Positions 1 through 31,053 of a stretch of DNA of 31,053 bases are shown one piece after another. Origin of the DNA: a virus; IMG/VR virus record IMGVR_UViG_3300003314_000005, positions 1 through 31,053 of that record, one strand, 5' to 3'. A model generated the notes under the pieces. The model had not been told where the DNA came from, ran no database searches, and saw nothing but the letters and a program-made list of their open reading frames with translations. Each line of letters begins with the position of its first letter. Within the stretch, counting starts at the first letter, position 1. The translations under genes were made by a program, and so were the position numbers.

Positions 1-2055
1 CAGCTCTCCGCGTGTTTCGTCCTCGAACCCGAGGACGACATGGAGGACATTTTCGAGAGTGCAAAGGACGCTGCTCTGGTCTTCCAGAGTGGGGGTGGCG
101 TTGGCTACTCGTTCTCTGATCTCCGACCGAAGGGCGCGTACATCAACTCCACGGGGGGCGAGGCCTCTGGCCCCGTATCCTTCATGCGCGTCTTTGACGA
201 GACGTGCAATCAGGTGAAGCAGGGTGGGAAGCGTCGTGGCGCTCAAATGGGCATCCTCCGAGTTGACCATCCCGACGTGGGCCGCTTTGCCGTGTCCAAG
301 CGTATGGAGGGGGAGTTCGAGAACTTCAACATCTCGGTGGGCTACACGGACGAATTCGTTGAGGCTGTCCAGAATGGTGAGAGCTACACGCTCTATGATC
401 CAACCACGGACTACGAGGAAGCCTACGAGGTTCGTGAGGCGTCGGAGAAGTTCTACAACCTCTCCTACGAAGATAACCCAGAAGACGCATACGACGACGG
501 TGAGGGTGCAGTAGTCAGCGAGAATCTCTGGCGTGATTACGCCGACGGGATTACGACGACTGACGGCGTGTCACTCCGAGAGAAGTGGGGTGGTGAGATT
601 CAGCTTGAAGCTGGTGAGGAGATGGAGCTTCCGGCTGAATTCCTCTGGGACATTATGATCGACGGGGCGTGGCAGAACGGTGAGCCGGGCCTCTTCCACC
701 TCGATGAGACGAATCGGGAACACTCCTTCGACGCTGACGAGTACCCGAAGCACGAGATCAATGCGACTAACCCCTGCGCCGAGCAGCCGCTTTCAGAGTA
801 CGAAGCGTGCAACCTCGGCCACATCAACCTGAGTCTGATTCTGGAGGAGAAGGCTCCCATGTTCGAGGAGTACGAGGAGACTCTTGATGTGGACAGTTCG
901 GTTGAGACGCTCATCGAGCATTACTTTGAGGAGGTCGTTGATTTCTCCCAGCTGGATCGCACCATTGAGGCGGGGGTTCGCTTCCTCGATAACGTGGTCA
1001 CTCAGTCTGACTTCCCCATCGAGGAGATCGAGGAGCGCGTGAGTGGTCAGCGGAAGATTGGCCTTGGTCTGATGGGCTTCGCACAGATGCTCTACCAGAT
1101 GGGGATTCCTTACGGGAGTGAGGAGTCCTACGAGATGGCTCGGTGTGTCATGCGATACATTGACCGGAAGGGTACTGACGTGTCGAATTCTCTTGCCAAG
1201 CAGAAGGGGAATTTCGACTACTGGGGGGAGAGCAAGTACGCTAATCCTGAGGAGTATTCCGAGTGGTTCGAGAACCACACGGGCCTTCCTGCTGAGGATT
1301 ACCCGGACGGCTACCCAATTCGGAATCACAACGTGACGACGATTGCGCCGACGGGAACCACCTCAATGATCGGAAACACTTCGGGTGGTTGCGAGCCGGT
1401 CTACAACGTTGCGAACTTCAAGAACGTCGGGAACGACATTCAGGGCGACGACGTTCTGGTGGAGTTTGACGACTACTTCCTTCGGTCGCTGGAGGCGAAC
1501 GATCTGCCTGTTGAGGAGATCAAGGAGGAAGCGGAACAGCTCATGCGTGAGAACGAATTCGACGGCGTTGACGACCTCCCAATTCCGGAGGAACTGAAGG
1601 AGATTTTCGTCACGACGCAGGATTTGACTTCTCGACAGCATGGTCTGATGCAGCGAGCGTTCCAAGAGTTCTGTGACTCTGGGATCAGCAAGACGGTCAA
1701 CATGCCGAACGATGCAAGCCGGGAGGACGTGGCTGACGCCTATGAGCTTGCGTTCGAGGACTCGGCCATCGGCGCTCCGATCAAGGGCCTGACGGTGTAC
1801 CGTGACGGCTCTCGTGACGAACAAGTGCTGACTACTCGGATGGACAACGGTCTTGATGATGAGAGTGAGGACGATCTTCTCGAACTCTACCTCAAGGGTG
1901 AGGTGTCCGAGAAGGCGGCTGAGCGCCTCGGTATTGTGTCGGAGGAAGACAAGGGCAAGGATACGATTACTTGTCCGGAGTGTGGTGACGGTGAGTTGGA
2001 GAAGACTGACGACTGTGCTGTGTGTTCGAAGTGTTTCTACTCTCCGTGCGCCTAA
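1..2055 (+). CDS. nrdJ: Class II (adenosylcobalamin-dependent) ribonucleotide reductase, 5'-truncated by the window
   Basis: Reduces ribonucleotides to deoxyribonucleotides for viral DNA synthesis. The frame is open from base 1 (QLSACFVLEPEDD...), so the start lies upstream; the ATG at 40 is internal. SACFVL carries the first catalytic-pair cysteine. Further family motifs are the NPCAEQ active-site loop (about residue 258 of the visible part), GLGLMGFAQ, and APTGTTSMIGNTSGG near residue 450. The C-terminus has the cysteine-rich tail CPECGDGEL...CAVCSKC...SPC that re-reduces the active site. The missing N-terminus should hold any ATP-cone. It works with Dcd and ThyX further along. It is followed head-on by the minus-strand tRNA-Arg gene, 1 base past its stop. 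Class II is favoured over class I by the NPC loop and the short C-terminal zinc/cysteine tail. Confidence 0.93.
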   Translation, partial: QLSACFVLEPEDDMEDIFESAKDAALVFQSGGGVGYSFSDLRPKGAYINSTGGEASGPVSFMRVFDETCNQVKQGGKRRGAQMGILRVDHPDVGRFAVSKRMEGEFENFNISVGYTDEFVEAVQNGESYTLYDPTTDYEEAYEVREASEKFYNLSYEDNPEDAYDDGEGAVVSENLWRDYADGITTTDGVSLREKWGGEIQLEAGEEMELPAEFLWDIMIDGAWQNGEPGLFHLDETNREHSFDADEYPKHEINATNPCAEQPLSEYEACNLGHINLSLILEEKAPMFEEYEETLDVDSSVETLIEHYFEEVVDFSQLDRTIEAGVRFLDNVVTQSDFPIEEIEERVSGQRKIGLGLMGFAQMLYQMGIPYGSEESYEMARCVMRYIDRKGTDVSNSLAKQKGNFDYWGESKYANPEEYSEWFENHTGLPAEDYPDGYPIRNHNVTTIAPTGTTSMIGNTSGGCEPVYNVANFKNVGNDIQGDDVLVEFDDYFLRSLEANDLPVEEIKEEAEQLMRENEFDGVDDLPIPEELKEIFVTTQDLTSRQHGLMQRAFQEFCDSGISKTVNMPNDASREDVADAYELAFEDSAIGAPIKGLTVYRDGSRDEQVLTTRMDNGLDDESEDDLLELYLKGEVSEKAAERLGIVSEEDKGKDTITCPECGDGELEKTDDCAVCSKCFYSPCA

Positions 2056-2056
2056 G

Positions 2057-2201
2057 TGGACGAGCCGGGACTTGAACCCGGACACCGAATTATCTGGACA
2101 CTTACAGAAACGACCGTTACAGGCCGAATCTTCAGCTTTCCATTGAGCGGTTGATTACCCCTTAGAAGGGGGCGACCTGTATCCAATTTGGCTACTCGTC
2201 C
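2057..2201 (-). tRNA. tRNA-Arg(UCU) with an insertion of about 70 nt between anticodon arm and T arm
   Basis: Acceptor strands GGACGAG (2195-2201) and CTCGTCC (2058-2064) pair perfectly, with discriminator A at 2057. T8-A9, the D arm, and the anticodon arm GCCCC-CTTCTAA-GGGGT (anticodon TCT, T33 present) are canonical, and the T arm CCGGG-TTCAAGT-CCCGG is perfect. Between GGGGT and the T arm lie about 75 nt instead of 4-5, so a non-canonical intron or an abnormal variable region is present; the usual 37/38 intron site is excluded because the anticodon loop is intact. The insert itself holds a D-arm-like GCTCAATGGAAAGC and a CGGCC/GGTCG hairpin. No CCA is encoded. AGA is usually a rare codon in haloarchaea, a reason for a virus to carry this tRNA. 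Isotype is confident; the splice sites are not. Confidence 0.8.
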
Positions 2202-2265
2202 ATCCCGTTGAGATTTCTCTCGGGCTTGCCTTCAAATTGGTGGCGAGGAAAAATTGTACGCAATT

Positions 2266-2297
2266 CCCCATCGGGTTAACGCCCGGTGGGGATTTTT
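2266..2297 (+). terminator. Stem-loop followed by T-run
   Basis: CCCCATCGGG (2266-2275) pairs with CCCGGTGGGG (2282-2291) with one wobble, loop TTAACG, then TTTTT at 2293-2297. It could end plus-strand transcripts coming from the reductase gene. On the minus strand the same stem lies between the 62-aa gene and tRNA-Arg. Confidence 0.5.
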
Positions 2298-2303
2298 CGT
2301 CGT

Positions 2304-2492
2304 TTAGGAGAGGAGCTTCTCTGCATCCACGTCGCCGTTTTTGATCTGTTCTTGCTCCCACTCCATCTCCCCCTCAATGCGGCCTAAGATTGTGGAGGCA
2401 TTGTGGCGATCCTCAGAGTCTCGATCTCGATCATCAACGATCTGCTGCATTTCGTGTTCGAGGAAGGCGAGTAGTCGAGTGTTGAGGTCCAT
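2304..2492 (-). CDS. Small acidic hypothetical protein (62 aa)
   Basis: Starts MDLNTRLLAFLEHEMQQ and is rich in Asp/Glu throughout, typical of haloarchaeal proteins, and mostly predicted helical. No recognised domain. It stands alone between the integrase region and tRNA-Arg, reading away from the integrase. The stop is 7 bases from the T-run of the hairpin at 2266-2297. Composition and a clean ATG support a real gene; function unknown. Confidence 0.6.
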   Translation of the reverse strand: MDLNTRLLAFLEHEMQQIVDDRDRDSEDRHNASTILGRIEGEMEWEQEQIKNGDVDAEKLLS

Positions 2493-2708
2493 GTCAGTTA
2501 CATGGGACTCTGGGTTGATAAAACTGGTTAGATGTTTTGAGAGTGGCGTTTTGTAGTGTTTCCGTGTTTACTCTACAGTATCTCATGCCAACACGTACCG
2601 ATGGTTTATTACAGTTATAGGGTGTTTGTTGTGATACCTGCGTAGAGGAGGGAATTACAGGCAATATTAGCCGTGGAATGGTGCGGATTGCGGGGTGGGC
2701 GGATGACC
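2493..2708. other. Non-coding stretch left of the att site
   Basis: No convincing gene. AT-richer than its neighbours, with TTTATTACAGTTATAGGGTG-like sequence (about 2607-2626) that could serve as a promoter or as integrase arm-binding sites. An open minus frame here (2494-2724) runs through the tRNA-Gly fragment and has no protein-like character. Confidence 0.35.
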
Positions 2709-2752
2709 ACCTTGCCATGGTCACAACCTGGGTTCAAATCCCAGCCAGCGCA
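2709..2752 (+). other. 3' half of tRNA-Gly(GCC): probable integrase attachment core (attP or att junction)
   Basis: ACCTTGCCATGGTCAC followed by a T arm CTGGG-TTCAAAT-CCCAG and CCAGCGC-A reproduces a haloarchaeal tRNA-Gly(GCC) from the anticodon loop to the discriminator base. The 5' half is missing: the bases upstream do not supply the GCGCTGG needed to pair with CCAGCGC, nor a D arm. A tRNA 3' half next to a tyrosine integrase is the classic att arrangement, since integration then restores the host tRNA. Phage-type genes lie on both sides, so this fits attP of a free or circularised genome better than a provirus end. Confidence 0.75.
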
Positions 2753-2757
2753 TCTCC

Positions 2758-2775
2758 GGCGCTACGCGCCGTTTT
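2758..2775 (+). terminator. Hairpin plus T-run downstream of the tRNA-Gly fragment
   Basis: GGCGC (2758-2762) and GCGCC (2766-2770) pair around TAC, followed by GTTTT. It may be a tRNA terminator captured with the att core or the left boundary of the integrase unit. Confidence 0.45.
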
Positions 2776-2859
2776 CCGCACTTTCCCACCGCAAACAGCC
2801 TGAAACAAACCCATATAGGGTTACACAGAAACACTAACTCCTCACGCGGGTCACTCACA

Positions 2860-3972
2860 ATGACCCCGAATCCCATCTCCGAAAAGAACGCACGCGCGCT
2901 CGAACACTTCCCACCACTCCACCGCGAAGACTATCGCGGCTTCAAGCAAGACTTCATGGAGTGGATGCTGGAGAAAGGAAAGAACCCCGTCAAGCACGAC
3001 GGATACTCCGAAAACACCCTCCGGCAAACCCACTACAAGCTGGAGGAAGTTTTCCGCTACCTCTGGAACGCGAAAGGAGAGTACACTACCGAAATTCCAC
3101 CGGAAGACGCCGACGAATTCCTCAACTCAATCCTCGGTCGCCAGAAGGACAAGGCAGTCATGGACTTCGTGAAATCAATCAAGCGATTCCACAAGTACCA
3201 GAACCACACGAAGGAGAAGCACTACGATTGGGACTACGAGAACAAGGACGAGCTGTCCGTCAGCGCGAACAGCAAGACGGTTGACTACTTCAAGCGCGAG
3301 GAGATGCACGCCCTCTATGAAGCGAGCCTCAGCAAAGGCTCCGTCAAGAGTTACCACAACAAGAAAATGACCGACGATGAGCGGGACCGGATTAAGATCC
3401 ACCTCGCTCAGCGATTTGAGAAGCAAAAGTCAGAGGTCACACCCGAGGACTTCTCCCGAGCAAATTCTTGGAAGTTCCCCTCGATTGTCTCGACGTGTAT
3501 CGACATTGGGCTTCGACCCATTGAGGTGGGGAAGGCGAAGGTAAGCTGGGTCAATACCAACGCCAACGAAATTATCATACCCGCGCGCGAGGCGACGAAG
3601 AATGACTCTCCGTGGGAGTGTAAGATCTCGAACAAGACCGCGCGCGCCTTAGATACCTGGCTGGATGAGCGAGCGACGTATGAAAAATACCAAGACAGCG
3701 ATAACCTGTGGCTCACCAAACACGGCAACCCCTATGGGAGTAACTCCCTTAACGGCCTGCTCGACCGTCTGATGGAGGAGACAGACATTCGTCCCCACGG
3801 TCGGAAGCTAACGTGGTACTCCATTCGACGTGGCTGCGCGACGATGTGGGCGAATGATGGTGGGATCGAAGAGGCCCAAGAACAACTCCGCCACTTGGAG
3901 CTGAAGACGACTCTCACATACACCAGTTCTCCCGGGAAGACTCGGGAGAATCGAGCGAACGACCTCTGGTGA
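2860..3972 (+). CDS. int: Tyrosine recombinase / integrase
   Basis: 370 aa, the usual length for haloarchaeal integrases. The N-terminal SAM-like core-binding domain is about residues 20-125. The catalytic domain shows Arg219 (GLRPIEV), Lys247 (EATKND), YSIRR with Arg323 in the HxxR box (His replaced by Tyr320), His345 (LRHLE) and the nucleophile Tyr354 (TLTYTSS). It should catalyse site-specific integration and excision at the tRNA-Gly site about 110 bp upstream. The ATG at 2860 follows a GGGTCACTCACA leader. It is the only plus gene in this region and converges on the GIY-YIG gene across a shared hairpin. Confidence 0.93.
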   Translation: MTPNPISEKNARALEHFPPLHREDYRGFKQDFMEWMLEKGKNPVKHDGYSENTLRQTHYKLEEVFRYLWNAKGEYTTEIPPEDADEFLNSILGRQKDKAVMDFVKSIKRFHKYQNHTKEKHYDWDYENKDELSVSANSKTVDYFKREEMHALYEASLSKGSVKSYHNKKMTDDERDRIKIHLAQRFEKQKSEVTPEDFSRANSWKFPSIVSTCIDIGLRPIEVGKAKVSWVNTNANEIIIPAREATKNDSPWECKISNKTARALDTWLDERATYEKYQDSDNLWLTKHGNPYGSNSLNGLLDRLMEETDIRPHGRKLTWYSIRRGCATMWANDGGIEEAQEQLRHLELKTTLTYTSSPGKTRENRANDLW

Positions 3973-3974
3973 AA

Positions 3975-4005
3975 TAGAAAAAAGACCCCGACTATCAAGT
4001 CGGGG
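3975..4005 (-). terminator. Strong terminator hairpin ending the RtcB operon
   Basis: CCCCGACT (3986-3993) and AGTCGGGG (3998-4005) pair perfectly with loop ATCA. On the minus strand the stem is followed by TCTTTTTTCTATTTC. It lies 11 bp past the GIY-YIG stop and just beyond the integrase stop. Confidence 0.75.
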
Positions 4006-4015
4006 TGGGGCTTAC

Positions 4016-4306
4016 TTACACACAGAACGATGGCGGATGGCTCATATCTGTTTCACACCAAGCAGCACCTCGAACAGACTCCCATCCAAATTCCAACATC
4101 AACTTCTTCGTCATCCACTTCTCATAGTCCTTAATGTCGGTTGAGACTTCCACCGTCTCTTTAACACTTACTGGTGCATGGAGCTTTGTCCACGCAGAAC
4201 CATTTCCATTGAAATGAGTTGAAATACGATCCTCAATGCTCTTCTTTGACATTCCCACGTAGTAGTTCTCCCCCTCAAGCTCCAACACATAAACCCCGCT
4301 ACTCAT
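4016..4306 (-). CDS. GIY-YIG nuclease-domain protein (96 aa)
   Basis: The single domain shows GVYVLEL...YYVGMS (GIY-YIG equivalents GVY and YVG), a catalytic-type Arg in DRISTHFNGNGSAWTK, and WMTKKLMLEFG, whose nearby Glu (YEKW) may be the metal ligand. Small single-domain GIY-YIG proteins of this type are common in phages and can be stand-alone endonucleases or repair nucleases. Last gene of the RtcB operon, right before the terminator hairpin. It could be a homing-type element or a branch/nick nuclease; substrate unknown. Confidence 0.75.
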   Translation of the reverse strand: MSSGVYVLELEGENYYVGMSKKSIEDRISTHFNGNGSAWTKLHAPVSVKETVEVSTDIKDYEKWMTKKLMLEFGWESVRGAAWCETDMSHPPSFCV

Positions 4307-4320
4307 TGACAGTTAGTGAA

Positions 4321-4455
4321 TCACGAAGCTCGTTCATCAGTCTCCTCGGGACTCAGCTTCTTCACCTTACAAAGCTCGCACGGCTCTTCGTCAGTACAGG
4401 ATAGGTCATTGTCTCTGTTCAGATCGTCGTAGTCGCAGCTATCTCTAATTGTCAT
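4321..4455 (-). CDS. Zinc-binding microprotein (44 aa)
   Basis: Reads MTIRDSCDYDDLN...LSC...PCELCKVKK...: cysteines in a CX2C-like arrangement, with acidic flanks. Lies 14 bp before the GIY-YIG start and after the 40-aa zinc ribbon, all in the same direction. Likely a structural zinc-site protein; no family recognised. Confidence 0.6.
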   Translation of the reverse strand: MTIRDSCDYDDLNRDNDLSCTDEEPCELCKVKKLSPEETDERAS

Positions 4456-4467
4456 TGGTGAATCACT

Positions 4468-4590
4468 TCACGGGGACGACCAGAATTCATCACCGCACTC
4501 AGAACAGCGATACTTCGCATTAGTACCGCCAGCGATCAAAACTCGATATTTCGAATAATGCTTCTCATTTCCACAACCCGGACACTCCAT
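4468..4590 (-). CDS. Zinc-ribbon microprotein (40 aa)
   Basis: MECPGCGNEKHY...YRCSECGDEFW: two CxxC knuckles about 25 residues apart, the minimal zinc ribbon. Its ATG overlaps the RtcB stop (TGATG), indicating translational coupling. Adjacent to RtcB, so it may bind RNA or act as an accessory factor; that is inference only. Confidence 0.75.
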   Translation of the reverse strand: MECPGCGNEKHYSKYRVLIAGGTNAKYRCSECGDEFWSSP

Positions 4591-5957
4591 CATGCTTTGA
4601 AGTTGACCTTCGGAACAAGCCGATCCATGATCTCGGCTGTGGGCTTGATCTGCTCCTCGATGAGAGACGTTTCCTTATACGCTTCCGGAACCTCGTCAGT
4701 CGGGACATTCGTGGAGTACGTCCCGTTCGCGTACATCCGCTGCCGAACCTCGTCAGAATCGAACTGGTCGTGTGCCCATCCACGGGAACCGAGTCGGCCA
4801 GCTCCATGAGGTGCGGAGTTATTCCACTCGTCATTCCCCTTGCCACGACAGACAAGCGTCCCATCTTCCATGTTCATCGGAACGACGAACTGCTCATTCT
4901 TCCCAGCTCGCGTCGAACCCTTCCGAATGACGCCATCAGCGAAGTCCACGTAGTTGTGGGGTGAGTTAATCATGTGATAGATCTCCGCATTGAGGTGGGT
5001 CGCCACTTCCTCTGCCATCAGATACCGACTCGTAGAGGCGTACTGCTGGGCAAACACCATATCCTTCAGGTAATCGAACATCTCGTCACCTTCCAGATAA
5101 TCCAACTTGGTATTCCGGTTCGGGTCCGGACTGAATTCATCAATCCGATCCCCCATCTCACCAATGGCTTCACCGTCGAAGTCCTCTTTAATACGCTCCC
5201 AGAACGGAGATCCATCGGACATGGTGTACTCCTTCAGCTCCTCATCCATCTCCCAGCGAAGAACCCGAGAGCGGTGGAACGTCGCGTCGTCTTGATGGAA
5301 TCCAGCAACCTTCTGACCGAGATTCCGACTACCGGAGTGAACGACGACCCAGATCGAGCCATCGTTCTCAGACTCAGCCACCTCAATGAAGTGATTCCCA
5401 CCGCCGAGACTGCCGAGGGAATCCTTCGCATACTTCTCTGAGATGCCGACCTTCTCACACAGCTCTTCGAAATACTCAACGTCGAACTTCTCGTCTTCGT
5501 ACTCTCGATCCCCCAGAACCTTCTCGGGAAGGTAATCGAACATCATCTTAAGGGTGATGTTCGCATGAGGGATGGGGTAGAGGTCCTCGAAGTCTTCTTC
5601 AGAACGATCATTCACCCGCCCCATCCCCATCGGAACGCTCTGACGTACCTTTTCATTGAGTGGGCGAAGGTCGTCAATATCATCGAGGTTAACCTCCACG
5701 TCGTTGAGCTTCGCCGCTGTCATTCCACACCCAATGTCCCCACCGACCGAGTTCGGGATGATACGGTTCCCAAGCTGCATCGAGAAGCCAACGATTGCGT
5801 GGGGACCAAGCCCGCCGTGAACGTCCGGCATGTACTTGATCGGATTCTGGAACGCTCGATTGTCCACCTGTTCCTGAATCTCCTCGCCCAGCCCTTCCTC
5901 GATGTGTTCCTCTGGAAGCTTTACGTCAGCCGTCGTGTGTTCTCCTTCGACAATCAT
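4590..5957 (-). CDS. rtcB: RNA-splicing ligase RtcB (3'-phosphate/5'-OH RNA ligase)
   Basis: 455 aa, near the family norm. RtcB joins 2',3'-cyclic-phosphate and 5'-OH RNA ends, the chemistry of archaeal tRNA exon joining and of tRNA repair. Family residues visible: MPDVHGGLG (43-51), Asp74 and Cys77 in GGDIGCGM (Mn ligands), GGGNHF with Asn188/His189, HSGSR at 207, SPHNY with His334, KGSTRAG at 346, and His384 in SAPHGAGR, the residue guanylylated by GTP. No intein. Its ATG overlaps the stop of the upstream 171-aa gene (ATGA). No archease-like gene is adjacent. The window also encodes interrupted tRNAs, which makes splicing or repair of viral tRNAs a natural role. Confidence 0.96.
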   Translation of the reverse strand: MIVEGEHTTADVKLPEEHIEEGLGEEIQEQVDNRAFQNPIKYMPDVHGGLGPHAIVGFSMQLGNRIIPNSVGGDIGCGMTAAKLNDVEVNLDDIDDLRPLNEKVRQSVPMGMGRVNDRSEEDFEDLYPIPHANITLKMMFDYLPEKVLGDREYEDEKFDVEYFEELCEKVGISEKYAKDSLGSLGGGNHFIEVAESENDGSIWVVVHSGSRNLGQKVAGFHQDDATFHRSRVLRWEMDEELKEYTMSDGSPFWERIKEDFDGEAIGEMGDRIDEFSPDPNRNTKLDYLEGDEMFDYLKDMVFAQQYASTSRYLMAEEVATHLNAEIYHMINSPHNYVDFADGVIRKGSTRAGKNEQFVVPMNMEDGTLVCRGKGNDEWNNSAPHGAGRLGSRGWAHDQFDSDEVRQRMYANGTYSTNVPTDEVPEAYKETSLIEEQIKPTAEIMDRLVPKVNFKA

Positions 5958-6469
5958 AGTTCAACTTCACCCATCTTCAGAACATCATGCGCTGCGTACC
6001 TCGTCCGATTCTCCAGAAAGTTCCCGGTCGAGAAATCCGTGTCCGTGACCTGCGTAGTGAGCTTGGAAACTGGGTCGTGGATGGTCGTCCGGTCCATCCC
6101 ACCACCAAACTTCATCTCCTCAGAATCAACCTCAAGCCGATCTCGAATATCCTCAACAGCAGGCTTCTCGGCCTTGGTCCGGAGATCGAAGAGACGGTGT
6201 TCAAGCGTTTTCTCAATTCCGTACTCAGGCTCCTCGACGGGATTATCATCGAGGTAGTCAATGAGGTACTCCGCCGCCCGAAATGCCTTGACGTGTTCGC
6301 TGTCTTCCTCAGGGAACATCTCCAGAAGATCTTCTGCAACCTCCTTCGCAGTTCCCCGATATGCTGGATTGACTCTTGAATCACTCACTCCAACAAGATG
6401 GAACTCTGCTGAACCATACTTCGCCATACCCTCCAACGTCTCTCGTAGAATTTCTATTTGAGAATTCAT
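5954..6469 (-). CDS. Hypothetical protein upstream of RtcB (171 aa)
   Basis: First gene of the RtcB operon, overlapping rtcB by four bases (ATGA). Charged, largely helical protein; the middle (AEDLLEMFPEEDSEHVKAFRAAEYLIDYL) is helix-rich and the C-terminal part is more strand-like. Not archease by inspection: the archease signature is absent. Strict coupling to RtcB suggests a functional partner, but no domain is recognised. Confidence 0.75.
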   Translation of the reverse strand: MNSQIEILRETLEGMAKYGSAEFHLVGVSDSRVNPAYRGTAKEVAEDLLEMFPEEDSEHVKAFRAAEYLIDYLDDNPVEEPEYGIEKTLEHRLFDLRTKAEKPAVEDIRDRLEVDSEEMKFGGGMDRTTIHDPVSKLTTQVTDTDFSTGNFLENRTRYAAHDVLKMGEVEL

Positions 6470-6553
6470 CTCTACCTTTCTCTCTAATGTAACACTACAT
6501 TGAGTGAGTTAGAACACAACCACCTCAATGCAGTTTTACTTTGTACTAAAACA

Positions 6554-6598
6554 CTACAGTACAGCACAGCACAACTACAGCACAGCAGTACATTGTAC
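6554..6598. repeat. CAGTACAG/CACAG short direct-repeat array (copy 1)
   Basis: CTACAGTACAGCACAGC then ACTACAGCACAGCAGTAC: degenerate 5-8 bp units built on CAG and TACAG, ending in ATTGTACGC. It lies in the leader between promoter element copy 1 and the 171-aa gene. A related array occurs at 26751-26814, likewise beside a copy of the element. Confidence 0.6.
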
Positions 6599-6618
6599 GC
6601 GACCCTGACTGCCTCTGA

Positions 6619-6672
6619 CTGCCTCTACCGTATAGACGGCGGCTAAGGACTTAAAGATACCGGAATAAGTCT
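6619..6672 (-). promoter_or_regulatory. Intergenic promoter/operator element, copy 1
   Basis: On the plus strand: CTGCCTCTACCGTATAGACG, about 10 bp, then GGACTTAAAGATACCGG and AATAAGTC. Read on the minus strand it offers a TATA-like CTATACGGTAG for the RtcB operon, with the CTTAAAGATACCG block as an upstream partial dyad (GACTTA...TAAGTC). A preceding partial duplicate CTGACTGCCTCTGACTGCC is present. Four other copies share this core. Confidence 0.6.
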
Positions 6673-6689
6673 TTAACAGTTAACACCCA

Positions 6690-6791
6690 CTACTGGTGTC
6701 GAGTTAGAATCGGCTTCACTTCGCTTATCAGATACAACACACCCACGTAAAAGAAGATATATACAGCAAGCAGAATGTCGAATAGTATCAC
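6690..6791 (-). CDS. Single-span membrane microprotein (33 aa)
   Basis: GTG start at 6791, 6 bp past the dCTP deaminase stop. Reads MILFDILLAVYIFFYVGV then LYLISEVKPILTRHQ: one hydrophobic helix with a short basic tail. Last gene of the thyX-dcd operon, ending next to promoter element copy 1. A similar GTG-started membrane microprotein ends the operon at 22699. Function unknown. Confidence 0.5.
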   Translation of the reverse strand: MILFDILLAVYIFFYVGVLYLISEVKPILTRHQ

Positions 6792-6797
6792 GCGCAG

Positions 6798-7358
6798 CTA
6801 CTCGAAGTCTTCGTGAAGGCGACTCGGTGTCGTCCCCTCCTGTTCGTCGTACTTGTTCCCGTTATATTTCGAGTAGCCCACGTCCGGTGCGGTCTTCACT
6901 TCATGGAAGGTGATCTGACCGATTCGCATCCCCTCTTGTAGGCGGATGTGGTTCCGAGAAGCGTTGAACAGCTCCAGCGTAATCTCACCAGAGAAACCTG
7001 GGTCGATCAGGCCGGCGTTCTCGATGAACATTCCAAGTCTGCCGACCGACGAGCGACCGTGTAGATAGCCCACTATGCCGTTTGGGATGTTGACCGTCTC
7101 CTCGGTCGTCCCGAGGACAAAACTCCGTGAGCCAATCGTGTAGCCGCCCTCCATCTCCCGCTCGTAGTAGCCGGGGTAGGTCGACTCATCAGTCACGTCA
7201 ATCACCCCTCCAACCTTCTCCTCAATGAGCAATTCCTCTCCGAGGTGAACGTCGACGGAAGCTGGCTCCACGTCCACTTCATCATCCCCACCTTCAACCA
7301 GCGGGGTATCATCATAGACGACGCTACGGCGAATGTCTTCTCTCCCAAGAACACTCAT
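6798..7358 (-). CDS. dcd: dCTP deaminase (possibly bifunctional with dUTPase)
   Basis: 186 aa, typical of the trimeric Dcd/Dut fold. Converts dCTP to dUTP, feeding dTMP synthesis by ThyX in the same operon. Motifs: GRSSVGRLGM (101-110, phosphate-binding Arg/Ser), NAGLIDPGFSGEITLEL (114-130) with the catalytic Glu in TLEL, and the C-terminal lid QEGTTPSRL (173-181). Some archaeal homologues also hydrolyse dUTP; the sequence alone does not decide. Start overlaps the upstream lipoprotein stop by four bases. Confidence 0.93.
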   Translation of the reverse strand: MSVLGREDIRRSVVYDDTPLVEGGDDEVDVEPASVDVHLGEELLIEEKVGGVIDVTDESTYPGYYEREMEGGYTIGSRSFVLGTTEETVNIPNGIVGYLHGRSSVGRLGMFIENAGLIDPGFSGEITLELFNASRNHIRLQEGMRIGQITFHEVKTAPDVGYSKYNGNKYDEQEGTTPSRLHEDFE

Positions 7359-7609
7359 CGGAGGTTCGTCTCCGAGATTGGTACTGCTGTTACTCCAGAA
7401 CCGTTACCCTCTACAGATTGGTAGATAACAACACCAGCCTCACGGTCGATGAATCGCGTAACACTTGGGCCGGACAGTCCATCTTCCTTCAGTCGTTCAA
7501 CGTCAGTAAGTTCACTCATTATATCTTCCTCATCTGCATCCGAAACGCACCCCGAAGCAACAGTCAAGAACGATGCACCAAGCGCGGTTAGAAACGTTCG
7601 CCGATTCAT
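7355..7609 (-). CDS. Predicted Tat-exported lipoprotein (84 aa)
   Basis: The N-terminus MNRRTFLTALGASF plus LTVASGC has the twin arginines (Arg3-Arg4), a hydrophobic stretch and a lipobox Cys at 21, the haloarchaeal pattern for Tat lipoproteins. The mature part is about 63 aa, acidic, of unknown fold. It lies between the two-span membrane protein and dcd in the thyX operon. A small surface lipoprotein in an early viral operon could alter the host envelope, for example by superinfection exclusion; this is speculation from analogy with phage lipoproteins. Confidence 0.75.
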   Translation of the reverse strand: MNRRTFLTALGASFLTVASGCVSDADEEDIMSELTDVERLKEDGLSGPSVTRFIDREAGVVIYQSVEGNGSGVTAVPISETNLR

Positions 7610-7809
7610 TCCATGTACTCCTTGTAGCCTTGGTGAAGAACGTCAACTGAGTATCCCAACCCGAAGATCAGAGCAACGACTACAACGATCAGGAGGAGAA
7701 ATGTACGACCAGTTTTGGTCCCGACGAGTGGGAGGAGTATGACAATTGCTACGAAAGCCAAAACTCCCATAAAGAACCGCTTCCCCCACACATCTCCATC
7801 AATGTCCAT
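7606..7809 (-). CDS. Two-span membrane protein (67 aa)
   Basis: Two hydrophobic segments, GVLAFVAIVILLPLVG (about 15-30) and FLLLIVVVVALIFGLG (about 37-52), separated by a short KTGR loop. Precedes the lipoprotein with a four-base overlap, so the pair may act together at the membrane. Size and topology resemble small holins, but an early-operon location argues for another role. Confidence 0.7.
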   Translation of the reverse strand: MDIDGDVWGKRFFMGVLAFVAIVILLPLVGTKTGRTFLLLIVVVVALIFGLGYSVDVLHQGYKEYME

Positions 7810-8012
7810 CAGTCAGTCACCCGTCCGTACTTCACAGCCTGTCGATAATCTCGGGCTGGCGTCTTCGTCTCGTCAGTCTCCGGGTCCCATTGCTTCGTAA
7901 CCCCAGTCATCGAGTATTCCAAATTGGGGAACTTCTCCTCGACCTCGCTGTCGGAAATCCAGTAGTCGTCCTGTTCATCCAGCCATTCGAGGAATTCTTC
8001 TTCGTTAGTCAT
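7809..8012 (-). CDS. Acidic hypothetical protein (67 aa)
   Basis: Starts MTNEEEFLEWLDEQDDYWIS; strongly acidic first half, C-terminal DYRQAVKYGRV. No domain recognised. Start lies within the end of the 39-aa zinc protein and its stop shares one base with the next start, so it belongs to the thyX operon. Confidence 0.7.
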   Translation of the reverse strand: MTNEEEFLEWLDEQDDYWISDSEVEEKFPNLEYSMTGVTKQWDPETDETKTPARDYRQAVKYGRVTD

Positions 8013-8124
8013 ACTTGTAGGAAACTACGGGACAGTCACCTGTGCAGGTGTATTGATTCGGCGCGAGACTTGATGAAGCAGCTCCAGGATCGGAGCCACA
8101 GCAAGGACACTCAACTTCACTCAT
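8005..8124 (-). CDS. Zinc-finger microprotein (39 aa)
   Basis: MSEVECPCCGSDPG...YTCTGDCPVVSY: CPCC knuckle and CX3C knuckle about 20 residues apart. Overlaps both neighbours by eight bases, typical of this operon. Probably a structural zinc site; partner unknown. Confidence 0.65.
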   Translation of the reverse strand: MSEVECPCCGSDPGAASSSLAPNQYTCTGDCPVVSYKYD

Positions 8125-8395
8125 CGAAGATTCTCACAACGTCCCTCATCGGCCCGCTGATGTTCAGACCACTCTCCATTGTGAAGCGGAATTCGTGTGG
8201 ATCTGCTCCGAATCCTTGGGTGAAGCTCAAACTCCGAATTGTCTGCGTCTTCCCTCCAACGTCCACTTCGTCGCCAGCAGAATAGCCATAGACGACTCGC
8301 TGGGGGTACTCATCATCCTCATTCTCCTCCGGAGTATCATCCTCAATGGACTCTACATTGAGGGAGAGGGTGAGCTGAATCTCTTTCTCAGTCAT
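8117..8395 (-). CDS. Hypothetical protein (92 aa)
   Basis: ATG at 8395 chosen because it overlaps the upstream stop as ATGA; an in-frame ATG four codons earlier is also possible. Reads MTEKEIQLTLSLNVESIED..., an acidic centre, then a strand-rich C-terminal half (GDEVDVGGKTQTIRSLSF, FRFTMESGLNI) compatible with a small beta domain. No family recognised. Confidence 0.65.
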   Translation of the reverse strand: MTEKEIQLTLSLNVESIEDDTPEENEDDEYPQRVVYGYSAGDEVDVGGKTQTIRSLSFTQGFGADPHEFRFTMESGLNISGPMRDVVRIFDE

Positions 8396-8517
8396 ACCAA
8401 ATCCCACTCTTCAAGATATTCTTCGAGAAGCTGTCGGTCCCCTCCATCATCAGCCGTATGAAGCGGAACCATATCCCCAGTCGCGTTCACCAAGTAGAGT
8501 CCTTCTGAGTGCTTCAT
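8392..8517 (-). CDS. Microprotein (41 aa)
   Basis: MKHSEGLYLVNATGDMVPLH... ending EEYLEEWDLV. Overlaps the thyX stop (ATGA) and the next start (ATGA), so it sits precisely in the operon frame pattern. Acidic helical tail; function unknown. Confidence 0.6.
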   Translation of the reverse strand: MKHSEGLYLVNATGDMVPLHTADDGGDRQLLEEYLEEWDLV

Positions 8518-9176
8518 GGCGCTCGCAGGCTGTTGTTGTTGATGTATTCACCATACCCCTCGAACGTCAGCGGTGCCCAGTCCTCACACTCGTCGAGAAC
8601 CTGAGAGGCGAATTCACGAGCCTCCCATTGAGCCTTCATGTTGTGGCGGAGGTCGAAGAAGTGCATCAGACTCCGGGGGTTCGCCGAGAAGGTCAGGTTG
8701 ACAGGCGTAGCCTGTGGGAGGAAGAAGCGGGCGTCCTCTTTCTCGATTCCGTCGTCAATTGCCCAACGATAGAGGTCAACTGAATCTTCCCAATGAGCTT
8801 CCAAAGCGTCAGCCCAATCGGTGTTCACTTCTTCATCTTCAAGCGACGGCGGAACCACCGGCTCTTTATCGCTGAACTCCACGTACCGCTGGCTCTGAAC
8901 GTCAAATGACATATGACGGTGCCTCGTTACCTGGGCCATCGCAACCCGAGAAATCCCCTCAACGTGGAAGTATGCCTTTGGATGCTCGAACGGGCCGAAG
9001 TGACCACTCCGAAGCAGGCCGCCGATCAGCTCCTCTCGCGTCTTCTCCGTACTCTCCATCGCCTCCTCGATGGTAGAGCCAACGAGGGAATCCGACATAT
9101 AATCTCCACGCGCCGCGAGAATTACAGAATTATCCGGCTCAGTTGTACTTTTGTCTTCTTTGAGTTCGACTTTCAT
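8514..9176 (-). CDS. thyX: Flavin-dependent thymidylate synthase ThyX
   Basis: 220 aa. Methylates dUMP to dTMP using methylene-tetrahydrofolate, FAD and NADPH. The signature RHRX7S is exact: Arg85-His-Arg87 to Ser95 in RHRHMSFDVQSQRY. SGHFGPFEH (57-65) and HFFDLRHN-type residues near 170 also match the family. First protein gene of an operon that also holds dcd, giving a dCTP to dUMP to dTMP route. A tRNA gene lies between its start and the promoter element, so the mRNA leader is released by tRNA processing. Confidence 0.95.
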   Translation of the reverse strand: MKVELKEDKSTTEPDNSVILAARGDYMSDSLVGSTIEEAMESTEKTREELIGGLLRSGHFGPFEHPKAYFHVEGISRVAMAQVTRHRHMSFDVQSQRYVEFSDKEPVVPPSLEDEEVNTDWADALEAHWEDSVDLYRWAIDDGIEKEDARFFLPQATPVNLTFSANPRSLMHFFDLRHNMKAQWEAREFASQVLDECEDWAPLTFEGYGEYINNNSLRAP

Positions 9177-9217
9177 TTGGTTGTAGAAATCTCTGGTTGG
9201 TTTCTTCTCTATTCGAA

Positions 9218-9321
9218 TGCGACCGGTGGGATTTGAACGCCACGTTGCCGATGCATTTCTATGACCCCCCGCTGTTTCAGACGGGTAGGATCGGCATGAT
9301 AGGCCACTACACTACGGTCGC
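9218..9321 (-). tRNA. Intron-containing tRNA, isotype uncertain (Arg-CCU or Val-UAC readings)
   Basis: Perfect acceptor GCGACCG (9315-9321) / CGGTCGC (9219-9225), discriminator A, T8-A9 and D arm GTGTAGTGGCCTATCAT. The anticodon stem TGCCGAT/ATCGGCA is separated by about 37 nt instead of 7, so an intron of about 34 nt is present, containing a CCCG-CTG-AAA-CAG-CGGG hairpin. Placing the invariant T33 gives anticodon CCT (Arg) with the normal 37/38 intron site; placing the stem by D-arm spacing gives TAC (Val) without T33. The T arm has one extra base: GTGGCGTTCAAATCCCAC. It is the first gene after promoter element copy 2, ahead of thyX. Confidence 0.7.
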
Positions 9322-9331
9322 GCTCAGAAAA

Positions 9332-9384
9332 CTGCCTCTACTGTATAGAGGGCTTACAGGGACTTAAAGATGCCGAATTAAGTC
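9332..9384 (-). promoter_or_regulatory. Intergenic promoter/operator element, copy 2
   Basis: Plus-strand CTGCCTCTACTGTATAGAGG, then GGGACTTAAAGATGCCG and AATTAAGTC. Read on the minus strand, TATACAG is centred about 26 bp before the tRNA 5' end at 9321, the archaeal TATA-to-start distance. GACTTAA...TTAAGTC forms a clean dyad upstream of it. The element touches the stop of the 145-aa gene. Confidence 0.65.
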
Positions 9385-9822
9385 TTACTCAGGGAACGTC
9401 CGAGGGGCGATCATCATGTCGAAATCATCGCCCTCAGCGACGAGAAGCCCATCTTCCTCCTCCATCAGATACACATCATTGAGGTTGGCTTTCAGGTCGT
9501 ACCCAATTATCGCAGAGACACTCTCGACGTAGTTCTTGTCATAGTGCGCTCGATTGTCCCCAGAAGAGAAGACGTAGGTCGCCCGATCTCCATGTCCGAG
9601 AAGGTGGCGAGTCACGCCGGTCGGATTCTCAGAGAAGTCCTCCCGATTGAACGTCATATCCGACTGGAACTCCTCCCAATCGAGAATCAGAACTACTGTG
9701 TCCGGTCGGTTACTGATCGAGACTCCCTCTTCGGAAGTCGCCCCAATAACCATCTCCTCCTCGAATTGCTCTCGAATACTATCCCCCTCAATGCCGTCGT
9801 TACTGCTGGTAGTCGCACTCAT
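9385..9822 (-). CDS. Hypothetical protein downstream of DNA polymerase (145 aa)
   Basis: Acidic protein; the centre RPDTVVLILDWEEFQ looks like a core strand, and the C-terminus is SAIIGYDLKANLNDVYLMEEEDGLLVAEGDDFDMMIA. No family recognised. Begins two bases after the polymerase stop, last gene of the long 16.9-9.4 kb unit, so a replication accessory role is possible. Confidence 0.75.
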   Translation of the reverse strand: MSATTSSNDGIEGDSIREQFEEEMVIGATSEEGVSISNRPDTVVLILDWEEFQSDMTFNREDFSENPTGVTRHLLGHGDRATYVFSSGDNRAHYDKNYVESVSAIIGYDLKANLNDVYLMEEEDGLLVAEGDDFDMMIAPRTFPE

Positions 9823-9824
9823 TG

Positions 9825-12416
9825 TTAGAAGGCCGCAAGCCCCGTCTGCTCCTGCCCTGAGATCGCTGCGTCAACGTCAACACCAACGGCATCCAGAATG
9901 TCCTCCATCGGGTTCCGAATGAGAGTATCCTGCATACGGGGAACGTCGACGCTAAGGTCGCCGCCGAAGTCTTCAAGCTGGGCACCTCGTTCATACCCAA
10001 TTACGTCCATCTCGTAGTTCCGGCCATTGTGAGACATGTTCGTCCCAGTTAGGTAGAGACGCTTGACCGTATCACCCTCTCCGAAGTTGACCTTCGGGAC
10101 GAACAGATTCCCGTAGTGAGCTGCTCGGGGAGAGGCTCCAGCGGGAGTCCCATCCGACCATCGGTACTCACTCAACTCCTGCCCAAGCCCGCCGGGAATT
10201 CCGATGAGGTCGAAGTCGGGGTCGGCTGGGTCAATGCTCTTAGCCCCTTCACGGATGATGGAGCGAATCTCGTCGGTGTCGCCACCTCGGACGATTTCTT
10301 CAAGAACATCTCGCTGTACCTGCGAGGTTAGAGCCGCCGTGTTTGCCTTTTTACAGGGATACCCGGAGATGCTCATTTTCCCTTTGCCGTCCTTGATCTC
10401 CTCATCGAAGGGCATTCCCTCATCCCAGACCTTCGTGTAGGCGTAGAACTTCTTCTGACCGGACATGAAGAAGTCGGACGCATACATCTCGATTTCTATC
10501 TCGAACCGAGTCGGCCAATCGCTATCCTCAACGTCGGTGTTCATCCCAAGACCGCGAGCGACGGCTGGGTAAATTGACTCATTGAGGTCGGTACAGATTA
10601 CCTCTGCCTGATTTAGACACTCCTCCTGACTCCAATCACTCGGGAACTCGATGTAGTTTGAGTCTGTGTCACCGTATGCCACGTTTGCCTGCGTCTCCTC
10701 GTTGACGTACTTGGAGGTGGACTTGATAATCTCCTGCGAGGTGAGCGTGATTGCAGAAGCAATGTCCTTGTCGTAGAGGAAGAAGCGAATCCACCCAAGC
10801 ACTCCGTAGATCGAGTTAACTATCGTCTTCCTGACAGCATACTCTTCAGCCCACTCAGCCCGCTCCTCGGGAGTGAGGGACTGATCTTCCTTCATCACGC
10901 CAGCGTGCTGCTTGAGGGCGAGGGCGTCGTCCACAAGCTGTCGGAAGATGCCGTCTTCTTCGAGGCAGAAGACTACGCCGTTCGAGGATACCGACACCTC
11001 GTACCCTTCGGCACGGATCTTCTCCACCCACTCTTCTTTGAAATCCCGCCCAATCTTCCCCAACTTCGTCTCGGGGGATGCATTGAGCATCCAGAGTGCG
11101 TTCGGGTAGAGCGAAGCGAGGTCGATTCCGACGATGTTCTGCTTCAGCCCGTTGAACGCCTCAAAGACAAACGCTCCGTCGTAGCTGCCCGGGTCGTCCG
11201 GCTCCTCAGCAGTTGGCCCCGCGTAGCCTTGTTTTCGAAGCTCCCGCCGGACCATCATGGTGATGAAGTCCTTGTTATCCTGCGTGTCCTCGTAGTCCAG
11301 CCCAATGGTGTTCCGGAGGGCTGTCTTGAACCCGAGAACGTTCGCAGCCTCATTAATTTCGTTCGTCAGCCGAACGTCCTTGGTGTTGTAGTTGAGGAAC
11401 TTCTTCGTGTTCGCCTCATACAGCTCGTAGAAGCCCATCTCCTGATGGTCAATCTTCGCGTCGTCCAACTCCATTGAGGCGGCTTCATCGAGGGAACCAG
11501 ACACCTTGGTGAACTTCGTGTCCTTCCACCCCTCCATGAAGTCGAACGTCGAGCGACCGTTGATGTAGGCTTCATCCTTCCACGTCAGACCAGTTCCTCC
11601 ACCACGTCCCATTCGGCCAGAGTTGGCTCCAACCTCCCCACCACGTTCAACAACAAACGGAGTGTCGAACCCGTTGCTGTTCCACCCAGCGATAACGTCG
11701 AAGTCTTTCTCGCTGACGTAGGAATAGAACTGGAGAAGCATCCGTCGCTCATCCGGCTCGAAGTTGAGCTGATCGAGATGATCGAGGCCGAGGTCACTTG
11801 GATGCTCAATAGCGCCGGGAGCCACCTCTGCGGCTTGGAACCGCTCTCCAAGCGCATCGTTCTCCATGTCGATGAAGCCTACATATTCATCGGTGTAGGA
11901 GTCGTGAGCTGCGATAGAGAGAATACGAGCTTCACCGTAATCGGGGAACCCCTCGCCCCGGTCGTCCGTCTCAATGTCGAACGTCAAGACTCGCGGCGGT
12001 TCATCCATCTCAATGGGCTGAACCTCACCAACGTCGACGCGATCACCAGGAACGCGAACGCCGGTCTTCACGTCGTAGTCAATCCGGAAGCGATTTTCCG
12101 GATCTACGTCGGCTTCGAAGTGCTGGTCGAACACATCAGCCACGTCATTCATCTGGTACGGATTGTTGACGATGACCTTCGTGAGTGGTTTCTGCTCTTT
12201 TAGATCTCGGAAGTCGCTTTCCTCAAATCGGTCGATGTTCTCGTGATCGAACGAGTTGAATTCCTCAGCCGCTTCGGGACGGACGTAGAAGTAGGGTTCA
12301 AACCCTTCAACGACGACGTGTTCCTTCCCGTGCGTCTCATTTCGACCGTATAGGTGAATCTCTACGTCGCCGTTGTTCATCGAACATTCTGTGTTCGTAA
12401 TGTAGATTTCTTTCAT
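9825..12416 (-). CDS. polB: Family B DNA polymerase with proofreading domain
   Basis: 863 aa. Replicative polymerase. Exonuclease motifs: ExoI Asp147-x-Glu149 (FDIETD), ExoII WNSNGFD (246-251), ExoIII YNTKD (343-347). Polymerase motifs: A with DLASLYP (432-438), B with KTIVNSIYG (530-538), C with YGDTDS (581-586). All catalytic residues are present. The C-terminus QTGLAAF fits a PCNA-interacting (PIP) box QxxLxxF, implying use of a sliding clamp. No intein interrupts the motifs. The ATG overlaps the stop of the 38-aa zinc protein. Primase and AAA+ ATPase lie a few kb upstream on the same strand. Confidence 0.97.
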   Translation of the reverse strand: MKEIYITNTECSMNNGDVEIHLYGRNETHGKEHVVVEGFEPYFYVRPEAAEEFNSFDHENIDRFEESDFRDLKEQKPLTKVIVNNPYQMNDVADVFDQHFEADVDPENRFRIDYDVKTGVRVPGDRVDVGEVQPIEMDEPPRVLTFDIETDDRGEGFPDYGEARILSIAAHDSYTDEYVGFIDMENDALGERFQAAEVAPGAIEHPSDLGLDHLDQLNFEPDERRMLLQFYSYVSEKDFDVIAGWNSNGFDTPFVVERGGEVGANSGRMGRGGGTGLTWKDEAYINGRSTFDFMEGWKDTKFTKVSGSLDEAASMELDDAKIDHQEMGFYELYEANTKKFLNYNTKDVRLTNEINEAANVLGFKTALRNTIGLDYEDTQDNKDFITMMVRRELRKQGYAGPTAEEPDDPGSYDGAFVFEAFNGLKQNIVGIDLASLYPNALWMLNASPETKLGKIGRDFKEEWVEKIRAEGYEVSVSSNGVVFCLEEDGIFRQLVDDALALKQHAGVMKEDQSLTPEERAEWAEEYAVRKTIVNSIYGVLGWIRFFLYDKDIASAITLTSQEIIKSTSKYVNEETQANVAYGDTDSNYIEFPSDWSQEECLNQAEVICTDLNESIYPAVARGLGMNTDVEDSDWPTRFEIEIEMYASDFFMSGQKKFYAYTKVWDEGMPFDEEIKDGKGKMSISGYPCKKANTAALTSQVQRDVLEEIVRGGDTDEIRSIIREGAKSIDPADPDFDLIGIPGGLGQELSEYRWSDGTPAGASPRAAHYGNLFVPKVNFGEGDTVKRLYLTGTNMSHNGRNYEMDVIGYERGAQLEDFGGDLSVDVPRMQDTLIRNPMEDILDAVGVDVDAAISGQEQTGLAAF

Positions 12417-12529
12417 TGATTCTCTCGATCTTTTCGTCGCATCATCGAATCCCGCTGTGCCTCAAAGCAAATTCCACACAGCCTCTTCCCACTCAATGCG
12501 TCTCTCATCTCACAATTTTCACATTCCAT
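12413..12529 (-). CDS. Zinc-finger microprotein (38 aa)
   Basis: MECENCEMRDALSGKRLCGICFEAQ then a basic tail RRKDRENQ. Two CxxC knuckles 12 residues apart, a treble-clef/zinc-finger size, plus positive charge suited to nucleic-acid contact. Overlaps the DpdA-like gene and polB, so it is co-translated with polymerase. Confidence 0.7.
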   Translation of the reverse strand: MECENCEMRDALSGKRLCGICFEAQRDSMMRRKDRENQ

Positions 12530-13382
12530 TTTTCAATTCTCGATGAGTCAGCGTATCTTCCCGGTAGAAGTATTCTCGTCCGGGGAAGGGCTTCTCGTCG
12601 TTTGGACCAAGTACAAGCTGCTCACGACTCCGGGGGCGAGCTTTCCGTTCCTCGGGTAAGGGACAGGGATCTGGCTGTTGTACCTCTAACTTGCAGAGGT
12701 TAATCCGATCTTCATCCACCTCTCCATTCCATTTCTTGACAAGATTTCCCATCGACCGCTCAATCCGGTCGTAGTAATTGTATCCCTCTTCACCCCACCC
12801 ATCATTCCAAACACTCCCGAACTGGGCAGCTTTGAGTGGGGAAGCCGTGTCTACTGATTTGACATTCACGTAGTGGCTCAGTTCATTTTGGCGAGCGGGA
12901 CTTCCTCCGAGAATGTGGACTGAACCACAGCTTCGATAATCCCACACCGGCCACGGGACGCCACCAAAGCGGTCCTGAGCTGGGAGTCCGACGCGGAAGC
13001 GGCTTGGAATACGATTGGGCTTGACGCCCTTCGGAACCACAATGACAGTCTCGGCATGTTCGTCCAGTTGATCAGCCTGAGAAATGACTGAATCAAATTC
13101 ATCAGGCGATTGAATATCAGGAGCAACAGCATAGCTTGGATTGTGACGTTTGACTACATTGAGGTGGGCTTGGAAGTCGAAGTCGTCTTCAAGAAACGGC
13201 CAGTCAACGAATTCGACCGGAATATCGTCCGGCGGTTCAACCGAACTATTCACTCCCACCAGCGCCCCACCTCGATGGGCTGCTCGTGGCATATCTTCGC
13301 CGCCCGAACTGGTGACTATAACATCAATTTCTGTACTCCGAGTGTTGGTACTGGTCGTCGGTTGGTGCTTGGCTAAACTCAT
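12519..13382 (-). CDS. DpdA-like (DUF6610-type) transglycosylase, probable DNA 7-deazaguanine insertion
   Basis: 287 aa. The pattern resembles tRNA-guanine-transglycosylase-fold DpdA proteins of phages: VAPDIQS with Asp89, VIVVPKGV, RVGLPAQDRFGG (130-141), then CGSVHILGGSP (152-162) with SVDTASPLKAAQFGSVW (177-192). The last two blocks correspond to the barrel-end strands of TGT-type enzymes, where the HLLGG-like loop and SxD motif recur. Known DpdA enzymes exchange guanine for preQ0-type bases in DNA and protect against restriction; halovirus HVTV-1 DNA is reported to contain such a base. No preQ0 biosynthesis gene is visible in this window. Alternatives are a tRNA-directed TGT relative. Coupled to the 38-aa zinc protein and polB. 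Confidence 0.6.
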   Translation of the reverse strand: MSLAKHQPTTSTNTRSTEIDVIVTSSGGEDMPRAAHRGGALVGVNSSVEPPDDIPVEFVDWPFLEDDFDFQAHLNVVKRHNPSYAVAPDIQSPDEFDSVISQADQLDEHAETVIVVPKGVKPNRIPSRFRVGLPAQDRFGGVPWPVWDYRSCGSVHILGGSPARQNELSHYVNVKSVDTASPLKAAQFGSVWNDGWGEEGYNYYDRIERSMGNLVKKWNGEVDEDRINLCKLEVQQPDPCPLPEERKARPRSREQLVLGPNDEKPFPGREYFYREDTLTHRELKNGM

Positions 13383-13396
13383 TGAAGGAGTGGCCG

Positions 13397-13567
13397 CTAC
13401 AGCTTGTCGGCGTGCTGGGAGTAGATCGTATTCCGAATCACTTCCGCCCGATTCGCCTTATCGTGATTCCGAACCACTCTCTGTATCTGAGCGTATTCAG
13501 TCAGAAAGGCCGCGAGATCATCGAGCGTGTCTCCGTGCAGCGTCAGACCGAGATTTTGTTCTTCCAT
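13397..13567 (-). CDS. Hypothetical protein (56 aa)
   Basis: MEEQNLGLTLHGDTLDDLAAF then a helical, charged C-terminus with RAEVIRNTIYSQ. Shares TAATG with the upstream 59-aa gene. No domain recognised; may be a small helix-bundle regulator. Confidence 0.6.
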   Translation of the reverse strand: MEEQNLGLTLHGDTLDDLAAFLTEYAQIQRVVRNHDKANRAEVIRNTIYSQHADKL

Positions 13568-13746
13568 TAGTCGTTGATTTCCAGCACTTCAATATCGCCT
13601 TGATTCACGTCCATAGCATCGTACAGCCGCTCTGCCGGATTTTCATGGAACCAGCAGTCTGCTTCGACAGCATCTTCGATTGAGTCTGGGGGATGGAGGG
13701 TGAACGTCTGTGTGAACTGTACTTTCATCGAGAGGTCGTCAGTCAT
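13567..13746 (-). CDS. Hypothetical protein (59 aa)
   Basis: MTDDLSMKVQFTQTFTLHPP... acidic, strand followed by helices, ending GDIEVLEIND. Its strand-helix-strand pattern recalls small phage beta-alpha-beta proteins, but no family is recognised. Overlaps the 58-aa gene upstream and shares TAATG downstream. Confidence 0.6.
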   Translation of the reverse strand: MTDDLSMKVQFTQTFTLHPPDSIEDAVEADCWFHENPAERLYDAMDVNQGDIEVLEIND

Positions 13747-13915
13747 TGTTGAGAACCCGCTTGGTGTTCCGAACTTCCTGCCGTCTTTCAGCTTCAGTCA
13801 TATACTCCCAATCTTCATCCAAACAGCGAAGAAGTTCGAGGGCTGTGCTGCATTGAGTCGTTTCCTGTTCCTCTTTCGTCGGCGGTTGAACTGTCGGATG
13901 CTTGCTCGCACCCAT
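13739..13915 (-). CDS. Hypothetical protein (58 aa)
   Basis: MGASKHPTVQPPTKEEQETT then a helical region with two cysteines (TQCSTALELLRCLDED) and a basic tail. Shares TAATG with the 44-aa zinc protein upstream. Function unknown. Confidence 0.6.
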   Translation of the reverse strand: MGASKHPTVQPPTKEEQETTQCSTALELLRCLDEDWEYMTEAERRQEVRNTKRVLNND

Positions 13916-14049
13916 TAGTGAAGCACCTTGATTAGTCCGTTACAGTTGAGACAGGTCCGCTCTCGCATTTCCTCTCCGGTGTGGGCTGTGCCAATTGTCC
14001 GATCTTGCGGCTGTCGCTCGTCCCGGTCGCACTTACAATGGGCGCTCAC
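13915..14049 (-). CDS. Zinc-knuckle microprotein, GTG start (44 aa)
   Basis: GTG at 14049 overlaps the previous stop as GTGA. Reads MSAHCKCDRDERQPQDRT...RERTCLNCNGLIKVLH: HCKC and CLNC knuckles about 27 residues apart. The GTGA coupling recurs elsewhere in the window, supporting this start. Confidence 0.6.
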   Translation of the reverse strand: MSAHCKCDRDERQPQDRTIGTAHTGEEMRERTCLNCNGLIKVLH

Positions 14050-14177
14050 AGATCACGCCCCATACTCTGTTCCCACCCGATGTAGGCCGCCTGCTGTCGG
14101 TCGAGGGCGTACTCGATTAGTCGCTCGTAATCCATCGAGCGCAGTTCTTCTTCGCTTTTGCTTGGTGGTGGACTCAT
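14046..14177 (-). CDS. Hypothetical microprotein (43 aa)
   Basis: ATG at 14177 chosen because the longer frame would run into the nuclease gene. Reads MSPPPSKSEEELRSMDYERL then IEYALDRQQAAYIGWEQS: helical and acidic. Follows the Cas4-like gene by seven bases. Confidence 0.55.
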   Translation of the reverse strand: MSPPPSKSEEELRSMDYERLIEYALDRQQAAYIGWEQSMGRDL

Positions 14178-14184
14178 TATTGAA

Positions 14185-15156
14185 TCACGCCTCGGGTTTC
14201 TGCGCCGGGGTAACTGACTGATCCTTCTCAGCGTCGTTATGATACCCAGCGCCGCCATTCAGCCCCCAAGTGGAGGGGCAGTCATTGTAGAAGAAACAGC
14301 GACCGTCGCCGTAGTGGCAGAGGGGCTGTTCCTCGTAGTCGAAGTTCTCGATCTCGGGAGCCTGCTGCATCCCCTCAACAGCTGAGAGAATTACATTTCG
14401 GCGTTCGTAGTCAGGGTACGGACTGACCACCAGATCATCATTCTGGGGGTAGTAGCCGGCGACAGCGACGACCTTGTGGTCGAAGCTCTCGTCCTCCTCG
14501 AACAACCAGCCGTAGAATTCACCCTCCAGATAGATACCCTCGTCGCGGTACTTCGGATCTTCCGTCTTCCCCGTCTTGTAGTCGAGAATGACTACGCCTT
14601 CATCCTCATCCACACCAGGAACCGTCGCGGCATGGAGAACAACGTCAGCGTATCCCATCCACGGAATGTCGCCAGTAGGCGGTTCTTCAAGACGACCTTC
14701 GACCTCTACCCCGAGGGGAAGCCAGTAGTCGAGGGCGATCTCTGGAGTCGCACGATCATCGCCATCGAGCTTATCATGTCGAGCGGCGTCCATCGCCAAG
14801 TCCCACCGATCCTCTTCGAACATCCAGAAGTTCTCGACGTGGGGAGTGAGCCATTGGTGGTAGTCGCGCCAGTTCTCCATCAGATCAGCGAACCGATCTG
14901 GCCGCTCACCATTCTCCTCAACGAACTCAATGAGGTTGAGGTGGAAGTCTTCATAGGCGCGGTGAATCCGACTCCCTTTCGTCGTGTGGAAACTGCCGGG
15001 TGAACGATTCTCACACCAGTACGCGAGGTAGAACTTCCGTGGACAGTTGAGATACTTCTTGATGCGGGACTTGGAGACGTGTTCCAGTCCGTTCTCTCGC
15101 ATTTCATCCGAAACGGTCGGGTCGATTGGGTCGCCTGAGTCTGTTAGATTACTCAT
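14185..15156 (-). CDS. Cas4/RecB-like PD-(D/E)XK exonuclease with Fe-S cysteines
   Basis: 323 aa. His65 (GSRIHRAYE), Asp171 (GYADVV), Asp192-Tyr-Lys194 (ILDYKTGK) and a Glu/Tyr helix (EGEFYGW, 211-217) match the Cas4/AddB nuclease core. Cys38 (LNCPRKF) plus three C-terminal cysteines (CHYGDGRCFFYNDC) form the four-ligand Fe-S arrangement of that group. No CRISPR array or other cas gene is near, so this is a replication/recombination end-processing nuclease as in other archaeal viruses. Start overlaps the 54-aa gene end. Confidence 0.88.
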   Translation of the reverse strand: MSNLTDSGDPIDPTVSDEMRENGLEHVSKSRIKKYLNCPRKFYLAYWCENRSPGSFHTTKGSRIHRAYEDFHLNLIEFVEENGERPDRFADLMENWRDYHQWLTPHVENFWMFEEDRWDLAMDAARHDKLDGDDRATPEIALDYWLPLGVEVEGRLEEPPTGDIPWMGYADVVLHAATVPGVDEDEGVVILDYKTGKTEDPKYRDEGIYLEGEFYGWLFEEDESFDHKVVAVAGYYPQNDDLVVSPYPDYERRNVILSAVEGMQQAPEIENFDYEEQPLCHYGDGRCFFYNDCPSTWGLNGGAGYHNDAEKDQSVTPAQKPEA

Positions 15157-15313
15157 TTACCATGTCCTCCAATTCGGCGACGTGTTCCGTGATTTCCGCT
15201 GCATAGAGTGCGCCGTCCTTTCGTTCGAATTCGATTACCGAACGATCCTGAGAAGCTGCGTGAGAAAGAACCTCAATGAGCTTCGCCTTCGTCTCTTTGG
15301 GTAGGTCCGTCAC
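15149..15313 (-). CDS. Hypothetical protein, GTG start (54 aa)
   Basis: GTG at 15313 overlaps the preceding stop (GTGA). Reads MTDLPKETKAKLIEVLSHAA...ALYAAEITEHVAELEDMVNE: helix, two strands, helix. Its stop overlaps the nuclease start. Unknown function. Confidence 0.55.
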   Translation of the reverse strand: MTDLPKETKAKLIEVLSHAASQDRSVIEFERKDGALYAAEITEHVAELEDMVNE

Positions 15314-15474
15314 GAGAAGAGCTTCTCCACGTTCACGTTTGCAGTAGCCATTCGCCGATGCTTGGAGTCGAACATTTCATCGTACTTCTCGTTCGTCTGC
15401 TCCGCCTCAGCAATCGAACATTCAATCTCACCAGCCAGTTCGTCGATTTCGTCGTGTAGGTCTTCTTCCGTCAT
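15310..15474 (-). CDS. Hypothetical coiled-coil protein (54 aa)
   Basis: MTEEDLHDEIDELAGEIECS then IAEAEQTNEKYDEMFDSKHR: heptad-like acidic helices, probably a small coiled coil. ATGA overlap with the DUF6378-like gene upstream and GTGA overlap downstream. Confidence 0.6.
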   Translation of the reverse strand: MTEEDLHDEIDELAGEIECSIAEAEQTNEKYDEMFDSKHRRMATANVNVEKLFS

Positions 15475-15746
15475 TGTCGAAATTCGTTAGCGAAATTCGT
15501 GTAGCCGAGTCGGTCACGGTAGTCGTCTTCATTGTATTCCCCACCCTGCGCGCGGGCGAGCTTGAACAGGGCCATCATTTCAGCTACGTCAGCCTTGTTC
15601 AACTCCTCGAACAGCTTCCCCTCAATGTCGAGATACGTCGACCAGTAGTTCGCAATTCGACCGAAGCTATCCTCCGGTGAGCCATGAGTTTCTGATTTTC
15701 CTTCGGCGATCTCTGCGGCTTCTCTGAGAAGTTGTGTATCGTTCAT
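15471..15746 (-). CDS. DUF6378-like conserved phage protein (91 aa)
   Basis: EAAEIAEGKSETHGSPEDSF, IANYWSTYL, ADVAEMMALFKLAR and DDYRDRLGYTNFA follow the pattern of a small helical family found in many phages (DUF6378). The recurring GSPEDNF, DVA.MM.L.K.AR and D...D..GY positions could form a metal- or nucleotide-binding bundle, similar in spirit to MazG-type pyrophosphatases, but activity is not established. Overlaps both neighbours by four bases. Confidence 0.7.
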   Translation of the reverse strand: MNDTQLLREAAEIAEGKSETHGSPEDSFGRIANYWSTYLDIEGKLFEELNKADVAEMMALFKLARAQGGEYNEDDYRDRLGYTNFANEFRQ

Positions 15747-16096
15747 ATATCCTCCATCTCTCGTCGTCGGTGGTCAGTATCTTTTCCACAAGTCGGACAG
15801 TTCATTGAGATTGACTTCCCCCGATCCTTCTGGGAAATAACGTCCGACTCTACTTCCGAACAGGAAGAACAGCGATACCGGAAGGCGTCGTCCACCCCTC
15901 TAACAGTCGACCGAACAATTCGACCCGACTTGATGAGCTTTTGCTCTCCCTCAAAGTAGAACTTCACCGAACCATTCGGGAGGTTCATCGCGTCGAGAAC
16001 GTTCTCGTACTCTTGGAAGTCGGTCAATTCACCGTCTTCTTCTTTGGCGACGTGGATTGAGTGAGCAATCCCGTCTGTCCCGTTGTCAGAAACCAT
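15743..16096 (-). CDS. Protein with C-terminal zinc ribbon (117 aa)
   Basis: N-terminal half (about 1-75) is acidic and strand-rich (GSVKFYFEGEQKLIKSGRIV). The C-terminus carries CSSC (about 77-80) and CPTC (about 100-103), a zinc ribbon, followed by basic residues. Could bind nucleic acid or the replication apparatus. Function not recognised. Confidence 0.75.
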   Translation of the reverse strand: MVSDNGTDGIAHSIHVAKEEDGELTDFQEYENVLDAMNLPNGSVKFYFEGEQKLIKSGRIVRSTVRGVDDAFRYRCSSCSEVESDVISQKDRGKSISMNCPTCGKDTDHRRREMEDI

Positions 16097-16120
16097 GACC
16101 CGTATAAAAAACCGCGTCCG

Positions 16121-16462
16121 TTACTCCGAAAGGAAACCGGAGTATTCGCCATCGCGTTTCCCCAGCAGCTCCATGTCCCCCCGATGAAGTCTCAGATACA
16201 CGCCGAAGGCACCGTTAGACATGTCCATCAAGATAGCTTGGAGGGCTTCATCCTCCACTTCCTTCGACGCCTCAGAAAGCGTCTGTGAAAGTGAGAGGGA
16301 ACCAGACTTGTAGCTATCCAGTTCTGCGTGAGCAGTCTGAATGTCGGTAGCGATCTGAGAAAGAGTGGAAGGTTTCCCAGAAACCTCGACGGTTTCTGAC
16401 TCCATTAACTCAGAGACTCGTTCCTCATCAGCATCTACGTCAACGATATGTTCCTTTTGCAT
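16121..16462 (-). CDS. Hypothetical helical protein (113 aa)
   Basis: ATG at 16462 lies one base past the upstream stop; a GTG at 16474 is an alternative. Acidic N-terminus, long helices (LSQIATDIQTAHAELDSYKS), then GAFGVYLRLHRGDMELLGK. No domain recognised. Confidence 0.7.
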   Translation of the reverse strand: MQKEHIVDVDADEERVSELMESETVEVSGKPSTLSQIATDIQTAHAELDSYKSGSLSLSQTLSEASKEVEDEALQAILMDMSNGAFGVYLRLHRGDMELLGKRDGEYSGFLSE

Positions 16463-16463
16463 G

Positions 16464-16874
16464 TTAATCGTCACTCATCCTGCCAGCCGCCTTCGGATCT
16501 CGCACGAGATTGTCCGTCGCCTTCGAATCAGAACAGAGAAGCCCACACTCAGGACACATAGTATCCCCATCATACTTCCTCGCAGCAACATCGCACTCAG
16601 GACAGTACGTAGTCTTCTCCTTGATCTCCTTCTTCAAAACCGCACCTCTGGGGGCATCATACGTAACCGGAATGAACTCGTCGTAGTACCCCTCCATCAG
16701 CTCACCGTTCACCATTCGGTCACGGTGATAGTGGCGGAGGCGAGTCGGCAACCACCCACTATTCTGCTCAAACGCGAAGGAGTGGAGTGCCCACTTGTCG
16801 TGGACCCCATCGCCACTTCTCATTTCCAACGTGTCAGCTCTGGCCGCATTGTCGATAATCTGAGTTTCGTCCAT
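16464..16874 (-). CDS. Zinc-ribbon protein (136 aa), first gene of the polB unit
   Basis: C-terminal CPECDVAARKYDGDTMCPECGLLC (about 90-113) has two CPEC knuckles and an extra Cys, a typical zinc ribbon. The N-terminal part contains an HSFAFEQNSGWLPTRLRHYH stretch of unknown fold. It opens the 16.9-9.4 kb unit directly behind a TATA-like box, so an early regulatory role is possible. Confidence 0.75.
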   Translation of the reverse strand: MDETQIIDNAARADTLEMRSGDGVHDKWALHSFAFEQNSGWLPTRLRHYHRDRMVNGELMEGYYDEFIPVTYDAPRGAVLKKEIKEKTTYCPECDVAARKYDGDTMCPECGLLCSDSKATDNLVRDPKAAGRMSDD

Positions 16875-16888
16875 TAAGGAATTAGAGT

Positions 16889-16934
16889 CTCTACTGTTTC
16901 AACTATAGTTACCACATTAAGTCTTTCCAAAGAC
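16889..16934 (-). promoter_or_regulatory. Putative promoter of the polB unit, with dyad
   Basis: On the minus strand AACTATAGTTGAAACAGTAG lies about 30 bp before the 16874 start. GTCTTTCCAAAGAC (16921-16934) is a near-perfect dyad beside it. ATTAAGTCTTT recalls the block in the five-copy element but the full core is absent. Confidence 0.45.
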
Positions 16935-16954
16935 AGGCTGGCGACCTTTACTCC

Positions 16955-18148
16955 TTAGGCCGAAGGTTCATACTGAACGTCGTAGCTCCAGGTCTTTGGC
17001 TGGTCGTCCCCAACTCCATGAACCGTACTCATGGGCATCGACCACTCGGAGATCGACTCTTCGAAGTCGTCCGGGGGCTTGATACTGCCCGAGCGAATGA
17101 CCGGCGCTTCCATCACTCGGTGCTGACCCTGAATGTGATAGTGTCCGAGGTAGGCAACGTCGAAGCCGTGCTGGAGCTTCCAACCCCGCCAGTCTCGCTT
17201 CTTCGCCGCAGTTCCAATGTGTTCACCGGCACCTTGACCGTGCCGAAGGTGAGCGTTATGCCCTCGCATCTCGAAGTTCGTGTATCCTGTTCGCTCATTT
17301 CGAATGAAGGTCACGTTGTCGTAGTCAGACGCTCGGACCAGCGCATCGAGCATCCGGTACACAATGTCGTCCCCGTTCGCCTTCTCCGAGGAACCGGAGA
17401 TTCGAATCTCGCCGTGGTTCCCCGTCTGACAGACGACTTGAACCGCTTCGAACTTCTCAGCGAGGCGCTGAATCTGATCGAAGTGAACGCTGGTCGCAAT
17501 GTCGATCTGCTCGTTGAAGTTCTTCTCCACTTCCCACGCCTGCCCCTCGTAGATACCAGAGCCGGTGATAATGTCACCGCCCATGATGTAGTGGACCGTG
17601 TGGAAGTTCCACCCAGCAGCCTCCTGCCGCTCAATGATTTCGAGCGTTCGAGTCACTCTGTGTCGAATCCGCTCGATGGCAGTCTCGGTGTTGAAGTGTT
17701 CGTTACCGTACTCGTCTTCAAGCAGGTCGCCGATGTGGTCGTCCGTAACGTGAATCGCCACGTCTTCATCGCCGCCAGAGGAGAGGGGTTCGACACTCAC
17801 AGCGGGGGCCGTCGCATTGAGGGCTTTGTCCAGCCGTTCACTCAGACTCTCAGCTGCGCTGTTCAGGCGCTTGGTCTTCGCGGCCTTCTTGGACACCGAG
17901 CCATACCCACTTGTCTCGTTCTGGTTGGTGGGGTGTTCCGTCTCTCGGATGTAGAATTCCTTTCCAGTATTACCGTCCACTTCCACCTTTCTCGAAGCGA
18001 TGGGCACTCCCTTTCGCTCGATGGAGGAGATGTGATCTCGGGAAGTTGAGAGTCCGAATCCGAAAGCATCAGACAGGACGTGGTGGGTCGCAGGAAGGAA
18101 TTCAACAATCTCGATCTCTCGCGGCGTTAGATTCTGTTTGTAGTTCAT
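16955..18148 (-). CDS. Calcineurin-like metallophosphoesterase (Mre11/SbcD-like) with N-terminal helix-turn-helix
   Basis: 397 aa. The N-terminal about 60 residues (LTPREIEIVEFL...TSRDHISSIERKGV) look like a winged helix for DNA contact. The phosphoesterase core shows TDDHIGDLL (DxH), MGGDIITGSG (GD), CQTGNHGEI (GNH), RHGQG and LGHYHIQG (GHxH), the complete two-metal ligand set. Mre11/SbcD nucleases process DNA ends; related phage proteins occur beside primases. No Rad50/SbcC partner is visible here. Overlaps the primase stop by four bases. Confidence 0.85.
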   Translation of the reverse strand: MNYKQNLTPREIEIVEFLPATHHVLSDAFGFGLSTSRDHISSIERKGVPIASRKVEVDGNTGKEFYIRETEHPTNQNETSGYGSVSKKAAKTKRLNSAAESLSERLDKALNATAPAVSVEPLSSGGDEDVAIHVTDDHIGDLLEDEYGNEHFNTETAIERIRHRVTRTLEIIERQEAAGWNFHTVHYIMGGDIITGSGIYEGQAWEVEKNFNEQIDIATSVHFDQIQRLAEKFEAVQVVCQTGNHGEIRISGSSEKANGDDIVYRMLDALVRASDYDNVTFIRNERTGYTNFEMRGHNAHLRHGQGAGEHIGTAAKKRDWRGWKLQHGFDVAYLGHYHIQGQHRVMEAPVIRSGSIKPPDDFEESISEWSMPMSTVHGVGDDQPKTWSYDVQYEPSA

Positions 18149-19371
18149 GTAGCAGATTTCTCTCGGTCGTAAATCGAACAGCTCGAATCGTTCATCGCAA
18201 CGCAGAATTCAGAAGCGTCTTCCCAGACGTTCTTACAAGTGAACGGACCATCGTATCGGGAGATCAAGTCCTTCACCATAGAGCGGGTTTGTCCTTCACG
18301 CCATCCGTCGATGGGACTGAAGAACTTGACAATCACCTCAATGGGGACTTGCTTCTGGATCAACTCCTTCATCACCTGAATCTCCATTACTCGTGATTGG
18401 TATCCGTAGTTGTAGGCATCATCCCGCTCAACAAACGCCATTATACAGGGTTTGTTTGAGACGAGAAGTGGAATATCGGAGACGGAAATCCGCTCGTTCG
18501 CACTTTCGGAATAGTCCTTCACTTTCCGAGGATTCCGTTTCTTAGACCCACTTCGGGAGTGTTTACTGTTGGCGTCAGTAGTCCGGATCTTCAAAGAAAG
18601 CTCTTCAGTAGCTTCCGTCGACGGAACTCGCTCATATCCCGCCGGTAGTTCACGAGGGCCAGAAGTCAACTCCAGATACTTCTCCGGAGTCATGGTCGCA
18701 AGCTCCTCGATAGTAACCGGGACACACCAACTCTCCTCAACGTGACCAGCACCAGGATGAATGGTGTTTGGGTGACGGACAAGTCGAGCGAGATCTGAGG
18801 AGTCAACGTCAACCCACGGATCAATGTTAATCCCGCCAGCGATTTCGTCCAGCTGGCTAATCATCCCCTCACCATACTGCTTCAGCCCTTCTACGAATTG
18901 AAGGTACGAACCATTGTCAGGGTGGATTGGTTCGAAATCGAAGAACAGGTGAACCCCCTTATGGCCGGAGAGTGACGCTCGCCAATGCTCAGCCTTCCCC
19001 GACTCAATGAGCTTCTCCGCAACGAGTTGCACACGGATTAGCAAGTCGCTCATCGAACGTTTCCACGCATTGAGGGAGTGGTTCCCCTCTCGGTACTCGG
19101 AGTCTGATGGAATGTCGAAATCCACGAAGATGGTATCTACTTCGGGAATGTTCTCTCCATCATCCGTGTGACCACGAGGGAAGGAATATGTTGAAACGAA
19201 CCCCGGATTCCCAGCCTCCATTGCATCGAGGAGGTTAGTTACCATTTCCGCTCGACCCGTCACCGGCTCTTGATACTTCGTTTTACTACTCGCTTGCCTC
19301 GGGAAGTCCGAACTGATCGTCGGGCACCAGACCTTCGAGGCGTTCCATAGAGCTTTCTTTTGGTTGGTCAT
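18145..19371 (-). CDS. Archaeo-eukaryotic primase (PriS-like)
   Basis: 408 aa. Catalytic DxD in FVDFDIPSD (Asp84, Asp86), SGHKGVH (135-141) for nucleotide phosphate binding, and WVDVDSSDLARLVRHP (186-201) with the third acidic residue and the basic motif. This is the AEP catalytic triad. The C-terminal region (about 300-408, with RDDAYNYGYQSRVME) may be an attached helical PriCT/large-subunit-like domain. It synthesises primers for PolB. Gene order AAA+ ATPase, primase, Mre11-like on one strand indicates a replication operon. Confidence 0.9.
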   Translation of the reverse strand: MTNQKKALWNASKVWCPTISSDFPRQASSKTKYQEPVTGRAEMVTNLLDAMEAGNPGFVSTYSFPRGHTDDGENIPEVDTIFVDFDIPSDSEYREGNHSLNAWKRSMSDLLIRVQLVAEKLIESGKAEHWRASLSGHKGVHLFFDFEPIHPDNGSYLQFVEGLKQYGEGMISQLDEIAGGINIDPWVDVDSSDLARLVRHPNTIHPGAGHVEESWCVPVTIEELATMTPEKYLELTSGPRELPAGYERVPSTEATEELSLKIRTTDANSKHSRSGSKKRNPRKVKDYSESANERISVSDIPLLVSNKPCIMAFVERDDAYNYGYQSRVMEIQVMKELIQKQVPIEVIVKFFSPIDGWREGQTRSMVKDLISRYDGPFTCKNVWEDASEFCVAMNDSSCSIYDREKSAT

Positions 19372-19374
19372 TCA

Positions 19375-20802
19375 TTATCCGAGAGTCCCCTGCGCTTCAC
19401 CACCGGAGGAATCTCCACCGTAGAGATCTTCGGAGAACACGTCTTCTTCCTCCTTCTCCTCCTGTTCCTCGACCTTCTCTTCAAGGAGGTTCTGATTCGT
19501 GATGTTCAGCTTCTCTCCCGTGAACGGATGAGTCACGAACAGCCCGTCACCCTGACAGTACCGCTCAATGTACTCATCCGCAACTTCCTCGGGGAGGTTG
19601 TCACGAGCAGCCTGCTTGGTATCCTCGACGAGTTCCTCCCAGTTCATCCGAACCTCTCGGCTGGCGTTCTGGGCGAAGGGCGTCTTGTCCCACAGGACAG
19701 GGTTTGAATCCTGATCTTTCCGGACGTACCCCTTCGTCAGCATGTTGTTGAGAGCGGATGCAACGTCTCGGTTGGTGATATTCCACCCTTCATCTCGCAT
19801 CTCCATCTGAACCTCAGCCTTCGACATTCCACCATCCGAATCCCGAATGAGATTCAGCATGGCGAAGTCTTCATCACGGAGGTTGAGAGCCGAGAGAACC
19901 ATCTGCTCCCCGAAGATCCGCATCCCGTACCACACGTCAGCTGGTGTGATTAGGAGTGAAGCGGATTCATTCTGATCCGGGAGGTTCACCTCCATGCGAT
20001 CTTCATAATGGAAGAGCGCAATCGAGCGGATGAACTTCATCAGCCGGGGGAAGTCCTGCCGAGCTTCCGTGAAGTGCTGCGGCATTGGGTTCTGGTTGTC
20101 CAGCGCAAGACCAGGAATCTCGAACGTATCACCGTTCGGACCTTGGTCGCTGGCATACAACTTCACCGGAATCCCACCAACGTAATCACGGATAATGTCC
20201 CGCTCTTCGTCCGTGAAGTTCGGCTCGTAGTACCCCGACATTCGCTTCGCCTGCATCGTGTTGACCTTCTCGGTCAGCTCCTTTGAGGAGTCAATGCTCA
20301 CCGTTAGCGCCCGGTTTCGAAGCTCGGGGTAGTCGTTGAGATCGACCTGCTCGTTGTCAGATGCAACGAACATCACGAAACAGTCGGGCGGGGTGAGCGT
20401 CATACTCTCCGTCGCCCCACCACCACCCGTCGTTCGGGTGTGGGTGATTGTGTTGCCCTCGCCGTGAGCCTTCATAATTTCTTCAAGATGCGCCTTGTCG
20501 TCCAGAGTCGCAATGTCAGGGTAACGGTGTACCCGAGCGTTGTTCATCGCGTCTTCATTCTCGTAGAGGGCCGTCTTCGAGGTCGAGGTAGGAACCTTGA
20601 ATACCACGTCGTCGGGCATGCAATAGTTCGAAGCGTCGACCACGAAGTCCTTCCCCCCACGAGAGAGTCCGGTCATGGCTACGAATCCTCCTTTGAGGAA
20701 TGAGAGAAACACAACGAGTTGCGTGTCCCGTTCCCCAACAAGGCCGAAGTCACGACTCAACTGGCTAATGTCGTAGAGTGACGGAGTGTAGTTTTCGTCC
20801 AT
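19375..20802 (-). CDS. AAA+ ATPase, candidate replicative helicase or loader
   Basis: 475 aa. P-loop MTGLSRGGKDF (43-53) with Lys51 but Asp52 where Ser/Thr is usual. IATLDDKAHLEEIMK around 98-112 is a Walker-B-like region, FVMFVASDNEQVDLN a sensor-1-like strand, and YPELRNRALT an arginine-finger region. The C-terminal third has a winged-helix-like segment (DGGMSKAEVQMEMRDEGWN) and ends in an EEQEEKEEEDV acidic tail. Directly precedes the primase, so it most likely supplies helicase or loading activity. An MCM or SF3 assignment is not certain. Confidence 0.75.
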   Translation of the reverse strand: MDENYTPSLYDISQLSRDFGLVGERDTQLVVFLSFLKGGFVAMTGLSRGGKDFVVDASNYCMPDDVVFKVPTSTSKTALYENEDAMNNARVHRYPDIATLDDKAHLEEIMKAHGEGNTITHTRTTGGGGATESMTLTPPDCFVMFVASDNEQVDLNDYPELRNRALTVSIDSSKELTEKVNTMQAKRMSGYYEPNFTDEERDIIRDYVGGIPVKLYASDQGPNGDTFEIPGLALDNQNPMPQHFTEARQDFPRLMKFIRSIALFHYEDRMEVNLPDQNESASLLITPADVWYGMRIFGEQMVLSALNLRDEDFAMLNLIRDSDGGMSKAEVQMEMRDEGWNITNRDVASALNNMLTKGYVRKDQDSNPVLWDKTPFAQNASREVRMNWEELVEDTKQAARDNLPEEVADEYIERYCQGDGLFVTHPFTGEKLNITNQNLLEEKVEEQEEKEEEDVFSEDLYGGDSSGGEAQGTLG

Positions 20803-20862
20803 TGAGTCAGGTATCGCGCCGCAATTGTTTCGGAGAATTTCAATGTCCTATTTCATGGCCTA

Positions 20863-20875
20863 CCTCCGTACTATA
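20863..20875 (-). promoter_or_regulatory. TATA-like box ahead of the primase operon
   Basis: CCTCCGTACTATA (minus strand TATAGTACGGAGG) recurs almost unchanged in element copies 3 and 4 (22650, 25408) but without the CTTAAAGATACCG block. About 60 bp before the 20802 start. Confidence 0.5.
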
Positions 20876-20902
20876 CCGCTCTAAGAATCAGCATGAAGGG
20901 CG

Positions 20903-21184
20903 CTAATCCTCCTTGCGAGCGTAGCTCTCCTTCCGCTTCGCGTGACCCTTCTCCACCGTATCCCAACACAGCTCTTGGAGAACAGCCACAGTCGCTTCCT
21001 GCGAGGATCCTTCTGGAACAGGTGCCGCGAGTCCAGTCTTCACCTCGTCCGGTTCGTACTCCTGATGCTGGCGCTTGGCACCAGCCTCAGCGTAAGCCAT
21101 GCCGACCGACTCGGCGATCTCCTGTACGTCAACCTCAGTCAAGTCATGGTCGCCGACAGCTTCGGCGATTGATTCATAATTCAT
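20903..21184 (-). CDS. Hypothetical protein (93 aa)
   Basis: MNYESIAEAVGDHDLTEVDV...: helical, with VAVLQELCWDTVEKGHAKR near the C-terminus. Overlaps the 36-aa zinc protein stop. No family recognised. Last gene of a three-gene unit led by the 307-aa acidic protein. Confidence 0.7.
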   Translation of the reverse strand: MNYESIAEAVGDHDLTEVDVQEIAESVGMAYAEAGAKRQHQEYEPDEVKTGLAAPVPEGSSQEATVAVLQELCWDTVEKGHAKRKESYARKED

Positions 21185-21291
21185 TGTATCTTTTGCGAGA
21201 ACGTATTACCACAATTCTCACAGTATATCGACTCCGAAAATGGAGTGGGAGCGTGTTCCTCTCCGCAATTCGGGCAGTTATGTTTCCACAC
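21181..21291 (-). CDS. Zinc-ribbon microprotein, GTG start (36 aa)
   Basis: MWKHNCPNCGEEHAPTPFSE...YCENCGNTFSQKIQ: two CxxC knuckles 16 residues apart. ATGA-type overlap with the 93-aa gene. The GTG at 21291 follows the 307-aa stop by eight bases. Nucleic-acid or protein binding likely; no family recognised. Confidence 0.6.
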   Translation of the reverse strand: MWKHNCPNCGEEHAPTPFSESIYCENCGNTFSQKIQ

Positions 21292-21299
21292 TAACCCGA

Positions 21300-22223
21300 C
21301 TAATCCATCCGACTCTCGACCTCAGCGATCACCGCGTCCAGGTCGTACTCATCAGCCTCGCCGTCCACGAGGTTCTCCACCTGATCCGGATCAGTCTCCT
21401 CGGTGCGGGCCATGAAGTCGATGATGCTGTCGGCGCTCTCAGGAACACCCTCAGGAAGCTCACCACCATCATCGTCGCCACCAACAGTACCGCCATCGGT
21501 ATCGTCGGTGTCGTCGGCGTCGTCGGTGCCGTCGTCGTCACCATTCTGGATGGTGATACCCGCACCAGTCTTCGCGTCGAGGATCACGGCGTCGGTGTAG
21601 GTAACTTCTTCATCCTCACCATCGGGAGTGAAGCTGTCGATCTTGAAGAAGAGGATCATACGACGGCCACGGAGATCGTCACGAAGCTCCAGCTTGTCTT
21701 CGTCTGCCCAGTTGTAGTCGTCTTCATCGTCGTCAATCACGTCATGGCCAGCCTTCGTGATGACCTTGAGGAAGGTTCGGAACTTCGTGCTGTTCCCAAG
21801 CGACATGCTCATGTCGCCCAGCTCGATGGTTTCCTCATCCTCGGTAGTGTACCCCTCAAGCTCGTAGGGGTAATCGTCTCCACCGAACTCCTCATTGATG
21901 CGCTCGTTCAGGTACTTCTCCTGAATCTCCTCGGCAAGCGTCCCGTCCTCGTTCGTCTGGAACCACTTCCCGAAGCCGAACACCTTCATCGTGTCGTCGT
22001 CGTCATCGTAGAAGCGGTCGTAGATCAGACCGTGGTGAACTTCCACATCGTCCACGTCCACGAAGACAGACTGACCGTACTGACTCCCGGTATACTCGTC
22101 AAGACGGGACACCTCAAAGGAGACAATCCCGTAGTTCGACAGCTTGAGGGAGTCGCGCTCCTCGTAGTCGCCGTTGTTCCCGCTGCTGCTACCGCTGTTG
22201 TAGTCCGTAGTGAGTAGACTCAT
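21300..22223 (-). CDS. Large acidic protein with Asp-rich linker (307 aa)
   Basis: The N-terminal about 210 residues are strand-rich (YGIVSFEVSRLDEY, VFVDVDDVEVHHG, RRMILFFKIDSF), compatible with a beta-barrel or OB-type domain. Then follows an Asp/Thr/Gly-rich linker (DDGTDDADDTDDTDGG, about 229-250) and a helical C-terminus. This domain-plus-acidic-tail layout resembles phage single-stranded DNA-binding proteins, and it lies next to the primase operon, but no OB motif is certain. Function inferred only. Confidence 0.75.
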   Translation of the reverse strand: MSLLTTDYNSGSSSGNNGDYEERDSLKLSNYGIVSFEVSRLDEYTGSQYGQSVFVDVDDVEVHHGLIYDRFYDDDDDTMKVFGFGKWFQTNEDGTLAEEIQEKYLNERINEEFGGDDYPYELEGYTTEDEETIELGDMSMSLGNSTKFRTFLKVITKAGHDVIDDDEDDYNWADEDKLELRDDLRGRRMILFFKIDSFTPDGEDEEVTYTDAVILDAKTGAGITIQNGDDDGTDDADDTDDTDGGTVGGDDDGGELPEGVPESADSIIDFMARTEETDPDQVENLVDGEADEYDLDAVIAEVESRMD

Positions 22224-22274
22224 TGAGTTAGGTTCTGTTGTCGCACCGTTGGTTATCAGTCAATTCAGCACCAA

Positions 22275-22298
22275 CTGTAGCGTATAATTTCGCTACAG
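22275..22298 (-). promoter_or_regulatory. Palindrome around a TATA-like sequence
   Basis: CTGTAGCG (22275-22282) and CGCTACAG (22291-22298) are perfect inverted repeats enclosing TATAATTT. Lies 52 bp before the 307-aa gene and 5 bp past tRNA-Tyr. It could be an operator over a promoter for the 307-aa unit or a terminator of the tRNA transcript. Confidence 0.5.
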
Positions 22299-22302
22299 GA
22301 AA

Positions 22303-22375
22303 TCGGAACCCCCGGGTTTGAACCGGGAACGGCGTGGTCTACAGCCACGTTCCCTTCCGAGTGGGATTGATTCCG
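22303..22375 (-). tRNA. tRNA-Tyr(GUA)
   Basis: Acceptor CGGAATC/GGTTCCG with the archaeal C1-G72 tyrosine identity pair, D stem TCCC/GGGA, anticodon arm CGTGG-CTGTAGA-CCACG (anticodon GTA), T arm CCCGG-TTCAAAC-CCGGG, discriminator A. Position 8 is A instead of the near-universal T, which is odd. No intron and no encoded CCA. Confidence 0.88.
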
Positions 22376-22549
22376 TGGGCGGGTGATTTTCTATTATTGA
22401 CCGCGACCCTCAGCGCGGTCTTCCCAATTTCTGACCATGTTCCTTCCCCATTTCCAAATGAGGTCGGCGTCCCGTCCTTGAGCAACGTCCGGTTGCAGTT
22501 GAGTCTCTTTGAGCGTCCAAGCTCTCAAGTTCCGGATGCGAGCCGGAAG
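22376..22549 (-). ncRNA. Structured spacer between tRNA-Asn and tRNA-Tyr, possible ncRNA
   Basis: 174 nt without an open frame of quality. On the minus strand there are three hairpins in order: TTCCGG-CTCGCAT-CCGGAA, GCAAC-CGGAC-GTTGC and GACCGCG-CTGAGGGT-CGCGGTC, the last followed by AATAATAGAAAATC. Flanked by two tRNAs, its ends would be released by tRNA processing. No T-arm signature, so not an ordinary third tRNA. Nature unknown. Confidence 0.4.
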
Positions 22550-22622
22550 CGCCGAAGCGAGGGATCGAACCTCGAACCACCACGTTAACAGCGTGGCACT
22601 CTACCAATTGAGTTACCTCGGC
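22550..22622 (-). tRNA. tRNA-Asn(GUU)
   Basis: Acceptor GCCGAGG/CTTCGGC, T8-A9, D arm ACTC...GAGT, anticodon arm CCACG-CTGTTAA-CGTGG (anticodon GTT), T arm CGAGG-TTCGATC-CCTCG, discriminator G. Fully canonical. First RNA gene behind element copy 3, whose TATA-like box is about 34 bp upstream. Confidence 0.93.
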
Positions 22623-22647
22623 AGAAGAGTAGAAGGTGTCCTGGCTG

Positions 22648-22692
22648 CCCGTACTATACAAACAACAGCCAAGGACTTAAAGATACCGACTT
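22648..22692 (-). promoter_or_regulatory. Intergenic promoter/operator element, copy 3
   Basis: CCCGTACTATACAAACAACA then GCCAAGGACTTAAAGATACCG and ACTTACTTC on the plus strand. Minus-strand TATAGTACGG faces tRNA-Asn. Most similar to copy 4 at 25406. Confidence 0.65.
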
Positions 22693-22698
22693 ACTTCT

Positions 22699-22809
22699 TT
22701 AGACGATAGAAATCATGTAGAAGATCCACAGAATGACGCTCAGATAGAGAAGATAATCAGGTGGAATTCCACCATTAGAATTGAGGAAACTCCCACTCAA
22801 TGCCGTCAC
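22699..22809 (-). CDS. Membrane microprotein, GTG start (36 aa)
   Basis: MTALSGSFLNSNGGIPPD then YLLYLSVILWIFYMISIV: one C-terminal transmembrane helix. GTG overlaps the upstream stop as GTGA. It ends 7 bp from promoter element copy 3, as the 33-aa microprotein does at copy 1. Confidence 0.5.
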   Translation of the reverse strand: MTALSGSFLNSNGGIPPDYLLYLSVILWIFYMISIV

Positions 22810-23000
22810 ACGTAGGGGATGAACGGAATGAGATCCATCTGCGGAACCACACCAGCAGCAGCGAGGAAGAAGTAGACAGTCAGAACCACGAGAAGGAAGA
22901 AGAATAGAGAGATGAAGAAACCAACAACAGCCATCTTCCGCTGCGTCTTTGCTGCCTGTTCCATGAACTTGTCGTCGTGTAGGTCTGAATCGTGATTCAT
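22806..23000 (-). CDS. Single-span membrane protein (64 aa)
   Basis: Charged N-terminus MNHDSDLHDDKFMEQAAKTQ, then a hydrophobic helix VVGFFISLFFFLLVVLTVYF and a PxxxLIPFIPYV tail. The following microprotein is coupled to it, suggesting a two-component membrane complex. Function unknown. Confidence 0.7.
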   Translation of the reverse strand: MNHDSDLHDDKFMEQAAKTQRKMAVVGFFISLFFFLLVVLTVYFFLAAAGVVPQMDLIPFIPYV

Positions 23001-23006
23001 GCGGGA

Positions 23007-23141
23007 TTACGCAGGAGTCAGCGAAGCTGAATTGCCGGGAGTTGTCTCGGGGTGTCGGAGCATGATGCCCGGTGGGCTGGGACCGTCGTCGTCTTCATCG
23101 TCACGTTTCACCTCATTGAGGGAGGGGGACTCGTCACTCAT
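23007..23141 (-). CDS. Disordered acidic microprotein (44 aa)
   Basis: MSDESPSLNEVKRDDEDDDG then PSPPGIMLRHPETTPGNSAS: low complexity and probably disordered. ATGA overlap with the 140-aa gene upstream and 6 bp before the membrane protein, which supports it as a coupled gene. Confidence 0.5.
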   Translation of the reverse strand: MSDESPSLNEVKRDDEDDDGPSPPGIMLRHPETTPGNSASLTPA

Positions 23142-23560
23142 TCTGCCACCTCAGTCTGAAGCTCATCGAATCGGAGGGAGAGCGTCCCATTCTCGAACGT
23201 CGCCATGATGCTCTCACCCTGAAGCTTACCGAGGTCGCTCACCTGGTCGATGTTGTAGTAATCGAGCAGTTCGAATAGCTCATGGGTCGTGTCACCCATC
23301 TCAGCGTCGGGGAGATTGTACTCGATGTTGGGCGGCTCAGGATCTCCCTGCTGGGTGAACGTGGGGATCTGAACCATGTAGTCCGTCGAGAACTGACCGC
23401 CGCGATCAACGAGCCGAGGCTCTCCGAACTCAGTCACGTATCTGCTATCGCCGTCAATGTTCTCCAGAATTGCGTGGAAAACGTCGTCCGAGTTGCCGAC
23501 GATGTTGTTATCAACCGAATCGTTGCTGCCGAACAGGATGTTCCGAATATATCCAAACAT
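23138..23560 (-). CDS. Hypothetical protein (140 aa)
   Basis: MFGYIRNILFGSNDSVDN... with strand/loop-rich middle (GGQFSTDYMVQIPTF) and C-terminal ESIMATFENGTLSLRFDEL. An alternating hydrophobic pattern suggests a beta sandwich of the small heat-shock (Hsp20) kind, but this is weak. First protein after the two proline-type tRNAs on the same transcript. Confidence 0.7.
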   Translation of the reverse strand: MFGYIRNILFGSNDSVDNNIVGNSDDVFHAILENIDGDSRYVTEFGEPRLVDRGGQFSTDYMVQIPTFTQQGDPEPPNIEYNLPDAEMGDTTHELFELLDYYNIDQVSDLGKLQGESIMATFENGTLSLRFDELQTEVAE

Positions 23561-23609
23561 TATCTATCTCTCTGCCGCACAGCTGGTGTCCCGTGAGGTC
23601 TGGGACAAT

Positions 23610-23720
23610 TGGGCTACGGGGATTTGAACACCCGCTCTCCAATTCATCGCTCGGGGAGCTACCCCCACAGGAGCTACCTGTACTCCGAATTGGCGTCATA
23701 CCTGATTTAGACCTTAGCCC
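23610..23720 (-). tRNA. Intron-containing tRNA, probably tRNA-Pro(CGG)
   Basis: Acceptor (T)GGGCTA/TAGCCC(A), D arm GTCTAAATCAGGTATGAC, and an anticodon stem CCAATTC/GAATTGG enclosing about 42 nt, hence an intron near the 37/38 site. With T33 placed, the anticodon reads CGG (Pro), matching the GGG start; a one-base shift reads GGA without T33. The intron has two hairpins with the same TAGCT loop (ACAGG-TAGCT-CCTGT and GGGG-GTAGCT-CCCC). The T arm has one extra base: CGGGTGTTCAAATCCCCG. Position 8 is not T. Processing and activity uncertain. Confidence 0.6.
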
Positions 23721-23724
23721 AAAA

Positions 23725-23795
23725 TGGGGAGGAGAGGAATCGAACCTCTATCCCGACCACCCAAGGGTCGAATGTTCCCATTGCACCACCTCCCC
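23725..23795 (-). tRNA. tRNA-Pro(UGG)
   Basis: Acceptor GGGGAGG/CCTCCCC, D arm GTGCAATGGGAACAT, anticodon arm CGACC-CTTGGGT-GGTCG (anticodon TGG), T arm AGAGG-TTCGATT-CCTCT, discriminator A. Canonical and intronless, four bases upstream of the intron-bearing tRNA. Confidence 0.9.
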
Positions 23796-23897
23796 AATGC
23801 CGTATTTCTTTAGACGCCCGGTTCCGGTCCTTTCACCCGGCGGCGTCCTCACATGACCTGTATAATTATTCCAAGGCCTCTCGGTCAAGGAGACATG

Positions 23898-23926
23898 CCA
23901 TCGAGCGGTGTGACCCAACTCGATGG
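23898..23926. other. Perfect 8-bp inverted repeat in the tRNA region
   Basis: CCATCGAG (23898-23905) and CTCGATGG (23919-23926) enclose 13 nt. Nearby CTGTATAATTATT (about 23860-23872) is the most TATA-like sequence of this stretch. The region 23796-24000 has no gene; hairpin and TATA-like box are all that is visible. Confidence 0.45.
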
Positions 23927-24000
23927 TGAAACAGACCCATGATTACAGTACAGATAAGGAACTTCACTCAACAACGGCGTTTCATTCGTGACTCACCAAT

Positions 24001-24106
24001 TCTCCTGAAGTGACTCGAACACACTTACCCCCGCTATCCACCGACTCAATGAGCCGTCATTACGGGATGAGAACCTATCGGGTGCAAATCCGCTTCCTCT
24101 CAGGAG
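24001..24106 (-). tRNA. Aberrant tRNA-like gene, isotype unassigned
   Basis: CTCCTGA (24100-24106) pairs perfectly with TCAGGAG (24002-24008). The T-arm region AAGTGTGTTCGAGTCACTT carries a TTCGAGT T-loop between AAGTG and CACTT but with two extra bases. The interior is about 70 nt with small hairpins (CCGT-AATG-ACGG) and no convincing D or anticodon arm. It may be a tRNA with introns, a decaying tRNA, or a tRNA-like processing signal. Confidence 0.4.
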
Positions 24107-24112
24107 CAGTAA

Positions 24113-24158
24113 GAGAACCGGCGCTCCCTCCCCGCTTTTTGGAGGGGCTACGGCTCTC
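24113..24158. ncRNA. Stable hairpin within the tRNA cluster
   Basis: GAGAACCG (24113-24120) pairs with CGGCTCTC (24151-24158) with one wobble. Inside, CCCTCC and GGAGGG form a second stem closing a loop that contains TTTTT. The stem immediately precedes the tRNA-like unit on the minus strand. Possible pause, terminator or part of a larger RNA. Confidence 0.4.
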
Positions 24159-24220
24159 TCAATTCGTTTTGGTTTCCCAATCGAGTAGCGTAGTCTGCAT
24201 CCCCCATGACCAGGAGGAGT

Positions 24221-24259
24221 GGAGTTGAGGGAATCGAACCCTCAGCGACCCATTACTCC
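24221..24259 (-). other. Orphan T-arm minihelix at the end of a coding gene
   Basis: GGAGT...ACTCC encloses a perfect T arm GAGGG-TTCGATT-CCCTC, but no D arm, anticodon arm or 7-bp acceptor partner exists upstream, where the 47-aa coding gene lies and in fact overlaps it. Acceptor/T-arm minihelices are the recognition units of RNase Z and RNase P, so this may be an mRNA 3'-processing signal or a tRNA remnant. Confidence 0.45.
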
Positions 24260-24396
24260 GAACCGCTCTTCTTCTCGTACATCTCCTCTTTGTGGTCGAG
24301 GTGCTGGCTATCGTTGAAGTAGAGGAACGCCGCGCCAGTAATGATCGCAATTGCCATCAACCACAGCGCCCCGAAGATAATCAGCTTGAACGCCAT
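24253..24396 (-). CDS. Single-span membrane protein (47 aa)
   Basis: MAFKLIIFGALWLMAIAIIT then GAAFLYFNDSQHLDHKEEMY...: N-terminal transmembrane helix, charged C-terminus. TAATG overlap with the SPFH gene couples the two, suggesting an SPFH-associated membrane partner, as with NfeD or HflC-type pairs. No family recognised. Confidence 0.65.
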   Translation of the reverse strand: MAFKLIIFGALWLMAIAIITGAAFLYFNDSQHLDHKEEMYEKKSGSE

Positions 24397-25265
24397 TACT
24401 CATCCTCGTTCTCGCCGTCTTCCACCTCCTTCGTGAGAGTCATGCCACTCTCACCAACGTAGATCGTCTCGCCCTCCTTCAGCGCCTCAATGTACTTCAC
24501 CTTCAGAAGCTCGGGATTGTCCTTCAGGGACTCAGCAACGATCTCGTTCGCCTTTGCCTCCCCCTCAGCCTCAATTCGCTTTCGCTCGGCCTCGTTCTCT
24601 GCGACCTTGATCTCGTTCGCCTTCTTCTCGATGTTCTGCTTCTCCACTTCCTTCTTCTCTACCGCATCAGCGTACTGTTCTGGAAGGTGGATACGTCGAA
24701 TCTGAACCGCCTCGATGGTGATTCCAGTCCCCTCAGTCTCCTTGTCGAGTGCAGCTCGAACTGCATCTCGCATTTCGTCCTGTCCAACTCCGGTGTAAAT
24801 CTCGGAAGTATCAATATCGCCACCCTCAGTCCGGAGAACCGAACGAGTGGTCGGGCGGATTAGGCGTTCCTGGGCCTGAGCGTTCGACTTGTACTCCTCG
24901 TAGAAGGTATCTGCCTCGCTCTTGTCCACCCGGTAACGAACAGACACGTCAACGTCAACGCTCACACCATCATTGGTGAGAACATTGACGGAATCATCAG
25001 CGCCAGTATTCCCATCACCCTGCCCACTCGTCGCGCTCATCGTGTAGGTCTGAGGGCGAGTTTCGACAACTGCGGTACTCTGCTTTACCGGAGTAATCCA
25101 GTTCGCACCCGGCTCAAGCGTCTCTCCCGTACTATCTCCCCACGTCTTCACGACCTCAACCTCTCCCTGCTGGACGGGATTCCACGCCATCGCCCCACCA
25201 ACAGCGACCGTGAGTAGTAGAAATGCCGTTACAACAGCTCCAATTTTCAGTTTGAGCATATTCAT
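24396..25265 (-). CDS. SPFH/band-7 (prohibitin/stomatin-like) membrane protein
   Basis: 289 aa from the ATG at 25265; an open frame continues upstream to 25319 but would overlap the tRNA-like gene. An N-terminal signal-anchor (GAVVTAFLLLTVAVGGAMAW) is followed by an SPFH domain (GEVEVVKTWG..., VDVDVSVRYRVDKSEADTFY, LRTEGGDIDTSEIYT), then a long Glu/Lys/Ala coiled coil (AVEKKEVEKQNIEKKANEIK) and a short acidic tail. These proteins form membrane scaffolds and modulate proteases such as FtsH. An SPFH protein is unusual in a virus. Confidence 0.88.
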   Translation of the reverse strand: MNMLKLKIGAVVTAFLLLTVAVGGAMAWNPVQQGEVEVVKTWGDSTGETLEPGANWITPVKQSTAVVETRPQTYTMSATSGQGDGNTGADDSVNVLTNDGVSVDVDVSVRYRVDKSEADTFYEEYKSNAQAQERLIRPTTRSVLRTEGGDIDTSEIYTGVGQDEMRDAVRAALDKETEGTGITIEAVQIRRIHLPEQYADAVEKKEVEKQNIEKKANEIKVAENEAERKRIEAEGEAKANEIVAESLKDNPELLKVKYIEALKEGETIYVGESGMTLTKEVEDGENEDE

Positions 25266-25293
25266 TATCTTCCTCTCCGCAATCAGAACGCCA

Positions 25294-25374
25294 CGTTGTA
25301 GGTGGGAGTTGAACACCACGACCCTACTCTACGAAAGAACGCATAGAGCGAGGGCTACCCAACGTAACTACAAC
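25294..25374 (-). tRNA. Aberrant tRNA-like gene, isotype unassigned (81 nt)
   Basis: Acceptor GTTGTAG (25368-25374) / CTACAAC (25295-25301) is perfect, with discriminator G. The T arm is GTGGTGTTCAACTCCCAC, one extra base in the 5' strand. An anticodon-like stem CTCTA/TAGAG closes a 12-nt loop (TGCGTTCTTTCG) rather than 7. The D region (ACGTTGGGTAGCC) is not canonical. First gene behind element copy 4, ahead of the SPFH gene. Could be a tRNA with a very short intron or a tRNA mimic. Confidence 0.45.
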
Positions 25375-25405
25375 AAAACTGCCGGGGGACGAAGGGGCTA
25401 TCACT

Positions 25406-25455
25406 CCCTCCGTACTATAACAACAACGGCCAATGACTTAAAGATACCGGAATAG
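25406..25455. promoter_or_regulatory. Intergenic promoter/operator element, copy 4
   Basis: CCTCCGTACTATAACAACAA then GGCCAATGACTTAAAGATACC and GGAATAGTTC. It lies between divergent units: the minus TATAGTACGG faces the tRNA-like/SPFH unit about 42 bp away, and CTTAAAGATACCG could be the TATA box for the plus-strand zinc-finger gene at 25529. Confidence 0.65.
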
Positions 25456-25528
25456 TTCTTTGGAGTGATAACCGACCGAAGGGCCGGGGGATAAAGACTT
25501 ATTACTCTCGGGTTATTCATTAGAACTA

Positions 25529-26077
25529 ATGGGTAACACAAAACACAGCAATCAAGAAACTGTTGTGGAGTGTCCCGTAGAAGGTTGTACTAAGGAGGGA
25601 TTATCCCGTGGGATGCACCTCCATGTTCGACAGTCTTCCGGTGACGGCCACGGACCACACGGTGACGTTCCAGAGAACCTCGATTTCGACAACCTCAAAG
25701 TAGTCGGCGAGAAGGGGGTCGATATGGATTATCCCGATGAACGCAATGAGGAGGAGGTCGCTCGGCTCTGCCCCTTCTGTGGTAGAGCCTTCAACGGCTT
25801 CCGTGGGATCAAGATCCACGTCGGTCAGAAGGCTGGACAGGGAGTCCACCCCGACGACGCCACGGACATTACGAAAGACGACACTCCCATCGCTCACGTT
25901 GACGACGACATGAACGTGATCGAGATTGTGGACGAGAAGGAGATGATGCCGTCCACCAAGCGACGGATCGAGGGAGATGGCTCCATCGAGCAGGCTGACG
26001 TGCTTGAGCTGATCGAGGAGTTCGAAGATGAGGGGAATGGGGAGGCTGCCTCTCGAATCCGAGAGAAGCTCCTATAG
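25529..26077 (+). CDS. C2H2-type zinc-finger protein (182 aa), putative regulator
   Basis: Two zinc fingers: Cys15/Cys20 with His30/His32 (CPVEGCTKEGLSRGMHLHV) and Cys81/Cys84 with His97/His107 (CPFCGRAFNGFRGIKIHVGQ). Each is followed by a similar GxGHP/GVHP loop, so they are internal duplicates. The C-terminus (about 115-182) is acidic and helical (SIEQADVLELIEEFEDEG). Such paired fingers occur in haloviral DNA-binding regulators. It is transcribed away from element copy 4 and converges on the LAGLIDADG-type gene with a 6-bp overlap. Confidence 0.8.
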   Translation: MGNTKHSNQETVVECPVEGCTKEGLSRGMHLHVRQSSGDGHGPHGDVPENLDFDNLKVVGEKGVDMDYPDERNEEEVARLCPFCGRAFNGFRGIKIHVGQKAGQGVHPDDATDITKDDTPIAHVDDDMNVIEIVDEKEMMPSTKRRIEGDGSIEQADVLELIEEFEDEGNGEAASRIREKLL

Positions 26078-26599
26078 GCCCCATTCGTCGCGGAAGTATT
26101 CTGGAGTGTATTTCGTTGATCCTCGCTCAATTGGATAGCCCTCAAGCTCGCTCTTCAACTCAACCACCTCAATGAATTCTTCCTTATTCTGTGGAGGCTC
26201 CTCTTCGAACTTCGGGAGAATCTCATTGAGGAAGAAATCTGCTCGATCATGTTGTTGGACGAAGCCGGGGATGATAGGGTCGAGGAATCGAGCAATTTCA
26301 TCCGAATTACCGATCTCCATCTGGATCGAGCTGCCGGTTGAATTCTCGAAGTATCGAGGTGTTATGTCCAACTGCTCACAGTAATCGTCAACGACTTCGT
26401 AGAATAACTCCCCCTCATTGGGGCGTGACATACGAAGTCGTGGATTGATCGTGTAACCGAGGTTCACTCGGTCGTCTTTCTTGATGTTGACTTGGAAGTT
26501 CCCGATGCAGTCAACCGCTCCAGAAAGATACCAGAGTAATCGTTTCTCCATACTACCCTCAATCGTTCCGTCGTCTGTTAATCCTGTTGTAACTACCAT
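26072..26599 (-). CDS. LAGLIDADG-type homing endonuclease-like protein (175 aa)
   Basis: YLSGAVDCIGNFQVNIKK (24-41) matches the LAGLIDADG helix-strand start with Asp30 as the only clear acidic residue of the motif; then GYTINPRLRMSR and GELFYEVVDDYCEQLDI, the usual saddle strands and helix. IGNSDEIARFLDPIIPGF and ADFFLNEILPKF mark the second half. A single-motif protein would act as a dimer. Free-standing, not inside an intron or intein here. Promoter element copy 5 lies just upstream. Confidence 0.7.
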   Translation of the reverse strand: MVVTTGLTDDGTIEGSMEKRLLWYLSGAVDCIGNFQVNIKKDDRVNLGYTINPRLRMSRPNEGELFYEVVDDYCEQLDITPRYFENSTGSSIQMEIGNSDEIARFLDPIIPGFVQQHDRADFFLNEILPKFEEEPPQNKEEFIEVVELKSELEGYPIERGSTKYTPEYFRDEWGL

Positions 26600-26620
26600 G
26601 TCATTCTCTAAGAGTTATAT

Positions 26621-26664
26621 CGGTATCTTTAAGTCATTGGCTACCGTCTATACAGTAGAGGCAG
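26621..26664 (-). promoter_or_regulatory. Intergenic promoter/operator element, copy 5 (inverted)
   Basis: On the minus strand: CTGCCTCTACTGTATAGACG, then GCCAATGACTTAAAGATACCG and ATATAACTC. In this orientation CTTAAAGATACCG is about 30 bp before the ATG at 26599, while the reverse TATACAGTAG box faces the plus genes at 26845. Same bidirectional layout as the other copies. Confidence 0.65.
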
Positions 26665-26750
26665 TTTCAGTCGTACTATTCCTTATACTGTTTACTCTGC
26701 TGTAATAGTCTGTACTAAACAACCTACTCAATGTAGAGTTACGTTCAATT

Positions 26751-26814
26751 CTACAGTACAGCAGTACAGCAGTACAGCACAGCAGTACAGCAGTACAGTA
26801 TAACACTACAGTAT
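26751..26814. repeat. CAGTACAG direct-repeat array (copy 2)
   Basis: About eight units of CAGTACAG/CACAG in direct orientation, most exactly 8 bp, ending CAGTATAACACTACAGTATG. The AGTATAACAC at the end could be the TATA box of the gene at 26845. Shares TACAGTACAGC with the array at 6554. Confidence 0.7.
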
Positions 26815-26844
26815 GTCTCTAATTCAAAACTTTGAGTTTCTACT

Positions 26845-27330
26845 ATGGACGATTCTATCGAGGAGAAAGAGCCATCTGAAGTTCTGACTCCCGACACCGA
26901 GAACGCAACGCACTTCGATCCAGACGATGTTCACGGATCGACTCCAATCAACTACAAGCGACTTCGACTTTACAACCGCAACACCTGGAAGGATCGACGA
27001 GAAGAGAATAAGGAAGTAACCCACCGGCAGGATAACCTCGCAATCTACGACGCTCTTGCCGGCCAGCTTGAACTTACTGACTACCAGAAGGAGAAGGGTC
27101 GGCGGATTTTCGACAAGCTCGAATTGGAAAAGCTCGGGAAGCCAGCCCGACTGATCGCCTTCGGTGTTTGTGCTGTCGTAGCGAACGACGACGTTCACGA
27201 CGGCAGTCGCTATCACCCTCAGATGAACAATCCTGATGAATTGTTCGTGGAGATTATGGATAACCTCGATTTCACCGTCTCACAACTTCACAGTACCATT
27301 GGTGTTGTGAATAACCGGAGGGTCGAATGA
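26845..27330 (+). CDS. Hypothetical protein (161 aa), possible cyclin-like fold
   Basis: N-terminal acidic/disordered 30 residues, then basic (INYKRLRLYNRNTWKDRREE), then helices (AIYDALAGQLELTDYQKEKG, KLGKPARLIAFGVCAVVAND). The helix pattern and GRRIFDKLELEKLG faintly recall TFB-like cyclin repeats, but no zinc ribbon or clear repeat is present. Overlaps the ERCC4 nuclease start by four bases. Confidence 0.65.
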   Translation: MDDSIEEKEPSEVLTPDTENATHFDPDDVHGSTPINYKRLRLYNRNTWKDRREENKEVTHRQDNLAIYDALAGQLELTDYQKEKGRRIFDKLELEKLGKPARLIAFGVCAVVANDDVHDGSRYHPQMNNPDELFVEIMDNLDFTVSQLHSTIGVVNNRRVE

Positions 27331-27788
27331 GTCTCTTCACGGTCCTTCGGGATACCCGAGAGCAGGAGGGCTACGGGTATTACTTCGAGGATTATCCCGT
27401 CGACGTGAAGGAAGTGACTCTTACTACAGGGGATTACGCCATTGAGGAGGCTGGGTATTACGGAAAGAACAAAACGTATCATCCACCCTTTGCCGTCGAG
27501 CGAAAGGCTCAGGGAGATCTGATCTCCTCAATCACAGCTGATCGAGATCGTTTTGAGGACGAAATCGAGCGAGCTGCTGACTGGGATGCTCCAATGCCAG
27601 TTGTCGTTGAATCCCCACTCAATGAATTCAAGCAGGGGAATTATTACGCCGATGTTCACCCCAATGCGATCATCGGCACCGTCGACAAGTGGCCAGACTA
27701 CAAAAACGTCGACTTCTTCTTCCGAGACAACGAAGCTGATGCAGAGAAATTCGCGTTCGAGATGCTACGCTGGTGGAAGAATCGGTAA
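27327..27788 (+). CDS. ERCC4/XPF-type nuclease domain protein (153 aa)
   Basis: Shows the ERCC4 active site GDX(n)ERKX3D: Gly35-Asp36 (TTGDYAIE), then Glu58-Arg-Lys60...Asp64 (AVERKAQGDLISSI), plus an N-terminal RDTREQEGY and VVVES strand. It is a bare nuclease domain without helicase or helix-hairpin-helix regions, so it needs a partner for specificity. XPF-type enzymes cut branched DNA near ss/ds junctions; here it would act in viral replication or recombination. Last gene of a two-gene plus-strand unit. Confidence 0.85.
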   Translation: MSLFTVLRDTREQEGYGYYFEDYPVDVKEVTLTTGDYAIEEAGYYGKNKTYHPPFAVERKAQGDLISSITADRDRFEDEIERAADWDAPMPVVVESPLNEFKQGNYYADVHPNAIIGTVDKWPDYKNVDFFFRDNEADAEKFAFEMLRWWKNR

Positions 27789-27854
27789 TTCTGGAAACAA
27801 TCTTCCGCTTCAGGTCACTACAATCTGTACTATCTTCTAAGTTGATCGCCGATG

Positions 27855-28052
27855 CTACTGTAACAGCCAATCGAGAATATTGCATGTTGTCATTAACTCA
27901 ACGAGCTTTCCACGAACGATAAGCACATACTGGATCACACTCATCTTATTGATCCATCTCTGTGAGATCGCTTTCGCAGAAGCCCAGTTGTCATTGTTTC
28001 CGACACGGTTCAACACAGTTAGCCCAATCTGATCGCGGTTCTGATAATTCAA
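27855..28052 (-). pseudogene. Open frame without ATG, possible gene remnant
   Basis: The 27789-28147 gap is AT-richer than its surroundings. One minus frame reads protein-like residues (VLNRVGNNDNWASAKAISQ, then RWINKMSVIQYVLIVRGKLV) but its only start is TTG and no coupling exists. It may be a decayed gene or non-coding. Low confidence. Confidence 0.25.
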
Positions 28053-28076
28053 TTCGTTAGCCCCTGACTCAGCGGA

Positions 28077-28112
28077 TTCTCAATTCGGTTTCTCTCAAAA
28101 CCGGGTTGAGAA
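28077..28112. other. Imperfect inverted repeat
   Basis: TTCTCAA-TT-CGGTTT (28077-28091) and AAACCG-GG-TTGAGAA (28098-28112) form a 13-bp stem with an internal mismatch pair and short loop. Located 35 bp past the 28148 stop, it may mark the end of the minus-strand accessory operon. Confidence 0.5.
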
Positions 28113-28147
28113 ATTGTTCGATTTTCAACTGCGTTTTCGGGTTGTCT

Positions 28148-28579
28148 TCATTGGGCGTAGACGACTTTGTAGCCGTCAAGACGAACTCGGACATACCCAT
28201 CCCCATACCTTCCCGGGGGATCTACCTGTTCGACGTTCAATTCATCGTATCCAGTCCATTCGACCGTCTCAAGAACTTCCTCGATGACCCTTCCAATCTG
28301 TTCCTTGTAGCTCTCTGAGGCGAGGTAGGTTACATCCGGTTTCCCCTCCCTCAGCTTGACTACTCGTTCCACGTCACATCGAGTGTATCGCTGCTCTTCA
28401 CAGACCCACTCTTTGTGGCGTGGTCCTTCGTGATAGTAACAGATTTCGCCGAACATCGCTGCCCCATCCTCGAAGATTGGATAATCATCAGTCGGTTCCC
28501 ACTCGTGTTCGTGGGAATGATCTGGCGGATTGAAGTAATCCTCTCCGCCTGTCACCCCCGGTGGGTAGTTGCCGCTCAT
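28148..28579 (-). CDS. Hypothetical protein with His/Cys-rich middle (143 aa)
   Basis: The N-terminus is Pro/Gly/His-rich (DHSHEHEW); ICYYHEGPRHKEWVCEEQ then RYTRCD gives possible Cys/His metal ligands; the C-terminal half looks alpha/beta (YKEQIGRVIEEVLE, YVRVRLDGYKVVYAQ). No family recognised. Last gene of the right-hand accessory operon. Confidence 0.7.
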   Translation of the reverse strand: MSGNYPPGVTGGEDYFNPPDHSHEHEWEPTDDYPIFEDGAAMFGEICYYHEGPRHKEWVCEEQRYTRCDVERVVKLREGKPDVTYLASESYKEQIGRVIEEVLETVEWTGYDELNVEQVDPPGRYGDGYVRVRLDGYKVVYAQ

Positions 28580-28773
28580 TTTTCTTCCTCATCATCAATA
28601 GCCTCTGCCACTTCTCGGATAGCTTCAGCTACATCACGAATTGAGGCGGCTATTTCAATACCAATCGCACAGTACATCGTCCCTTTTGATTTATTCTTAA
28701 AACGTTTCGGGAAATTCTTCTTTATCTCTTTAACACGCTCCCTGACCTCTGAGTGTGGTGTTTTTCCAATCAT
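28576..28773 (-). CDS. Basic-to-acidic helical protein (65 aa)
   Basis: The N-terminal half is strongly basic (VKEIKKNFPKRFKNKSKG), the C-terminal half an amphipathic acidic helix (IRDVAEAIREVAEAIDDEEE) with a repeated AEAI unit. Basic charge is unusual here and suggests nucleic-acid contact. ATGA overlap with the next gene. Confidence 0.65.
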   Translation of the reverse strand: MIGKTPHSEVRERVKEIKKNFPKRFKNKSKGTMYCAIGIEIAASIRDVAEAIREVAEAIDDEEEK

Positions 28774-28776
28774 TGT

Positions 28777-29304
28777 CTAAACTCCCGCTTCTTTCGTCTT
28801 TGGCGTTGACTGAGATCCAGTCCCCTCGATCCAACTCCAGTAGATGTTCTCGACTTCCTCAGCGTATCCCTCCTCAATGTAGATATTCCCATATTGGGAG
28901 AAGACCGCCGGAGCTGGGAGATTAATCTCGCCGGACAAGACCAGCCGCTTGAACCGCTTCTTGTCGTGGTAATCATACCGCCACCCTGAGAGGCCCACAC
29001 TCTCCATCTCAGAGCTTTCGTAGAACGTCCCTCGGTAGGACACCTCGTCGGTCTTCATCGCCGAGGCAGACTCCCCAACGGCCAGCAGTTCGAGCGCAGT
29101 CCGGAGGGGAGTCCCTTCGTAATCCCGCTCCCAGAATTGATGCCCCCACATCCCCTCTCCAGTTTCAACGTAGTGCTTGAACACCTTCCCGTCGTAGGAC
29201 ATAATCCCGGTGACTGTCCCATCCGGAAGCACTCCTTTGTAGTCCGTTCCGTACCCCTCGATAGCGAATTCTCGATCAGTCAGCTTGTCTTCTTCTTTTA
29301 CCAT
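28777..29304 (-). CDS. Hypothetical protein (175 aa)
   Basis: Strand- and aromatic-rich (YGTDYKGVLPDGTVTGIMSY, GMWGHQFWERDY, YGNIYIEEGYAEEVENIYW). No domain recognised. Overlaps the 37-aa zinc protein by seven bases. C-terminus is Thr/Lys-rich and probably disordered. Confidence 0.7.
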   Translation of the reverse strand: MVKEEDKLTDREFAIEGYGTDYKGVLPDGTVTGIMSYDGKVFKHYVETGEGMWGHQFWERDYEGTPLRTALELLAVGESASAMKTDEVSYRGTFYESSEMESVGLSGWRYDYHDKKRFKRLVLSGEINLPAPAVFSQYGNIYIEEGYAEEVENIYWSWIEGTGSQSTPKTKEAGV

Positions 29305-29411
29305 TCGTATCGACCTCCTCCGAGGCTACTTGTCTGACATTCAGTACACGTATCACCCATTCGTGGGACAGAATTGTTACATCCCATCTGAGAGCATTTT
29401 ATAACTGGCAT
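29298..29411 (-). CDS. Zinc-knuckle microprotein (37 aa)
   Basis: The start ATG at 29411 is set by the TAATG overlap with the 50-aa gene; the longer open frame upstream is spurious. MPVIKCSQMGCNNSVPRMGD then TCTECQ: CX4C and CX2C knuckles. Confidence 0.55.
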   Translation of the reverse strand: MPVIKCSQMGCNNSVPRMGDTCTECQTSSLGGGRYEW

Positions 29412-29563
29412 TAGTATTCCTCCATTCCGACAGCGCAAGCGAAACAGGGAACAGCTGAGTTGATGCTGTACCAAGTTCCACAATCAGGACATTGCTGGAC
29501 GTTTCCTTCACCGTAGATTTCTAACGCTTCTTCTTTCGGTCGAGGGGGAGATTGTCGTTTCAT
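29411..29563 (-). CDS. Zinc-ribbon microprotein (50 aa)
   Basis: Basic N-terminus MKRQSPPRPKEEALEIYGEG, then QCPDCGTWYSINSAVPCFAC: two CxxC knuckles 14 residues apart. Starts right behind the 76-aa gene. Confidence 0.65.
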   Translation of the reverse strand: MKRQSPPRPKEEALEIYGEGNVQQCPDCGTWYSINSAVPCFACAVGMEEY

Positions 29564-29794
29564 TCACTCCTCCTCAATGGAGTGAACCGGCGAGTTCCCC
29601 TTCAGACGGTCAAACTCCTTGTCGATATACGACTCCATCTCACCCAACGCCGCTTCAACACAGTCCATCGCAGCATCCTCACGACCAGCGTTGTACCGCT
29701 CTTCGTCGTGAAGCATCTGCGCTTCCTTCAGGTGGTGGATCGCACTTTCCAGCTCGGTCAGCTCGTCGTGGGGATCTTCAGGCGTGTCGGGCAT
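29564..29794 (-). CDS. Acidic coiled-coil protein (76 aa)
   Basis: ATG at 29794 preferred over a TTG two codons earlier. MPDTPEDPHDELTELESAIH... continues as heptad-like helices (AIHHLKEAQMLHDEERY, AALGEMESYIDKEFDRL). Likely a small helical bundle; function unknown. Confidence 0.65.
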   Translation of the reverse strand: MPDTPEDPHDELTELESAIHHLKEAQMLHDEERYNAGREDAAMDCVEAALGEMESYIDKEFDRLKGNSPVHSIEEE

Positions 29795-30071
29795 TGTCAA
29801 TACAGGAATCGCACATCGAGTTGTTCGGACCAGGAGTTACGTTACCACAATCGCTCACATTCACACAATCCGGATGCTCTACCTCCTCTTCCCCACCGTA
29901 GTCTGAATGGCTCGTTTGAATCTCGAACTTCCGCATCCAGTAGGAAATGGTGGGAGGAGTGACCTCGTAGCCATTCTCGGTGAAGTGTTCAGCTATTTCA
30001 CTCTGAGTTTTCTCAGCATAGAGGGAGCGGAGCTTCTCTTCGTCTTTCCATGGTTCTTTCTCACTCATCAA
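29778..30071 (-). CDS. Helix-turn-helix plus zinc-knuckle protein (97 aa)
   Basis: Residues about 10-50 (LRSLYAEKTQSEIAEHF, VTPPTISYWMRKFEI) look like a resolvase/transposase-type HTH; the C-terminus has CVNVSDCG...NSMCDSC, a CX5C/CX2C zinc site. A candidate small transcription factor. Overlaps the next gene by 17 bases. Confidence 0.75.
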   Translation of the reverse strand: MMSEKEPWKDEEKLRSLYAEKTQSEIAEHFTENGYEVTPPTISYWMRKFEIQTSHSDYGGEEEVEHPDCVNVSDCGNVTPGPNNSMCDSCIDNARHA

Positions 30072-30249
30072 GCCACCCAGCTTCTTCAGCGCAGTTAGGA
30101 CAGAGTACCATTCTCATCGGTTGAACCATTCGGGAATACCTTTCATCGTGACGGGTGAGCTTCTCACCACAGCCACCATCACAAGAGATCCCGATTGGCT
30201 CAAGACCGAGCCTCTCCTCAACTCGATCAAGAGCGTCAGAAAGGCTCAT
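30061..30249 (-). CDS. Zinc-ribbon protein (62 aa)
   Basis: N-terminal helix MSLSDALDRVEERLGLEP, then SCDGGCGEKLTRHD...VLCPNCAEEAGW: two Cys pairs about 20 residues apart, a treble-clef or zinc ribbon. Overlaps the HTH gene and the 43-aa gene. Confidence 0.7.
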   Translation of the reverse strand: MSLSDALDRVEERLGLEPIGISCDGGCGEKLTRHDERYSRMVQPMRMVLCPNCAEEAGWLDE

Positions 30250-30377
30250 TCTAACTCCCCATCGTCTTCTCTTCGGTCGAACTTAGCCAGTCGGTCGGGA
30301 AGGGATGAGTCGGGAGTAACGATACGCGCCGACATTCCAATAGCAACCGCTTGGTTTCTTTCGCTACGACTGCTCAT
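30246..30377 (-). CDS. Hypothetical microprotein (43 aa)
   Basis: ATG at 30377 chosen since it overlaps the 97-aa stop (ATGA). MSSRSERNQAVAIGMSARIV then acidic/basic mixed tail (LPDRLAKFDRREDDGELE). Unknown function. Confidence 0.5.
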   Translation of the reverse strand: MSSRSERNQAVAIGMSARIVTPDSSLPDRLAKFDRREDDGELE

Positions 30378-30667
30378 GCTGCTGCCGCCGGGTGGCCCTT
30401 CGTAGTCGTCGAGGATTCCACCGTTCCCCACTCCATTATCTCCCGAGCCATCTGGTCGATTGTATCTCGCCCGTCGAGGAACATCACGTTGACCAGCAGC
30501 GACTTTACGTCAGAGAGCGACGGGAAGTTCACGTCGCCGGAGAAATCGTTTACAGCCTTGCTCACGCGGTCTTCATTGAACGCCGTCACCAGTTCAGAGG
30601 CTACCTCTCGTGCCTCGTTCCATGCTTCCAACTGTTCGAGGTATCGTCCGTGTAGTCCGTTATTCAT
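30374..30667 (-). CDS. Hypothetical helical protein (97 aa)
   Basis: MNNGLHGRYLEQLEAWNEAR..., all-helical, with VKSLLVNVMFLDGRDTIDQM. C-terminal TTTKGHPAAAA. Coupled on both sides. No family recognised. Confidence 0.7.
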   Translation of the reverse strand: MNNGLHGRYLEQLEAWNEAREVASELVTAFNEDRVSKAVNDFSGDVNFPSLSDVKSLLVNVMFLDGRDTIDQMAREIMEWGTVESSTTTKGHPAAAA

Positions 30668-30848
30668 TTTCTTCCTCCAGCGTCACGTCTTCTGCCAGGA
30701 TTGGTGTGAGAAACTTCATCGAAGCAGGCTTCTCCATAAGTCGAAGCTTCCGGCAGAGAGTCCGCTTTCTACCCTCGTCGGTTCCATACTCATCTGCCAG
30801 AAATTCGACCTTCAGTTCAACAGTCGCCTTTTGGCTTTTCATCGGCAT
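30660..30848 (-). CDS. Hypothetical protein (62 aa)
   Basis: MPMKSQKATVELKVEFLADE then KRTLCRKLRLMEKPASMKFL: strand, basic helix, acidic tail. TAATG overlap with the zinc protein upstream fixes the start at 30848. Confidence 0.65.
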   Translation of the reverse strand: MPMKSQKATVELKVEFLADEYGTDEGRKRTLCRKLRLMEKPASMKFLTPILAEDVTLEEENE

Positions 30849-30985
30849 TAGTTATTCTTCAAGCAGTTTTCACAGAGAAGTTCTGATCCCTCTGTCTGTT
30901 CACTCGTTCGAGTCCAACTATCCCCGATCTTCGCGGCAACAATCAGTCCGATTAGGTGATTACCGCATAAGTGGCACTCCGTCAC
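30848..30985 (-). CDS. Zinc-ribbon microprotein, GTG start (45 aa)
   Basis: MTECHLCGNHLIGLIVAAKI...ELLCENCLKNN: CHLC and CENC knuckles about 34 residues apart. GTG overlaps the upstream stop as GTGA. Confidence 0.6.
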   Translation of the reverse strand: MTECHLCGNHLIGLIVAAKIGDSWTRTSEQTEGSELLCENCLKNN

Positions 30986-31053
30986 GCCGTGATTGGACTG
31001 GCATGGCGAGGCCGGTGATTGTTGATCTCTCGAACGCCGAAGGCTTCCAGCAT
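30982..31053 (-). CDS. C-terminal end of a gene running off the window
   Basis: Open to the window edge; visible residues MLEAFGVREINNHRPRHASP then ITA. The ATG lies on the last three bases, so it may be internal. Too short to identify. Confidence 0.4.
   Translation of the reverse strand: MLEAFGVREINNHRPRHASPITA

Follow-up and report, generated by a model that had tools for sequence, protein, structure and literature searches.

Gene content of the window and distribution of CATTGAG

The window, by which we mean the whole 31,053-nucleotide stretch of viral DNA analyzed here, represents part of the genome of a virus related to halovirus HF2 (Hafunaviridae). It contains polB, two tRNAs located by ARAGORN (22549-22622 and 23724-23796), and 31 genes called in this analysis, which serve as the gene list. 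A minus-strand replication/recombination block has homologues in HF2, G001, HSTV-2, L144 and L149 and comprises the following features:

14185-20802 (-), replication/recombination gene block; a candidate source of a putative protein that reads the motif described below
14185-15156 (-), PD-(D/E)XK nuclease
16121-16474 (-), 116-aa protein
16464-16874 (-), Zn-ribbon-like CxxC protein
16955-18148 (-), calcineurin-like exonuclease
18145-19371 (-), primase-like
19375-20802 (-), protein in which one stretch looks P-loop-like by eye

Dispersed over the window are 48 copies of CTCAATG/CATTGAG (CTCAATG 26 times on the plus strand and 22 times on the minus strand), about 1.5 per kb in both orientations, where base composition predicts 3.5 and trinucleotides predict 6.2. 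CATTGAG tops the 6,934 strand-merged 7-mers of the window, the runner-up having 33 copies. The 11-mer CCACCTCAATG is present in 4+3 copies (0.022 expected) and CTCAWTGAG in 9 (0.6 expected). A preliminary description of this DNA had given 48 7-mers, seven 11-mers and nine palindromes, and our recount reproduces each figure exactly. The sites are listed with their flank-profile scores (flank; see below).

963-969 (+), core CATTGAG, flank 4.7; CATCGAG in VOLN27B and HF2
1362-1368 (-), core in 11-mer, flank 4.6; CTCGATG in VOLN27B and HF2
2141-2147 (+), core, flank -1.5; outside called genes
2373-2379 (-), core, flank 2.7; outside called genes
3519-3525 (+), core in 11-mer, flank 3.7; CATCGAG in VOLN27B and HF2
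4232-4238 (-), core, flank -0.2
4988-4994 (+), core in 11-mer, flank 4.3; CTCGATG (Leu-Asp) in VOLN27B/HF2, Leu-Asn in window
5382-5388 (-), core in 11-mer, flank 7.2; CATCGAG in VOLN27B and HF2
5654-5660 (+), core, flank 2.1
6498-6504 (+), core, flank 4.2; outside called genes
6524-6530 (-), core in 11-mer, flank 7.4; outside called genes
7221-7227 (-), core, flank 1.2
8342-8348 (-), core, flank 0.6
8356-8362 (+), core, flank -0.8
8626-8632 (+), core, flank -3.3
9477-9483 (+), core, flank 5.0
9787-9793 (-), core, flank 3.0
10580-10586 (+), core in polB, flank 3.8
11081-11087 (+), core in polB, flank -4.0
11472-11478 (+), core in polB, flank 4.1
11970-11976 (-), core in polB, flank -1.4; also CATTGAG in VOLN27B and HF2
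12009-12015 (-), core in polB, flank 3.7
12492-12498 (-), core, flank 2.4; outside called genes
13157-13163 (+), core in 11-mer, flank 5.6; CTCGATG (Leu-Asp) in VOLN27B/HF2
13851-13857 (+), core, flank 1.3; outside called genes
14926-14932 (-), core, flank 5.9; CATCGAG in VOLN27B, CATTGAG in HF2
15272-15278 (-), core, flank 3.2; outside called genes
15621-15627 (-), core, flank 0.5
15803-15809 (+), core, flank -1.9
17630-17636 (-), core, flank 2.2
17815-17821 (+), core, flank 1.9
18337-18343 (-), core, flank 3.7
19003-19009 (-), core, flank 4.0
19068-19074 (+), core, flank 4.9; CTCGATG (Leu-Asp) in VOLN27B/HF2
19564-19570 (-), core, flank 1.3; CATCGAG in VOLN27B and HF2
20800-20806 (+), core, flank -0.7; at gene edge
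22221-22227 (+), core, flank 3.2; at gene edge
22796-22802 (-), core, flank 1.3; outside called genes
23114-23120 (+), core, flank 6.1; outside called genes
24045-24051 (-), core, flank 0.4; outside called genes
24486-24492 (-), core, flank 2.8; CATCGAG in VOLN27B and HF2
26168-26174 (-), core in 11-mer, flank 8.0, best in window
26224-26230 (+), core, flank 1.8
26727-26733 (-), core, flank 4.1; outside called genes
27440-27446 (+), core, flank 2.9
27618-27624 (-), core, flank 4.5
28873-28879 (-), core, flank 3.0
29573-29579 (-), core, flank 4.8; outside called genes

The core is kept beyond protein and codon use

Genes hold 34 of the 48 copies, the 7,992 nt outside called genes hold 12 (1.4 expected), and 2 more straddle gene edges. 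Synonymous-codon shuffling of the 31 genes leaves 9.4 ± 2.8 coding copies against the 34 observed (maximum 18 in 500 shuffles), and a strict null that preserves the proteins and their codon usage as well as codon-junction dinucleotides and palindrome avoidance leaves 10.4 ± 2.6 (maximum 15 in 40 samples). For CATCGAG in HF2 (1-50 kb) the strict null gives 37.2 where 81 are observed. Neither protein sequence, codon use nor palindrome avoidance accounts for the core, which is maintained at the DNA level. The initial claim that codon use is no explanation thus holds, both within genes and outside them, and neither the trinucleotide nor the codon-shuffled background, which had been named as possible refutations, predicts a similar count.

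Two other early claims did not survive. Copies had been placed in all reading frames; in fact, a single codon register accounts for 30 of the 34 coding copies (19 as C-ATT-GAG in sense, 11 as CTC-AAT-G in antisense) and 4 lie elsewhere, and the excess of coding copies survives this shared-register bias. A copy had also been placed inside a tRNA insert, but the two tRNAs that ARAGORN located contain no copy.

A sharp core with asymmetric flanks

The CATTGAG core is sharp in the window clade, where pooled observed and expected counts are 115 and 15. Its 21 one-base neighbors include 12 at 0.4-1.5 times expectation, 2 lower and 7 higher, the highest being CATCGAG (73/21), followed by CATAGAG (17/7), CATTGAC (28/12) and CAATGAG (34/15). 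Among 7-mers with at least 8 copies, CATTGAG ranks first in the window (of 713), in G001 (of 592) and in L136 (of 112). The window holds a modest surplus of CATCGAG as well (27 where the strict null gives 15.3, z 3.3), without the flanks.

Around CATTGAG, G at -8, +8, +10 and +11 exceeds the strict null, and with G conserved at +8, +10 and +11 the 11-mer is nearer the true site than the 7-mer. Likely further flank positions are T(-5), a pyrimidine at -1 and A(-3), the last of which fails the strict null; 8 of the 48 copies score below 0 for flanks. A core with weaker conserved flanks is thereby present, as in uptake-sequence-type marks, and we predict, with moderate confidence, an asymmetric recognition site of ~20 bp with CATTGAG as its core. 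The palindromic core proposed at the outset is not borne out: AG follows 9 of 48 CTCAATG and 17 of 111 CAATG (the 48 included), and CTCAWTGAG is therefore a by-product, not a separate signal. Similarly, a palindromic dimer-binding operator was rejected, since dyad symmetry is absent and the flank consensus is asymmetric.

Core spellings differ between virus lineages

In HF2-type viruses the top 7-mer is CATCGAG (160 against 19.5 in HF2), and CATTGAG is near or below expectation. The core excess is modest in Mincapvirus, with CGATGAG at 59 against 33.7 (rank 17) in HSTV-2. On the PolB tree these dialects are clades, requiring 2 changes, the minimum, which was never reached in 200 shuffles.

Flanks were scored with a profile whose training set was confined to the flanks of HF2-type CATCGAG. 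The mean flank score of coding CATTGAG in the window is 2.75, where the strict null gives 0.10 (z 5.3), and 18 of 35 score above 3 where 1.7 are expected, whereas CATCGAG in the window has -0.64 against -0.20. For CATCGAG pooled over the window clade the flank scores are slightly raised (z 2.0), with 9 copies above 3 where 2.8 are expected. The six HF2-type viruses are closely related to one another, so pooled z values are inflated. When copies aligned to HF2-type CATCGAG are left out, the remaining 89 of 115 CATTGAG average 1.64 and the remaining 58 of 73 CATCGAG average 0.01 (permutation P 0.0003). Among the 64 C-NNN-GAG cores, where unrelated genomes reach z 3.0, the profile picks CATTGAG as best in the window (z 7.8, next 1.7) and L136 (5.9), CGATGAG in HSTV-2 (4.7), HRTV-7 (4.8), L144 (5.1) and L143 (3.4), and CATCGAG in the untrained L137 (3.8) and L138 (4.2). 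L149 is not above background in this test (z 2.5; strict null 1.2). By flank score G001 mixes dialects, with CATCGAG in its first 20 kb and CATTGAG in its last 9.5 kb.

Positions are also shared. Positional conservation in related haloviruses had been proposed as a check: where the VOLN27B protein permits CATCGAG beneath a window site, the word is present in 10 of 11 cases, compared with 42 of 84 permitted places overall, as expected of a switch in place. The sharing is weaker against HF2 (9/13 vs 40/79) and is not seen against L136 (2/5 vs 16/27). Since CATTGAG flanks resemble those of CATCGAG sites in the HF2 lineage and CGATGAG sites in the Mincapvirus lineage, we conclude from sequence context that these words are one kind of site with lineage dialects. 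We found no report of the dispersed motif in the literature.

A putative lineage-specific reader

The combination of differing spellings and similar context suggests that a protein reads the word along the whole genome. A protein-binding-type site, one of the roles first put forward, is supported by the sequences, because flanks beyond the 7-bp core exceed the codon-preserving null and are common to several core spellings. The best reading, which we consider reasonably probable, would be a site scattered over the genome and recognized by a DNA-binding factor specific to the lineage, with co-evolving dialects: one sequence-specific factor of the virus lineage would read the site, the bases that it prefers at the three middle positions would have changed, and the genome's sites would have followed. 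The putative factor is probably encoded by the virus rather than by the host. Nothing comparable was found in the haloarchaeal chromosomes sampled, which may not include the host of this virus: among 148 genomes from the family of Halorubrum G002, CATTGAGG does not exceed ~0.06 per kb, compared with 0.9 per kb for the window, and 160 kb of Halorubrum give observed/expected counts of 3/5.4 for CATTGAG and 71/50.6 for CATCGAG (rank 541 of 4719).

Tentatively, a whole-genome site read by a virus-encoded protein, with the dialects CGATGAG, CATCGAG and CATTGAG switched along with it, may constitute a virus self-recognition code, which, if true, could exert control over recombination, packaging or inter-lineage exclusion. 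It is a guess, and a somewhat bolder one, that the reader lies in the conserved replication/recombination block and that the sites mark viral DNA lengthwise in the manner of Chi or uptake sequences. As to role, our first guess would be Chi-like action or self-marking in replication/recombination, and our second packaging or compaction.

Alternative explanations

A virion or nucleoid protein could instead compact or package the DNA by binding sites that recur at intervals of a few hundred bp, whichever way they face, an explanation we regard as rather unlikely. HF2 has copies in every 5-kb bin (4-15 in each full bin), both in its early and in its structural modules. All copies split by strand as 93/67 in HF2 and 62/96 in VOLN27B, and strong copies as 47/39 and 40/50, with no strong strand preference among the strong ones. 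Copies are spaced more regularly than chance predicts in the six HF2-type viruses (CV 0.70-0.76), in the window (CV 0.69, P 0.0065) and, for its own core, in HSTV-2 (CV 0.79, P 0.02). Against this, even spacing is not found in all carriers, being absent in G001, L136 and L144 and lost among strong copies in the window and HJTV-2. When positions are drawn only from motif-permitting coding places, the evenness is borderline in HF2 (P 0.058) and disappears in the window (P 0.74). HF2 is also annotated with terminal repeats, so packaging ends need no dispersed sites.

P1 C1 and the mycobacteriophage stoperators are cases of a repressor binding many dispersed sites, and a virus repressor might likewise silence a provirus or early transcription here. 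An asymmetric site of this length would fit, as would the integrase carried by these viruses and the known proviruses of the HF1 group (PMC7230728). We nevertheless consider this improbable, with most window copies inside genes and no excess within 60 bp of listed gene starts (window 7 against 5.7; HF2 1-50 kb 5 against 11.8). Nor is there a consistent direction relative to genes: sense and antisense copies number 43/38 in HF2 1-50 kb and 19/15 in the window, while the HF2 structural module leans antisense (14/31).

Slightly less probable still is that CATYGAG is an asymmetric m6A methylase target, viral or host, with sites kept for marking. Asymmetric words ending in GAG do look like such targets, which are known from BREX and MmeI-like enzymes. 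Most HF1-group members have an N-6 methylase gene, whose target must be other than GATC (PMC7230728), and a virus-encoded Dam methylase has been linked to high GATC density (as described in PMC8651126). On the other side, flanks outside the core matter, and the HF1 group purges other restriction targets (PMC7230728). The large HF2 N6-methylase (ORF 41372-45238) has no blastp match at 1e-4 in nine groups, some of them fragments, that include the window, G001, HSTV-2, L144, HRTV-14 and HJTV-2; the sole query was the HF2 protein, and VOLN27B, HRTV-5 and HJTV-2 also carry methylases. HRTV-14, annotated without a methylase over 25-74 kb, still carries CATCGAG at full density (141 against 16.8). Because the HF2 enzyme is unmatched in relatives that carry the motif or a dialect, the virus-encoded version of the modification site suggested earlier is disfavored, and with this query we rejected the idea that all carriers share one virus methylase acting on the motif.

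A by-product of codon use, codon-pair context or palindromic-restriction-site avoidance is very improbable: although the HF2 CATCGAG null rises from 21.2 to 37.2 with junction dinucleotides and palindrome avoidance, and coding copies favor one register, the excess stays with both built in, copies are also in excess outside called genes, flanks exceed the strict null, and GATC is unavoided in the window (154 sites) and L136 (157). The mobile short repeat of the preliminary description, for all its near-identical 7- to 11-mers, is scarcely credible, because copies lie in conserved codons at positions common with VOLN27B, with the core changed in place, and the repeat families listed show no longer unit common to copies.

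Comparison with known systems

The preferred reading, a dispersed site for a lineage-specific factor, can be set beside several known systems. Repeated elements of the same virus genus are the HF2 class I and II promoter repeats, described in PMC8707807 as 58 and 29 bp, few, intergenic and AT-rich; the motif is shorter, mostly in genes and far more frequent, and it was rejected as a class I repeat on account of the 34 intragenic copies. PhiCh1-type GATC is a short word that some archaeal tailed viruses with a Dam methylase maintain in dense supply (as described in PMC8651126), but it is palindromic and methylase-tied, whereas the motif is flanked and we found no methylase common to all carriers.

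Like Chi of RecBCD/AddAB, the motif is a short, asymmetric, over-represented word, and phages can depend on Chi, Chi-rich temperate phages included (as described in PMC3784561). Unlike Chi, which is over-represented in the host genome, the motif is not comparably so in the haloarchaeal chromosomes sampled; it is denser (~1.5-2 per kb against 0.2 per kb in PMC3784561), its strong copies have no strong strand preference, and its conserved flanks extend to -8 and +11.

The USS/DUS of Pasteurellaceae and Neisseriaceae resemble the motif in having a strong short core and weaker flanks at ~1 per kb, and their relatively even distribution (as described in PMC7811141) has a counterpart in some of the motif's carriers; uptake sequences have lineage dialects (as described in PMC3630211), as does the motif family. 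They are chromosomal marks read in transformation, whereas the motif lies on a virus genome. We know of no DNA uptake machine for these viruses.

If the preferred reading is true, a well-studied genus (HF1/HF2) carries ~160 copies of an unrecognized cis-acting signal, and the family has dialects of it; such signals, being mostly intragenic, escape annotation. The dialects would be a natural experiment, in which the reader is expected as a conserved virus protein whose DNA-contacting residues track the core letters, and inter-lineage hybrids should reveal what the site does. Archaeal viruses would then join the systems with genome-wide self-marking, of which Chi and uptake sequences are known examples.

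The window virus and its relatives

The 31,053-base IMG/VR record comes from a virus related to the HF1/HF2-type haloarchaeal myoviruses (Hafunaviridae). Among the matches listed, its PolB is 62-64% identical to the PolB of 40 records, and its gene order is that of VOLN27B: ribonucleotide reductase, integrase, RtcB, dCTP deaminase, ThyX and PolB, with the shared order continuing through homologues of the PD-(D/E)XK nuclease, exonuclease, primase-like protein and prohibitin. Closer kin are two fragments, L136 and G001 (which includes L010), at 76-78% PolB identity. The polB gene of G001 (L010:9977-13410) is interrupted by an HNH-like-looking ORF at 12059-12802, as though a mobile intron or an endonuclease had inserted there. 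In HJTV-2 (L016:6048-9325), the interval from ribonucleotide reductase to integrase has annotated genes for a TATA-binding protein, a winged-helix protein, an N4-cytosine methylase, a Trm112-like protein and an Eco29kI-like restriction enzyme. The HF2 annotation predicts a type II hammerhead ribozyme (L013:10292-10359) ahead of the Rad3-like helicase.

CATTGAG is enriched in the window beyond codon use

A recount reproduced the tallies of the preliminary description exactly: 26 CTCAATG, 22 CATTGAG, seven copies of its 11-mer and nine CTCAWTGAG. A trinucleotide model predicts 6.2, 0.022 and 0.6 for the core, the 11-mer and CTCAWTGAG, respectively. CATTGAG is the commonest of the 6,934 strand-merged 7-mers in the window and also ranks first by this model. 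The earlier claim that codon use does not explain the copies holds: in the 31 listed window genes, 34 coding copies compare with 9.4 ± 2.8 under synonymous-codon shuffling, and none of 500 shuffles gave more than 18. We then used a stricter sampler (the strict null) that holds the protein, its codons and each codon-junction dinucleotide fixed, and never allows the counts of avoided palindromes to rise; it yields 10.4 ± 2.6 copies, with a maximum of 15 in 40 samples. Outside the listed genes, where some of the space may be small unlisted genes, 12 copies were found against 1.4 expected, and two copies straddle gene edges. The claim that copies lie in all reading frames was too strong, as 30 of the 34 coding copies share one codon register, although this shared phase does not account for the excess. 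CATCGAG is also modestly above the strict null in the window (27 versus 15.3).

The core word differs between virus lineages

In six HF2-type viruses (HF2, VOLN27B, HRTV-14, HJTV-2, HRTV-5 and Hardygib1), CATCGAG is the top 7-mer, with 121-160 copies versus 15-20 expected, and CATTGAG is near or below expectation (3-8 versus 6.4-8.5). GATC and CTAG are absent from five of these six (VOLN27B has 60 and 1), and parts of PMC7230728 describe the avoidance of many palindromes in the HF1-type group. The CATCGAG excess is therefore partly indirect, because words of the NNTCGAN type gain from palindrome avoidance. When the null includes that avoidance, the first 50 kb of HF2 still hold 81 CATCGAG versus 37.2 ± 5.7; the HF2 ratio falls from 3.8 to 2.2 once avoidance and junction dinucleotides enter. 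Since the excess persists in the strict null, codon use or palindrome avoidance alone was rejected as its source in both the window and HF2.

GATC is not avoided in the window (154 sites) or L136 (157), and CATTGAG is far ahead in both (48 versus 6.2; 31 versus 2.3). G001 lacks GATC and has both words, CATTGAG and CATCGAG, in excess (36 versus 6.6 and 30 versus 5.6). CTAG counts are 0 in the window, L136, G001 and HF2, and GATC counts are 0 in the latter two. Among words with at least 8 copies, CATTGAG ranks first under the strict null in the window (of 713), G001 (of 592) and L136 (of 112). The strict-null rank of CATCGAG is 1 in HF2, 6 in VOLN27B, 2 in HRTV-14, 4 in HJTV-2, 3 in HRTV-5 and 1 in Hardygib1; the words outranking it were disregarded, as they either contain an apparently avoided palindrome, whose rise the sampler bars, or overlap the motif.

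CATCGAG was also considered as the dialect of Mincapvirus (HSTV-2 and HRTV-7), where it tops the simple model but ranks 12 and 13 under the strict null. We rejected it for these ranks and because CGATGAG has the flanks there. The backward-read control was left out for CATCGAG, as the backward word contains AGCT; its counts are 0 in HSTV-2 and HRTV-7, the latter being given as free of AGCT in a section of PMC7230728.

A shared flank context identifies the dialect in each lineage

Flanks were scored with a profile (positions -9 to 0 and 8 to 14, the core being 1-7) trained only on CATCGAG flanks from the six HF2-type genomes. Mean scores in the window clade (window, G001 and L136) are 2.05 for CATTGAG and -0.01 for CATCGAG; CATTGAG in HF2-type genomes averages -1.15. 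Against the strict null, window CATTGAG scores 2.75 versus 0.10 (z 5.3), with 18 of 35 copies above 3 versus 1.7 expected, and window CATCGAG scores -0.64 versus -0.20. Pooling the clade, G001 included, gives z 8.1 for CATTGAG and 2.0 each for CATCGAG and CATTGAC. When copies aligned to HF2-type CATCGAG were removed, 89 of 115 CATTGAG (mean 1.64) and 58 of 73 CATCGAG (mean 0.01) were left, a difference with permutation P 0.0003.

When all 64 C-NNN-GAG cores are ranked by flanks, CATTGAG is best in the window (z 7.8; runner-up 1.7) and in L136 (5.9). CGATGAG is best in HSTV-2 (4.7), HRTV-7 (4.8) and the relatives L144 (5.1) and L143 (3.4), and CATCGAG in two further relatives, L137 (3.8, 8 copies) and L138 (4.2, 17 copies). 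In G001 (L127, L128), the first 20 kb give CATCGAG (3.7) and the last 9.5 kb CATTGAG (4.8); good-flank copies of the two words mostly lie in these same respective parts. G001 may be a transitional virus or else a recombinant. Across twelve outside sets (HGTV-1, HVTV-1, HCTV-2, HHTV-1, phiCh1, HRTV-4, L146, L147, L151, L153 and two host sets), the top core reaches z 0.6-3.0 and varies, the maxima including CATCGAG in HGTV-1 (2.7) and HVTV-1 (2.2) and CGATGAG in phiCh1 (2.6). In the relative L149, CGATGAG flanks (z 2.5) are no higher than this background (up to 3.0) and fail the strict null (z 1.2). Under the same null, CGATGAG flanks reach z 5.2 in L144, 4.0 in L143 with its duplicate L145 (the same virus, 99.8% over 4.5 kb, and not an independent count) and 3.5 in HSTV-2. 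With G001 unlabelled and L149 (whose row is an unusually long ORF) set to CGATGAG despite its weak typing, the three dialects fit a 19-row PolB tree with 2 changes, the minimum.

In sum, this is a real and sharp DNA-level signal, shared in its context and differing by lineage in its dialect.

The site is longer than the core and asymmetric

The palindrome previously proposed was rejected as a part of the site: AG follows 9 of the 48 core copies and 17 of the 111 CAATG. The 11-mer corresponds to the right-hand half of the site. Four sets were compared with the strict null (window clade, HF2, VOLN27B and HJTV-2): every one has an excess of G(-8) and G(+8), three have one of G(+10), and two each have one of G(+11) and of T(-5); at -1, C is over-represented in HF2, VOLN27B and HJTV-2, and T in the window clade. 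CATTGAG in the window and L136 differs from other C-NNN-GAG words at G(-8) (67% versus 31%), T(-5) (44/21), A(-3) (59/32) and T(-1) (46/27) on the left, and at G(8) (56/28), G(10) (58/33) and G(11) (73/31) on the right; CATCGAG shows no flank preference by this comparison in the same two sequences. HF2 alone gives G(-10), G(-8), T(-5), A(-3), A(-2), C(-1) and G(0), then G(8), C(9), G(10), G(11), T(12) and T(13).

Separately, CTCASTG words are strongly depleted in HF2-type viruses (CACTGAG 1 versus 54; CAGTGAG 0 versus 54) and in the window clade (5 and 1 versus 12); they are perhaps an avoided restriction target.

Positions are partly shared across dialects

In 27 window genes aligned with their VOLN27B counterparts, CATCGAG occupies 10 of 11 protein-permitted VOLN27B positions under window CATTGAG, versus 42 of 84 permitted overall; for HF2 the figures are 9 of 13 versus 40 of 79. 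CATTGAG positions are common to the window and G001 (9/16 versus 20/69) and are not shared between the window and L136 (2/5 versus 16/27). These alignments indicate that the core switched, in part, in place. HF2-type copies are conserved (for example, 49 of 56 from HF2 to VOLN27B), which alone is not evidence because control words are also kept: from HF2 to HRTV-5, the only pair with controls, 69 of 74 motif copies persist, and for four control words the figures are 2/3, 16/25, 38/48 and 21/23. Leu-Asp is replaced by Leu-Asn at three window sites (3/9 versus 30/317 for other Asn), numbers too small to be more than a hint.

Density, spacing and orientation

Motif density per kb is about 2 in HF2-type viruses, 1.55 in the window, 1.9 in L136 and 1.25 in HSTV-2 (CGATGAG). 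Each full 5-kb bin of HF2 holds 4-15 copies, in early and structural genes alike. Listed gene starts show no enrichment of copies around them. No testable 7-mer is more evenly spaced than the motif in any of the six HF2-type viruses (rank 1 of 22, 18, 6, 5, 5 and 10; CV 0.70-0.76 versus about 0.98 at random) or in the window (rank 1 of 14; CV 0.69). In G001 and L136 it ranks third, of 4 and 3 words respectively. CGATGAG is even in HSTV-2 (0.79, P 0.02) and not in L144. With strong copies alone, evenness disappears in the window and HJTV-2. When positions are drawn only from permitting coding places, evenness is marginal in HF2 (P 0.058; nearest-neighbour P 0.035) and absent in the window (P 0.74).

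Orientation is skewed over all copies (HF2 93/67; VOLN27B 62/96) and less so over strong ones (47/39; 40/50). Sense/antisense counts relative to genes are 43/38 in HF2 1-50 kb, 14/31 in its structural module and 19/15 in the window. Putative nick sites are annotated in HF2 near the terminal repeats, and the nearby stretch around 305-310 holds no motif copy.

Hosts and candidate readers

A host-matched word was rejected, as the haloarchaeal sequences sampled show no enrichment like that of the viruses. In four named haloarchaeal genomes (160, 100, 80 and 60 kb), CATCGAG is 1.4-2.2 times the trinucleotide model (ranks 71-541), and CATTGAG totals 9 versus 11.4 expected over the 400 kb; five pooled haloarchaeal stretches give 34 CATCGAG versus 24.6 and 9 CATTGAG versus 9.1. 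Across 148 genomes of the family of Halorubrum G002, a survey that counted CATTGAGG rather than CATCGAG and pooled low-GC members with the rest, CATTGAGG reaches at most about 0.06 per kb versus 0.9 in the window; one of these genomes, G009, has 82 versus 10 for the backward control (0.043 per kb). HF2-type viruses of Halorubrum, Haloarcula and Haloferax hosts have one dialect in common, which argues for a reader that is virus-borne, or else a very conserved host protein.

We searched for such a reader among 47 HF2 proteins from the first 50 kb, the structural module being left out. Eight are present in the window, G001, HSTV-2, L144 and L149, and absent or remote in 60 kb each of HGTV-1 and HVTV-1:

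HF2 22321-23814, its product
Primase-like protein
Calcineurin-like exonuclease
Zn-ribbon-like CxxC protein
116-aa protein
PD-(D/E)XK nuclease
PolB
Integrase

Because these shared proteins are largely of that kind, a role in replication or recombination would be our first guess for the site, although the relatives were fetched by PolB, a sampling that favours such genes. The HF2 methylase had no match in any of nine groups. Among the window proteins compared with Pfam and PHROG, a subset of the total, no DNA-binding reader was identified, and the structure prediction for a 475-aa protein was unusable (pLDDT 34.7).

Comparison with known elements

In the open-licence literature, no report joins CATCGAG with archaea and virus, and among the papers listed for the 7-mers in haloviruses or haloarchaea, or for over-represented dispersed words, none showed the site; the one passage matched in PMC8727067 was unrelated. 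Published work treats the missing palindromes of these viruses (PMC7230728), methylases and GATC (PMC8651126) and intergenic promoter repeats (PMC8707807); the first also places an N-6 methylase of unknown target in most HF1-group members. In the window, short ACAGCAGTACAGCA-type repeat arrays lie at two intergenic places (6546-6597 and 26743-26810), and an AT-rich repeat of 56 to 67 nt with a GACTTAAAGAT core occurs at 6618-6684, 9331-9397, 22644-22710, 25405-25471 and 26610-26665. These GACTTAAAGAT-core repeats look like the class I intergenic promoter repeats of HF2.

Follow-up and report, generated by a model that had tools for sequence, protein, structure and literature searches.

A DUF6610 protein encoded next to the DNA polymerase gene of a halovirus is probably a divergent DNA-guanine transglycosylase

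Does a virus that carries a putative base-exchanging enzyme just ahead of its DNA polymerase gene modify its own DNA, and where would the precursor come from? This question was raised by a stretch of 31,053 bases from an IMG/VR virus record (hereafter the window, meaning the whole stretch), which covers part of the genome of a halovirus of the Hafunaviridae (HF2/HRTV-5-like); HRTV-5 and VOLN27B are examples of the related Haloferacalesvirus genomes. HF1 and HF2 belong to the longest-established haloarchaeal model viruses. Four genes follow one another on the minus strand of the window: a conserved virus protein of 56 aa (13397-13567; phrog_34115, 1.5e-24), directly upstream of an ORF of 287 aa (12519-13382), a CxxC (zinc-finger type) microprotein of 38 aa recognised from its sequence (12413-12529), and a family-B DNA polymerase (polB, 9825-12416; Pfam DNA_pol_B 3.8e-21, DNA_pol_B_exo1 1.1e-15, phrog_262 4e-151). 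The start of the microprotein gene overlaps the end of the 287-aa ORF by 11 bp and its stop overlaps the polB start by 4 bp (ATGA), in agreement with the initial annotation, which had described a zinc microprotein coupled to polB. The window also contains tRNA genes and encodes an RtcB-like ligase.

The initial annotation had read the 287-aa ORF as a DpdA-like transglycosylase on the basis of three motif blocks, all of which were located in it: RVGLPAQDRFGG (residues 130-141), HILGGSP (156-162) and SVDTASPLKAA (176-186). The DUF6610 profile, which had been named there for comparison, indeed matched this protein with the whole of its domain (PF20314, domain positions 1-198 of 198, E 3.4e-54, 184 bits against a curated cut-off of 27). 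The ORF also corresponds to phrog_16059, a family of unknown function; PADLOC and NCBIfam gave no useful match, and Pfam saw no further domain (e.g. PUA) in it. The Pfam TGT profile (PF01702) matched neither the window nor 13 other records while matching 14 of 14 control genomes, but this profile also misses a known phage DpdA (Knocker gp3). In the phage collection, 41 orthologues with 63-65% identity over 99% of the length were present in HF1/HF2-group records, distant homologues (29-30% identity) were carried by Druskaviridae including HVTV-1, HCTV-1 and HCTV-5, and HSTV-2, a member of another Hafunaviridae genus, was absent from the matches. The DUF6610 ORF is a real gene under purifying selection, with a dN/dS of ~0.08-0.16 between close relatives. 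Its Haloferacalesvirus orthologues of the gp58 type (HRTV-5 gp58, HF2 NP_542551; 63-66% identity), annotated merely as hypothetical, likewise precede a CxxC microprotein gene and polB. Their loci differ from the window in that an extra 157-aa gene stands before polB, and HF2 also has a second CxxC gene; the direct polB overlap is therefore particular to the window. The microprotein gene itself directly follows the DUF6610 gene in 10 of 11 related viral loci, with a spacing that ranges from the 11 bp overlap to 107 bp.

The strongest indication of what DUF6610 proteins do came from their position in other viruses. In HVTV-1, the DUF6610 protein is gp69 (2.7e-56), and its gene directly follows folE in a folE-queE-queD-queC-queF cluster; in HCTV-1 and HCTV-5 the DUF6610 gene is likewise found directly after folE within the preQ0/QueF cluster. 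Approximately 30% of the Gs in HVTV-1 DNA are dPreQ1, and since no DpdA was recognised in this virus in 2019, a host DpdA was proposed (PMC6884629). Searches of HVTV-1 with Pfam TGT and with the phage DpdA family phrog_887, which does detect Knocker gp3, yielded no other candidate. The presence of gp69 in the preQ0/preQ1 cluster of a dPreQ1-containing virus without a reported DpdA therefore points to DUF6610 proteins as probable divergent DNA-guanine transglycosylases, and it makes gp69 a concrete candidate for the HVTV-1 inserting enzyme that was reported missing in 2019. The Druskaviridae proteins have PF20314, the invariant residues and an archaeal tailed virus origin in common with the window protein, but at 26-30% identity they are distant from it, and they have a longer N-terminus and a complete virus-borne preQ0/preQ1 pathway, whereas the group of the window is without this pathway. 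DpdA3 and DpdA4 were reportedly defined by Cui et al. in 2023 in NAR, DpdA4 being said to be specific to archaeal viruses. We presume that HVTV-1 gp69 and the other Druskaviridae DUF6610 proteins are this 'DpdA4', in which case DUF6610 would already be known in substance, and the window protein is possibly a 'DpdA4' as well. Outside the archaeal viruses, a ParB-DUF6610 fusion (1.6e-31) heads the preQ0 cluster of mycobacteriophage Knocker. This phage has a classical DpdA besides DUF6610, so that the latter is not necessarily what inserts the base in Knocker.

We next compare the window protein with DpdA itself. In an alignment of DpdA1 proteins (CAjan, Dp-1, phi3:1, NP1, Laurie, Me-ZS1 and Knocker), the invariant residues D63, D105, P129, H187, G190 and D206 occur in the same order as D60, D89, P117, H156, G159 and D178 of DUF6610. 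These DUF6610 residues, together with G132, L158 and Q165, are invariant across 61 family members. The putative nucleophile is D178 (codons V177-D178-T179, minus strand, 12846-12854), which aligns with the invariant Asp206 of phage DpdA. It is also at this motif that the best local alignment was found, in which SVDTASPLKAAQFGSVWNDGWG and SCDSSSWIQAAAFGSVVTPPWG of CAjan DpdA are identical without gaps at 11 of 22 positions (50%); among 500 shuffles, none reached this identity and one reached the score. Deletion of the CAjan DpdA abolishes DNA modification (PMC6884629). CAjan gp35 (phage 9g type, DpdA1) is like the window protein in its TGT-like motif order and in the location of its gene near replication genes, but CAjan brings its own preQ0 pathway, and the profile score between the two proteins is not significant. 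Comparison of the DUF6610 with the DpdA1 profiles by hhalign gave P values of 0.03-0.13 and probabilities of 0.5-1.8%.

An AlphaFold prediction for the window protein, with 30 relatives in the alignment, produced a TIM barrel with a mean pLDDT of 72.6 and values >80 in most of its core; this is the fold on which the reading of the initial annotation depended. In this model D60 and D178 are carried at the C-ends of strands, and D89 lies three residues past one. An N-terminal TSSGG had been considered as the TDSGG motif of TGT and was rejected, as this stretch varies in the DUF6610 family whereas D60 is conserved. When the model was compared with VIA-align, Z. mobilis TGT reached a Z of 12.2 (3.4 A, 205 residues) and PdxJ a Z of 12.6 (177 residues), which amounts to a tie. 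The likeness to Z. mobilis TGT is one of fold, with ~9% identity and no sequence match, and its zinc-binding subdomain has no recognised counterpart in the window protein. Matches with E <0.001 in a viral structure library included phage queuine tRNA-ribosyltransferases (E ~7e-4). For the DUF6610 domain of HVTV-1 a second TIM barrel was predicted, at a low confidence (mean pLDDT 65), and the best 50 fold matches of this model contained other TIM barrels and no TGT. Given the tie and the general TIM barrels found for HVTV-1, the fold alone is not decisive. When DUF6610 profiles were run against the sequences of solved structures, no TGT was found, which is uninformative because the DpdA1 profile misses TGT too. 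Fold and profile searches alone thus fail to single out TGT among TIM barrels.

With respect to the precursor, the initial annotation had stated that no preQ0 pathway gene is in the window, and this was confirmed and extended: searches for queC, queD, queF and TGT found none in the window or in eight complete relatives, although the queC/queD/queF search does score HVTV-1, HCTV-1 and Knocker, and the annotation of HRTV-5 contains no preQ0 gene either. Haloarchaea use preQ0 for tRNA archaeosine. QueC was matched in all six haloarchaeal genomes that were searched, in five of them at E <1e-69, so that the proposal that the host is the source of the precursor is tenable to the extent that such a supply is possible.

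Altogether, we consider it probable that the window protein is a short, divergent DNA-guanine transglycosylase with no recognised zinc site, which would use host preQ0 and protect a subset of sites. Such an enzyme, and with it the DpdA-like identity given in the initial annotation, is favoured by PF20314, the kin in preQ0 clusters, the TIM barrel with its match to the TGT fold, the shared motif order, the CAjan block, the invariant Asp, the polymerase neighbours and the host queC. The non-significant hhalign comparison with DpdA1, the tie with PdxJ and the HVTV-1 model that matched other TIM barrels count against it, as do the eight relatives without a preQ0 gene, the palindrome avoidance of HRTV-5 described below and the classical DpdA of Knocker. 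Mechanistically, Asp178 would attack a deoxyguanosine of the viral DNA at C1' and guanine would leave, with Asp60 assisting and Asp89 recognising the base. A 7-deazaguanine base would then be inserted in place of guanine, presumably preQ0 supplied by archaeosine synthesis in the host, given that the searches yielded no viral preQ0 gene. Transcribed together with polB and the CxxC gene, the enzyme would be made at the time of replication, and a subset of sites rather than the whole genome would be shielded from host nucleases. Clamp or polymerase genes are also found adjacent or close to DpdA in CAjan, NP1, Me-ZS1 and Dp-1, and on a Natronosalvus plasmid the DUF6610 gene overlaps one whose product resembles PCNA (a weak Pfam match, 0.0034). 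Proximity to replication genes thus recurs, and from these gene orders we infer that the polymerase linkage would be consistent with modification around replication.

Whether the DNA of such a virus is protected to any relevant degree was approached through its palindromes. The observed/expected ratio of 6-mer palindromes was 0.07 in HRTV-5, 0.19 in HSTV-2 (no DUF6610 match), 0.32 in the window and 0.39 in the modified HVTV-1, in which the GATC count is 0. In a 2020 comparison, HF1-like viruses had totally lost GATC and CTAG and many 6-mer palindromes too (PMC7230728). Palindromic restriction sites are thus avoided more by HF1-group genomes than by the dPreQ1-containing HVTV-1 (PMC7230728 and our counts). 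The value of 0.07 in the DUF6610-bearing HRTV-5 means that DUF6610 brought no relief from restriction pressure in that virus; HVTV-1, on the other hand, combines dPreQ1 with avoidance, so that the two can coexist and the case for modification is weakened but not refuted. These palindrome counts suggest that any restriction protection in the window virus is limited. A possible, though in our view rather doubtful, reading is that a genuine DpdA homologue is encoded but works on a small number of sites or depends on a partner; virion DNA would then be essentially unmodified and the present role of the protein minor or regulatory. The extreme palindrome avoidance of the HF1 group is what would be expected of restriction-sensitive DNA (PMC7230728), and a virus-encoded preQ0 pathway was found neither in the window nor in the eight complete relatives. 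Among phages that have DpdA only, Orion is unmodified and 7-11 has 0.02% of its Gs modified (PMC6884629). Liu et al. (2021), in their passages on DpdA and preQ0, credited the preQ0 pathway to Druskaviridae and gave HRTV-29 as a DpdA-only case, and HF1-group viruses are unnamed in those passages (PMC8651126). This reading is opposed by the strong purifying selection and the full conservation of the Asp residues, by the queC of haloarchaeal hosts, whereas the host of Orion is without a preQ0 pathway, and by the avoidance seen in HVTV-1 in spite of its dPreQ1.

The second alternative, which we regard as unlikely, is that DUF6610 is a TIM-barrel enzyme of unrelated function, acting for example on nucleotides or sugars, and that its presence in preQ0 clusters is coincidental or reflects an accessory role. 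It would account for fold searches in which TGT does no better than PdxJ and TIM barrels in general, for the non-significant DpdA profile comparison and for the presence of another DpdA in Knocker. It also draws on the haloarchaeal relatives, many of whose plasmid members adjoin ArdC and not preQ0 genes. Of 292 Halobacteria genomes sampled, 97 contain DUF6610, as do 90 plasmid records (tblastn, query HVTV-1 gp69); on genome contigs a plasmid-type profile gave matches and a mixed viral DUF6610 profile none. An ArdC-like gene (PF08401 above cut-off) lay downstream on the same strand in 69 of the 70 haloarchaeal loci with enough flank, which all came from one profile, are 62-100% identical to the query and thus do not sample the family at random. 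The plasmid proteins have the Pfam domain and the invariant residues in common with the window protein, but their own chain includes a zinc-type CxxC region at the C-terminus, and downstream of their genes come those for a 115-aa protein and for the ArdC-like antirestriction protein. As a guess, the viral microprotein might derive from this C-terminal region, even though the cysteine spacing differs (C-x2-C-x11-C-x2-C in the microprotein, a longer gap in the plasmid form). An unrelated function is however difficult to reconcile with a preQ0-cluster location that is kept in two unrelated virus groups, with the need of HVTV-1 for an inserting enzyme for which Pfam TGT and phrog_887 offer no other candidate, and with the local CAjan match at the nucleophile motif; moreover, the ArdC neighbourhood points to DNA protection. 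A virus-encoded tRNA-guanine transglycosylase, with tRNA and not DNA as its target, would fit the use of preQ0 for tRNA archaeosine in haloarchaea and the tRNA and RtcB-like ligase genes of the window, but is very improbable given that Pfam TGT is unmatched in the window and its relatives, that Pfam recognises no PUA or other further domain, and that the relatives are encoded either in clusters of DNA-modifying viruses or, together with ArdC, on plasmids.

If the window protein is a DNA-guanine transglycosylase, as we favour, the HF1/HF2 viruses would divert a host tRNA-modification precursor to DNA, a dependence on the host that lends itself to a direct test, since Haloferax volcanii can be deprived of its preQ0 synthesis. 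The DUF6610 match further draws attention to a large plasmid-borne family in haloarchaea, encoded beside an antirestriction gene. Tentatively, DUF6610 might then be a transferable anti-restriction module that uses host preQ0 to mark plasmid DNA, together with ArdC, and HF1/HF2-group DNA, together with the zinc microprotein and the polymerase, in which case roughly one in three haloarchaeal genomes may encode enzymes for an unrecorded DNA base modification with no dedicated pathway.

The DUF6610 family was present in 97 of 292 sampled Halobacteria genomes. At the haloarchaeal loci carrying the cellular gene (L032-L111, collected with a single profile; also the plasmid locus L029, 5896-8362, as an example), it was followed by an ArdC-like antirestriction gene in 69 of the 70 loci with enough flank to be counted, and a 115-aa gene often intervened between the two. 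With respect to restriction sites, CTAG was absent from the whole window (0 versus 46 expected). GATC was retained there (154 sites versus 198 expected), unlike in the counted stretches of HRTV-5, HVTV-1, HCTV-1, and HSTV-2, where it numbered zero.

Mycobacterium phage Knocker carries a fusion of ParB-like and DUF6610 domains (gp1; L027, 1-1317) at the head of its preQ0 cluster. In that cluster, gp2 is a QueF that bears the annotation GTP cyclohydrolase, and gp3 is a classical DpdA. On a Natronosalvus halobius plasmid (L028, 5995-7544), the DUF6610 gene and a gene that weakly matches PCNA overlap. The window further encodes an RtcB-like RNA ligase (4590-5957) between the integrase (2860-3972) and thyX (8514-9176) genes, and tRNA-Asn(gtt) (22549-22622) and tRNA-Pro(tgg) (23724-23796), both on the minus strand.

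The plasmid form of DUF6610 ends in a CxxC...CxxC zinc-type region (approximately residues 270-320 in L029), whereas the viral forms lack this C-terminal region, and their loci instead have a separate CxxC microprotein downstream.
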